Below, piece by piece: positions 1-64,000 of a DNA stretch of 64,000 nucleotides. Numbering within the stretch: the stretch's first letter is position 1; each line of letters starts with the position of its first letter. The notes under the pieces are model-generated. The model did not search any database, was not told the origin of the DNA, and saw only the letters and a list, made by a program, of their open reading frames with translations. The position numbers were made by a program, and so were the translations under genes. The DNA lies in NCBI GenBank assembly GCA_016800925.1, contig JABCPU010000040.1, positions 62,001-126,000 on the forward strand, in the 5' to 3' direction. This stretch comes from Suillus spraguei (lineage: Eukaryota > Basidiomycota > Agaricomycetes > Boletales > Suillaceae).

Positions 1-402
1 CGTCTGCTGCAAGTCCACTATCTCAACCACTAGCCCTCCCTCCCAATTTTGCGCGGATTGAATCGGTGTCTAGCTGTTCCTTCTTGTAAGTTACATTCTG
101 AATGAAAAAGAAGTACGTGCTGAACAGTGTCAAGGATCTTCGTGGAAACGTCTTGCAAAATTTCGAGAACCAACATCGAAAACCTGCTGCGTACAAGATC
201 TCAAAATAGTCTTCAACCCTCTTGTGAGGAATACCTCATGCATGGCGATTGACACTCATTCAAGAGAAATTATATAGGCTTATTGACTCACCGGCACTCT
301 TGGTTCCTGAAAGACGACGACGACCCGCTCGAAGGCTCCAACGAGCTGCTATCGCACGCATAGTCCACATTGCCCTTAGTTGAGAACCTTCGACCGCCGA
401 CC

Positions 403-2118
403 ATGTCTTCCACGGCTGCTAGAATCAAAAGGGCGTCAACAATAAAGACACAAAAGATGATACGAGGCCATACCAAGCTTGTTCGAGGTGTTGCGCACCT
501 ACCCGGAGGGCAGCGCCTCATCACATGTTCGAGAGACGGTTCACTTCGACTATGGGACCTAAAGAGCTGTACACAGATTGGCGAAGATTGGCGAGATGAG
601 GCGGACGAAATAGGCGTATGGAGCATGGCCTTGTCTCCGAACGGCAGAACTGTTGCCAGCAGCTATCTTGATGGGACAGTGAGGTTGTGGGACGTGGAGA
701 CAAAGAAGGTCATCACGAAATGGAAAGAGCCCAGTGAAAACGTCAACTCGATATGTTGGAGCCCAGATGGTGTGCAGGTTGTGATCGGATCCGCAGATGG
801 GACGGCAAGAGTGTGGGATGTCGAGAACGGCGTACCATTGATAGTCCAGGGTTTGAATCCAATCCAGACGGGACACGAGTCAGTATACGTGGTGAGCTAC
901 TCACCAAAGGCAACAAAGATCGCGACAGGAGGATACAACGAAGATGCAATCAAAATCTGGGATGCAAAATCGGGCAAGCCGCTCTCAACAATCAAACACG
1001 AGTATGCGGTTTGGAGTTTGGCCTGGACGTCGGATGAAAATAAGCTTATATCCGGCTCAGGGAATGGCCCGCTTAGAATATTCGACACTGCCACATGGGA
1101 AGAGATCGCCGTTCTAGACGGTCACAACCAGGTTGTTGAGGCCATCACTTTATTTCGCAATGACCGCCTCCTTGCGAGTACATCATGGGATAAAACAGCA
1201 CGTCTCTGGAATTTGGACAATAACCACTCTATCGGTCTACCCCTCAAGCACGAAAAGGACGTTGAGTTTGCAGCCTTCTCTGCTGATGGAAAGATGCTAT
1301 CCACAGCTTGCGCTGATGAAAACGCGTACGTGTGGGACATTCACGCCATCCTCAAAGCCGCTGGTCTAGAAAACCTCCTGTCTATACATGTGAGTACTAA
1401 CTTAACTCCAACTCGCTATCTCATTCGCGGTGGCCTAGGCACAACATTCTGGATTCAAAAGGGAGGTGTGTATCTCGAAGCTTTTCAAAAATACAGCATC
1501 TCAATATCCAATTCGCAGAGGTCGTTCTCAGATGTACTAGTATTCCTTGCCTTTCTTGACCATTGGTTGTGACATCGATGTTCTAGCCCACTGCTAGGCG
1601 ACATTCAGCCCCCTTTCAGTTACCAGGCTTGCTCGATGACTTGCAAGACTGTGATCCTGTATGTCGCCACTATCCAAAATTACTGATTCATTTACTAACT
1701 TATATGCCCAGTTCTCCGCTAGCAGTAGTCTTCATCCTCATCCCTTTGTAAATCGCCGCCGCAGTGCTTTTGCGTCCTTCCGGGAGTCGCGTACGCGTAC
1801 ACTCCAAGTCTTTCCACTCTTCCACCCTTCACTGCCCGACGTCGATGAACCAATAGAACTCCAGCAACGAGAGCCCAGTACCTTCTCTAGTCGCAGTCCT
1901 CGTGTTGTCGAAGTTGCTGTGCAACAAGACGACCAGGTATGCCTTTTTTACAGCGGATTTCCCATGGCCGGTGTCTAAAGATTTCTGTGCAGGTGTTGCA
2001 CACCGCCCAGCTACCAGAACGGACCAGTGACAATGCGAAGCACATCAAGAACCCTACATGGTGGAATCGTTTTGTACTATTCCTCCTTTGCGCGTCTGTC
2101 GATGGTCATAGTGAGTAA
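403..2118 (+). CDS. WD40-repeat protein with basic C-terminal tail (copy 1)
   Basis: The first exon (403 to about 1389) encodes a seven-bladed WD40 propeller. Repeat-closing motifs appear in order: LRLWD, VRLWDVE, ARVWDVE, IKIWDAK, LRIFDTA, ARLWNLD and YVWDIH. I start at the ATG at 403; upstream in-frame sequence begins only at a TTG. The exon ends at a GTGAGT donor. Weakly coding small exons follow: about 1692-1935 (low-complexity, Ser/Arg/Pro-rich) and about 1993-2118 (basic tail ending in WWNRFVLFLLCAS). The tail pattern is shared with copy 2 at 3902-5651, which fixes the exon order by comparison. WD40 propellers are binding scaffolds, and no catalytic domain is visible. The exact splice pattern between 1390 and 1690 is uncertain, and the tail here is more diverged than in copy 2. 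Confidence 0.8.
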
Positions 2119-2850
2119 TACATGAGCAATAATCTTCTATCATATTCTTGTTACTTTGTCTAGTTGTAGTGTCTTTCAATATCTCGTCAATAACATCTGT
2201 TGACATCTCGCATGCGTCAAGAAATAGCGCTACGTACTGGGCATCTTATTCATATTCTCGAGCGCTACACTGAGTTATGCGTGGATGCATCTCCGAAGAA
2301 CACCAGATATTATCCACTTGTCCGCTCGAACTTAGTATTGTATCATGATTTTATTTCCAATACGAGGTTCGTTTGTTTTCAGCCCAGTCGGAATTAGGTC
2401 ATTCTATATGATGTCGCCTTACACTCGTGGGGGGTATTCGCCGAATGCTGGAGAAATATCCGAACTTCCGCGACCCCCAGTACCCAGTACGTTCGCGATT
2501 ACATCCACAGGTACTCCTTGGTCTTTCACCACTCTCGACTCCACGCCAATGAAGCAATCTCAAACGTCCTCGGGGTCACATCCAGGTGCACTCGTCAGTC
2601 GGCTGTCTCGCTCTCCACTGAATGCCGATGAAGTAACCGAATTTTAGCGATGACTAAGGCAAACTATCTCCTCTAATTGTAGCCCTGGTGTTGTCGAAGT
2701 CGCTGTACAACGAGACAAGCAGGTATGTATTCCTTGTATGTGAATATGTTAACCCTTGGGTCTGATTATTTCTGCGCAGGCATTGGGTGTTTCTCGCCGA
2801 CGGAATACAGCTAGTGAAGGCAAAACACAAGAATCCAAAACCACAGGTTC
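2119..2850 (+). pseudogene. 3' flank with an extra decayed copy of the WD40 tail exons
   Basis: Downstream of copy 1 the low-complexity and tail exons recur in decayed form. About 2430-2725 matches the Ser/Pro-rich segment, ending in AVQRDKQ before a GT donor. About 2780-2835 matches the basic tail (SRRRNTASEGK, compare ARRPERASDKAK in copy 2) but lacks the Trp-rich end. The stretch 2231-2400 is also seen again at about 8440-8640. No WD40 repeats lie here, so it is a tail-only relic. Confidence 0.6.
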
Positions 2851-3901
2851 ACATGGTGTTGTTTGTCTGCTATATGGTTCCCGGTGCCGCTGAGAGCCCT
2901 AGTACTGACGACACTCGTTGTAACGCATAGACCGCTAGCTCTGTCACAGTATTCTGGCTCTTTTATCTCGTAGATAGCTTTCCGACTGCTCCGCCAATAA
3001 TATCTGTTGAACATTGTGTATTTTTGTTCTTCTCGCCCCCATATTTCGACAGGATTCCTGAAGTTAACTTGCATGTAGCTTAACTTGCCTTAACATAGTA
3101 CGCAGTGCTATGTATTTGTTCAATAGGGATTGCAAAAAGTCATTCTTGTACCATGACTAAGTTTATTGGCATGTATATTTATTGTCGCATGTCCCAAAAT
3201 CTACTATGGTTATCATCTCTTGCAACAACCGGGGTGACCCAGCTTCGTATTCTTGGTAGTGGTTGTGAACTCAAACAAACTTGTGGATTTACTTTCTTGT
3301 CGCCTTGTTCATCAGAGAAGAGACCGATGGACAGACTGGTAGAAACATGGAGATGCATCGGACCATCAAGGGTCAAATAAAGATAAGGAGACGCACGTGG
3401 CGCTTCATCTGCACAGCACTATGAAGCTGTGGAGAGAACACGAGGATAACGAGAAGAAAAAAGAAAGTACGTTAGTAGGTAACTTAACCCAACACCAGCG
3501 CGATCCTCTCGATCCAACTTAGCTACCAGCACACGCCTCTCATTCTTGGAGTGAGTGTTAGATTGTTCCAAGTGGGGTTCACGTGAGTGATACACTAATT
3601 ATTTTACGTTGGAAAATTTGAAGTGAGGAAACGATAGGGCCAATCACTGACTGGTCTTGAGGGATATCGCATATATCGTCCCGAAGCTGTCCTGTGAGTC
3701 AGAGTTGAATCTGCCTGGATAGAACATCTCGTGAGCAATTCCTCCAGGCACTTCTATCAACATGGACTCAAGTTGAAGCAGATAGGCCCGTAAATTCACC
3801 CACAACATAACCCCCCAAGACAACTCATTCGTTCGAAACCACCGAGTCTCGCACACATACTAGTCCACGATCTCCCTGATTGAGGTCCCCGAGTACATAT
3901 C
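2851..3901. other. Intergenic DNA between WD40 copies
   Basis: No gene that I recognise. Small ORFs on both strands show no domain. The last 250 bases are the probable promoter and 5' leader of the WD40 gene at 3902. A similar leader precedes the decayed copy at 10340, with shared wording such as CAATCATAC-type and CAAGACAACYCATTC segments. Confidence 0.5.
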
Positions 3902-5651
3902 ATGTCATCTCCTGTTGCCGAGATGAAAAAGATGTCAACAGTAAGTTCACATAGGACGATGCGGGGTCATACAAAGCGTGTATCTGGCATTGTGCACCTG
4001 CCCGGCGGGCAGTGCATTATTACATCTTCATATGATAGCTCACTTCGACTATGGGACCTAGAGAGCGGTGCACAGATAGGTGACGAGTGGCGAGATGAAG
4101 GGGATGAGGCAGGAGTAAGGACAATGGCATTGTCTCCAGATGGCAAGACTGTTGTCAGCGGAAGTCAGGATGGGACAGTGAGGTTGTGGGTCATCGACAC
4201 TGGGAAGGTGATTGCCAAATGGGAAGGGCACTCTGAAATAGTGGACTCGGTGTGCTGGAGTCCACTAAATGATGGACAAGTTGTGAGTGGATCATATGAT
4301 GGGATGGCAAGAGTGTGGGATGTGAAGAGCGGCGAACCCATTCAGGGTTTGAATCCAATAGAGACCGGACACATGTGGGTGTACGCGGTGCGTTACTCAC
4401 CCAAGGCAACAATGATTGCGACAGGAGGATACAATGCGAGTGAAATCAAAATATGGGATACAAAGACGAGCAAGCTGCTTTCCTCAATCAAATTCAAACT
4501 CGATTGGTCGGTTTGGAGCTTATCCTGGACATCGGACGAAAAGAAGCTTATCTCTGGCTTCGGGAATGGCTCGATTAGGATATTCGACACTGCCACATGG
4601 CAGCAGATCGCCCTGCTGGAGGGTCACGAAAATGCTGTCTACTCCATCACTTTGTTTCGGAACGACCACCTACTTGCGAGTACATCATGGGACGGAACAG
4701 CACGTCTCTGGAATCTTGACACATACCTCCAAGTTGGACCACTTCTCCAACACGAAAACCAGGTCGAGTGTGCGGCCTTTTCCGCTGATGGAAAGCTGTT
4801 ATCCACAGGTTGTGCTGATGAGAACGCATATGTGTGGGACATTCAAGCCATCCTCAAAACAGCTGGTCTAGAAGACCTTCTGTTCATACCTGATGTGAGT
4901 GCCAACTTGATTCCCACTTGTCATCTCATTTCCAATGGCTGTTAGGTACAAAAATCTGAACTGAAAAAGGTGTGCATCATCTTGTAAATTTTGAGCAATG
5001 AAGCACGCTCATGTTTTGCTCGCACAAGTCGTTGTCAGGTGTACGTTGTGTCTTTTTCTGACCTTGATACTGATTGTGATATCGACATTCCAGGCTAATG
5101 CTTCGCGACGTCCAGCCATCCGTCCAGCCCCACGTCAAGTGCCACTAGGCTTTTTCACTAACGTGCGAGACAATGATCCTGTGCGTTACCACCGTTCACC
5201 TGCTGTACTTGTTCTAATTTCTATATTTTCAGTCTTCCGCTACCAGTCATTTCCATCCTGATCCCTCTCTACATCATCGCCCCCGTGCTTTTGCATTATC
5301 TTGGGAATCGCATCCACGTGCACTCCTTGCTCGCCTTCCTCGACTCTTCCACCGTTCCCAACCTAACAATAGTGAACCAATTGAACTAAAGCAATGCCCA
5401 GGACCTAGTACATCCTCTCACCGCAATCTTCCCGTTGTCAAAGTTCCTGCACTAGATGACAAGAAGGTACGTCTTTTTTGGAATGTTTTCTCAATGGCTG
5501 GTGTCTCAAGCTTTTATTACAGGCACTATATACTGCTCGGCGACCGGAACGAGCTAGCGACAAGGCAAAACGAATCAAGAATCCCAAATGGTGGGTTCGT
5601 GTTGTGCTTTTCCTCTGCTGTGTATCTCCATCCACCGACAACAGTCATTAA
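3902..5651 (+). CDS. WD40-repeat protein with basic Trp-rich C-terminal tail (copy 2, intact)
   Basis: Best-preserved member of the local WD40 family. Exon 1 (3902 to about 4892) carries seven WD repeats closing with LRLWDLE, VRLWVID, ARVWDVK, IKIWDTK, IRIFDTA, ARLWNLD and YVWDIQ. A short exon (about 4945-4968) reads VQKSELKK. Later exons give a Pro/Arg-rich stretch (about 5095-5180), a Ser/His/Pro-rich stretch (about 5234-5466) and a tail (about 5522-5651) containing ARRPERASDKAKRIKNP and VRVVLFLCCVS. All junctions are GT...AG and the frame stays open to TAA at 5649-5651. The tail is conserved in copy 1, the 10340 pseudogene, the 21.1-kb relic and the 51.4-kb pseudogene, so it is a defining part of the family. 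Function is unknown; the tail has a basic patch followed by a hydrophobic Cys-Cys segment. Confidence 0.85.
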
Positions 5652-6560
5652 TGGGTGTAGCACACCATAAACTATCTTCGTTCTAGTGTCTAGTTCCACT
5701 ATTTTTTTAATCTCGTTCTAATATGTTTTTACTATACATCAATAACATCCATTGACCTCTCGGACTTTAACTTGTCTGTCAAATTTGTGCAGTTGGTTCC
5801 TGAGGAGTACGCTGGACGCTGGCATCCAGACTTTGAACTGACTTTTGGCCAAGATTCTTGATTTCCAAGACTGCTAGACAACCCATTTACACGTTCAACC
5901 AGTTTGTAGCCAGGTGGTTGCTCCAACAGACTGAAAATCTGTGTCCCTTGGACTGAGCAGGTTCGAAACCTGTCAACGACGTATTTTTTTTTGTCAGAAC
6001 ACACCCTTGACACTCGTTCATGGATTTATGGATTCATCTTAACCAGTCTTAGCGGGCTGCTCACCACAACAGAATCAAAGTCCGTCGAACCTGCCGAGGG
6101 CACCTTGAAGAATCACTCATAGAAGTCCCTCGGAAATTCATCTTCAGTGGTCTTAGCAAAGTGGTTACAGAGTCCAAATCTGTTTCCCCTAGATTGACGA
6201 CGAGGCTTTTTTCTATCGGAACGCACCTTGCCATTCACTCATGAATGGCTTCTCAAGGGGTTCATCGTAACTCAGGTGGTTGCTGCAACGGAATCAAAAT
6301 CTGTTTATCTTGGACTGTGCAAGTTGGAAACCTGACCGATTACAAAGTTTCTTTTTTTTTATCCGAACATGCCTTGACATTCACTCATGGATGGTTTCCT
6401 TAGAAGTTTATATTAACCTGTCTTAACCTGGCGGTTGCCACAACGGACTCAAAATCTGCTGCTCTTAGACTATGCAGGTTCGAAACTTGCCAACAAGGTT
6501 TTTTTTATTGGAATACACCTTGACATCTGCTCATGGGTGGCTTCTTAGATGTTCACCGTA

Positions 6561-6660
6561 ACTGGTGGTGGCCAGGTGGTTGCCGCAACAGAATCAAAAT
6601 CTGTTTCTCTTGAGCTGTGCAGGTTCGAAACCTGCCGATCACAAGGTTTGTTTTTCTATC
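6561..6660 (+). ncRNA. Representative tRNA-like unit (loop triplet CAA)
   Basis: One of the cleanest units of array 1. The A-box-like segment is GGCCAGGTGGTTGCC. The anticodon stem ACAGA/TCTGT pairs fully around loop ATCAAAA (triplet at 6595-6597, T33 present). The T arm GCAGG/CCTGC closes loop TTCGAAA. It ends in GTTTGTTTTT, an interrupted T-run. A transcript from such a unit would be about 90 nt. Whether it is transcribed cannot be judged from sequence. Confidence 0.5.
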
Positions 6661-7779
6661 GGAATATTCCTTGATATTCAGTCATGGATGATTTCCTCAG
6701 AAGTGCATCTCGACTGGTATCAGCCAGGCGACAGAATCAAAATCTGTTCCTCTTGGACTGAGCAACTGAGCATGTGCGAAATCTGGCGATCACAATGTTT
6801 GCTTTTCCTATCAGGACACGCCTTAACATTCACTCATGGATGTTTTCCTCAGTATTTTATCTTAACTGCTCTAAGATGACCTGGCGGTTGCCACAACAGA
6901 ATGAAAATCTGTTGCTCTTAGACTCCGCAGGTTCGAAACCTGCCGATAAAAAAGTTTTTTTCTATTGCAGTACACCTTGATATTCACTCATGGATGGTTT
7001 CCCGTAGGTTCGAAACTTGCCGACAGTGAGTTTTTTTTATTTTAAAAAAAATCAATTTTATTGTTCTTCGGGGTTGAAGACCCTATGTAGGACATAGCCC
7101 TGTTCGCGGGGGGCTGACAACGAGGTTTTTTCTACCGGAACACACCTTGACATTCACTCATAGATGGTTTCCTTAGAGATTCATCTTAACTGATCTCAGC
7201 CAAGTGGTTACTACAACGGAATCGAAATCTGTTTCTTAGACTGGGTAGGCTCGAAACCTGCTGCTCGCAAGCTTTTTATGGACACACATTGAGATTCACT
7301 CATGGATAGCTTCCTTAGACGTTGACCATATCCCGTCACAACCTAGTGGTTGCCACCACAGAATCGAAATCTGTTTCTATCGCACTATACAGGTTCGAAA
7401 CCTGCCGACAATGAGGTCTTTTTCTATCGAAATACACCTTGACATTCAGTCTTAAATGGTTTCCTCAGAAGTGCATTTGAACCGGTCTTAGCGAAGTGGT
7501 TACAGAATCAAAATCTGTTTCCCCTGGAATGCGCAGATTGGAAACCTGCTCACAACGAGGTTTTTTTCTATTGGAATACACCTTGACATTCATTCATGGA
7601 TGATGTCTTTTGAAGGTCACCATAACTGGTCCTAGCCAGTTGGTTCCCATAACAGAATTAAAATCTGTTTCTCTTGGACTGCGCGGGTTCGAAATCTGCC
7701 GATCACAAAGTTTATTTTTCTTCTATGACACGTCTTGACATTCACTCATCGATGGTTTCCTTCGAGGTTTATCTTAACC

Positions 7780-7880
7780 GGTCTCGACCTGGTGGTTACC
7801 ACAACAGAATCTAAATCTGTTTCTCTTGGATCGTGCAGGCAGGTTCGAAACCTGCCGACAGCGAGGTTTTTTCTATTGGC
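7780..7880 (+). ncRNA. tRNA-like unit with loop triplet CTA
   Basis: This unit keeps the anticodon stem ACAGA/TCTGT around loop ATCTAAA, so its nominal anticodon (7811-7813) is CTA, complementary to UAG. The T arm is perfect (GCAGG TTCGAAA CCTGC) with a 4-5-base duplication just before it (GCAGGCAGG). A TTTTTT run follows. The acceptor stem is poor as in the other units, so decoding activity is doubtful. Confidence 0.45.
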
Positions 7881-8445
7881 AATACACCGTAACATTCACT
7901 CATAGACACGTTCGCAACTTGCATGACATGATCTTTTTTCTGTTGGAACACGCCCTGACATTCATTCATGCTATGGAGGTTCATGTGACACCCGAATCCG
8001 CTCTAACTACAGATGGTGAAGATCTACCTACTGGTTATTAATCTGTTTCTCTTGGCCTGTGCGGGTTCAAAACCTGCCGACGAGTATCGCCTTGAAGATT
8101 CTTCATGGATGGTTTCCTTGGAGAGCCATCTTAGCGAGCTGCTTAACAGAGTCGAAATCTGTTTCTCTTGGGCTGCGCAGGTTCGAAACCCGCTGACGAC
8201 AAGGTTTTTTTTCTATCGGAACACACCTTGACCCTCGCTCATGAATGGTTTCGTAGAAGTTCATCTTAACTGGTCTTAGTCAGGTGGTTGCCACAACAGA
8301 ATCAAAACCTGTTTCTCTCGAACTGTGCAGGTTCGAAACCTGACGACAACGAGGTTTTTTTCCATCGGAACACACCTTGACATTCACTCCTCGATGGTTT
8401 CCTTAGAGGCTCATCTCAACTGGCCTTAGCCGAATCTATGAAGTA

Positions 8446-9250
8446 CATTTTATTCACGTGCTTAACGTATGCCCAAATTCTCGAGAGTAGACTGAATTAT
8501 ACATGGATGCTTTTTTGAAGAATGAGAGATAAACTACTTACCCGTTCGTTCAACCTTGGCACCTTCCTATAAATTCAACTTCTTTTCAACATAGGGTCCG
8601 CTCCTTTCCAGCCTAGTCAGAATTAAGTGAAGTATTCTCCTTGGAATGCCCACGACGTTTTGCACTTCGGGGCGTTAATGGACATCGTACATACCACATC
8701 GTCATCCATTTCAGCCCGGTCGTGGCAAGACCATCAACAAGATATATTCTGTATGAACTAGTATGTGCCAGTGGCTTTGTTCACTGTCGTGTTCTGACCG
8801 TTATATCAATACGTCAATTGATCAGGTTTCCTTACACAAACCACCTATCCACGAAGATCGAACGTAAGAGTCAAGTAGAATTGCGCTCCCAAACAGACCT
8901 TCCCCTTCGCTGCCAGCTGTATGCTAAACTGGGCCAAGATACACCTACGGCGGTACTGTGGTACAATAGGCCGCAGCACACGAAGAACAATGCCTTGTTG
9001 ATCCACACTGCATCTAAAGAGCCATCTATCGCTGTTCATCGCGTGAAATGACAATGGTCAGCAGAAAGGAGTAGATACGGGTAATTCTGGAGGAACATGC
9101 CAACGAATTAACTTTGTTCATTCTCGCCAAGGGCAGGAGCGAATTCAATCTGGACTGGACGCCCACATGAGATAAGAAAGAGCTATTAAGCGTTGGGAAG
9201 CATGGAATGAGCACGGAGCACCAGGCAAGCAGAAATAAGAGACGCAGTTA
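8446..9250. other. Duplicated WD40 3' flank and unassigned DNA
   Basis: About 8440-8640 resembles 2231-2400 downstream of WD40 copy 1 (shared TTCTCGAG..., TGGATGC..., GAAGAA... and CAGCCYAGTCRGAATTA blocks in the same order). About 8690-8830 resembles 11936-12080 (shared ATTCTGTATGA and GTTCTGACCGTTAT-like wording). A 136-codon ORF at 8641-9051 has no recognisable domain and probably is not a gene. Confidence 0.5.
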
Positions 9251-9261
9251 GCGACTATTGC

Positions 9262-9560
9262 TTACCCGAAGACCCTGATACTCTTCGTTGCGCTATCAGC
9301 TGCAACAACCCCGGAGGCTTTGATATGTGACCGCCGCCTGAGGTATTCAACGGCCCTTCTCGTTCTTTGGTAGAGTTTGCTAGTGCCACGAGTAATGCTT
9401 GCCAGACAAGCCAAGGTGAGAAAAAAGATGGAATAAACCAACGTCTCGGGTCGTCATAGCGGTCGCCTGTAGCATTCGGACGAACGTAGAAGTGAGCATT
9501 TGTCTCGAATAATGTCAGGATTGAAAAACGCTTGATGTACTTCTATGGATAAGAGTTGAT
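9262..9560 (-). CDS. Unrecognised coding-like exon with a membrane segment
   Basis: Reading leftward from about 9430, one frame gives LVYSIFFLTLACLASI (a likely membrane helix) followed by a basic stretch with TRRAVEYLRRR and KASGVVAADSATKSIRVFG, ending at a GTAAGC donor near 9263. Upstream on the same strand another frame reads KYIKRFSILTLFETNAHFYV after a possible acceptor near 9543. The two frames do not join without an intron or indel. I do not recognise the family; it may be part of a broken gene. Confidence 0.3.
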
Positions 9561-9599
9561 GTGGCATCATGATGACAATATATAGGCTTACCTACTTTC

Positions 9600-10339
9600 T
9601 GGCAACGGCCTCTGCAAGGTAATGATAACCCGCAATTTGTATACACTTGGACCGACTTCAAGCAACAGCTTAGTTCGTGAGTCTACAAAATGCATCCACT
9701 CACCATTAATGCGGGGTATACTACCAATCTTCTATATCGTACACAGAGAAGCGTGTTCTTGGAGAAGGAAGGCTCCGTACTATGAAGAAGAGCAGAGACG
9801 GCTCAGTTCAAGCGCCCAAGGTTCAAATAGAGGCAGAAGACACGTGGCGTACTGGCGGGCTACATACGGCGATTCATCAACGAGCTGCGAACAACGTAAG
9901 GATAACGCAATAAACCGTTGGTGCAACTCTCTTGACTCCAAAAAAACGTTGGACCACTATCTCAGCCACCAACCTGTGCCTCTCGTTCTTATGTAGAGCG
10001 AATCTGTGTCTTGTTGCTCTAAGTGAGGCTCACTGTGAGCAACATGCTGAGCGGAAAAGGAACTTTGTCGCTTACTGGGCGGTGTCAAGAATCTTCGTGG
10101 AAACGCAAGTTTTCAAGGACCAGCAGTAAAGCAAATTCGTCCGGCATACATCGTCCCCAAGCATCTTGATAGTTTTCGTAAGTAATACCACATGTACATC
10201 TATTGACACGCGTTCAGTTGAAAACAAATAGGTCCGTAAATACGCACTACCACAAGACAACCCATTCTGATCCAAAGACCAAGCGAGCTATTCTCGCGCA
10301 TATATTCATCTCCTTGATTAAAATTCCCGAGCGCCAGCC
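9600..10339. other. Intergenic DNA before WD40 pseudogene
   Basis: No recognisable gene. The last 250 bases resemble the 5' flank of the WD40 gene at 3902 (AAGACAACYCATTC, AGTTGAA...AGATAGGYCCGTAAAT). They are therefore a duplicated promoter region. Confidence 0.4.
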
Positions 10340-11715
10340 ATGTATTCTGTCACTGCTAAGACGAAAAAGACATCAGTAGTAGCGCCCCGCAAGACGATGC
10401 GAGGCCATATCGGACGAGTAGAAGGCATTGCGCACCTGCCGTCATCACATGTTCGACAGACGGCTCACTTTGAATATGGGACCTAGACAGCGGTATGCGG
10501 ATAGGTGATGAGTGGCGAGATGAAGGGGATGATGCAGTCGTGAAAACCATGACATTGTCTCCGAATGGTAAGATTGTTGCCAGTGGAAGTCAGGAAGGAA
10601 CAGTAAGATTGTGGGACGTTGAGACGGGAAAGGTTATCGCCAAATGGAAAGGGCGCGCTGAATCGGTAAACTCAGTATGCTGGAGTGCAGATGGTGAGTG
10701 GATTCTTTGATGGGACGGCAAGAGTGTGGAATGTGAAGAATGGCGAACCCGTCGAAGATCTGAATATAATCAAGACGGGACACGAACACATGCTCGCTGT
10801 GAGCTACTCACCAAAGGCAACAATATTAATGATCGCGACAGGAGGGTACATGGAATTCGATGGAATTGACTCTTCAAAATCAAAATTAAATTCAATCTGT
10901 TGGAGCGTAACACGGTTCGGGAATGGATATTCGACACCGCCACATGGCAGCTGTTGAACAGATTTCTCTGGAATCTTGACACACACCTCCAACACGAAGA
11001 TCACGTCGCACGTGCAGCCTTTTTCACTGATGGAAAGCTGCTATCCACAGATTGTCATGATGAAAACGCGTACGTATGAGACGTTCACACCATCCTCAAA
11101 GCGGCTGGCCTAGACGACCTTCTGTCTACACCTGATGTGAGTACTAACTTGACTCCCACTGCCATTTCATTTCAAATGGCTGTTAGACTCAAAAATCCGA
11201 ACTCAAAAAGGTGTGCCGTGCATCATCTTGTAACTTTTTAAGAATGAAGCACGCTAATGTTAATGTTCCACTCGCACAAGTCGTTATCAGGTGTACGTTG
11301 TGTCTCCTGTTATCCATCATGACATCGACATTCCAGGCTAATGCTACGCGACGTCCAGCCATCCTTCCAGCCCCACGTCAAGTGCCATCAGGCCTTTTTG
11401 GCAACGTCCATGTTCCTGTATGTTACCACAATTCACTTGCAATAGCCGTTCTGATTTCTAAATTTTAGTCCTTCACTACCCCCGTCGTGCTTCCCCCCTC
11501 TCGTTGCAGTCCTGCTGTTATTGAAGTTCCTGCACTAGATGACAAGAAGGTATGTTCCTTTTGGGGCTTGTACTGAGTGGATGGTGTCTCAAGCTGTTTC
11601 TGCAGGCGCTATATAAGCTAGCGACATTGCGAAACGCATCAAGGACCGTGAATGGTGGGCTCGTGTTGTACTGTTCATCTACTGTGCATCTCCGTCCACC
11701 GACGATAGTCATTGA
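10340..11715 (+). pseudogene. WD40-repeat pseudogene (copy 3)
   Basis: Homologous to the genes at 403 and 3902 along most of its length, including the tail exons to a TGA at 11713-11715. Several lesions are visible. A deletion removes the segment after GCGCACCTGCC near 10440. A CGA arginine codon has become TGA in the first blade (SL*IWDL, near 10470). Bases are missing near 10690, shifting the frame. About one WD repeat is lost near 10940-10960. TGG has become TGA in the last blade (YV*D, near 11078). The low-complexity and tail exons remain readable (GDKKALYKL... to VLFIYCAS) but are shortened. I see no way to make a full propeller. Confidence 0.8.
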
Positions 11716-12998
11716 CGGTGTTATAATATGTACATCACATTCACATTGATGTCCTCGTATTATCTAATAGTGTTTTCTGCTATTGTGGATAGCAACTTTT
11801 GATGCCTCGCAAGTTCTAATTCGTCTGAAGGGATAAGTCGATTCCCATATCAGTTGGTCAGAACGGTCACTAGCCTGGACGAGATCGGCGTGACGTGAAC
11901 TTACAGATCAACCAAGTACATTTCATGCATGTACTCTGGGCATTGTGCGTACAACATCTCTCCACCACTCCGTTCTAGCCGTTCTCACGAAATCATCGTA
12001 AGAAAGATTCTGTATGACAATATATGCCCGTGGCATTGTTCGCTCCCGCATTCTGACCGTTATGTATATGCGTCAATTTCCGCTCATATGTTGTGCCTTG
12101 TATTTCCCTGTTCATGCCTCCTTTCGCAGTCGTCCAGAAACACTCGACCTGCACCCCATATGGCCACTCGACCATTCACTAGTTTGATCCCCCATAATCC
12201 TGTTTGTTTCATTTCCTGTACCGTATTTGGCTGACTCGTCTTGAGCAGGACGTCGATCGAGCGACTGTGAGTGAAACTGAGAATCTCGGCGAGCAAGATC
12301 ATGTCCAAGCCTTCCTTGCTGGTATAAAACATAGAAAAGACTTCAATGAGCACTACCGCCACAAATGCGCTGTGTGAACTCTTCCTCAGGAAGGGTAGCT
12401 ACGACCGAGTATGCGATTTTCTTCCACGCACTTCACGACACGACATTAGGTTTTGAAGCTTGCGGGGCGTACTTATCAGTTTTCTGATACCCTTGCGTCG
12501 CTAAAAGAGGGCTTTCTCAATGAAGCTGCCACGACGACCGCAGACGGCCAACCAAAACACCTATTTGGCGCAATCGGGATGCAAATCCAGAACGGTAAGC
12601 TGACTCAAACAGAGAAGTGAGAAAGGTAACTTATCTCAGTTTCAGATGAGATAGCTGCAGCGATCCACACCTATGATCTTCTTCTGCAGCCTCCGAATCC
12701 TCAGTTGAAGCAACGGTTATACTCACTTTCCTGTCCAGGTGCTCCGAGTTCAGATTTTGCTTAAGAAAGGGCTAAAGCTCGGGAGCTATTCGACCGTGCT
12801 ATCAAAGCTCTCGAGCAAGACAACTCTCGTATATCCAATGATCAAGTCCCACCATACACAATCAAAAATTGAGGTTCATAGACAGCAGACTGAGGGACAG
12901 GAGAAACCGAGAGAAAACAACTACGTAAGTGTCCGTGGTGTGTACCGAGAAGGAATAACTATGTACTAGGTGCCCATGGTTTGTATTCCTGACGTTCG
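11716..12998. other. Unassigned DNA with a short coding-like fragment
   Basis: About 11936-12080 is similar to 8690-8830. Around 12247-12378 one plus frame reads EQDHVQAFLAGIKHRKDFNE before a stop. About 12640-12725 (DEIAAAIHTYDLLLQPPNPQ) also looks coding-like, preceded by a possible acceptor. I do not recognise the family; these may be remains of one interrupted gene. Confidence 0.35.
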
Positions 12999-14482
12999 CT
13001 AATCCGCGTTGCATTGACACGTTTGCGATTCATGCAACAACAAAGACTGTGTCTCCTTCCCGTCATCCAGGTCCAGTAGTGTCTTAATGCGTCCATATGT
13101 AGTTGGTTTAGCTCCTTTTGGATGGTGGCAAGCCGCTAATGTGAAGATAATGGCGACGACGAAGAGACTGGACGCTAAATAAAATATCTGTGTATCCAAT
13201 CAGAATAGGTGGACAGTGCTGACTAAAGGCAAGCTCATTTCACCACTGAATGAAATAACGCCGGGGCTGGTGGAGGCGACGTATATCTCAACGGCGAGAC
13301 CAAATAACCAATCTGCTGGCGATATGGGTAAGTCAAGGTACATGGTACATCACAGAGGACATACGAAGGAATGGCTTGGCACAGAACAGCACGATGTGCA
13401 GCCAGTTGCATAGAAACAATGCATAAAACCAAGAACTGAAAGAAGAGTTGACACTACTGTTCGATCCTTGTTTTCCTCTTCTCCATATTGTCTCGTCTCT
13501 TACTACATCTGCAACAAGCTCTGCGCAGTGGAGCCCAAGTGTGACGCTACCTTGAGTAATTATCATGAGTGTATACATCGAGAGCCATGTTCCAAATGAA
13601 ATTCCCCTTCCTTGGCCTTCACCGGCAACGGCGACTGCCCCGACATTATCAAAGCCCGGGACGATCGCCCATGAACGACTCGGACCTTCTGGGGAAGAAG
13701 ATAGACCCAGAGGCCCCAGAACATACATGCGATGCCTAATCCCCATAAAAGATAAATTGCCACTCTCACCCCTTTGCGCGTATTCCATGCAGACGGCAGG
13801 GGTTGTATGGATTTCGTTGCATCTGGAGGCGTGCCAACACATGTGCAGGGGTCTGTAAAGAAATGATATTCCTTCAAACATTGAGGATGATGGATACGGC
13901 GAAGCGCTGGTATAGTATCGAAAGGGGAAGTGTTCCAGGTCGGGATATCTATTCCCCGCAGTGCAAAGAGTGAGATGCATGTTTGGAGAAAAATGGAGAT
14001 GCCAGGACGATAGCCGGAACTGCCAATATCCCACATAACTCGTCCAGACCTAAGTCTCGATAGATGAAAGAGCTGGACGAGTAGGAAATGATAAGCAAGA
14101 ACGTCATTAGCCCATTGATGAGGGCAGAGTTCATAGGCTTTGTGTCAGATCCGGTGAGGAGACGCAGATTCGAGTTGTATCTGGCACGACGTTCTTGAAA
14201 TAGTGCGAATCGCAATGTCCTGGAGTGCACTATCCCAGCACACTCCGTGCATGCGGTTACAATCAGATTCAATGCTAGGCTGGGTACTTCATGGGACACC
14301 CCGCACATGAAGTACAGCAGACCATAAAAGTCGCTCCCATTCGATATCATCAATATAGAAAAACCACCAGCGAAAAAAAACAAGGCTAGCAAGAATGGAG
14401 AAAACGGACCCAAAAATTACGAGCCTCCGAATGGATGAGCCCTTGTCAAAGGATCATCCCTGGAGGTATCGTCGTCAGACAT
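12999..14482 (-). pseudogene. Multipass membrane protein of an agaricomycete hypothetical family, damaged
   Basis: Read leftward from the ATG at 14482 (MSDDDTSRDDPLTRAHPFGG). Hydrophobic blocks follow: FLLALFFFAGGFSILMIS, then ALINGLMTFLLIISYSSSSF, then ILAVPAIVLASPFF. Downstream are VAIYLLWGLGIACMFWGLWV, then LGLHCAELVADVVRDETIWR near 13500, WLFGLAVEIYVAS near 13300 and a final FYLASSLFVVAIIFTLAAC with KPTTYGRIKTLLDL near the end. The GLHCAEL and P-TYGR-TL patterns recall a multipass family of unknown function common in agaricomycetes (from memory). There is an in-frame TAA right after HPFGGS, and the reading frame changes near 13950 and 13600; some changes may be introns, but the TAA is not easily spliced out. 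Probably a pseudogene. Confidence 0.6.
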
Positions 14483-15780
14483 GTTGTGATTAGTAGCTGT
14501 AAATGATTCTTGTCCATTAAATGCATAACAGACTCTGGTGGGAAGACAGCGTACGTATTTTTACTTACTCATGATAATCCACGGGCGAAGGGGGCGAGAT
14601 AATAAGTATGCTTGACCTTCCAATGATGATGGAAATTCGACATCATCGGAAGGGCCAAGCATACCATTGAACTTTGGCTTACAAGAATTCCCATAATCAA
14701 GCATACGTTAATACTAATCTAGACAGGTAAAACACTTATTTATAATCTCCGTTAGCCTCCTAAGTCTAGGGTTGGAGGTAAGCGCGACGAAGGGCACACG
14801 CGGCGATCACTATCAATTGTTTGTAACTGAGAATCTCCTCGCCTTTGGCAATTCTTACAGTTGCAGGCGCTGACGAAGCCTCGGCGGACGTCCGGTCAGG
14901 GCGCACCCCAGTATATGGCACGAGCCTTGCACGAGGACTTACCCGCTAAAGCAGCTATTCTGTGCCGGGATGTTGGAGAGGGGATGCCAAGTTTCAATAT
15001 CAATTTTATGCAACCTCGTGCGGGTGTACTGGTGACGTTTCAGTGGCGATGTGATAAGCTTTAGTCAGACATACATCATCTGGAGTATGTCGATAGCAAG
15101 TAGCTCTTGTGTCTGTGTGTGATTGTCCTTCAGCCAAGGTTCGACAAATGCAGATGAACTCAGCGCTGACACTTGTCCGTATTATGTGGTCTTTAACTCT
15201 AATGAAGGGCGTGACACAGAGACTAGTATTACCGAGCGGAATATGATTTGCATGAACAAGACACGTTATGTGGGTTTCTTGTCCTTATTGCGGAGTTTTC
15301 TTGATATTGCAGTCGTGACTTTTTTTGGCCCATCTATTCTTCATATACTTATTGTAGTTCTATTTTTGTCGTCAAACGGCTGACAGCTTAGAGTACGTAG
15401 AGCTCGCTTCAGTTTTCTACATGCTGCAACAATAAAACCAACTTTCTGGGCAACTTATGTGACGTAGTAATGATTCTCTATACGATGTTTCGAATCCCGA
15501 CTCCATGAATGTGGGATACCTAAACAGGAAAGTCGTCAGGAACATATGTTACGAGCCTTATAATATTGATATTTGGAGTTTACGTAGGATACGTAGGGAG
15601 AATAGAGGGGCGAAGACAATGGAGGTAAGATGAAGAGTGAAACAGCGTCGCAATGGTAGCTATTGTTTCAGGGTGTGGTCATGATAGCTTGCTACAGGCC
15701 TACGAAGGTCCAGTGTGACAAGGCTAATTCAGTCAATGCATAAAACATTCACAATGACCTCAACTTGTTCCACTGTCCAC
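14483..15780. other. Intergenic DNA, includes a long hairpin
   Basis: No convincing gene. ORFs at 14861-15064 and 15123-15383 show no domain. A hairpin lies at 14606-14664: the left arm GTATGCTTGACCTTCCAATG continues to 14628, the right arm is 14641-14664 and the loop is 12 bases. It sits upstream of the damaged membrane-protein gene. Confidence 0.4.
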
Positions 15781-15812
15781 ATTCGACTAAAATAAATTGT
15801 GGACGTGAACCA

Positions 15813-15822
15813 GGTATATAAA
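15813..15822 (+). promoter_or_regulatory. TATA-type promoter without an obvious downstream ORF
   Basis: GGTATATAAAGCG is followed within 40-90 bases by a pyrimidine-rich stretch (CCCTTCATCTCTTACTTTTACC), the usual layout of a fungal core promoter. No long ORF follows; instead two inverted repeats lie at 15987-16041 and 16054-16100. A non-coding transcript or a lost gene are both possible. Confidence 0.35.
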
Positions 15823-15986
15823 GCGCAAGCATCCCCTCTGCATCGTTATCACCCTTCATCTCTTACTTTTACCTCGGTCAACTTAGACTAGTAACCTGGT
15901 CCTCAACGAGAACGGACTGAATCTCTGAGGTACATCCTGTGCTGTGCTGGATATTATACAGGACGTTCAGAAGTTAGAACTCCTAT

Positions 15987-16100
15987 CATCGTCTGCCAAA
16001 CGAGCCGAACGGGATTCATTCAGTTCGTCTCGCAGACGATGCTCCTCTCAAAGCCAGGTGGATACTCAGCAATGAGCTTCTTTGCCGAGTATCCACCTGG
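15987..16100 (+). repeat. Two consecutive hairpins
   Basis: Hairpin one pairs CATCGTCTGC (15987-15996) with GCAGACGATG (16032-16041), with partial pairing further in. Hairpin two pairs CCAGGTGGATACTC (16054-16067) with GAGTATCCACCTGG (16087-16100), a perfect 14-bp stem with a 19-base loop. Both lie about 170-290 bases downstream of the TATA box. Confidence 0.6.
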
Positions 16101-17500
16101 GTGATGAGGGATGTATGGCATAATAACCCTGTGCATTCTCCGCATGATAGAATATTCATAATTTAGTCAACCCCGAAGACACTGGCTCCGACTCAACTTG
16201 AAGTGAAGCATTTCAACCTCATACAGGTTATATGTGATGATTTAAGGTCAACCGAGGTTCGCCGCGTCTCCCGTCAAATTCGCAATGAGTGATTCTGCGG
16301 GAATTTTTTTAACGTTCCTACCAACTTTAAAGTTGAGGTCAAGAACAGAAATGTAGCAAAGTTGAAAGTGGACTTTCAATTGATGTATATGGCCTATGAG
16401 GCTGAAACGCCGCGCTTCTCGTTGGGAGCTGTGGGCCATGAAATGTCTTCGTGGTATCACCCCTTCGTGGGCAACTAATGTAGCCAATTAAGTCACGATT
16501 TGTCCGGCCTGTTTGTCTTTCAACTCTGCTTTCGAACACGAGATGAAATATCAAGTACCGTGACGAAACTTGAAGTAAACACATTCACCCGCTCCTTGCA
16601 GAGTACCCGACAATTACTGATCAGCCGAAATGTTTCCTATGCTACGCACTGCTGGTTGAAATATGCCGCAAAGCAATTGACATCATACTGGTTGCTGAAT
16701 CCCAGTCGTACACAAACTTGGCGAGATATTCTCGAACGCTAAGCGTGATGACAACAGACTCCTGTATATGTTGCAGAGCTACGCTTGAGGTAATTAGTAA
16801 TCGGCGGCTTCGCAGTGACACTGATATGCACCCCCCTTATATCACCCAGCAACCCTCATGCACAAGATTAGGGACATGAATATAAAGCAATGATTATTTT
16901 ATGTACGTTGGCTGTACGAATCGTATACTCACCTCATGACCCTGCCACAGCTGTGCACTGAGGTTGCGATGGCGGCCACGAGGTCCATTGTTTGCATGCT
17001 GATACGAGGTGGCAGTTAGCCTGACAGTTTTATATGTCAGTGTCTTCTTGATATCAAGTAAATGACAAATACTTGTGACAGAATGTCCGCGTCAGCGCAA
17101 AACAGGTATGCGAGCTTTCAGATCTAGTGAGACAGTACTAGTGCGTGTTTGAGCGATTGTGAGCCAAACACTTACGGGTCCTACTTCGGATGTTTCCGAG
17201 AGGCGAATTCAACACCTACTTTTGCTTTTCCGCATAGTTATGCCATAAGACTACTGGCCCCTGGGCCATCATCGAAATAGTCTGCTACACCGTCCCGAAG
17301 GCATTGTGCACGAGCGTCCTTAAAAAGGTTTCTTCGTGAGTAACCCACTCTGGGTTTCTATCGATGCCGTCTATCTGCTATGACTACCACTCTTGTGGCA
17401 CAAGAATGGAGGATAGACAGCAATCTTGGCTCCTGCAATTTTTGTCATTCTGCCAAATACCGTTCTGCTGTTTTTTTTTTGGCAGAACTCGCCCAAAAAT
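16101..17500. other. Intergenic DNA, nothing assigned
   Basis: ORFs near 16248-16742 on both strands show no domain that I recognise. I see no repeats or RNA genes here that I can support. Confidence 0.4.
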
Positions 17501-17509
17501 ATTTTTGTT

Positions 17510-18580
17510 CCATACACTATGTCTATGGCATCGCTCTGTCGCGAAATGACCGGCTCCTTGTGAGTACATCGGGGATCAAAAGGCGCGCCTGTGGAATCTC
17601 GATACAAAACGCCTAGTTCGTCCACCTTTCCAGCACGAACATATTGTGACCAGTGCAGCCTTTTCCACTGACGGAACGCTGCTATCCACGGGTTGTGCTG
17701 ATGAAAATACGTATGTGTGGAACATGTATGCCATCCTCCCAGCAACTTGTCTAGAAAAGCTCCTATCTATACCAGATGTGACTGTTCACATATCAGCCAC
17801 CGTCTCACTGACAATACTGATATCCAGTCGTTCACTATCAATTAGACACCAAAAGTCGAACTCCGGGTCACACGGAATGTGTATGCGTCATCTCATGACT
17901 ACGAGTCTTCGCAGGACATAAAAGACAAATCATTTTTAGAGGTACGTGATGTGTCCATTGACCTCGTCAACGATAAGAATGTCGATTTACAGGCTGATGC
18001 CACGAGTTCCCCTCACCCGCTCGGAGGTGCTGATGACCTTCCACTAGGTTTTTTTTGGAGCCGACGCTCATGTACGCCACAACATTTATATCAATAATTT
18101 TTTGTCTTGACCTATCATTCTCAGTCTTCCGCAAGATCTGGTACCCGTCCTGCACTCCTTGATCGCCTTTCCTGGTTCCCTAGCCGCTCCTCGCACAATG
18201 AAGGATTGAAAATTCGGAGTCACGTTCACGTGCGCTCCTCAGTCGCTTATCTTCCTTCGCTGTCCGTTGAACACTGATGGAGCATCTGAACTTCCGCAAT
18301 CCATAACGCTTGCGCGATCAAGTCCACAGGTGCTCCTAGGTCACTGGTCCTTACTCTTGCCCCACTCTTAACTCCACACCGACGAAATCACCGAGCCTCA
18401 GCAATCACAAACACCTTTAGAGTCACGTCCAGGTGCACTTATGGGTCGCCTCTTCCGCTCTCCACGCTGATGAAACATCAAAACTCTATGGACAAGGCAA
18501 ACCACCTCTTATGGTTGCAGTCCTCAGGTTATCGAAATTGTCGCACAACGTGACAAGCAGGCGTTGAAGGACATCTCAGA
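17510..18580 (+). pseudogene. N-terminally truncated WD40 relic (copy 4)
   Basis: Only the last two WD repeats remain. ALSRNDRLLVSTS near 17530 equals the LFRNDHLLASTSWD blade of the intact gene, with a frameshift and loss of the TSWDGTARLW core. AAFSTDGTLLSTGCADENTY at 17656-17715 is followed by VWNMYAIL. The Pro-rich segment (about 17990-18060, DDLPLGFFW) and the low-complexity segment (about 18130-18560) follow. The basic Trp-rich tail is not visible after 18580. Confidence 0.7.
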
Positions 18581-18775
18581 ACTATGTCAGCTATTGGCCA
18601 TGCCGCGCAGCTATCCATTACGCCTGTCAAAGATGTGGAAGTTCCAATGTGCTTGGATCGGCATCAACCTGTGTGGCTGCCGCGTGTGTGAGATGCTAGA
18701 TAAAATTAAAGTTGGATAAATTGCTGACGGATTTCTGTCGCCAGAATATTTTTCAGTACAATATGACCAAATCTA

Positions 18776-20375
18776 TCAAGCCTGATAATTAAAGTCAATC
18801 CATGCTGGTATGCCGTCAAATACTTCCTCCAGTGTGAAGGATGATGCCTGCTCGGAAGTCAGGATATGGTCTTGCGCTACACGTGCCGACGTGCTGCCTC
18901 CAGGACCTGCGAGAAACATAAGGACCTGACGCTGGTAGCATGAGTGCATGACGCTTACCAGACGAATTAAACTCCGCGTAAAAAGTGGTGTCTGGAATGC
19001 TGCTTCCGCTGCCATAAAAAATGAGCGATCAGTGTCGTCCTTCTACAATAGTACTTACCCAGACCAGGGAATGAAACCTTCAGGCAGAACACTCTCGTCC
19101 ATGTAGGTGTTTAAGTACACAGTAATGGCCAGGTCATTCCATGGGCGTCCTAGAGGCAATCCAGGTTAGCATTACAGTTAAAATATGCGTTTCATTTCTT
19201 GGCTTACCGAGATAGCAGCCAGCTATAGCGGTGGTAGCATTAGCATCCGGGGACTGAATTTAAAATCAAAATAGTCATTGACAAAAAACATGAACACCAG
19301 ACCAGAAAACTGACCCGAATGATTTGGGAATCGGCAATGTATGCCCCATTTTTGGTGCCACTTGTACCTTGCCAGGCTGTGATACCACCAGAAACTCTGT
19401 TGGCTAATATTACGTTCTGGAACCAGCTATTCCAAAAGTTACTCGGGAAATTTTATATGCATTAATACACACTCACGCCAAGCCAAATCCGAAAATATCT
19501 GTGTGCCAAAATCAGCAACCGCAACCTGGCTGTTCCGAGAGAACGTAGCTTACAATCAGCTTGACCGTATATTATACTGTCAACGACATATGTGTATGCA
19601 CCGCTGCTGGTCAACCACGTATCTTGATAGCTGGCGAAGGTACAGCCATAAAAGGAAGCATTTGCATAGCTGATGGCGGTGACGAGGGCTTGAGAAATTG
19701 CGTAGTTGGCCTAGACCGGGTGAGATTGTACATATGTATAGTGGCAAGACATTGACGCTTACAGCGCGATTTTCAAAGTCGATATTGTACGCTCTGAAGT
19801 CAGTGTTACCAAAACTCTCTCCAGAGGAAGGTGAAATAATGAGAGTCGCGGTATCCGGGTCGCTCACTCCAGGTTTGACATATAAATCGTCCCAAATGTG
19901 AACAATGTTGCGCTGAGAAGCATTCCCCGCTGAATCGTAAGCAGTGGAAGGATCAAGTTGACCCTACACAAGAAATATCTTGGGTGATTGAATGTCACGT
20001 CTGAGAAAGTGATGATTACCAGAAGAGTGAGCGGTGCGGACCGCCCAACATTGACCCTTTCAAGTATTCTCCTTCTCCAATCAGAATTACAGCGTCGCCC
20101 GTCTGTGGCCTGGGGGAATATCAAGACGGGAGACAAGGAAAAGTTTCCGGCAGTTACTCACAGGGAATCTATAGCAGCTTGGACACTTTGAAAATTTGCC
20201 CTGCTATCTGTGGGTGACACATACAGGGTTCCTTCTGGGCATCCAGTTAACGGAGAGGTTTCCGCACTCTCTTGCAGTTGGCACGCCACATATTCGGGGG
20301 AGAGTGCTTGAATTTGCACAACCAAGCTGCCTAAAATGCAACAAGGCCTGTGAGGTGCGTCAAATACGGTCTCAT
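18776..20375 (-). pseudogene. Pectin methylesterase (carbohydrate esterase family 8), two single-base frameshifts
   Basis: Hydrolyses methyl esters of pectin in plant cell walls; family members are secreted. Exons read leftward from ATG at 20375. The signal peptide begins MRPYLTHLTGLVAF. Next come FQSVQAAIDSL, VILIGEGEY, FGNTDFRAYNIDFENRA, FASYQDTWLTSSGAYTYVVD, GQADYIFGFGLA, SWFQNVILANRVSGGITAW, then GRPWNDLAITVYLNTYMDES and RVAQDHILTSEQASSFTLEE before a TGA at 18776-18778. Family catalytic elements are present: Gln-Asp of YQDT, Asp of ADYIFG, and Arg/Trp of GRPW. Introns are short GT...AG. One base appears missing in the T-run of the signal peptide (near 20335) and another in exon 2 (near 20064). 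Outside these the coding is clean, so this is either a very young pseudogene or a good gene with consensus errors. Confidence 0.85.
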
Positions 20376-21040
20376 CTGTGTGGCGCGGGGGGTTAATGGG
20401 TCATCTAGTACCATCGTCTGTTAGACTTATATACTGTGAAGTCTCATCACGAGAATCCCACATGCATTTCTAGGCTAGCGACGTCGGATGCGGAGAGGTA
20501 GCAATCCGTATAATCCGTATCAGAAGTTCAAAACAAATATATAAGGTTGATGATCCTTGAAGTCGCTGCAACCGTAGTACACCAACTGCGCGTGGGAGAC
20601 TATCTAGCAAGTCACTCTCCGAGACGTCCGAGTCCCTGTTGAATGGGTCGGCAAAGGTTCTGCCTGAGCTCGACCGCGGGCACGGTCTAATACGTTGTCG
20701 CGGTACGTAACGGCTATTGAGGAGGGCTGGAAATAATAATCATAATGATACTAGTATCATGGCCACATACGACGGTCAGCGACCTCCTCCTTCATTAGCG
20801 GGCATTGGAAATTAGGTTGATAGTAAACCCAAACCCCTGACTACAGTGAGCCTGCAAAACATTGACACGTGAAACTCACCGCATGAAGATCCATATTTCC
20901 AACTAATGTGTAGTCACGACGCCATGAGTCCCACTATCAGGAGAGACACGGAACACGTCAGCAAAGTGACAAGTGGGATAATCCTGCTCCTTCCAACGGA
21001 GCGCGCACATGGCGTCGACACAAATTGCTCCGTCCTTACA
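20376..21040. other. Intergenic DNA upstream of the pectin methylesterase
   Basis: Probable promoter region of the leftward esterase gene, then unassigned sequence. No ORF with a recognisable domain. Confidence 0.4.
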
Positions 21041-21240
21041 ATATGTAGATGTATCCGATTTCCGAGGTCTGATAGCCACGAAGGCATTGTATGTTTCTCT
21101 ACCGCGAGAAAAGGCTAGTGACAAGGCTAAACGCGTCAAGAACCCTACTACGTGGGGGGTTCGTGTGGTGTTGTTTCTCTGCTCAGTGCTGCGCCGTTTC
21201 TCCTTGCACCTACGATACTCCAAGTCATGGTAGAAAACCA
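21040..21240 (+). pseudogene. WD40-family tail exon relic (copy 5)
   Basis: A plus-strand reading gives LPREKASDKAKRVKNP then TTWGVRVVLFLCS, clearly the basic/hydrophobic tail of the WD40 genes at 403 and 3902. No propeller sequence lies nearby, so only the 3' exon was kept or copied. Confidence 0.7.
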
Positions 21241-21959
21241 TGCAAATCCCGAGGTGACAGAGTGGTGGGAAGTACCCGTATCTGGTTCTAATCCGACGTA
21301 GGATCACTGGTTCTTGCAGAGTCTGAATGTGTAATTCTAGTACTATTCCGACAACTGAATTATATTTGTTTGTAGTGTCCACATGTCTGATTTCAGTCTG
21401 AATACTATCATAATTGTATCGGATTAGCATCTGAATACGAATACGAAGCTATCATATGACTATATGCTCTCCTATGGATCTGCCCCGCTCCCGGACGTTT
21501 TCAGTCGTTGCCCTCACCACCACAATGTACGGCTCACATTTCAACTTTCTAGAAGAGAGGAAGTGCGTGCCACATAACACATGCGTGATATGAAAACACG
21601 CACCTTCTGACGAGGCAATGAGAAATGTTTGATTTAGCTATTCACCTGGGAAGATAACATCACATACCGTGTGATGGCGAAACGTGACTTGGTTGGGTTG
21701 GGCCGTCGCAGAGAAACTCATTCTGGCGTTGTCAAGGTCAAAACAAAAAGTGAACATTTCAATAGACAACATAAGTTACACACCGTATGAGAATGGGCCG
21801 TCGCCAAAGCACCACCAGCATTGAAATCGCGCACTTCCTCGTTGTTGGACAGCGAGAGACTGTGACAAGCAGCCAACATCAGGCAAGCGAGCCAAAAGAC
21901 AAGAACACGGGAAATGGAAATGAAATAGCTAGCCAGACGATAGCCGGACTTCGGCGTCA

Positions 21960-22740
21960 CCTTGCGATGGTCTTCAGGACATGAAGGAATTCACGAAAAT
22001 GAAAAAATTGGCAGCCATGAGTAGAACGAATAATAACGAACGACAGAACCTACCCCGATATCTCACACACGGCATACTCCCACTCAGCATCTCCGCTCTA
22101 AAGCAAGCACACTCCAAGAGACCCACTCCAGATGGAAAATACTGTGGGCCAAGTCCCCGAGATATGAACGTTTCCAAGGACTAGACCCGAACGTCATTAA
22201 CCGATCCTTCACATACTCTGAGAGCGGGACGCAACAAGAGCGCCATCAGGATTGGGTATTAAGCGAGCCAAAAGATGAGAACACGCACTGGTTGAGAGTA
22301 GGATGTGACCAGCGCATCATCAGGGTGAGTAAGTGAGGCAACAGACGAGAAATGCACTGCCTGAGAGCGGGCCAAAGCATACTCAGGGTTGGGCAAGCAA
22401 GCTAACAGACGAGAAACGCACTGCCTGAGAGCGGGACGCGGTCAGAGCATCGTCAGCGTCGAGTAAGCGAGCCAAAAGACAAGAACAGCTTACTACAGGG
22501 CCCGGCTTCGTCGCTCCGAAGGTCGAATGCGAAGGCAACTCTAGGTTGATGGCGAAGAGGGTGCTCTCGTCTGATGTGTGTTTGAGTGGAAGATGGAATT
22601 AGAGAAATATTCACCTTCAAATAAGCAGAGTGTATTCAGACGGTCGAGAACACCATATTGATACACGGGCTGATTTGTGTTGGGACAGTATACATTTCAC
22701 GAGCAAATGAAAGTCATCAGGAAATTTCGAAAATGTCCTG
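21960..22740. repeat. Dispersed repeat, copy A, with internal tandem subrepeats
   Basis: Closely matches 46725-47540. Both hold GTAGAACGAAYAATAACGAA, the CACGGCAYACTCCCACTCAG block and the ending CATCAGGAAATT. Inside (about 22200-22490) a subunit of roughly 70-80 bases recurs about four times, built on GAGAGCGGGACGC, CATCAGGGT, GAGTAAGCGAGCCAA and AAAGACRAGAACA. The minus strand contains a hydrophobic fragment (SLLFVLLMAANF), but I do not recognise an element type. Confidence 0.7.
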
Positions 22741-23447
22741 AAAATGTTCTGTTTGCAACTATATTTTGCTACACGTCCGAGTCTGATTTACGTCGGATTA
22801 TGAGCTAGATACGTTTTGCCTCTGATTATTCTTCCTGTCTCCCTCGGAATATCATCTGACTAATTTCTCGTTTCCGCAATGATTTATACAATTATCATAA
22901 CATATTTTCAGGAAAACACTACAGAATTTATGGTAGACTGAGCTGAGACAATAGCAAACCTTTCTCAGTCAAACAAGAAGATGATTTCAATATGGATGTC
23001 CCTCAATATATCACTGGGCCACAACAAAATATGCGAGTCCGCTGCTACTATCCTGAAGGACACCCTCGCTTCACCAAAACTCCTCTGCCTGCTGCCGGCA
23101 AGCACGTCGTTGTGGATCCATGACTCGTGAAAGTGAGAAGTTGCACACCCTCGCGTTCACAATTCCAGCATCGACAAACCTTATGTGATGATTAAGTCAA
23201 GTACGCACCAGATACATGCACCCACGTCAGGAAGAGAGCAGTCAAACTCATCTTCGATTGGACTGCGCGTCTAAACGGTCGGCTGGAACAGCGGTCTGAC
23301 GGCGGACATCCTCACGTGAGGGCATTCGCGAGTTCAGACAGGGGCCCTTTAGACTAGCACCATGTACAAAGCAAAACTTTCGCTTCATCGAGGCTCAGGT
23401 CAAGACGTAGTCAGGGAAAATATTAGATTTCACCCTGAAGATGGTGA
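22741..23447. other. Intergenic DNA
   Basis: No gene recognised. A plus-strand ORF that begins at 23362 overlaps the 3' end of the SQS1-like gene and is an antisense shadow. Confidence 0.4.
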
Positions 23448-26400
23448 CTATCGAGTAGCGCCTAAACCCAGTTTCGTGTTCTTTATGATAGCTGTCAAAG
23501 GCGCATCAATCCCTGTGGACGCATCACCACCGATCCTGTCTCCTTCTGCCCATCCCATAGAAGCAAGCATCCTGAACCCGACATTCGTTTGTCCGATCTT
23601 TGGAGCAGCCTGCGAACGAGAATATAAGAGCCGCATTCATGTCAAGAACAATTTACATACCTTGCCAACCTCATCTCCCTCTTTGTGTCGAGGCATCGTA
23701 TCAAACTGACCTCCGTGTTTCTTCATAACACTCTTGACTTTGCGCTCGTCAATAGCACGTATCTTTGTGGACTTGATGAGAGTAGTATATCTCCCCGCTC
23801 CCTTGCCTTTACTCTGACTCTTAAGGTTAAACGAATTGGCAAGCTCGTGAACTTCCTTCCTTGACGCCTTGTTCATCGGAGGAAGTACCATGTTGTTCTT
23901 TCCACTGGTATCACTGATGAAACGGCGAATCTGCTTCTCCAGTGTCACCATATCCACGATGGCATTCTGGATTTCAGAGAGCTCCCTTCGATCCAACTGT
24001 GCAGCTGCCCGCATCGCCTTGCGCCCCTTCTTACCGCCTTTCTTGGGAGAAATGGAATCGACCGCATCGAGAAGACGGGCCATCTCGCGAGCTCTTTTGC
24101 GTTCAGCTTTCTTGGCTCGATCTTTCTCCCACATCTTTTGGAGCTCAGCGGGAAATTCCTTCATCTTGTCTTTCTTGCTCTCTGCAGATACGATTAGATG
24201 ACTGATCAACATGATATGGTAAGAACACCAACTCGCTGGCTTAAAGCTGAAGGAGCCATCCAATTCTTCATAGTCATCGATGTGATCGAATTGACCATTT
24301 TGTATTGAACGGAATAGTTTATTGCGTAGCTTGCGATCTTTACCGCCAGGTATATCGCTATGCATTTCAAGTATATCCTGTAGGTAGAAGTCAACCCTCA
24401 TGGAGTGCAAGGAAGGAAATCGAGACACCTCTATTCGTGCCATATAATCTTCGTCGGAATCACCTCGATTCCATGGCGGGAAAGGATCATCAGACTCCTC
24501 TTCTGAATCGCTTTCAGCTGCAGCTGTCGCTGGCTTCATCGAGCGCGATTTCTCGCGGACTCGACGAAGTCTAGCCTGGAAGTTAGCTCCTGGACTGAGC
24601 TCATCATCGTCATCGGATGAATCTTCCGCTTCGTCAGAATGATCTGAACGTGAAGGTTTATGAGGCCTTTCGCCCTCTGATTCTGCAATAAGTATTTCTT
24701 CCTCAACCTCAAACACCGCGTCTTCTTCCTTGTCTTCTTCGTCGCTTGTATTGTTGTAACTTCCATGCGAGTCACTTCCTTCTTCCTCATCTTCTTCGTC
24801 CTGGATTTCATCTATCGTGCGATGCCGCGATCCCTCCGCGCTCATGCTCTGAACGAAGCCTTTCATAGCCTCCAAATTTGGTTCAAGATCCGGGTCTAGA
24901 TCCATCCCCCCTAGTCCAACAGACACTTCGTCGATACCATCGTTTACTGGTGCGCCATCTTCGTCGTCATCACCAAAATCAACATCAGAATCGTCCTTCC
25001 GCCGAGACTCCCATCGGGCACTCTTGCGCTCTCGTTCATCAGCATCTCTCAATCTCGCTTCCGAAAGTATTGCGCCAAAGGACCCAAACATTGCCCGACG
25101 TTGAGCATGCTTACGAGCTACTCGAGCATCTTGTTTCATTGCTTGTACCCTCGCTTTCGACAGATCGCCCGGAGTGAAGACTGGTCTCTGACGAGACTTT
25201 TTCTTTGTGCTGGGAGTAGTGAAATCGAACGAAACGGAGGAGAACTGGGGAACTTCGCTTTGAACTGGGAGACTCTTATCGATTGTGTCTTCATGTGAAA
25301 CGGGTCCTGGGTGGGTTTGCATAAGACTGGTAGTACCTGTCAGTACAGACCTCGAGGGTAACCGTACCCGAGGAACATTAGGAATGGGTGAAGCTTGTCC
25401 TGATCGTGGGTGCGGCGCAACATATACAATAAGTTCGTCCTCTTCTCCAAGAGGAGCACTACCCCAGGCAGTACGATCAAAAAGTATGACATCGCTAGCG
25501 GAGCGATGCGCAGATGGTCTTGTAGGTTCTGTATCAATGAAGAACGTGGGGGTATCATCTTCAGGAACACGTGTAGGGGAAATAGTGATTTCGTTTGATA
25601 TCACTGCTGTGGAAGACTGCGAGGATGGGATGGTGTCTGGTTTATCGGTGACTATTTCGTCATCTTTAGTTATCACCAGGGCAGCTGTTGAATGCTCCAG
25701 CGTAGTGACGCTGTGTACAGTAATCGCGGTTGTCTCACTGATAACCGTATCGATGGATACAGGATTAGATTTTTCAGATGATACATCTGCGTGCTCTAGA
25801 GCTGGATGGGATAGAGGAGTTGTGATAGAGTGATTTCTCTTGTTATACACCCCAGTGAATACCTCCTCGCGTGAAGAGGTAGCGACCTGTGAAGCCCGGG
25901 TGCTAGTCGAAGCCCGAGCAGTATGAAACTGAGGGAACAGATTTCCCATATCAGCAAAGTCGACCTCCTCCAATTCTTCCTCATGATCAGAAAATTCGTC
26001 TTCCGAAGATGATGACGATGAAGGAGGAGGAAAATTCTCTCCACTAAACACACGAGTGACACGATCTGCAGTAGGAACATGACTTTCTTCACTAGGACCT
26101 AACCACCGCACACAACATTCAGGACAAACTACAATAACCAGAAAACACAATACATACCGGCACTCTCAGCCACAGGCTGCAGGATATCTTCCTCCTCATG
26201 AAACAACGTCCTCGTAAGCACCGATGGCACGAATATAACAGGTTTGAGGTATCGTTTAGAACGAGGTGCGTCTGATGTGTCTCTGTTCTGATTGGTGTGG
26301 CCGAAGCCTGGTCGTGCTCTGGGAGCGTCAAATGTTCCTCGTCCGCGTCCTCTGATACCCATCCCACGACGAGGAGTGCTTCCTCCTCGCTGAGGCGCAC

Positions 26401-26713
26401 TCCCTCCTCGTTGAGGCGTACCTGATCCCGATCCTAATCCAGGTCTCGGCCGTCCTCCTCGACTGCGCGATGGAGTTCCACCTCTCGATAAATCTGCATA
26501 GACGTCAAGATAAGACAAAGCACTCGAAGTGTTTCCCTACGCACCATTCGATGATGGCTCCTGCCAGACCTGAACCACGACATCCATCTCGTTATGAGGG
26601 TAGTTTCCTCGAGGTGTGGGATCGTTATGATCTTGCCCGCGTCCACGACCTCGTCCCCGCCAACGTCCTCCGCGTCCGCGACCTCGTCCACGATTGTTGT
26701 TTTCGCTGGGCAT
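23448..26713 (-). CDS. SQS1: R3H and G-patch domain protein, SQS1/PFA1-type
   Basis: Exons read leftward from ATG at 26713 (MPSENNNRGRGRGRGG). The N-terminus is Arg/Gly-rich (RGG-like, with repeats such as GGSAPQRGGSTPRRG). A long acidic, Ser-rich middle region follows (SSSSSSEDEFSDHEEE and similar). An R3H-type region lies near the end (EIQNAIVDMVTLEKQIRRFI to KASRKEVHELANSFNLKS). The last exon is a G-patch: KIGQTNVGFRMLASMGWAEG, then DAPLTAIIKNTKLGLGATR and a TAG at 23448-23450. Introns lie at about 26497-26547, 26120-26150 and 23607-23660, with the last one GTATGT...GCAG. Total is about 1,000 residues. Yeast Sqs1/Pfa1 binds and activates the DEAH helicase Prp43 in ribosome biogenesis and splicing; the domain order matches that family. 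Role here is by homology. Confidence 0.85.
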
Positions 26714-27233
26714 AGCGGTACAGAGAGTAAATATATGGAGATATGGACAAGATACAAAGTATGGATACAATGTCTGTTAGATATACGGATATGTTAGACT
26801 CTGAGAGGATGGGTGAAAGAAATTATATCATTGACACGAGATCGGTACCGTTTGCAGTTTGGGAACTTTGAGTCAAATTGATTTATCAAAAGCTATATAT
26901 GTAGCTCCAATCGAAAACCACAAAAATTTGACTGGGATACGTCACCTCGAAGATTTGAAGGTTACGTAGGTATGGAACACGAATCAGGAGTATTTATGTA
27001 AAGCAGCGCTGCAAACTTTTACGACTCTGAATAAAATATAAGATCCTGCACTATATTACATGTGTACGATGCCATGGCCATGGATAGTCGAACGGCAACG
27101 GTAACTCACAAAGAAAGAAAAAGAAAAAAAGGGATCAAGAAACCAAGAAACTCATTCACAACATAAATCCTCATAGATGTATTCCTACGCAACATCAGCA
27201 ATCCACACCTCAACAAACCCACAAACACATACC
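26714..27233. promoter_or_regulatory. Probable SQS1 promoter and 3' flank of the Arg-rich gene
   Basis: Both neighbours are on the minus strand, so this 520-base gap should hold the promoter and 5' leader of the gene starting at 26713 and the terminator of the gene upstream. No specific motif is claimed. Confidence 0.35.
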
Positions 27234-30137
27234 TCAACTAGATCTCGGAGGCGGCAGATACCTTCGATCATCCCTAGGATCCGGTCTATACGAAGGCCGT
27301 CCATACATCCTCGGAGGGGGCGATCTCGGCGGCCTCGTATCCCTGTCGTACGCGGCCCCATAAGGCGGACCATCACCAGGTCCCGACCTCTCTCTTGGCG
27401 GATAATCCCTCTCAACCCCAGCAGAAGCACTACTAAATGGCGGCGGCCCCCCACGCGACTCATAGAACCCACCGCTAGTCCCGCTCCCCGGTGGCGGTGT
27501 CGCAGCAGAACGAGGTGGGTAATCACCCATCGACATGGACGGTCTGCGAGGCGAGTAGTACCCACCACCGCTGTACGGCGGGTCCTCGCGTGCACGTTTG
27601 AGAGGTGGTCGGATATCGTCGAGAGAACTGTTCGCGCCGCCTCTTCTTGGCGGACTCGGGCTGCGTGGACGGACACCACGGACGAAGGGAGGGTCGTTGT
27701 CTGGACCTGTGTAGCGGGGACGCTCGAAATCTCGTGGTGGATACGAACGGTCGTCTACAGGGGGGTATCCATCTCCCAGACGCGAGCTCAGTGGACGGGA
27801 AGAATCAATAGGGCGCACTGGGGAACTGGAAAACGGTGCTCTCCGTTCCGGTTCACGTCCATCCCACCCGGAACTCCTGGGAGGTGGTGCATCGCGGTCA
27901 TACCGTTCTCTCTGAGGCTCTCTATCATAGGGTCTCCATAGAGGCGGACGAGACTTGTCATCATCGGCAGCTCCATACCAGTCACGCCGCCTATCGAATG
28001 AGTCTCGTTGATCAGCAGTGGCAAACCTTCGGTCAGAATCAGCTTCGAATGGTACATCCGCCCGAGGTGGCGACCGTGGAGGATAGTAACTCCTGCCTCG
28101 AACGTCCGAAGGGGGTGGTGAACCGTAGCGACGAGTATCCATAGCATCAGGACGCCTGTCATCACCGAACCCTCTGTCAAGGTCCGAGCGGTAAGGTGGT
28201 CTTACATCTGATCTCTCCCGTGAGAGATCCCTTGCACGGAGATCGCGCGCATCACGAACAACTGGTGGTGAATCTTTGGGTCCACGGAGGTCATCTCGAG
28301 CGACAGATGCCGCCCGAGGTGGCGCCACATAACCACTGGAACGAGGGGGAGGAGTTGCTGGGCGTGCAAAGTTATCATTGGCAGGTGGACGAGGACGGAC
28401 GTCAGCAGGAGCAGCAGGACGATCACTTAAAGGCAGTACACGTGATGGTTCTACAGGGCTAGTACGGGCATCCGGAAGAGGCCGATCAGAAGAGATAGGT
28501 GCATTTGACAAGCGCTCCTCTAAACTCGGTTGGTGGGTAACGCGGTTTTCCACTCTGGAAGCCACAGGCTGGCTGAGACGTTCTTGGAGGGAAGGGACTG
28601 ATTGTGAGATATTCTCTCTTCAAGAGGTCGGGGACGATCAGCATCCGCTGCACGTGCCACATCAGCAGGAGGAAGGCGAGCAGGTCTGTCTTCAGCCATG
28701 CGATGACTGTCATCGGGTGAAAGCGGAGGTCGAACAGTACGATCTTCAGAACTATGAACTGAGCCAGTGACTCTCGTTGGACGATCGCGGTCATCAACCA
28801 CCATACTACGGGATTCACGGTCATCAACAGGCGGCCGCCTATCGTCGAGAGATGGACGTGGACCGCGATCGTCAAGGCGCAGGGGAGGGCGTCTATCCAC
28901 ATCCAAATCGTCTTTTGAATCATAACGGCGAGGAATGTTGTCAAATGGATATCGGGGTTCATAATGGCGTTGTTCTGGGGGAGGTCTAGGAGCATGGCTG
29001 CGTCCATAAGAACGACCACCGTATTGAGGACGGTCTCTGTCACGGTCACGTCCCCATTCGCGCTCTCTTTCACGTTCTCTTTCACGTTCTCTCTCTCTTT
29101 CTTTATCAAGGAATGCTTGATCCCTTAGAGGCAGTCGAGGGTCATTACCATTAGGGCGGCTATCGGGAGGACGACGTTCTGCATCTAATCGGACCCTTCT
29201 GTCGTCCAATGGGGGAAAGGCGTCTCGTCTAATATCGTCTTTACCATCGTAGGTGGGCTTTGGTGCTGAAGAGTCGACGGGAGGACGAGTGGGATACTCA
29301 CCAGGACGGTCACCAAGAGGACGAGGTGTGTCATTTTTTGAACTGTCGCGATGATCGCCTGAAAGAGCACCATCTCGGGAGTTGACGTCGGCATTATCTG
29401 GACCCGTTGACATCTTTCTTTCAGGTTTCAAGGGTGAAGTTTCAACCTTCTTTCCAGGTTTGGGTCCTCCAGGTAGGGGAATAGGGTCTGGATTCTGAGA
29501 ACACGTGTTGAGTAAAGGTTAGGGTAAGACCAAAAATAATCACATTAGCCGTTGATGACTTCTTGACTACGGGTGGATCCGTAGGCCTCCTTGCGGAATC
29601 TGAAGAGTAAGGAAGGATTTGGTCGTCAGAAGAGTTATCGTAACCAGAGTGGTTGTAATAATCCGCAGGGAGCTGTTCTGGATGTGGCAGAACCTGAGAA
29701 GAAGTTGGGCCCAAATAGAGGCTAGCAAGGGCAGCCGGCTGAGGAATTGCACGATAGAACTCGTGCTGACCTTCTTTGATGATAGACTTTAAATTTTCCA
29801 GTACTTCAAGATCGCTTTTGCCTGGAGGTAGGATGACTTGTGGAGAAAAGAACTGTTGCTGTTGTTGTTGCTGGCCCTGTTGCTGCGGCTGACTGTTGGG
29901 TCCGTGCGGATGGAAATTATAAGACATGCCGAAATTCTGAAAGCTGTTGTTGTTATTGTTGGGGTTGTTGGTAGCAGATGTAGAAGCAACAGAGAAAGGT
30001 GAAGACAGAGCAGGTTCTTCACTTGGCTGTGGGACTAGGAAAGAAGTGTTTGGATCCTCTGTAAACGTGGTGACCGTTCGTTCGCGGTTATTGACATTGT
30101 TTCGGTTTTTGCGCTTTTTATTTTGCCTTGCTGACAT
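27234..30137 (-). CDS. Large disordered Arg/Asp/Pro-rich protein, unknown function
   Basis: I prefer the ATG at 30137 (MSARQNKKRKNRNN); an in-frame ATG at 30248 would add 37 residues. The N-terminal part has Asn- and Gln-runs and one conserved-looking segment, FFSPQVILPPGKSDLEVLEN then EGQHEFYRAIPQPAALASLY, likely an ordered helix. An intron lies at about 29495-29545. The rest is low-complexity with many RD, ER, DRP and PP repeats, including a run of alternating E and R, ending YLPPPRSS and a TGA at 27234-27236. This composition is typical of RNA-binding or condensate-forming proteins, but no RRM or catalytic domain is seen. Near 28605 the frame shifts by one base between two equally good halves (RPLEERISHNQ and VPSLQERLSQPVASRVENR), which suggests a base-call error or a recent mutation. 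Confidence 0.6.
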
Positions 30138-30505
30138 TTTTTTTGCGGTCCGAATTGGTTTAAATGGCTGGTTTTTAGATGGTTTTACCTTGGTTTTAAC
30201 CCCTACCAAAGATCGATCAGTTCGATTAAAAATTAAGCTGAAAACCATGCTTTACCAACGAGGCTGAAAGATGTCGATGATGGGAGTCAAGAAGATAGAG
30301 AGAACGACGAGCGTCAACTCAATTCAGATTATATCCAAAACGTGTCAATCAGTCAGCTGTTTTCACAGTAGCGCTTTATGAGCGCGAGCGCTCTCAACGA
30401 TAGCAACAAATATTATATGACCAACTAACGAATTTTCTATTATACGTAACACGCCGTAGTACTGCCTGCCTGCACGCCTTGCTGTGGAAAACCATCGAAC
30501 TTTGT

Positions 30506-30525
30506 AGAATACTGGTGAAATTTCC
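30506..30525 (+). promoter_or_regulatory. Gap-type heat-shock element upstream of Hsp110
   Basis: AGAATACTGGTGAAATTTCC contains GAA at 30507-30509, GAA at 30517-30519 and TTC at 30522-30524. This is the 5-base phasing of a heat-shock element with one unit missing, known as a gap-type arrangement for fungal Hsf1. It is about 115 bases upstream of the Hsp110 start codon. A lone GAATTTTC at 30430-30437 gives one more pair of units. The gap is shared with the divergent Arg-rich gene. Confidence 0.45.
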
Positions 30526-30640
30526 TAAAACAGATAACCACGAAATGCGAAAGACGCGCTTGAATTTGTATTTAAAAAACAAGTCTGCTTTGCATCTGAT
30601 CTTATTCACGAACTCTCTCCATTAGATTCACTTTGTCCCA

Positions 30641-33210
30641 ATGTCTGTCGTCGGTGTCGACTTCGGTACTCTCCACAGCAAGGTTTGCGTCCTATCATCG
30701 CTTAGATCACATCAATATACTAACTTGATATCCAAAGATCGGCGTAGCAAGGAATCGAGGTATCGATATCATTGTAAACGAGGTCTCCAATCGTGCAACT
30801 CCGTTCGCATTTTCTTTCAAATCATTGCATTCTTAATTCTCATCCCATGTCTTTTTATCTAGATCTCTCGTGGCATTTGGCCCTAAACAACGTTCTATCG
30901 GCGAATCTGCAAAAACTCAAGAGACCTCAAATTTCAAGAATACCATAGGCAGCCTCAAGCGCCTCATCGGTAGAACACTAGATGATTCAGATGTCGTCGC
31001 AGAAAAGAAATTCCTTAATGCAACCCTCATCGATGTCGGAGGGACAGTTGGCGTAGAGGTTCGCTAACGATACAAATCTAATCAATCTCACACTGATATT
31101 TACCATCCCAGGTAACATATCGCGGTGAAAAGCAGACCTTTTCTGCTACCCAGCTCGTCGCAATGTATTTTGGCAAGCTGCGTGATATCACCGCAAACGA
31201 GCTCAAGACCGCAGTCTCTGATCTCGTTATTGCTGTCCCAGGATGGTACACTGATATTCAGCGACGAGCAATGCTCGATGCAGCACAAATCGCTGGTCTC
31301 AATGCGCTCCGTCTCATCAACGACACAACTGCTGTCGCACTTGGTTATGGTATCACAAAGACTGATCTCCCCGAGCCAGAAAACCCACGACACGTCATGT
31401 TCGTGGATGTTGGCCATTCCTCCATGTCCGTCTCAATCATCGCATTCTCCAAAGGTCAATTGTCCGTCAAAGCAGCTGCGTACGATCGCCACCTAGGTGG
31501 TCGTGATATCGACTACGCTCTCATCCAGTACTTTGCTGCTGAATTTAACGCCAAATACCACATCGATGTTCTTTCCAACCCTAAAGCAACCTTCCGTCTC
31601 CTCACAGGCTGCGAGAAGCTCAAAAAGATCCTTTCAGCCAACAACGAGGCCCCCTTGAACGTCGAATCACTTATGAACGACATTGACGCCTCATCCAAAC
31701 TTACCCGTGATACTTACGAAGGGCTCATCTCAGGCGTTCTTGACCGCATAGCGGTGCCCCTCCAACAAGCCCTCGCTGAATCAGGAGTTAGCATTGAAGA
31801 AATCGACACCGTCGAGCTCGTCGGTGGCACTACCCGTATCCCTGCAGTCCGCGCCCGCATCCAAGCAGCCCTGGGAGGCAAATTCCTCTCAACCACCCTT
31901 AACCAAGACGAGGCCATCGCTCGCGGTGCCACGTTTGCAGCCGCCTTCCAGTCTCCTACCTTCCGCGTGCGCGAGTTCCATGTGCATGATATTAACCAGT
32001 ACCCGATCAAGGTGTCCTGGGAGCGCTCTGCCTCAGATCCAGACGATGACACCGAGCTTGTCGTTTTCCCTCGCGGGAACGGCATCCCGTCTACCAAGAT
32101 CCTTACGTTTTACCGCAAGGAGCCGTTTGAGATTGATGCCGAGTATGTGGAGCCTGCTGGTCTGCCGGGAGGAGTTAACCCGCAGATCGCACGTTTCACT
32201 GCAAATGCTGTTCCACCTTCCCCGAACGGTGACCTTACGTGCGTGAAGTTGAAGACGCGATTGAATCTACATGGAATTATGTCTTTTGAGAATGCGTACA
32301 CGGAAGATGTGGAGGAGCGCGAGGAGGCGATGGAAGTTGATGGGGAAGCACCAAAGAAGAAGCGAGTCGTGAAGAAGAATGAGATTCTGTTCTCTACTCG
32401 CACTTCGTCGTTTGACCCGAGCGTCGTTGACAAGCTGAAAGAGCTGGAGGCGGAGATGCATGCTGCTGATAAGCTTGTCATGGACACCGAGGTTCGTTTT
32501 ATGAATCAATGGTATTGACATGTGCTTACGATTCTCAACAGGACCGCAAGAACGCGCTCGAGGAATATGTCTATGACATGCGCGCCAAAGTCGACGAGCG
32601 TTACTCATCCTTCGCACAAGCTGCAGAAAAAGAAAAGCTGAACGGCATGTTCCAAGAAGCCGAGGACTGGCTATACTCCGATGAAGGCGAAGACGCCACC
32701 AAATCCGCGTACGTCGCCAAACTTGACTCCCTCAAAGCAGTCGGCGACCCCATCGTTGCGCGCTACCGTGAAGGCGAAGAGCGACCCAAAGCCATGGCCC
32801 AACTCCGCGCAACCCTCAACGACTACATCTCCCAAGCCACCTCCCCTGATGAGAAATTCGCGCACATCGCCGACAGCGAGAAACAAAAAGTTGTTGAAAA
32901 ATGTGCAACAGTCCAAAAGTGGCTCGATGACCAGAATGCACGACAAGCTGAGAAGCCTAAGAATGTGGATCCTGTGTTGACATGTGCGGAGATTGGGAAG
33001 AAGAGGGAGGATGTGATTTATTTCGCGATCCCAATTTTGACGAAGCCAAAGCCTAAGCCCGTGAAGCCGGAGGGGACGTCTGGGACGCAGACACCACAGA
33101 GTGGGACGCAGACGCCTGATGCAGGGGCTCAGGGGCCGCAGAAGGGGGAGCAGGGGCCACAGAAAGGAGAGGAGGAGGTTCCTGGGCCGCCGGAGATGGA
33201 TGTTGATTAG
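30641..33210 (+). CDS. SSE1: Hsp110-family chaperone, SSE1-type nucleotide exchange factor
   Basis: Cytosolic Hsp70-superfamily protein of the Hsp110 class, which releases ADP from Hsp70 and holds unfolded clients. Starts MSVVGVDFGTLHSK (ATP-binding phosphate-1 motif in the Hsp110 form, DFGTLHSK). Further actin-fold motifs are VIAVPGWYTDIQRRAMLDAA, LINDTTAVALGYGI, MFVDVGHSSMSVSI and VELVGGTTRIPAVRARI. The substrate-binding part is followed by an acidic insert with EEAMEVDGEAPKKKRVVKKN, then a helical C-terminal region (DRKNALEEYVYDMRAKVDER) and a Gly/Gln/Pro-rich tail ending PPEMDVD. Five exons; introns begin about 30683, 30791, 31060 and 32491, and their joins restore the frame. About 775 residues, slightly longer than yeast Sse1. 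No lesions seen. Confidence 0.95.
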
Positions 33211-33428
33211 ACTTCTAGCTGACCTCTGAGTCCGGTCTTTGCGTTTCGTAAAATTAGCCGTAATTTGGATTTGGATTTGACTAGACCGTGATGATGCATG
33301 TGATACGTAGAGCATATACAGTACCGCAATATAGTGTACTAAGTACTATCGTTACGTCTGGCTGCAAACCGTTCACTTCCTTTTTAGGATGATCACTTTA
33401 AGCTTCAACTTGACGCGTCACCGTGAGC

Positions 33429-36400
33429 ATGGCCCCTTCCGCGCAGGCGGAGAAGCGATTACTCTGGCATCCACGATGGGAGAACAAGTTTATGGTCGGA
33501 GGAGGTTCTCAAATGACAATGTACGAATGGGCACCGGATGAATCTGAAATTCGACATGTAACTTCACAAAATGACTTACAGTTCATGAAGGTGAGCTTCC
33601 GTAGTCTTCCTGCTCAAAAGCTTGGTTCAGCTCAAGATACACTGGCTTTTCCATATCTATAGTGTTTCGCCTGGTCTCCAGACCCTGCATTTGATGATCT
33701 TTTTGCTGTCGGATCAGCTTCCGGACGCGTTGACCTCATTAGGCTCGAAGCTACCAAAGTTGCTCGGAATAATGTTCTATCAAGCGGGCCAGTCGTCACG
33801 CTTCCAGTGCGCAACACCCGGTCGTGTAACGCCCTCGCATTCTGTAATGCAGACCCCAATTACCTAGCAGTCGGCCTCGACAAAGTCCGAGGAGACTCTA
33901 GTCTCATCATCTGGGATATCCAATCTGCCACGCCCCTCCTCTCACCCTCCAAACCCCCCAATTTTAATTTAACAGAGGACACAGTAGAAGCGCGTCCACA
34001 GCCTCGAATAGCGCGTGCTGAAGTCGGTCATCACAGGGCTGACGGACGCGTGTTGCAGCAACATGCACCCACCGAAATAGTTTCAGCCCTCGCCTTCCTC
34101 CCACAATCTACGCATATACTCTTGGCCGGTATATCAGCCCGATGGTTGAGGCTATTTGACCTCCGGAGCGCAGTTCCAGCAACCACTAATATTGCAACCA
34201 AAGTCCACGGATAGCAACGTCTTCCATCGACCCACACCAGATTGCATGTTGTGGAGACGGGATTATAACCGTATGGGACGCAAGACGCCTCCCGCATCCG
34301 CTACTTACGTTTACAGAGAAAGATGCAGCTGCCGACGGTGCAAGACCCCGCTCTGCGTCTGCGTCTTTTGTCAACCATATCGAGTTTTCGAGCTCGAGGA
34401 GGGGCTTGCTTGCAGCGCACGAGAAGGATTCTTCCTATGTGCGGTTTTGGGACCTGCAGCAGGCGCAAGGGAGTGAAAATAATTCTGACGAGGAGAGGTC
34501 GGCGGAGTCATCACAGAATCGGGCTGCGAAGAGGTCGTGGGCGCCTTGGACTGCTGGTGGTGCTGGTGCTGGGAACGGGATGAGGCATAGTAGTTCGGAT
34601 TCGCAGGAGGCGTTGGCGCTTGTGCTTTCTGATACACGCAAAAGTATGTTTTTGGTTCGTTGGTCTTGTCTACTTGCTGACGCGTCGTTTTGATTGAAGC
34701 GACGAGCTTTCGGAAACCACTTGCGTCTTTTGCGCTTGTTCCGAGTAAACGCGCGTTCTCGCTTACTTCGGAGGTTATGGTTGTCAATAAGGATGGGGAT
34801 CTTGAACTTTATGCTGTGTATGATACGCCGAAACAGGCGTCGTGGAGCGCACGGGGGGACCTTATTATTGGTGCTGGGTTGGGATGCAAGGTGCTCCCAG
34901 GCTTTGAAGACCGTGGAGTTCCACCACAACCATGGGACGTACGTGTTGAGGAAACCACAACTTCTCGAGGGATTACCAACACTACGAGTCTGCCGTCGTT
35001 TGGGAGGGGCGATGAAGATGGGTTCCCGGCTCTGGAGAGTAAAACCGCACTATCAAAGCCGGTAAAAGCGAGGACGTATAGTCCAGCTTCGTTCCGAGAC
35101 TACCCGCTTGACCAGTCTGAGCTGTCTGCGTCGTTGAGTAGTGTCGGACTAAAACGGCTGCGAGGGCTGAGCTGTGGAGAAACCGAGATCAAATGGTCAT
35201 CGACAAGTCGGAGAGAAGATTTCACCGGGAGCGAAGGCTTTACGGAACGTGCACCAAGCAGTGGAGGATGATATCTCGATGATTATGCGTCGGCGTACTA
35301 TTCGTGGCTATGGGCTGGCAAACGTGAGTTGTATAATTCTCGTATCACGTCATGTTAGATCTGAGCAGGTTTTTCTTTAGGCTAAGCATAACGCCCAAGT
35401 CGTACAAGAAGATCCTTGCTCAAATACGATGCTGTCGGAGCTATGGGATTGGATACATCGTGCGTTCCACTAGAGCATCTCCGACCCTAAATATCCATCT
35501 TCCTCACAGATTCCCGTGAACTCGTATGCTCGCCGACATCAAGATTGCACGGGTATGAATTCTCAAACCAAGGACTTTCTGGACTATGGGAAGGATTCGC
35601 ACCGCTACCTCAGGTCCCTGACTCGAACACATCGTCATTTAGCGTCCTTGACGGCCTTTTGACGATACCTCAAATTTCACCGGGGGATTCTAGTCTTTCT
35701 CCGTTGTCTACGCCTGCTGTGCTTGACCCTTTAACGCGAATGAGACAGCCTCCTGATGATTTGGTATATGGGGACTTCACAGCTGCCGTTGCTGCACTAT
35801 GCGCTCGACGGACATCAGGTTCGGGACGTCCATGGAAACCCCCTGTCCGTAACACAGAAAAGCTTGAACAGAGACAGTTTGCGTTACATCTCTGCGGATG
35901 GGGTATTGGGGAGGAGGAGATGAACCATGAGATCAGAAAGTGACTACGATTTTCGCATTTGTGGTTTTCATTGCTGAGCTTCTAGTATAGGTGGGAAAAG
36001 GAGGGGCAACAGCCAAGAGCTGCATGTTGGCTTGTTTTCACGCGACAGTATCAAAAGGCGTTGGAGCTGCTAATGCGGAGTAAAGGTGCGCGTCTCTCTC
36101 TTTCTGTCTTTGTTTTGTCCAATGACAAACATAATATTCTAGACGAGATGCACAATCTCGTGTCCGGTACTCTCGCAGCACTTATTCCCAGCACTGGTAC
36201 CACCTTGTCTAGCGAACTGCGCACCCACGCCGAGCATCTCATCATGCGCCTTGAAGATCCATACTTCCGTATTATGCTTACCCAACTTACCTCGAAGGAT
36301 TGGTCCAAGGTTCTCGACGAAGAATCACTTCCGCTGCGGGAGCGGCTCGCGATTGCTTTCCAGTTTCTAGGGGACGATGCACTTTCATCATACCTTACAC

Positions 36401-37177
36401 GCCTGACGGAGCAGGCCTGTACAAGCGGTGACATCGAGGGTCTCATAATCACGGGACTTACCCCGTCAGGTATGGACATCTTACAAAGCTACGTAGACCG
36501 CACGGGCGATGCGCAGACTGCTGCTATCCTCGCTGCCCATGTGTGTCCTGCTAAATTTCTTGACGCACGAGCGGACCGGTGGCTAGAGACGTATAGGGAC
36601 TTGTTGGATGGCTTTAAGCTGTTCCATCACCGAGTTGCATTTGATGTTGAGCGGGGGCAGATACTGCAAGAGGCGGTATTGAATGGTGATTTGGCGCCCT
36701 TTGATTGGGCTCCAAAGCAGATCTTGATTCGGTGTAATTATTGCTCAAAGCCGATGAATCCTGTGTTGGGTGAGAGGCAGAAGGGACGGGTGGGTGCTGT
36801 TGTTTTTTGAATGTGAGAAGTACTGATACTAGATGGCTTGTTAGCCTACTGCATGTCCGCACTGCAATCGTGCTCTCCCGCGATGTTCGGTCTGTCTGAT
36901 GACACTGAGCATCGTTCCAGATTGTACGCGTGATGCTGGGCTCGCACAGTCGCAAGCCACTTACCAAGGTAATATCTTCTTTCGTGTAAGCATGTGGGGA
37001 GCCAGACTAACTTAATGACCAGACACCATCGACGACGCAATTGTCATCTGCCAGACATGTCGACACGGTGGACACGCATCACATATTCTTGATTGGTTCT
37101 TTGGTGAAGACGGTGCACGTTCGCATGGCATGTGCCCTGTGGCGGATTGCGACTGCCACTGTGCAGATGAGTTCTAG
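33429..37177 (+). CDS. SEA4: GATOR2/SEA complex subunit, MIOS/Sea4-type WD40 protein with C-terminal zinc modules
   Basis: Acts at the vacuole/lysosome in nutrient signalling to TORC1, as part of SEACAT/GATOR2. The N-terminal WD40 region starts MAPSAQAEKRLLWHPRW, then FAWSPDPAFDDLFAVGSASG, CNALAFCNADPNYLAVGLDK, SLIIWDIQ, LRLFDLRS and ITVWDARR. The middle holds ISMIMRRRTIRGYGLAN and HLIMRLEDPYFRIMLTQLTS. The C-terminus has Cys/His pairs: CNYCSKP, CPHCNRALPRCSVC, CQTCRHGGHASHILDWFF and CPVADCDCHC before TAG at 37175-37177, matching the RING-like end of MIOS proteins. At least nine short introns. One base appears missing near 34211 (ATKVHG then IATSSIDPHQIACCGDG), and the frame also changes near 35170; outside these the gene is well conserved, so consensus errors are likely. 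Confidence 0.88.
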
Positions 37178-37489
37178 TTTGTCGCAGTCTGCTGAAGTCT
37201 CAGCTCAGATCATCTGCATATAACTTGAATCGGGTGTCACCCCTTGCTTTGTGATACCTTGATGCCATGAAATGGTCCTCGGATGGGAGACGATATACAC
37301 ATAAGCGTTTAATAGAGTCCTATGAATTGGCTTATAAAGTAAGCAACTGGCGCATATAATTGATGATATCATTATTTCAGTAGACTTGTTGATATTGTAA
37401 ATTACCGATGGAGGAGCGAATAAGACGAAGTAAATACACCTACATGGACACAGTGTGGGTCTGGGTTGATGATGTTTGCGCTGACTCAT
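37178..37489. other. 3' flank of the MIOS/Sea4 gene
   Basis: AT-rich, no gene recognised. It leads directly into tRNA-like array 2. Confidence 0.4.
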
Positions 37490-37945
37490 GTCCAGAGTTC
37501 AAGTTACTGAGAGGTTACGACAACAGAATTGAAATCTGTTTCTGTTCGACTGTGCAGGTTCGAAACCTGCTGACAGTTTTTTTTTATTGGAAGACACCAC
37601 CTCGGAGGGCCGCGCCGCCATCTTAGTATTAGTAGCTGGTCTTACTAGTGGGCTCCTTACCATAACAGAATCAAAATCTGTTGAACCTGGCGTCTTTTCT
37701 ACCATCACCCTGACATTCCCTCATGGATGGTTTCAGCCTCCAACAGAATCAAAGTTCGTCGAACCTGCTAATGATAAGGTTTATTCTATTGGTTTCATCA
37801 AAAGCACGTCCTAATTGGTCTTAGCCAGCTGCTAACTGACAGAACAGAGTCGAAATCTGTTTGTATTAAGCGGTGCAGGTTCGAAACCTGCCAACCACAA
37901 GGTTTTTTTTCTTACACACCTTGACATTCACTTTAGGGTACGGTT
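37490..37945 (+). repeat. Tandem array 2 of tRNA-like units
   Basis: Four units of the same family as the arrays at 5885-8445 and 47850-50225. Loop triplets: TGA at 37530, CAA at 37672, CAA at 37750 and CGA at 37851. Units 1 and 4 keep a perfect T arm (GCAGGTTCGAAACCTGC) and end in eight T residues. Units 2 and 3 belong to the short type, in which the anticodon arm runs straight into GAACCTGC with the variable arm and half the T arm deleted. Confidence 0.8.
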
Positions 37946-38970
37946 GAAAAGTCGATCTTTTTCAACAGCTGTTTGTAATACCTGTTAATAACACGGTTGA
38001 AAAGTCATCATGTCCCGAGGCCTGTTGGAAATTGTGAATAAATCCAGGGCGTGTAGGAATATTTTGAACTTCTGAGGCTCGAAAAAGTACAACCGGACCA
38101 CCCTCCCACCGCCAACCTTATTTTTGACGCCCTAGTTATGTCATTCCCTGCACCTGAATCTCTCACTCCTGCCGAGTTTCGGGTATACTTGAATACCTGA
38201 GGATATTGCTACAAAATCTACCAACTGCCTTGCCTGTTGGTTCTGCTTTTTCATCAAAATACCTTGCATTCTTGTCATTCACAATTGACGCTGATCTACT
38301 AGATCATACTGGAAGCGAAATAGGGGCCTTAAATGAGCAGATTTTCGGATGGAAGACCCAACAATGGGATCTGGAATTGTGGCAATTGAGGAATGAGGAG
38401 AACCTATTTGTGCATGTGCAGTGGTTGATGTACTTGAAGATTTCACATCAGATACCCCACAGATAATGTGGTTAAGAAATGGGCAGTTGCATCAGGAAAT
38501 TCACACATTCCTTGACGTGCTTAATCAGCTTAACTCACTTATTCAAAACTTGTTTGCTCTTCTCATCATTCACCTGGCATATTTGTATTTTTCGAGTGCG
38601 AAATATAATAAAACATGTATATTAATATATCTCAACATTTTTTCTGAATTCATTCACATTGAAATTTTGGACAAGTAGATTCAATTTCACAAGGCAGTTA
38701 AGTGTAAATAAGTCTGCATAAGGCACGTCAAGGAATGTGTGAATTTCCTGATGTGACATTGGTACTGGAGTACAAGAAGTCTACAGCCAGCACAACCTTG
38801 AGGTACAGTGACCAGTCATGGTGGTAGTTGGTGCTGTCACCTGATTTTTCACAGTTCCCACCACTGAACACAGCTACTGTAACAAAGCAACAAAGGCAGA
38901 CATTATTAGACTCCATGGTATGTTGTATAATGGCATTCAATGTGTTTTGTAATTAATGTAATGTTGCTAG
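37946..38970. other. AT-rich DNA with an inverted repeat
   Basis: A perfect 30-bp inverted repeat lies at 38491-38520 and 38723-38752 (ATCAGGAAATTCACACATTC onward) around about 200 AT-rich bases. Pairing continues weakly inward. A plus ORF at 38206-38466 has no recognisable domain. This may be the 5' part of the decayed transposon that follows, or an unrelated palindromic element. Confidence 0.5.
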
Positions 38971-41900
38971 CAGCTTTCAAATCCTGAGACTGTTGTCAGA
39001 TCATCTGCGAACTCTAAGGGCCGTCCTGTCCACGCTTTAATGCAAAGACTCATAATAAAGACCACCACCATGTCTGAAGATGGCAAACCAAAATTTTCGT
39101 GGAAGTGTATTTCGTGTGACCATTCATGAAAAGGGTCACCACAGGAGAGTTGTGTCCTGAAGCATTCTGCAATCTGCAAGAAGCTTCCTGTACACCTTCA
39201 GAGTCAAGCTATCACTGCTTCAAAGGATGGGTCACTTGGGGTACAAATTCTTGAAGACTACAAGACTGTGCCTGACAATGAGGGCCATTTGGACGAGCCA
39301 CTAGCAAAATGGCCCAAGAATCAGGTGACCCTGAATGTTGCACCATATCATGATGCAGGGCAAAAGAAGTGAGATGAGGAACGCCAGCTTTTCCAGAAGA
39401 AGGCTGATCACATCATCTTGTGTCTCATTTGTGTATGTGGTTTGGTTCCAACGGTCATTGATTCCGATGAGTGGAAGGAATTAATGGTGCATTTGAACCC
39501 ATATTATTCCCCCACATCCTGTAATACATTCACTGATAATTATATACCAAAGGAGGCTGTCTTTGTTCGCCAATGGCAGCTCAAGGAGTTGAAGAAGCAC
39601 AACAACCTGACACTTACCTTTGATGGCACAAGCACACAGAAACCACAGTCCCTCTATACTGTACATGCAACCACCCCAGATCAGATAACACATTTCTTGG
39701 ATGGTCACGAGGACTCTACTGTCAGTCATACTGCTGTGTGGGTGAAAGATAAAATGCTTGAGGCCAGTATTTTCACACATATATGTCATCACTTGAACTA
39801 ATGCTCCAGTTTTCAACAGACTATCTATGATGTCGGAGAGGACAAATGGGCTGCTATCTGCTCAGATAGCACTGCGGTCACCAAAAATGCTCAATGTGAT
39901 GTTGTCAACACCATTCCAACAATCTTAGACTTATGTGATACCTGTCATCATTTGCATAATACCATCAAGAATGTTACCCAATTACCAGAGTTTGAACAGG
40001 TGCATGAAAACCTCGAGTTACTTGAAATTTATCAAGATCCGTGAATTATCTAGATGTTATCACTACTGAAACCTATCATCAAACATTTTAGTAAATCAAC
40101 GATCTCTGCTGCACACCTCTGGAAGGAGCAATAGGTTGATGATAATGATGAGACTGTGAATGCTCTTCAAAAGATTGGCAAAATAAGGTTTGGAACCCAC
40201 TGGTCAGCTGCAGTGTCACTTGAACAGTGCCTCCTGAATATACAAAATCTTGTAGAGAAGAAGATTGTGAAATTCACGGTAAGTACTTTTCAATGTAACC
40301 TCATGTGGGACTGATTTGATAGAGTTTAGAACCATAAAGTGAAGGACATGTTCCTGAACCACCATGCATTCCGGACTATGGAACAGGATTTGTGTTACAA
40401 CTGGGGTGGCATCACCAGCGACAGTGAGAAGACACAGACAGTCTGCTGGGAAGTTCTTACAATGTCCAAAAGAGGACAAGGTGAAAGTACAAGGAATGTT
40501 ACAATCGTACGTGCTCCTATTCATTTTCCCTTTGTTTCTTTACTTGTATGACGCGTCACATGACTTTGCCTTATATGCTCAATGCATCTGTACAACACAT
40601 GCCTTCCTTATTAGGATACGCAGTTATATTCTCACGGTTACTTGGTCTGTGCGCACATAATGGCCTATTTAAGCACAGTGTACTTGTAGTAAATTCCTTA
40701 CTTTAATCTTACTGGGTTTTACCTGGAATCTCCTTTGCTTAGGCCTCCAACCTAAGTCGTCTTGAATCGTCTCTAAGTCTAAGCACTCCTTAGCCTTAGT
40801 CTCTATTCTTGCAGAACCTCTTGGACTTGTCCTTGAGGCCAGACCCTTGATCGTACTCGGAACGAGTTCCTTGTACTTTCACCTTGTCTACTTCTAGACA
40901 TTGTAAGAACCTCCTAGCAGACTGTCTGTGTCGTTTCACTGTCGCTGGTGATGCCACCCCAGTTCGTAACAAGGAACGCGTTCCGAGTATGATCAAGGGT
41001 TTGGCCTCAAAGACAAGTCTAAGAGGTTCTACAAGAATAGAGACTAAGACTAAGGAGTGCTTAGACTTAGAGACGATTCAAGACGACTTAGGTTGGAGAC
41101 CTAAGCAAAGGATGTTCCAGGTAAAACCCAGTAAGATTAAAGTAAAGTATCTACTACAAGTACACTGTGCTTATATAGGTATGTATGTGCACACAGACCA
41201 GGTAACCGTGGGAATATAAGTGCGTATCCTAATGAGGAAGGCATATATTGTACAAGCGTGTTGAAATGCATGAGTAAGAGATGAAAGCACATGTTTAGCG
41301 TTCGCGTATGCTAAACTGGCTGAGTCTGAGAATAGAGTCATGGGGATTCATGACATCACATGATATGACGTGTTGACGACGTATGGTTGAATCATATAGT
41401 CATGTGATGTCTGATGGAAGTGGAAGTGTCTGAGCAATAAGCTCCATATCACGTGATATACAAGAATGGAAAGGAAAATGAATAGGGGCACGTACAACTG
41501 TAACAATTTGGGTATTTATGTCACACTTGTGGGACCATTTGTCCACTCGCTGTGGTCCCTGGAGGCATCCCACATGAATGCATCTGATGTCTTCATTTTT
41601 TGGCTGGTGATTGCTGCAACATTGGAAGAATTATTTGCAATAGGTGAGGAGCAGACAGGGATACCAGTTTCCCTTGCACAACGCATTACTGCCATCTTCA
41701 ACAGCTGGTGGAAGGAATTTTTCAGTTACAATGTCTATTTTGTTGCTTTCGCACTTGATCCATGTGCTCACTGATGGAATTTCATAGGCTATCCTCTCTC
41801 CAACAACATCATGAAATTTGCATTAGCAGCCCCAACCATCTGGATACCAGCACAGGTCTCAACATCTGCAAACCCTGCTGAATATCCAATGCCTCATCTG

Positions 41901-42180
41901 TGTGCTTACCTATGTGTGAAAGAGTTTCTCAAGCCCATGCTGCATGCAATGGTGGAGTGCAGTGAAGCTCAGTCTGATCTTGAAGATCCAATCTCGCTGC
42001 TTGTGCAGGAGATTGGTGCAGCTAGTGTCATTGATGAGTTCAGACGTCAACTCGAGGCCTATTTTTACAACAAGTGGCTGTTCAATGCCCCCCTTCAAGA
42101 TGGAAACACTCTTGCATGGTGGAACATGCTTTTACCTCATCCTCATGCTAGTGTTCTTGCTGTAAGTCTGTACTTCTGTT
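38971..42180 (+). mobile_element. Decayed hAT-like transposase with BED-type finger, interrupted by a fold-back insertion
   Basis: Plus-strand coding remains read in order. There is a BED-like finger (KFSWKCISCDHS, then CVLKHSAICKK, about 39080-39185). A segment with LICVCGLVPTVIDSDEW and LTLTFDGTSTQKPQSLYTVH (39418-39801) follows, then WAAICSDSTAVTKNA and CDTCHHLHNTIKNVTQLPEF (about 39850-40000). After the insertion come SLWSLEASHMNASDVFIFWL (about 41540) and LAWWNMLLPHPHASVLA at the C-terminus (about 42110-42160). The CxxH-type motif and the LAWW/HPHAS end fit hAT transposases. Stops at about 39118, 39370, 40043 and 41772 and the inserted DNA show it is dead. Confidence 0.7.
40390..41280. 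repeat. Fold-back insertion with arms of about 290 bases
   Basis: Bases about 40575-40870 and about 40980-41275 are reverse complements with some mismatches. Examples are AAGCACAGTGTACTTGTAGT near 40670 against CTACTACAAGTACACTGTGC near 41153, and CTAAGTCTAAGCACTCCTTA against TAAGGAGTGCTTAGACTTAG. The loop (about 40870-40970) is an inverted copy of 40398-40500, built on CTGGGGTGGCATCACCAGCG and ACACAGACAGTCTGCTGGGA. A further direct copy of that block lies at 42188-42260. Confidence 0.7.
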
Positions 42181-42306
42181 ATGAACTGGGGTGGCGTCAC
42201 CAGCGACAGTGAAAAGACACAGACAGTCTGCTGGGAAAAGTACAAGGAACTAGTTCCAAGTATGATCAAGGGTTACATAGTTCAGAAATCAATACATTCA
42301 GCGAGT

Positions 42307-42838
42307 ACAACATCAAAATGGTATGCTATTTGATATTCCAGAATTTGTCCAATGTAGCCTGCTTCACATTCTGCAACTCCTCACGCCGTAGTGCTGCTTG
42401 AAATGCATGAAGTTTGTGAACAAGATCAAGTGAAGAATCAGCACCAACTCATGCAATACATGCCGCCTCAAGCTTTTCGCACAGCAGAATCAGTTCAATA
42501 GCACAGACCTTGGGTAGATCATCCTCATCCTCATCATCTGATTCCACTTCAACCAGCTCCCCACTCCTAATTGCTTGCCAGTGCTGAATTTCTGCAACAA
42601 TTGCATTGTCATCTTCATAAGCAGTTACTTCCCCAACATTCTTCTCTTCTTGAGGATCAAGAATCTCATCAACAGTCAGTGGTGCACCAATGATCTGTCT
42701 CTGTGTTGTAAGCTCCTCTATAGACTTCATCAATTCATGTTCAAGAGTATCAAGCCGAGGTGCCTTGGGGAGAGGCAGAATTTTGACAACAAGCCCAGTT
42801 CTTTGACATGCAGCTGATGCATTTCTGCTTGTATGGGG
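42307..42838 (-). pseudogene. C-terminal part of a CENP-B/pogo (Tigger-like) DDE transposase
   Basis: Read leftward: KILPLPKAPRLDTLEHELMK, then APLTVDEILDPQEEKNVGEV, an acidic stretch VEVESDDEDEDDLPKV, then AIELILLCEKLEAACIA, a stop, and SLDLVHKLHAFQAALRREEL to a final LDKFWNIK and stop at about 42306. The acidic C-terminus followed by a short helical tail matches fungal CENP-B/Tigger-type transposases; the DDE core is absent. A hAT element (42839-44077) cuts the left side of the reading. Confidence 0.55.
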
Positions 42839-44077
42839 TAGTGATGCAGAAGTCCAGTTCAGAACTTCAGTTCGAACCTGAACCTTCTGAACCAGACCGT
42901 TGGTCCGGTCCGACGTTCGACATGCTCTCAGGACCAAATGTGTCATTACATTCAGCATTCGGCTGATGCCTGAAAGTTCCAAACCCGTCCAAACCCATCC
43001 AAATGTGTTCGAACCGTTCCTACATCTGTATATGATCCACTCGATGTCCTCAGGCTTATTACTATCCATCTATCCTAATATTTTCTCTGATTGTCTGGCA
43101 ACAAATTCAATATGGCCATTGTCAGTCCTGGGAACATTGAATGACCAAGAACAGCTCTTTAGGACCAAAACACTCAATGCATGTCTATTAGCGATGTCTG
43201 ACTTCGTCAGTAATCTACTCAATGTTTTGGTAAGCTCACTGTCCATCATTATTCGGATTACAATCTAATTTATGTCCAGAACCTATCTTCGGGATGCTCA
43301 TTCAGGTACTTAATTACATGGCAATGATATGTTCAAGGTGCGTCACATTTTGCTAATCTCTTACCACAAATTTTGGTATAAATGATCTACTACAGGTACA
43401 ATATTCACTCCTCTGGCTGTGAGAATGGCGTGCGCACTTGGATCTGATGGCAAACTCAAAGACGCAAGCGCCATTGATTGGTACAATGACCCGGATGATG
43501 ACACCCCTTTTCCTGCTCCACCTCCACCTCCAGCATCTGCTTTTGTGTCTCATCGCTCAGGTCGAGCTCTCAAACCGACAGAGAAAATCTGCGAAGCTGC
43601 CAACACAGCTCCAGCGCCTCCTCCCAATACTCCAGTGCCTCCTCCCAATAATGCCACCTTAGATGAAGTTGAAGTCGATGGAGTAACTACAGTGGTATCA
43701 TGGACCACAGTCGACGCAATCGACTCACACCCGATGTCTTCGAGGCCTTACAATTGTTGAAAAGTACTTATCGAAACGGGCATGTTCAGGCTGCAGCAGA
43801 CGCAGCGGCTCATGTGGAACCTCTAGCCACTGTGACTGCTGATGATCTTGATCTTAGTACTACAGATGCATAGTCTCCATGTAATATATACAATTGACCT
43901 AGCCCTAACCTCATGCTCGACGTCCGAACGCGAACCAGACGTGAACCGGACGTCCTGAACGCGTTCGAGGATGTCCGGTCCAACGTTCAGCTCAGCAGCT
44001 GAACCGAACGTGCAGTCACGTTCGGTGTTCGCAAAAGTTTCTCTTGAACCGCACTAAACCGGACTTCCGCATCACTA
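42839..44077. mobile_element. Complete non-autonomous hAT element with 8-bp target site duplication
   Basis: The left end TAGTGATGCAGAAGTCCAGT and right end (reverse complement TAGTGATGCGGAAGTCCGGT) are terminal inverted repeats of about 20-25 bases. Both ends are flanked by GTATGGGG (42831-42838 and 44078-44085), an 8-bp duplication as expected for hAT. Subterminal DNA is rich in GTTCGAAC/GGTCCGG-type short repeats. Inside are short plus-strand coding remains, for example GSDGKLKDASAIDWYNDPDD (43438-43500) and a Pro-rich segment, but no transposase core. Size 1,239 bp. Confidence 0.8.
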
Positions 44078-44085
44078 GTATGGGG

Positions 44086-44762
44086 CAAGAGAATAACTAT
44101 AAATTAGTCATCTTACACTGTTGTTATGCATTAACCTCCGGCGACTCAGCAGTAGTCCTACTCGTCACAGACTATATCTCATAATGTATATCGGACCTTC
44201 AAAGGCTATACATTATACATTATACAATTTTTTTTTTCTGGGCATCTACCCGCATACCACGACGGGAACTGCCAAAAGTCGATACAATATGAGATTTATA
44301 CACTATTAACGTATACATTATGAGCAAGTTGACTGTACTTGTTCATCCTTCAAATTAATGAGGATGATGGTCTGAGCAATTTGGTCATCTTTCTCCCACT
44401 GTTTCTTCTCGTTAGGATCTGTGGGCCTTTCACAGGTCCCATCTATATGACCATGGACTTCGTGGACTCGGAGGACTGTTTCGATCTTCTCCTTCACATC
44501 ATCCAGTTGTCATCTTTAAGCTCTCCCATTTTAGGATGAGACTGATCCTAAGTTCGTATATGGGGAAGTCTGGGAAGACTGAGATGTCTGGACATTAGGA
44601 TTGGCATTTGGGTCAGTCATTTTGATTATAGATATGTATTTATTTGCGTAGCGTAAATTGGTTGTCTTTTCTTTTGAGGTTCGTTATGCGATTTACACGG
44701 ATAGGGTGTTTAGAGCAGTCTAATTATTTCGGCGGTTATATATACTTGAACTACCCGCCACA
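44086..44762. other. Intergenic AT-rich DNA
   Basis: No gene recognised. Short palindromic repeats of TATACATTAT occur at about 44200-44330. Confidence 0.4.
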
Positions 44763-45086
44763 TTACTTAAGCTCCGACTTTCCGCTAGTCTTTAGCTGAC
44801 GTGTCCTCAGGAGGCTCGTGTACCTCAACACACACATATACGGTGCTTTCTGTCTACCACGCCGGTGAGTTAACAGATCCTGGATGAAACTACTCATACT
44901 CACCTCTGTGCCATTACTGTCATCTATTATGGCCAACTCTGGCACGCATTGAAAGCCAGAGCAGCACTGATCTTCACCCATCGTGCAAAAATCGCCAGGC
45001 GCGGTGCATTGACTGTCAGCACTGACAATCATAGACACTGTCAAAGCAGCAATAACAGCGAGGACGACTCGGAAGGAGGGACGCAT
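44763..45086 (-). CDS. Small secreted knottin-like cysteine-rich protein
   Basis: Starts MRPSFRVVLAVIAALTVS with a clear signal peptide ending near SADS. The mature part has CTAPGDFCTMGEDQCCSGFQ followed by C, i.e. C-x6-C-x6-CC-x4-C, and one more Cys (YMC) encoded after an intron. This is the six-cysteine inhibitor-knot (knottin) spacing. An intron of about 54 bases (GTGAGT...GACAG, about 44854-44907) joins NGTE to KAPYMCV. The ORF then runs to a stop at 44763; the residues after YMCV may be a different frame or a non-conserved tail. In agaricomycetes such proteins are candidate effectors or defence peptides; the role here is unknown. A TATA box lies about 40 bases upstream. Confidence 0.7.
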   Translation of the reverse strand: MRPSFRVVLAVIAALTVSMIVSADSQCTAPGDFCTMGEDQCCSGFQCVPELAIIDDSNGTEVSMSSFIQDLLTHRRGRQKAPYMCVLRYTSLLRTRQLKTSGKSELK

Positions 45087-45124
45087 TATTTGTGTTCTTG
45101 GAAATAAATCGGTAGGAAGGTGTT

Positions 45125-45132
45125 TTTTTATA
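45125..45132 (-). promoter_or_regulatory. TATA box of the knottin-like gene
   Basis: The minus strand reads GGTATAAAAAAAC, about 40 bases before the ATG at 45086. There is a short leader. Confidence 0.5.
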
Positions 45133-45559
45133 CCATTCTGGGCAGAACTTATAACAGACAGGCGACATTTGCCCTGCCAGCAGATAGCTGACGAAAATTT
45201 GTGAAGCCTTCGCATCGCGTAACAAACTACTAATGCGTTGTTCTATCAACTGCGCCGCACCAATGGGACGCAGAAACGCTGCTCGCTGTAGCTCATCTGA
45301 TCTCACGCATATTTTTTTAAAAAAATCGTTCATTGACCGGTGGGGCAGGGCCCTATGGTAGTCACATGTGTGACATACATTTTATTAAACTCCATTTCTA
45401 TGTACGAGAATCCCCCAACCAGCGGCCAATGGCTGCGTACCCCGGAAAAGGTTCATAGTGAGAAAGTACTCAGAAACTCATCTTTTTACGCATTTAAGGT
45501 TGTACATGCCACCCTACATTCATAACTTGCCATCAAATTTCTCCCGAGATGGTGGGTTA

Positions 45560-45660
45560 ACCCCTTCCATTCCAGTGACGCATATATATACGTAGGATGG
45601 TTACCACGCCGACGGTGAGCAATAAATCTTTGATAAAACCACTCGTACTAAAGCTTCTAC
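45560..45660 (-). pseudogene. Decayed duplicate of the knottin gene's intron and second exon
   Basis: Forward 45565-45650 resembles 44825-44905 (ACGCATATATATACG..., TACCACGCCGACGGTGAGC, then GATAAAACCACTCGTACT against GATGAAACTACTCATACT). Only the 3' half is present and the first exon is not seen, so this is a truncated tandem copy. Confidence 0.45.
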
Positions 45661-46724
45661 CTGAGACACGTTATTCGTGAGATATGATAGGAAATAAATT
45701 TGAATGGGTATGGTAGCAGGACGGCTTGCTTTTTGTCCTGAATACTATTCTAACCTTCAACAGGTGCTATTTGCAATTAATGCCAGCAGACCTCGAATTT
45801 GACTCGACTACTCCTAGTATTTTATGGTGAGACAGAAGATCAAGATCCCTGTAGGTAAGGAGGCCTGATCCTGGTCATCCAAGTGGGGATCGTTGTCTGG
45901 ACAATGGGCATCACATTCCCCCACCTATATTCAGGGATATTAGAAGAGCCATAGGACAGGTAATGCGTAATTACTGTATACGGACCACTTATAATAGACT
46001 CACTCTCAATCACGCCGTCCTCAACTTAGGCCTCCAAGCACCCGTATATATAGCCGTGATATTGATCGAAGCCACGACTTCGAGATCCTAGTAAGATCAG
46101 CAGTAATAGGTGTCATTTTACTCAAGATTTAATGTCGTATTAGCACCCGTCATGAATCCCTCTCCTACATGCTAATTTTCCAGACCTTTTGCTATTTACT
46201 GAACTGTTTCGTGCTTGGTGTATCCGCAGGAGTGCTTTAGTAATAGGGTGTCAACTAACAGTTCATCGTTATGCCCAGCCTTCTCATCGCCTTGCGAGTT
46301 CACTTCTCCCACTCCTTTAATGCACCTTCACGTCTAATACTTATACATCGGCAGTGACAGCCATTGCAAAGCTCAGTATCCGTAGGTTAACAACTGCACA
46401 CTCGCGGTAGAGTACATCTGCCTTGAGAAGTTCTTCTGGAGCATCTGTGCCTTGGCGGGCATTGCTCTTGAAAAGCGTTGAGAGAAAGGGACGTGCAGCA
46501 CAGGTTGCATGGCATATGTCGTGAATTATGGAGAGATAGTCGAAGGAGCATGTAGCTAAAGAATCGTTAGTATTTAGGCATTGAAATGAAGCGAAGAATA
46601 CTACAGAACAATGACGATCGCAGGCGAATGTGAATTGATTCCATCCACGAGCTGTATATAACAGCAGTGCGATGGCATCTGATCTAGAGAGTCCGGGACA
46701 CACGGATAATGATGGTCTCCAGGA
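45661..46724. other. Intergenic DNA
   Basis: A minus-strand ORF at 46341-46727 (129 codons) has no domain that I recognise and abuts the dispersed repeat. Otherwise nothing seen. Confidence 0.35.
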
Positions 46725-47540
46725 CATGAAGAAATTTACGGAAATGAGACGGCTGACAAGGAGGCAAAATTAGCAGTCATGAGTAGAACGAACAATAACG
46801 AACAAGAGAACCTACCCCGATATCTCAAACACGGCACACTCCCACTCAGCATCTCCGCTCTAAAGCGAGCACACTGCCAAGAGACCCATCTCAGATGGAA
46901 GAGACTGTGGGTCAAGTCCCCGAGATATGAACGTTTCCAAGGACTAGACCCAAACGTCATTAACCGATCCTTCACATACTCTGAGAGCGGGACGCAACAA
47001 GAGCGCCATCAGGGTTGGGTATTAAGCGAGCCAAAAGATGAGAATACGCACTAGTTGGGAGTGGAATGTGACCAGCGTATCATCAGGGTGAGTAAGTGAG
47101 CCAACAGGCGAGAAATGCACTGCCTAAGAGCGGGACACAGCCAAAGCATAATCAGGGTTGAGTAAGCAAGCTAACAGACGAGAAACGCACTGCCTGGGAG
47201 CGGGACGCGGTCAGAGCATCATCAGCGTCGGGTAAGCGAGCCAAAAGACAATAACAGCTTACTACAGGGCCTGGCATCGTCGCTGCGAAGGTCGAATGCG
47301 AAGGCAACTCTAGGTTGACGGCGAAGCTGCTCTCGTCTGATGTATGTTTGAGTGGAAGATGAACTTGGCGAAATATTTAAACAAACTCACCTTCAAATAA
47401 GCAGAGTGTATTCAGACGGTCGAGAACACCATATACATGGGCTGATTTGTGTTGGGCCCGTGACAGTATATATTTCACGAGTACATGAAGATCTGCCAGT
47501 GGAAAAGTCATCAGGAAATTGTTCGAAAATGATCTGTTTT
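46725..47540. repeat. Dispersed repeat, copy B, with internal tandem subrepeats
   Basis: Same orientation and order as 21960-22740, including the subrepeat block (about 46975-47255) with GAGAGCGGGACGC and AAGCGAGCCAAAAGA motifs, and the ending around GAAAAGTCATCAGGAAATTG. The two copies differ by scattered substitutions and small indels. Confidence 0.7.
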
Positions 47541-47679
47541 ATCGTCTGATCAATTTCTCGTTTCCGCAGTGAATGCAGGAGAAGTAGGAGAAGATGGTGA
47601 ACAGAAGGGCAAGCATGATACTTAAACAGAAAGCCTCACCAAAGGCTTCGACTTCGAAAATCGTAGTCAGCGACATGAT

Positions 47680-47842
47680 AGGTTCGAACCGGTCCGGATT
47701 TATCGATGACACACCGAACCTCAAACCTACCAAGGGGTTCGGTCCAAGAGAAATTCCGGACCTGTGACCGAACCATGGGTCCGGTCCGCAAAGGTTCGGG
47801 TTCGAACCTTGGTCCTTGGACCGGACTGCGGCAGCACTAGTC
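47680..47842. repeat. Terminal fragment related to the hAT element at 42839
   Basis: Rich in GGTTCGAACC and GGTCCGGT-type segments and ending GGACCGGACTGCGGCAGCAC then TAG, like the right end of the 42839-44077 element. Only one end is present. Array 3 begins just after it. Confidence 0.5.
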
Positions 47843-47849
47843 GGAACAC

Positions 47850-50225
47850 TAACTTGTGAGCGGTGGTTTCCTTATGAGGCTCATCTTAACTGGTGTTAGC
47901 CAGGTGGTGGCCACAATAGAATCAAAATCTGCTTCTCTTTGACTCTGCAGGCTCGAAACCTGTTGACTACAACGTTTTTTCTCTGAACACCCACTGGCAT
48001 TCACTCATGGATGGCTTCTTCAGAAGTTCACCATGACTGGCTTTAGCCCGGTGGTTGCCACAACAGAATCAAAATCTGTTTCTCTTGGATTGTGCAGGTT
48101 CGAAACCTGCTGATGACAAGGTTTTTTTCTATCGGGACTTACCTTAACATTCATTCATGGTTTCTTTCGTATCCAGTGTTAGCCAAGTGGTTGCCGCAAC
48201 AGAATCGAAATCTGTTTCCATTCGACTGTGCAGGTTCAAAACCTGTAACGGGGTGATTATTTTCTATCAGAAGATACCTTGAAGAAATCCACTCTTGGAT
48301 GGTTTCCTCGGAGAGCCATCTTGATTCTTGACTGGTCTTAGCGAGCCACTTACCACAACGTAATCAAAGCCTGCCGAACCTGCCGATGGCAAGGTTTTTT
48401 TGCCTATGGAAACACATCTTCAATGAAGCTTCCCTCATGGACAGTTCTTCAGAAATTCATCTTCATTGGTCTTAGCAAAGTGGTTGCAGAGTCAGAATCC
48501 GTTGCCCCTGAACTGCCCAGGTTCGAAACCTGACGACAAGGTTTTTTTTAATCAGAACACGCCTTGCCATTCACTCGTGGATGGTTTCCTCACAACTCCA
48601 TCTTAATTGATCTTAGCAAGGTGGTTGCCACAACAGAATTGAAATCTGTCTCTTATCTTGGGCTGTGCAGGTTCGAAACCTGCCGACGATGAGGTTTTTT
48701 CTATCGGAACACACATTGACATTCACTCATGCATAATCTCCTTCGAGGTCCACCTTAACTGGTCTTATCCAACTGGTTGCCACGACAGGATAAAAATATG
48801 TCTATCTTGGACTGTGCAGGTTCGAAACCTGCTGACAAGGTTTTTTCATCGAAACATACCTTGGACCAAGCCATATCACTCTGATGTGTGTAGTTTGCAT
48901 CGCTCCCGTTTTACTATGGTGGACGATAGGTTACGGTTCGATTTGCCGATATGCCGCAACTTGTTTTGAAGTCCGACCAATGTTTGTTTCGAACTTTATT
49001 GGTATGCACCTATTCACGCTATGGTCCTGTCACATGAATCACAAACCAGTTCTACGCCAGTCTGCAACGACTCTGCGCGCTGTGCTCACTGAGGTAGATC
49101 CGCAGCTGCCGGCGAGCATTACTATTAATATCACAACATTAGTGGCGAATGAATCTATCCTTCGGATTCCTTCCCTGAGCTCACTGAGCAGCCCTTACCC
49201 TCCGGGTATGCGACTCACTCAGGCTGCGCAGTGCTTCATTCCCGCTATGACAGTAGTCGGTGTTGTGTTTCTCACTGCGTATGTTGATCTTAATCGTCGA
49301 CTGTGCCTTTAGTTGTTATCAAGTCATTGGACCCTTCACTGATATTCCTACTGTTATTTATGTTAACGATGAGTCGAGATTTCTCCGTGCTATCGTCTTT
49401 TCTGCATGACTGCATTGTGCTGCGTTTTGTTTCCAATCATAATGGGGTCACCGTGGAGTTGACATTTGGTGCCTGGCTAGTGTGGGTACCACAACAGAAT
49501 CGAAATCTGTTTCTCTTGGATTACGCAGGTTCGAAACCTGCGGAACTACAGTTTTTCCCACAGAATGCACTTTGACATTCATTCATGAACGGTTTCTTCA
49601 GAAGTTCACCGCAACTGGTCTTAGTCAGGTGGTTGCCACAACAGAATCAAAATCTGTTTCTCTTGGACTGTGCAAGTTGGAAACCTGCTGACGACAAGGT
49701 TTTTTTCTATTGAAACACACCTTGACATTCACTCATGGATGGCTTCTTTAGAAGTTCATCGTAACTGGTCTTAGCTAGGCGGTTGCCACAACAGAATCCA
49801 AATCTGTTTATCTTAAACTGTGCGGGTTCAAAACCTGCCGATGACGAGGTTTTTTCTATCAGAACACACTTTGATGATCACTCGTGGACGGTTTCTTTCA
49901 AAGTTCACCGTAGCTGGTGGTCGCCTGGTGGTTGCCACGACAGAATCAAAATCTGTTTCTCTTCGACTGTGCAGGTTCGAAACCTGCGGACGACAAGGTT
50001 TTTTCTATCAGAACACACCTTGATATTCACCCGTGATGGTTTTTTTAGCAGTTCATTCTAACTAGTGTTAGCCTGATGGTTACCACAACAGAATCAAAAT
50101 CTGTTTCTCTTTCCTGTGTAGGTTCAAAACCTGCTGATGACAGCATTTTTTTTTATCGGAACACACCTTGACATCCACTCATGGATGATTTCCTTAGAGG
50201 TCCATCTTAACTGGTCTCAGCCCCT
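47850..50225 (+). repeat. Tandem array 3 of tRNA-like units
   Basis: Twelve units plus a truncated one at about 50210, period 148-150 bases where regular (B boxes near 49527, 49673, 49823, 49973, 50121). Loop triplets: CAA 47923, CAA 48070, CGA 48206, CAA 48365 (short type), CAG 48493, TGA 48640, unreadable near 48790, CGA 49501, CAA 49648, CCA 49798, CAA 49947 and CAA 50095. Most units have a T-run of 6-10 after the acceptor-like end. A 600-base block (about 48860-49465) without units interrupts the array; part of it is repeated in reverse at 50812-50885. Confidence 0.85.
48605..48700 (+). ncRNA. Representative tRNA-like unit with loop triplet TGA
   Basis: The segment TTAGCAAGGTGGTTGCC matches an A box. 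The anticodon stem ACAGA/TCTGT encloses ATTGAAA (triplet TGA at 48640-48642, a tRNA-Ser anticodon). The variable region is slightly longer than usual. The T arm GCAGGTTCGAAACCTGC is perfect and is followed by CGACGATGAGG and TTTTTT. The G after the acceptor-like strand equals the tRNA-Ser discriminator. Confidence 0.5.
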
Positions 50226-51377
50226 GTGCAAAATGTTGATGCAACATTGATATTTACTCCATGGCGAGTCGTGCCTTCGGACATGTTCGAAACACTAATT
50301 ATATTGTGCTCTGCGTAAACCCCCTCCTCTGAGTCCTCTCACTACCTTCATTGCAGTAGCCAGTAAAGCTTCCTTGGCATTACACTGCCTATGAACTGAC
50401 TCGCAAACTTCAAACTTAGCTTCCGTTGGTTGTTTCTTGGTGTATTCCTGAGCAGCTTCAAGGGGTTCATACATTGATAGGTTCTCGGTCAAATCGCAAG
50501 GCCTGCAGGCTCTGAGCTTCACAATTCTTTGTCTGTGGGACAAGTGTATTGGTTAATAACATGCTCATGCTGCTTCCCTTTGCTAACTGAACTGACAGCG
50601 AGATTGTGGCCCGCGTCTAAGATACTTATGTCTTATGCACAAACCTTTGAAGCCGTGCCAGAATTCATCACCATGCAGCTCAAGACACAGAGCTCCGGGG
50701 TCGGGGATTGGCGCCAGTCCGACCATTATCGATGCACTTGTGACTTTTTGTGACACAAAATTATATTCAACTTGAGGTCTACCGTTGAACAAATAGTTCA
50801 AGACTAGAGCAAACATTGATCGGACTTCAAAATACGTCGCGGCAAATCGGCAAATCGAACCGTAACCTATCGTCCACCATATTTTACTCAATACCGAGGC
50901 AGAACAAAAATTATTTAATTGTCGCGGAAAGACCTGGGCACCGGACACAGATGTCAGAGATATCCACGCGAAAATATAGAGTACCCCCCAAACGGAAAGC
51001 TCAAGACACCATGCAGGAGTGGCCCATCGGGGCATGCATAACGGAAAAAAGGGATTCGGTGAGAACTAAATGACAAACACAAAGAGAACTTGTGACCGAA
51101 AAGAGCACAGGTGCGGCAAAGGTTTTGGTATTCGACAACAGACCTCTACTAACGTTGGGAGTCAGGCATAGGGAAACAGGAGGCTGAACCAAGCGATGCG
51201 AGATCTAGAGCTATATGAAGAAGCTATCCGTGTGTTGCATCCCTGTTCATACCATCATTGGTTTGAAGAGACGGACAGCAGATAATGACGAAACGTGGCT
51301 AGAAAGTGAAGGAGTCAACCACAGGCTAAACGATACAAAATGAGCTATATGAAACAGTTGTCAATATGAACATCTCT
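50226..51377. other. Unassigned DNA with one inverted-repeat arm
   Basis: Bases 50812-50885 are the reverse complement of about 48905-48980 (TGGTGGACGATAGGTTACGG and GATTTGCCGA shared). No gene recognised. Confidence 0.45.
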
Positions 51378-53079
51378 ATGAGTGACCATCAGTGGTATGT
51401 TGAGTAGATACGCAGCAGATAAATAAGACGAAACGAGTCCACCGTGAAGGGTCCTTGATACGTTTCGCCTTGTCACTGGCTCGTTCTGGTCGTCGAGCAA
51501 CATACAAAGCCTGGAGAGAAATCATCAGATTGCGACGATTTGAAACACCTGAGAAAGAAATACCTGTTTATCATGTACTGCAGCAATTTCAACAACACTA
51601 GGACTGCGGTAAACGGCAGTACTTAACTTTGGAAGTTGTTGTAATTCAGTTGCGTCATCAATGTTTGGTTGGTGGCTGCGGAAAAGTGATGATATGATAT
51701 GTGAGCGAGGAGCATATGTGGATGGAACTCAGAGGATGATACGAGAGGACCGCGGCGGCGACGTACAGAGGGGTGAATATGAGAATGGCACGTAGCAGAA
51801 GACTGAGAACATAGGAGTTAGAAAAATAACGAATAAATGATGGTAACGCACGACGATACGGTCTGGTACCACGTCATCGAAAAAGCCTTGCGGTATTCGA
51901 TGAGGGCTACGATGCGTAGAATCAGCCTGGAATTTTGTTACAGTTATTGTGAATGTCAAAAGGCATAACACACATCTCGCAATAACTTGTGCGCGTAGGG
52001 TATCAGCATCATAGTTATTTTTGAAGAGTAGTGCATACCTTTTCTCGAGTCCGTTTTCTGGTACCTAACAGTGGACGCTATCAGTGAGATAGCGTGAATA
52101 ACATGCTGACACTCACCGCAGATGCGGAGAGTAGATTTTCTAGGCCAGCTGTTTTGAGGATTGCATGGATGTCCCACACGTACGCATCTTGGTCATCGCT
52201 GACTAGCAACGTCCCATCAGCAGAAAAGGTTGAACAGCCCACGGTATTTTTGTGCCGGAGGGGTGGACAGACTAGGAGTTTCATGTCAAGATTCCACAGA
52301 CGTACTGTTCCATCCAATGATGTGCTCGAAAGTAGGCGGTTGTTGTGAAATAAGGTGATAGAGTAGACGATGTATGTGTGACCTTCGAGAATGGCGATCT
52401 GCTGAGATGTCACAATGTCGAATATTCTAATCGAGCCATACCCCCGGTTTGCATCCGACGTCCAGACCAAACTCCAAACGGGCCAGTCGTCTTCGATTTT
52501 GGAGAGCAGCTTGCCTGTGTTGGCGTCCCAGATTCTGATTCCACTTTTGTTGTATCCGCCTGTCGGGTGAGTAGCTCACCACGTGCACCGACTCGTGCCC
52601 AGTCTTGATCGCATTCAGAGGGCTCAGGACGAGCTTGCCGCTCTTGACATCCTATATTCTTGCCATCCCGTCACGACGGGATCCGCTCACCACTCGCTTA
52701 CCATCTGGACTTCAGCACACCGATTGCACCCAACCAGCATGTCCTTTCCATTTGGCGATGACCTTCCCCGTCTCGACCTCCCATAACCTCACTGTCCCAT
52801 AACCGCTTCCACTTGCAACAATGTCTCCTGGGGAGACAATGATATGGTGGTCGCCACTGCCATTGCATCATCACTTTCGTCCCGCCATTCCTCGCCTATC
52901 TGTGCACCGCTCTCCAGGTTCCATAGTCTGAGTGAACCCTCATTTGAACATGTGATGATGCGCCGCGGCTGTCTACCAGGCAAGTGCAGAACACCCCCTA
53001 CGCGGTCTGTATGGCCTCGCATGACCTGGCGTAGACATGTCGCTGACACTCGTGGCATACCAACTATGGGAGGGTACAT
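51378..53079 (-). pseudogene. WD40-repeat pseudogene (copy 6)
   Basis: Read leftward from ATG at 53079 (MYPPIVGMPRVSATCLRQVM). Blades close with LRLWNLE, VRLWEVE, IRIFDIV, VRLWNLD and YVWDIH; later exons give the Pro-rich segment (IPQGFFDDVVPDR) and the tail ARRPERASDKAKRIKDP with TRFVLFICCVS to a stop at 51378. Lesions: a frameshift near 52830; TGG to TGA in the third blade (SVC*SPDGKR, near 52710); TGG to TAG in its closing motif (ARI*DVK, near 52655); and a frame break near 52560 where part of a blade is missing. The tail exons look undamaged, so loss of function is probably recent. Confidence 0.8.
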
Positions 53080-53341
53080 AGTGGGAGTCTTCGGGCAGGT
53101 TGTTGTTGTCTTAATATTACCAGTGTGTTAGCTGGCGTATCTGCGTAGTTTTGACTTGTTAATACATAGGGCATTGCACTCGAGAGATCGTGTTAAAGAA
53201 ATTTGATATTCACCCACAAGACGGCCCGGAGACGATGTTTGCTCGCTTCGTCGAGAGGTCACCGATTCGTAAACAACTGCTTCGATCTTAATTTCGGCTT
53301 GTCCTAGCAGGCCGGTCACGCCAAACACTGACACTGATGCG

Positions 53342-53584
53342 CTAGGCTCGCTCGTGATGGATATGGATATGTGATGAGCGTCGATATTTATGTAAGAGCA
53401 CTACAACCCCCGATGTGTATGGAGAGGATATTTTTGATGGCTCTTCACACCTGAGACACAGCCGAAAAAGTCCCATAAACAAATGTGATGCATATCCTAA
53501 GAAAATAATCGTGCATATTTCAACCCATCCGTCTGTTGTGCGAATGATGAATAAAGTCACAAATATGCCCCCTGTGATTCCCAC
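53342..53584 (-). CDS. Short ORF with two membrane segments
   Basis: GGIFVTLFIIRTTDGWVEIC and TIIFLGYASHLFMGLFRLCL are two hydrophobic stretches. There are no matches I recognise; probably a fragment of a membrane-protein gene or a chance ORF. Confidence 0.2.
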   Translation of the reverse strand: MGITGGIFVTLFIIRTTDGWVEICTIIFLGYASHLFMGLFRLCLRCEEPSKISSPYTSGVVVLLHKYRRSSHIHIHHERA

Positions 53585-53954
53585 ATAACCAGACGTGACG
53601 CTGGCCTGATGGTCTAATTCGACTCCTTTTTAGCTGTACACACCCAAATGAATAATGATTCAATAAAGCCTGACCTTTGTATAAGGTAAGGTGCTGGGTA
53701 CCTATGGGGGCCTTGGCTATATCCGTCCCCGAGTGCCTATATTTAGTATCTATTATTGCTTCCGGCGGTCGTCCTAATTAGGCCACATCGTCGTCAAACC
53801 TTCGTACTCGCTGCCTGTGACGACGAGCTCGACTATCTCACCAACGTATGTACCAATTTCAGCCAGATCTTTCTGCAGGGTAGCATTACATGGATATAAC
53901 AACTTCTCAGAACATACCGCAGTGAAAGTACAAGCTCTATGTGTCTGAAACCCC

Positions 53955-54270
53955 TCAAATATCAGAGGTCACCTGTAGAATGCCTTCAAGAACGCGAGCA
54001 TGCTCCTCACCATCTGCCTCAGCATTCTCTTCATCCTCAAGTTCCTCCAGTGCATTATCCTCGACTCCCTGTATCATGTTAGGCCCATCAGGAAGCAATT
54101 GAGCAGGAATGCAAACTGTGGGGGAACTCGCACTGGCCCCAGGTCCTTGCTCAACAGTCACCTGGGATAATGGATCCTGTGAATCCCTCTAGTCTGCTGA
54201 TATCCTGCAGACAATCATAGTAGTGTCCGGTGAACCTCCTGTGAATTTTGTGATGCAAGGAGACTTGATG
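53955..54270 (-). pseudogene. Acidic C-terminal fragment, possibly transposase-derived
   Basis: Read leftward: HYYDCLQDISRLEGFTGSII, then TVEQGPGASASSPTVCIPAQ, then ALEELEDEENAEADGEEHAR and VLEGILQ. Two frames are involved. The layout recalls acidic C-termini of fungal DNA-transposon ORFs, but I cannot name the family. Confidence 0.3.
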
Positions 54271-54861
54271 GGCAGTGCAGGATGCAGAGTTTGCAGCTGC
54301 TTCTACCCAGTACTGAGTTTCATTGTGTAAGTGAGTCGCCAGCCGCCTGATCTCGACATTGAGACGCTGTAGGAGTCTACTATAGGTATTATTTCGTACT
54401 CACTTCAGGTCCAGGATATTTTTGGTGGGCTCTTCATCTCCGTTGTCTACATGTCTAGTTTCTCGATGTTTGCATCCAGTACCTTTACGTCTCCTACATA
54501 TTTGCAAATATTATTACAGGAACGTTTGTCCATTCTAGATACTGATGCACAGGATAGTGCAGTGTTAGCTATGCATGTGATAGCCGCCGTCTTGTTAAGG
54601 CAAGGCTTCGTTGAAGTTGGCATTTAACCCCACGCCCTATCTCCATGCTGTGGTTCCGAAATGTGAACTACATACCTTGCAACGAGTTGAAATTCACTCG
54701 CGATGATAACTCATCGTGTCTTTGGAGATATCGGGTCTACAATCTAATAATCTCGTACATCGAATCGCATACAGTTGTATTACAAGCAAACAATTTCAGA
54801 CAAGAATCCCAAGCCTGTGTATCAGTAGATTCCATGAGCGCTGAACCAACGAGCCATCCGC

Positions 54862-57800
54862 CTAAATCACCACACTCGTGCGAAGAACCTTGGCCGGACG
54901 CGTCAACATTCGGGTTAGTTTCCGCCATAACGGAATATCATCCAATCGCTGAGCTTTCATGACCACTTTGACATGATGAATGGACAAATGTTCCCCGCTA
55001 TAAAACAGTCGTTAGGGTACGCCCGATAACATACAGTAATGGACTAACTTTGAGGTAGCCAATGCTCGCGCGGACCGCGCAATGTTGTCGATCGTCCTCC
55101 CTAAAAGCGTTATCAGACACCGCGTCAGTGGCAGACGTCAAGGCTTACCATCCAACTGATGCCGTGAAAGTTTCTCGATGTCGCGAAGAATTAATGAGTG
55201 ATCCAACTCCTTCTGATCCACGAAGGAGGAGTTGATAAGTGTGCGGTCGCTGTTCCACATAATTGCAGCAGGATCGTTCAACCCGAAGTGGCCGAGCCAA
55301 AGACGACGTCGGGCTGCAGCGTCTAGTTCAGGGAAATCGACGACTTCAATGCAGAACAGTCAGAGGCAGAAGCAGGTTAAACAATCGGGTGACGCACCAG
55401 TAGAGAATTGCATCAGGAGTTCTTCGTCGCAGGTACTTGATACCCAGAAAGAGATACAATCATCCAACTCAAATCGACGGAGCAAAGCGTTGATGCAATC
55501 CTGACAAGAGATCAAGGCTTAAATAGTATGAGTCTAACAGCCAAAACTTACTTTATGTCCTCGATCTTTCGATTCTAAGAAACGCTGGGTGATGTGATAA
55601 GTTACAGTGCAAAGAGTCGAAAAGAATACGTACATCGGCGTCTTTCACCACAATTACTGCATTCCAAGTAGCTGCAAACTAGAAAACAACCAGGTCTCGT
55701 TAAAGAATCATCGAAAGTTGCCAATTGTACGAACCGATACGCGTAAAGCAATATCTGACATCAAATTCATAAAGTCGTACAAGAAGTCGTGAGCAGTGAT
55801 AGTAATAGTAAGCAGAGGTCTTTTGAGGAGATTGCAGACAGCATGAACAGTCGTCATTCGACCAGTTCCTGGTGGTCCCTTAAGAAGTACCGTCTACGAA
55901 TGTTTGAATAATAGACAAAAAACGATGGCAATTCAAACATACCTGTCCTTTATTGAACTGCGCCGGCCTTAGACCGCCTACAGAACAGCCAGTATTATCC
56001 ACTAGCGCCCTTATAAGATCCTGCAATAAAAGATAAACAGAGCTAGGAAACCAATATGATGGCGCGGACCTTAGTATCTTCGTCCATAATTAATTTGCCC
56101 CATGCCTCTTGGTCATACTTGACTGGCTTTAGATCCCAAATATTGAATGTTCGCCATTGCTAGGTATCATAATTGACTTGAGCAGCCGCGAAATATGTGT
56201 TGCAAATCGCTCACATTCACTTCAAGATCATACCCACCAATCCAGTATGGAAGGCACGCGATATGCTCCTCCGCATTGTCGGGAAGTGGCGCACGTCTAT
56301 GATACCCCTCAGCGTCGATATGAAGAACAAGTAAATCACTCACAGATGTGGGTTGTAGCCTTGCAAGGCACGGTGAAATCCAACTGGGTCGATCATCACC
56401 CGCCTCGTCCGTGGTTTCGGGTTGCCACCGAAAACCGACCGCATTGGTGTGTCGTCATAATCTATAAATGAGGAAAGTGTGAGAACAGCGTAATGAGAAG
56501 GAGTGCTGCGGCACTTACACTCTGCACAACAAACTTTGCTGTAAGAAAGATAGAGTCTTCCACGCTCTATATTGATTATTGAACACCTTAACAACAAGCC
56601 GAGGAGTAAAGTTCTCACCAGTTACTTTAGCAAGGGCTTCGTCTGTGGCTGGTTGAAGAAACAGGGACGACAAGGTTCGAGTTCCCTAGAATTGGTAAGT
56701 AAACACATGGTACTTTGTTACTAGAAAGCTATTACAATACCTGGAATGCAAAAAGATCGAGTGTCATGGTGCGCTTCTCGAAACGAACGCCATCCCACTC
56801 AACATGCTCCAACTCGACGAGCAACGCCCTGAATATATCTAGTCAGCGTCACATTGCAAAAGGTCTCCACTCACTGTCCATCATCAAGGAAGCGAGCACT
56901 CTTCAAAACTACCAAGATCTGTCGCGCAGCATATCAGGGTTGATGGTGAATGAGCGAAGAAAATAGTTCCCACAATCGGCCTCTCGACATCTAAAGCATT
57001 CTGTAAAAGTCCAGAATTATAGATGTAATGCTTTCCTTCCTCATAGTAGTACTCGAGAAGGTCAAAGGAAACCTGATTGTTAGACAACAATTCTTCGAGT
57101 TGCTTGACCCTGCATGATCATAAACGACAAGGGACGAGCATGATCGACTGAAACACACGTACGTCTGTCTGCTTTCCGCTTCCACGACCTCCAACAGCTT
57201 CCCTAAATGTATCGCAAGAATAGTGATGAACTCAGCGGTCAGTTCGGCTGCTCATATTGATCAGAATTATACGATGCGAGGAGCAATCCAAAACTAACAT
57301 CTAGTAGACGCATTGAAGCCGAGGGCCTCAGCCTTTGTTGCCAGGTCTTCTGGAAGTTGTTCTGCATGCGAGAGGGTGCATGCATCGTCCAGTTTGGACC
57401 GAAGTACCTTCATCTTTTGGGACAGTCGATGAATAGGGTACTCAAGAGGTTCATCGTAGTCGACGTCGACGTCGACAATTACAGTACTGAGAATCAGGTA
57501 TCAACATTATCAACACGGGTGATCTAATTACAAAACAACCTACCGAAGAAAAGAATCCAAGATCGAACTGAAGTCACTAAAAACGAGTGACTTTCTCCCT
57601 GAGCTTGTTCAGTATACATGCTATGCACTTGATATAGTGAAAACTTGCCTCCCTGGTTCATGGAGCGAACGTTGAGATAGAAATAGTTATCGATTTCTGG
57701 GATGCCTCTAGTGCACCAGCGATCCGGCGACCACGAACTGTACCAATCCGGTACCCACAGCTTGCCGTACTGATCCCTTGGGTACCGTAACACATTAGAG

Positions 57801-58275
57801 CCAGCACCCAATGTAAGCGAAAAACTTACCATTTCTGCCACCGACGAATAAAATGGTCCTCTTGCTTGTGTGAAATCAATTGACGCTGGCAAACTGGCGA
57901 ATTTAATGCGGGAAATGAGTCACCCCATGGACTCAACGGAGGCCTTGGGATAAAGGGGGATTCTGGAGTCGGCGGTCGATGATGGACTAGTAGTGAGGGA
58001 GACCTGTGAGAGTCGAAATAACATGGGATGACAGTTGGCAGTTGGACCTGATGTAGTGAGGGAGTGTGCTCGATTGGTGCTGGATCCGGATCCGGGGTGA
58101 GCAGTGTACCGGATATGTGGTCGTCGTCTGATTCTGACTGAGATGTTGCTTGTCGCTGAGGAAAATCCGGCCGGCCACAGGTAGGTATCCGTAGTACTGG
58201 GATTGGGACATTAACACTATCAAGCATCAAGCTTGAACTCGATGGTGAACTCAATGGCGATCGCGCACGACACAT
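54862..58275 (-). CDS. AAA-family ATPase with degenerate Walker B
   Basis: Read leftward from ATG at 58275 (MCRARSPLSSPSSSS), with a Ser/Pro-rich N-terminus and then YPRDQYGKLWVPDWYSSWSP. The middle contains VIVDVDVDYDEPLEYPIHRL, LSNNQVSFDLLEYYYEEGKH, and RVMIDPVGFHRAL. The ATPase core has Walker A as LLKGPPGTGRMTTVHAVCNL. The Walker B position reads TWNAVIVVKDAD, where most relatives of this fungal family have hydrophobic-DEAD/V, so the two acidic residues are partly replaced (Lys-Asp). Later conserved parts: VVDFPELDAAARRRLWLGHF and LDGRTIDNIARSARALATSK, ending TSVVI and a TAG at 54862-54864. There are many short introns; a 53-base one near 55370 removes an apparent in-frame TGA. The family is common in agaricomycetes, with unknown role. 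ATP hydrolysis may be impaired. Confidence 0.75.
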
Positions 58276-60158
58276 CCTTGGTGGGTCAAATTGGGGTGGG
58301 ACTCATGATCAAGGGAAACGCCAGCTCTATATGATACATCTGCAGCGCCTATTAAGACACGATAAGAGAATCCTGTGGCTTCCATAATAGATGTCAGGAT
58401 GCTGTGCGTCACAAGACCAACGCTGTTCATTTACGAACATCACACCAAGTGTAAGCTGTGTCCAAGTCGCCGTGCGCGCGTTCTGAACCAAAAGAGATGT
58501 AGTGGTCATCAAGAAAATGACAGATGTACGCAAATTATGCGCGTCAGTTTGCAAAATGAGGGAACAAAAGCTACTCACGAGTCACACTGATGCAGCAGTG
58601 GTAAATTTGGATAAGATCTCTAAGCTCAAGGTTCATCTTACTGAAGGAGAACGTTCTCTCTAGAAGCAACGAATATCTCCCTTGCCTAGAGGATGATGGC
58701 GGGACAAAATCAAAATTTGGATTTTATGCACCGAGCAGTGTCTAACCATTGGCCCAGCTATTATTGTTCTCTATGAATTGTGAACTCAATAATTTAACTC
58801 CCACGCCAAGATACGCCATACAGGAACTACTGCATATATCGATCAGAACACGATTCTTGCAATATTGCTAATAGCAGCTAAGTTACAGCCTTGAGGTTCA
58901 TGTACCGCTCAAAGGTCCAAGAATCGTGGAAATTATTAAATGACATGTTAACGCTGGTGAAACTGCATCTTATCAAGTAGCCAGATGATTAGTATTATAT
59001 ATAGCCAAGCTCATGTGAACTATTCACCACAGTTCTAGAAATTAGGATATGACTGCAATCAAAGTATATGCAACCTGAACCCCAAGAGGGTTGTTTACGA
59101 CTACTGCTCGAAGAGAGGGCATGTCGGTTGCAGGCGGTGGAAGTAGTGGTAGTTTTGACAGTGGCAGTTGTGGATGTCGTGGATATTGTAAGGGCAAAGT
59201 GACATGAGGACCTTGGTTACGATGAAGCTTGCTTTTTCACGGATAATCGCAACTTCTACGACATGGTCATCAGATAAACCCTTGTGTCAGGCGCTGATAG
59301 AGTTGAAATGTCATATGTGTGTTGGACCGAAACGTTGAAGAGTAAGGAAAGACCAGCGAGGAGTGCATATCCGACACGGTGGACGTGAGGGAGTTTAAGC
59401 ACCGCGGGTGACTACAACAGAGCGCCTAGTTTGAAATGGCTCGTGATGTGCACTCGAGCTTGTTCAATTTATCTAGGATATACATTTGGTCGTGATCAAC
59501 GCAAATATTAATATTTCAGTTATTGATACTTGGGTTGGCGATAGCAACAAGGTGTGTGATATCGAGTCCAGTATATGGCCCTATCTCACAGCATCTAGAT
59601 TTTTGAGAGTAAATTAGCACAATTCTGCGAACAGAGTCTCGACCGAATTGTTGTTGAATGCCTACAGATAGGACACCGTGTAAGGGCATTGACTCAACGG
59701 TGCTTGAAGAGACATTGAAGTCATCAACAGGCTTGTCCTTGTAAAGGAGACTGGATCTGATTAATACTCAGCTGCAGGCCCACGTAGCAGTCGTTTGGAA
59801 AGGTTGTTGAATCAGAAAAGTTGAGTCAGAGCATGACCGATCGATCACGCACTTCTCGGCTCCTCACAGATTCCGAATTAACTCAGGCTAGGGTTAATGC
59901 ACTGATACACACAGCTATACAGCCTGCCTCCAATCATATCAGCTTCGTATGAATCTGATTGGGCTAGGGTTGTGTCATACACACTACTAGCCTCATTGCA
60001 CCATCCACATGGCTTCCTCATGTTAACTTGGTCAAGTACTTCAGCCGCCTTCCTGCCCTTCTTCAACTTCGTTCTCTCTCCTCTGATTTATCCTCTAGTC
60101 TTCCCTAGCCAAATCTCAGACGCAAAAAAGATAATTACTTATCCGCTGACACATCGAA
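58276..60158. other. Intergenic DNA
   Basis: No gene recognised. The left part should hold the promoter of the leftward AAA gene and the right part that of the rightward gene at 60159. About 59880-60060 contains short CT-rich segments (CTTCCTGCCCTTCTTCAACT) near the likely transcription start of the latter. Confidence 0.35.
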
Positions 60159-61772
60159 ATGCCCTCTCCGTTCCACTTGCTTGAGGGTTTAGGAAAGGTC
60201 ATTGCACTTCGTTTCAAGCGCCCTAAAACCCAAGGACGCACACAACACGACTTGACAACCGCCGACCATGAGGGCAATAGCTCCATCCCCACAGACATAT
60301 CTAATTCCGTTCCTACACCAATGCACCCTTCGATTTCTTTGCCAGTGCATCCCGTTTCAACAGGCAGTAGCCCAAGTTTCGAAGAATTCTCTACCGGCTT
60401 TCCATCCACAGCGCACGCTTTCGGTGCATCCCCTGCTCGTGAAGCTTCCGACTTCGCTCAGCTAGCTTTGCCCTTGGTACAGGCTTTCACGGGTGTAATT
60501 CCCCTTGTCGGTGCTCCGATTAACGCAGCTATCGGTGGATTATTAGCGATCCTTCAAGCAATAGATGTGAGTACTTATTGAACGATGAGGATCTTCCTGG
60601 ATTTCAAGGATTATCACAGAGATGCGATCAGAACAGGACGGCCTTAGATGACTTGACATCGCAACTCCATCGACTATACTACCATTTATGTAATGCCCCA
60701 TCTGCCTTGGATGCTCTTGAATACTCCCGGAGAGACGTCTTAGCCAGGTGAACCCCTTGTGAACGTGGGCTTGAATTTACCTGACGCTGAGCCGCACTTA
60801 GAAAACTGCAAGATACTTCAGAGAGCCTGAGAAAGTTGCAAAAACGTCGTCTCCCATACGCATCTCTCTCGCAAGCGATCACAAGGTGCTCAGCTGACAT
60901 CAACCGTTATATGATGGAGTATTTGGTTGTGTTCTACTTCGTAGAGATTGCCCGGATTTACTCACTACTCTATTATTAGTTGTCGTCCCAGATGCAAAGT
61001 CAACGTGACACACGTGAACTGGTCATAATGTTACAGAGGCGGCAAGAGGGCACTCAGAACATCCAACAGTCTTTCACGGCACCAACTTCATCGCATTCAG
61101 CCGGAACCATCGCGGGCTGCGTGACACTAGTAGACGCAACAGGTCACCATCATCCAATATCAGTGAACTGGTGCACCTCATATCAGGTCCGCTGGCTGGC
61201 TTCAAAATCTGTCTGGTGGAAACTTACCGTAAAATTGTCTTTAGCAACTAAATAACATGCTCCGGCTTCTATTTGAACGTGATGGGATTGAAGCCCAGGT
61301 TCAAAGACGGTATATAGAACAAGGAAAGTATGATTTGTGCATTGACCAGGGCACGCAAGTAACCCTGCTTACCAACGACAAATGGTCGAGCATTGAACCA
61401 GGCACGACGATTGTGATGAGGGTTGCTATTGAACAGAAGACAGATTCGGGTTCTGACGTTGACTACCGCTGTCATTTTTGCGGCACTGTGAATCGCCTTG
61501 GCGTCGAATCTGTGAAATATTGGGCTAAAAGTCAGACTGTTTGTTCCACTGATTGGTGAGTAGGCTTGTTTTCTAGATCCTGATAGTGTCTGACAATGAC
61601 AAGTCGAGAATGCAAACGACGATTTCAGATCACCCGTCGCGTTACGACAAGCTTAGGATCGTCTAACAGTAACTCCGATCACAAGACTGAAGCAGAAGCG
61701 CTTCTTATCCGCAACTTTCATATCCAGCAAATTGTATGTCATCCTGAAATTTCGATAGCAGTCTTAAGCTGA
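60159..61772 (+). CDS. Ubiquitin-like-fold protein with N-terminal helical domain
   Basis: Starts MPSPFHLLEGLGKVIALRFK. After a low-complexity Ser/Pro segment comes a hydrophobic helical part, FAQLALPLVQAFTGVIPLVG then INAAIGGLLAILQAIDRCDQ, like the N-terminal helical domains of fungal NLR-type and related proteins. Later exons give SLRKLQKRRLPYASLSQAIT, then the ubiquitin-like domain GCVTLVDATGHHHPISVNW, RRYIEQGKYDLCIDQGTQVT and WSSIEPGTTIVMRVAIEQK. Cys residues follow: CHFCG and CSTDCRECKRRFQIT, a possible zinc site. Introns at about 60567-60620, 60748-60801, 60925-60979, 61186-61243 and 61557-61603 restore one frame throughout. The stop is the TGA at 61770-61772, ten bases before a minisatellite, so the original 3' end may have been altered. 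Resembles an expanded agaricomycete family of unknown function (from memory). Confidence 0.7.
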
Positions 61773-61785
61773 GATCTCAATGTAC

Positions 61786-62458
61786 CTCCCGCTCTCAGTC
61801 GGTGCGTGATCTCGTCTTTGGAGCTTCTTAGGCGACGCTGATGGTGCCACCCCCATGTCCCGCTCTCAGAAAGTGCGTGATCTCGTCTTTGGAGCTTCTT
61901 AGGCGACGCTGATGGTGCCACCCCCATGTCCCGCTCTCAGTGGGTGCGTGATCTCGTCTTTGGAGCTTCTTAGGCGACGCTGATGGTGCCACCCCCATGT
62001 CCCGCTCTCAGAAGGTGCGTGATCTCGTCTTTGGAGCTTCTTAGGCGACGCTGATGGTGCCACCCCCATGTCCCGCTCTCAGAAAGTGCGTGATCTCGTC
62101 TTTGGAGCTTCTTAGGCGACGCTGATGGTGCCACCCCCATGTCCCGCTCTCAGTCGGTGCGTGATCTCGTCTTTGGAGCTTCTTAGGCGACGCTGATGGT
62201 GCCACCCCCATGTCCCGCTCTCAGTGAGGTGCGTGATCTCGTCTTTGGAGCTTCTTAGGCGACGCTGATGGTGCCACCCCCATGTCCCGCTCTCAGTTGG
62301 TGCGTGATCTCGTCTTTGGAGCTTCTTGGGCGACGCTGATGGTGCCACCCCCATGTCCCGCTGTCAGAACGTGTGTGATGCTTTTTTGAGTTTCTTATTC
62401 GATGCTAATGGTGCCATGGCCATGTCCGCTCTCAGAGAGTGCGTGATCTCGTCCACTC
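61786..62458. repeat. 71-bp minisatellite, about ten copies
   Basis: Copies of GTGCGTGATCTCGTCTTTGG... begin at 61802, 61873, 61944, 62015, 62086, 62157, 62229, 62300, 62371 and 62439. The first eight are nearly identical and differ mostly in three or four bases just before GTGCGTGAT (TCG, AAA, TGG, AAG, TTG). The last two are diverged. 71 is not a multiple of three, so a reading frame rotates through the array and coding is unlikely. Confidence 0.9.
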
Positions 62459-64000
62459 AACTTGTTGCCGCTTGTTGACCCTAACATGACCAGAGAGAAT
62501 TTGTACGCCGTGTTGGTGAGACCTCGGTCATGCATCCCCGACAAGTCTATGTCCCACCCTCATATGGTATGTCATCTTGTTTTTTGGAATGGACTGAACA
62601 TTCACTGTTCCATTGCACTAATAGACAGTGCGTGCCTCCACATTAACCAATTTCAAAGCATGTCTTTATACTCATTGCATGTACTTAGTATATTCTGGGT
62701 CTAGCAGCATTGAGGAGATCGCGTCATGAAGTGATGACGATGAAGAGGAGGGTGTAACGGAGACAGACTCAGATGATGCGTCTTGCTAGCGGTAGAGGAC
62801 GTGGATAGATGTGGTTTCCAGAATTGATCTTGTCCATGGAATCTAAAGACAACCATGCTATACGTCCATAAGATATACTCTTGGTGTCTCAGCGCGTCTG
62901 AGGTCCACCCCTGGCACGCTATCCGCACGTCAGCGTTACCCATAGTCATTTTATCGGATCCATTGGCTCCCCCCTGCACGACGAAGAGCCTCGTGTCGAC
63001 ACAATCAATATGAAGTGCATTGATACGATTGTAACTGTAGCTTTTTGTGAGCAAACGTAACAAAAGTGGATTACATTCACTGATCAATCTCAAAGATCGT
63101 ATACATGCTGCAAATGCTCTACAGCCACAACGAGCAAAAATAAGTGCTGGCTAACTTTCCGCAGCATTTATAATTCTAGATCTTTATTCAAACCATAAAA
63201 GTCGGAGTGTCGTCTCGTACCTCGGCGCCATCGAGAAGTGCTTTCCAAACTGCAGACTCACCGATTCTAGATTCTAATGCACAAGTAGTGTCGTTGTCGA
63301 AAGGCGTGTGAGTGCTTGAGCGACGGTTACAACAAAGTCACAGTGTTTGAAAGGCTCGTTTAGGTGTTTAGAACATGTTTTGAGGACCATTTGAATCTAG
63401 ATAGGGGGGTAGGTAAAGCACTGACGTTTGACGGTAGCACATCAGCACAAAGGATTTAGAACATGGATTTGGATTTAAAATGATGTTCTAAACGCTGCGG
63501 GAAGTCATTCCAGGACCTAGAATAGGTTATAGCAAGTACGGTATTGGTCTAATGTTCGTGCCGGTTGAACGGTACCCGGTCCGGTCTTAGTCAGCTGGGC
63601 ATAGTCGTCTCTCTAACCTAGTTGTTTTCAAACTTTTCGGATCTTATCTTCCTGTGCCACTTCTCGTGAGGTTGATGCAGCCGCTCATCATATCGCACGT
63701 GCGGGGCTCTCTGAGCCACAATTTCGCCTTGAAATTTTGCTCATGATGCAGATCGTCATCACGAAAGACGTCAAATGCAAATTCATCATCTTCTAGATGC
63801 TGTTGACTTTCCTTCGATTCTCAGAGAATATTGCTTTTGAGTTCCAGGAGAAAATACGTCCCGAAGTACTGAAACATGCCAGTGCCAGGGGGTATGCGGT
63901 TTGCGCTCGTAACATTCTCGCGAGCGATTCTGTGTGTCGATGTAAAGAAGGTGCATCTTGATCTTTTACGCAACAATTGCTTACCTGAACATACAGAACA
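62459..64000. other. Unassigned DNA to the window end
   Basis: No gene recognised. A minus ORF at 62701-63093 has no domain. A short inverted repeat (GTTTAGAACAT near 63365 with ATGTTCTAAAC near 63485) flanks about 110 bases. Confidence 0.4.

Follow-up and report, generated by a model that had tools for sequence, protein, structure and literature searches.

A tRNA-Ser-derived satellite of Suillus spraguei, probably spread as cargo of non-autonomous TIR transposons

In the genome of Suillus spraguei, a 64,000-nucleotide stretch of contig JABCPU010000040.1 (positions 62,001 to 126,000; hereafter the window) carries tandem arrays of tRNA-like units, which raises the question of where the units came from, what spread them and whether they serve their host. 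A preliminary description had counted about 32 plus-strand units, roughly 150 bases apart, in three places. A profile HMM trained on five units of the window gave 34 matches, some of them partial, all on the plus strand and with a unit of about 150 bp, and TRF, which is independent of the HMM, gave periods of 144–152 bp, so that the tandem layout was confirmed. The T-arm motif GCAGGTTCGAAACCTGC, allowing up to three mismatches, was found in 37 rows in the window, 27 on the plus and 10 on the minus strand, where the minus-strand rows are the plus-strand places seen again through a palindrome; 100 shuffles gave a mean of 0.15 and a maximum of 1, as against the 27 on the plus strand. The parts described for the units (an A-box-like segment, an anticodon arm, a long variable segment, a T arm with B box and a T-run) were readable in the sequence. 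Two of the three places, at 5.9–8.4 and 37.5–37.9 kb, stood as described, but the third consisted of an array outside a transposon (47.9–48.9 kb) and another inside it (49.5–50.2 kb), separated by the left target duplication of the transposon at 48,909–48,914. The arrays, as delimited by the HMM, are:

5905..8420, plus strand: array 1, 19 matches, some partial, old units
37511..37935, plus strand: array 2, three degenerate units
47891..48863, plus strand: array 3a, seven units, left of the transposon and outside it
49482..50211, plus strand: array 3b, five tRNA-Ser-derived units within the transposon

By eye, an extra partial unit of array 3a may begin near 47,838. Array 1 has the largest number of units seen; its pieces align with one another at 66–79% identity, and about 5–6 of its units, as one block, are internally duplicated (offset 920 bp, 73%). 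Its flanks are single copy except for contig C1007 and short partial matches at 73–78%. Contig C1007 looks allelic to the array 1 region. Pfam matches were obtained for five of the eight window frames scanned (HSP70-like, two WD40-type, MIOS and R3H). In viral contigs, the unit core had no exact match and the HSP70-like protein no relative.

Comparison of a unit with 12 tRNAs of the same genome placed five serine tRNAs at the top by z score, the best being tRNA-Ser(AGA), with 59 of 82 bases identical in a gapless alignment (z 11.9; none of 1000 shuffles did as well). Ser(CGA) reached z 7.8, and the two leucine tRNAs compared only 4.0 and 2.5. Moreover, the tRNA-Ser(AGA) gene at locus L032 is followed by TTTTTCTACC, which resembles the unit's TTTTTTCTATC. 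These data show that the units descend from a serine-tRNA(AGA)-like gene. The earlier proposal of a class II tRNA of Ser/Leu type turned satellite was upheld for the class II form, the Pol III-like signals and the serine alternative; an origin from tRNA-Leu was rejected, because both leucine tRNAs fit far worse than Ser(AGA). ARAGORN called three window units as tRNAs (Leu CAA or Ser CGA), with the CAA anticodon in two of the three. In an alignment of 141 units (37 from free arrays and 104 from transposons; five of 146 HMM matches, covering at most 70 model positions, were left out), CGA occurred in 5/37 free and 13/104 transposon units, and CAA in 15/37 and 78/104, respectively. The CAA "leucine" anticodon would be the expected product of CpG decay of CGA. 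In the window no unit reached the Rfam tRNA gathering cut-off, and a permissive scan of two stretches gave best scores of 25.0 and 25.2 bits against a threshold of 29. That a tRNA finder assigns such pseudogene-like units to Leu CAA and Ser CGA is a warning for genome annotation.

Array 3b lies within a copy of an element with terminal inverted repeats (TIRs), here called the outer element, which the preliminary description had overlooked:

48909..48914, no strand: left target-site duplication TTTTAC, exact
48915..50881, plus strand: outer element copy, a non-coding TIR transposon of 1,967 bp
48915..48986, plus strand: left TIR, 72 bp, matching the right TIR at 93% identity
50810..50881, minus strand: right TIR, 72 bp
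50882..50887, no strand: right target-site duplication TTTTAC, exact

Relative to a 2.9-kb copy at locus L015, the window copy is without reference positions 511–1517. A 33-mer of the TIR was present, with up to three mismatches, at 107 places in the genome, and its reversed control at none. Among 15 end pairs, the 6-bp target duplications were exact in 12, had one mismatch in two and were absent in one; three of these pairs repeat the flanks of others, leaving 12 sites, of which 11 were exact and one had a single mismatch. Open frames in four outer copies reached at most 137–162 aa, and Pfam, at E values up to 1, gave no match for the longest frame of the L015 copy or for one frame of an insert in the copy at L009. 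The 162-aa frame crosses the boundary of an inner element (see below); when 150 of 885 genome candidates were scored, open frames did not exceed 217 aa and many contained stops. A coding element was rejected, since this frame was repeated, often broken and without a Pfam match. The search for a transposase or an autonomous partner found none, and among 100 of the 107 TIR places no inward-facing neighbor pairs 4.4–14 kb apart were listed. On the basis of its TIRs, 6-bp duplications and lack of a transposase, the outer element is a non-autonomous TIR DNA transposon. One outer insertion lies within a tRNA-like array, as seen at both flanks (L073/L074). The window copy is about 45 bp from array 3a.

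The relation of arrays to transposons extends beyond the window. In the 86-Mb genome, all of the 20 outer copies first fetched carried five units at the same place, although one unit was interrupted in the L009 copy and the last was partial in that of L019; five units were kept in each outer copy fetched, in pieces in L009, L019 and L097. In a tree of units, those of the outer copies clustered by their position in the array and lay among free-array units, with support of 1.0 for the first position (together with one free unit), 0.985 for the third, 0.977 for the fourth, 0.985 for the fifth and only 0.756 for the second; the exceptions were the third unit of L028, which joined the fifth position and was left out of the diversity profile, and one free unit of L013 inside the first. 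The five-unit block of the outer copies fetched was inherited from one ancestor. Within the outer element lies a portion of an older inner element that also bears arrays. The T-arm 23-mer occurs at 1,237 places genome-wide. Twenty further arrays (17 distinct loci), hand-picked from 83 listed places with a perfect 23-mer, a choice that favors young copies, were all flanked by outer or inner element sequence; two other perfect places among those listed fell in arrays 2 and 3a, which have no element flanks. The inner element is a candidate TIR transposon: self-comparison of ten loci revealed clear inverted ends at L103 only, where a target duplication could not be recognized. No transposon flank was detectable for arrays 1, 2 and 3a, for which one comparison gave only chance-level matches, so that transposition can be read from the sequence for five of the 34 window units but not for the other 29. 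Other repeats occur near arrays 2 and 3a.

Next, we considered which parts of the unit are conserved, with CpG-affected columns excluded from the tests. The D stem, described as poor, is better called lost (across the 141 units of the alignment, pairing is seen in 10 of 365 cells). In free-array units, the anticodon arm (p 0.0003) and the T arm with the B box (p 0.0006) were more conserved than the spacers, whereas variation in the A box was near the spacer level (p 0.21) and that in the T-run weakly below it (p 0.07). The claim that the units had kept promoter and terminator is not supported so far. Two stems of the free units were conserved, with 146 of 155 and 151 of 160 cells paired; covariation was rejected as proof of an RNA structure, because pairing approximately equaled that obtained when letters were dealt anew pair by pair. 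In 29 outer copies, from which the near-identical L090 and L018 were removed, divergence was 0.028 in the T arm, 0.037 in the anticodon arm and 0.045 in the element backbone; neither the T arm (p 0.075) nor the anticodon arm (p 0.31) differed clearly from the backbone, so that purifying selection among recent transposon copies was not significant. The array spacers evolved faster than the backbone in these copies. C-to-T changes at CpG occurred in outer copies at 4.1 times the rate at other C/G, an excess that resembles that of methylated repeats.

As a whole, this information makes it quite likely that the arrays are a tRNA-Ser-derived satellite spread as cargo of non-autonomous TIR transposons, probably without a host function. 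A serine-tRNA gene with an AGA-type body, probably together with its terminator, would have been duplicated in tandem to give units of about 150 bp, which turned into a satellite and no longer had the D stem or a well-formed acceptor stem. Blocks of this satellite would then have been captured by non-autonomous TIR DNA transposons, the older inner element first, after which the 2.9-kb outer element would have formed with part of the inner one. Transposition with 6-bp target duplications, using the transposase of a putative autonomous element, could have scattered the arrays over the genome, and unequal exchange may have altered unit numbers. Arrays 1, 2 and 3a would be of greater age, and any vehicle they had can no longer be recognized. 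Occasional Pol III transcription of the units may occur as a by-product. As a counterpoint to the cargo reading, the conservation of the anticodon and T arms in old units is not given by plain decay.

That conservation, for the T arm, also speaks for the view that the array is functional within the transposon, in that units binding Pol III or TFIIIC keep the element open, insulate it or yield a useful transcript. Arrays are present in both outer and inner elements, the outer copies fetched keep five units, and a loosely matched A box (one mismatch or none) together with a perfect GWTCRANNC B box and a run of five or more T residues is found in 64 of 104 transposon units as against 10 of 37 free units. 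However, the number five is inherited from one ancestor, arrays at non-outer loci hold 3 to 10 units, the two arms do not stand out clearly from the backbone of the outer copies while the array spacers change faster, and the A box of free units shows no conservation; we therefore regard this view as unlikely. Somewhat less probable again is a reading in which the transposon domesticated a tRNA-gene array whose repeated TFIIIC/Pol III sites, in the middle of the element, provide insulation or an open-chromatin module and so help it to evade silencing, the conserved anticodon and T arms being bound as DNA or RNA. The arrays could alternatively be independent host satellites with a chromatin role (a boundary or nucleosome-free region), stray pieces of which are carried by transposons: array 1, with the most units, has no element flank in otherwise single-copy DNA (apart from the allelic-looking contig), and the tree places units from transposons in among those from free arrays. 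Since transposon sequence flanks every one of the additional arrays, we consider this very improbable. Least credible of all is a SINE, i.e. single retrotransposed copies piled up in tandem by chance, which would account for the tRNA-derived head, B box, T-run and dispersal, but not for arrays of at least three units at all 40 loci analyzed around units (the cut loci L001–L008 were left out) or for 6-bp duplications that belong to the TIR element.

Transposon cargo thus probably explains how a tRNA-like satellite with no job of its own could spread. It outlines a route from a tRNA gene to a dispersed satellite through tandem duplication, decay, capture by a TIR element and dispersal as a block. 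With many copies at different sites and with known ends, the arrays also constitute a natural experiment on tRNA-type internal promoters outside tRNA genes, which could show whether these remain active, recruit TFIIIC or serve as boundaries.

Several known systems share features with these arrays. The Dada and IS3EU DNA transposons produce target duplications of about 6 bp, as does the outer element, and the insertion inside a tRNA-like array and the position of the window copy near array 3a add to the likeness; the outer element differs in that no transposase was found for it, and in that 38 of the 40 insertion flanks examined had no match to an array, which lends no support to a targeting of tRNA-like DNA. 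tRNA-derived SINEs have in common with the units a tRNA ancestry, a B box and a T-run, whereas the Suillus loci analyzed hold arrays that travel with a TIR element producing 6-bp duplications. OAX and satellite I of Xenopus are Pol III-transcribed, tRNA-like satellites of amphibians, likewise tandem repeats with tRNA-type internal promoter signals; the Suillus units, known here from their sequence, ride TIR transposons and have a decaying A box. Tetris and DINE-1 of Drosophila are reportedly transposons whose internal tandem repeats generate satellites; as in these, a non-autonomous element in Suillus spreads a mid-element tandem array of roughly 150-bp units, but the Suillus unit is derived from a tRNA-Ser gene, and its host is fungal.

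The tRNA-like repeats form a real and well-defined structure: they are a satellite derived from tRNA-Ser, at least a large part of which has been spread by non-autonomous transposons with terminal inverted repeats (TIRs) that carry it as cargo. The assembly searched comprises 86.2 Mb in 1,256 contigs, and the window is G000:C592:62001-126000. A search with a 150-bp unit profile gave 34 matches in the window, every one on the plus strand. The preliminary description had counted about 32 plus-strand units in three places; its strand and its spacing of about 150 bp held, whereas the profile search resolved 34 units in four arrays:

5,905-8,420, plus strand: array 1, 19 profile matches
37,511-37,935, plus strand: array 2, 3 profile matches
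47,891-48,863, plus strand: array 3a, 7 profile matches
49,482-50,211, plus strand: array 3b, 5 profile matches

TRF gave array periods of 144-152 bp, and the T-arm motif occurred 27 times on the plus strand of the window, compared with 0.15 in shuffles. TRF also detected a tandem repeat at 61787-62453 (71-bp period, 9.4 copies, 92% matches) and a 70-bp repeat at 47082-47249 (2.4 copies, 80% matches).

ARAGORN called three units as tRNAs, namely tRNA-Leu(CAA), tRNA-Ser(CGA) and tRNA-Leu(CAA). No unit reached the Rfam tRNA cut-off of 29 bits in a scan of the whole window, and the top scores in permissive scans of 47.8-50.4 and 5.8-8.5 kb were 25.0 and 25.2 bits, respectively. For comparison, class II-length tRNA candidates drawn from 50 genome matches (18 short stretches, and two more in loci L016 and L018) were read by ARAGORN. 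The unit aligned without gaps to the tRNA-Ser(AGA) of locus L032 (59/82 identical, z 11.9), and the top five by z among the twelve tRNAs compared were all serine, although the fifth (TGA, z 4.2) stood barely above the best leucine (z 4.0). The unit probably originated from a serine gene including its terminator, because the sequence 3′ of the L032 gene, TTTTTCTACC, is nearly identical to the T-run of the unit and the bases after it. Of the proposed Ser/Leu derivation, the serine part was upheld and the leucine part was not. The acceptor stem was confirmed as poor, pairing in 351/642 cells of the aligned units; the D stem is lost rather than poor, pairing in 10/365.

One array 3a unit had at least 185 matches in its own genome, with 40 of 518 first-look candidates scored, and the T-arm 23-mer was found at 1,237 genome places with three mismatches or fewer (reversed control, none). 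Twenty fetched loci had in common the array plus both flanks, up to 2.9 kb in total, and the shared sequence was bounded by inverted repeats. We refer to it as the outer element:

L015:3184-6086: reference copy; best matches of the other loci are 89-96% identical
48,915-50,881 of the window: copy carrying array 3b, with TTTTAC on either side

The window copy lacks reference positions 511-1517, a gap reaching just up to the array. The TIR 33-mer occurred at 107 places in the genome. Forty element ends were fetched, yielding 15 end pairs usable for examining target duplication, which was exact in 12, carried one mismatch in two and was absent in one; with three pairs set aside because their flanks recur in other pairs, 12 sites are left, of which 11 have an exact duplication and one has a single mismatch. 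The outer element lies about 45 bp from array 3a (48863-48915), and another copy, on contig C1118, lies inside an array. Such closeness may be due to chance, because 38 of the 40 flanks contained no array; the two that matched one are both sides of a single insertion (L073/L074). On contig C433, two outer elements (L009 and L028, ends at ~66.5 and ~83.1 kb) lie in inverted orientation with their target duplications exchanged: one side reads ATATTC and the other TGGTTG, while C1118 has retained ATATTC on both. Either recombination between the copies inverted 17 kb, or the assembly produced the arrangement. L009 also carries a 1.4-kb insert between the fourth and fifth units (5444-6821, oriented), whose 132-aa open frame looks by eye like part of a transposase and had no Pfam match.

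Twenty further arrays were hand-picked from the 83 perfect T-arm 23-mer matches listed; three pairs were 96-99% alike over 2.4-3 kb, leaving 17 distinct. Element flanks were present at all twenty: the outer left arm in eight (L090, L091, L094-L099), the outer right flank in L101 (95%), and in the other eleven a 71-94% identical core that falls within reference positions ~773-1505 on the left side of the array and 1-90 on the right side (short pieces only in L093; no right piece in L102). Beyond the array, four loci of the eleven (L103, L104 and the near-identical pair L087 and L092) carry the left end of the core a second time, inverted. When ten loci were compared with themselves, inverted ends were clear only in L103 (570-658 with 2663-2578, 84%), weak in L087 and L092, and absent in seven; no target duplication was recognised at these ends. 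A 31-mer of this end occurred at 390 genome places. The core flanks and inverted ends indicate that an older element with an array, itself probably a TIR element, is preserved in part within the outer one. A tree of 141 units agrees with such nesting: outer units clustered by position among units of free arrays (those outside the outer element), where four of the five position groups had supports of 0.977-1.0 and T2 had 0.756, many deeper branches being poorly supported.

That the arrays are instead independent host satellites is very improbable beside the flanks shared by all twenty further arrays; array 1 comes nearest to that picture, as its flanks matched no element. For arrays 2 and 3a, comparison of the flanks with the fetched loci gave no element match either. 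The array 1 flanks were single copy, apart from short partial matches (73-78%) and one identical pair:

G000:C592:67560-70835 and C1007:18781-22051: array 1 flanks, 100% identical

The C1007 copy probably stems either from the other haplotype or from duplication of a contig; since other insertions likewise occur on two contigs, uncollapsed haplotypes are suggested. Within array 1 a block of five to six units is duplicated (offset 920 bp), the copies having diverged to 73%; the array also aligns with transposon arrays at 75% over a similar length. It may represent the original satellite, or it may descend from a transposon array whose ends are gone.

Among 37 free units, with CpG columns excluded, variation was lower than in the spacer (0.270) in the anticodon arm (0.104, p 0.0003) and the T arm (0.123, p 0.0006), more weakly so in the T-run (0.176, p 0.07), and not different in the A box (0.228, p 0.21). 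Retention of promoter and terminator is so far not supported: relative to the spacer, conservation was strong in the T arm with its B box, weak in the T-run and not seen in the A box. Within the window's own 27 free units, with 150 sliding windows ordered from the least variable upwards, the anticodon arm ranked 2nd and the T arm 9th; the T arm fell to rank 19 with gaps scored as a state and to 23 or 53 in array 1 alone, the anticodon arm remaining 2nd in both. Alignment positions 26-42, the anticodon arm, are among the best-conserved 17-base stretches of old units, above the A box. A promoter-only account would not lead one to expect this arm to be conserved. In 27 outer copies the arms were not clearly slower than the element backbone, and the stems had no covariation support. 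On these comparisons, Pol III may or may not maintain the units. CpG C-to-T change was raised 4.1-fold in outer copies (485/5,401 versus 497/22,656), as would be expected of methylated repeats.

Transposons with internal tandem repeats that seed satellites are a known kind, from insects. The Suillus elements resemble them in carrying and spreading an internal tandem array, and differ in the tRNA-Ser source of the repeat, the two nested vehicles and the fungal setting.
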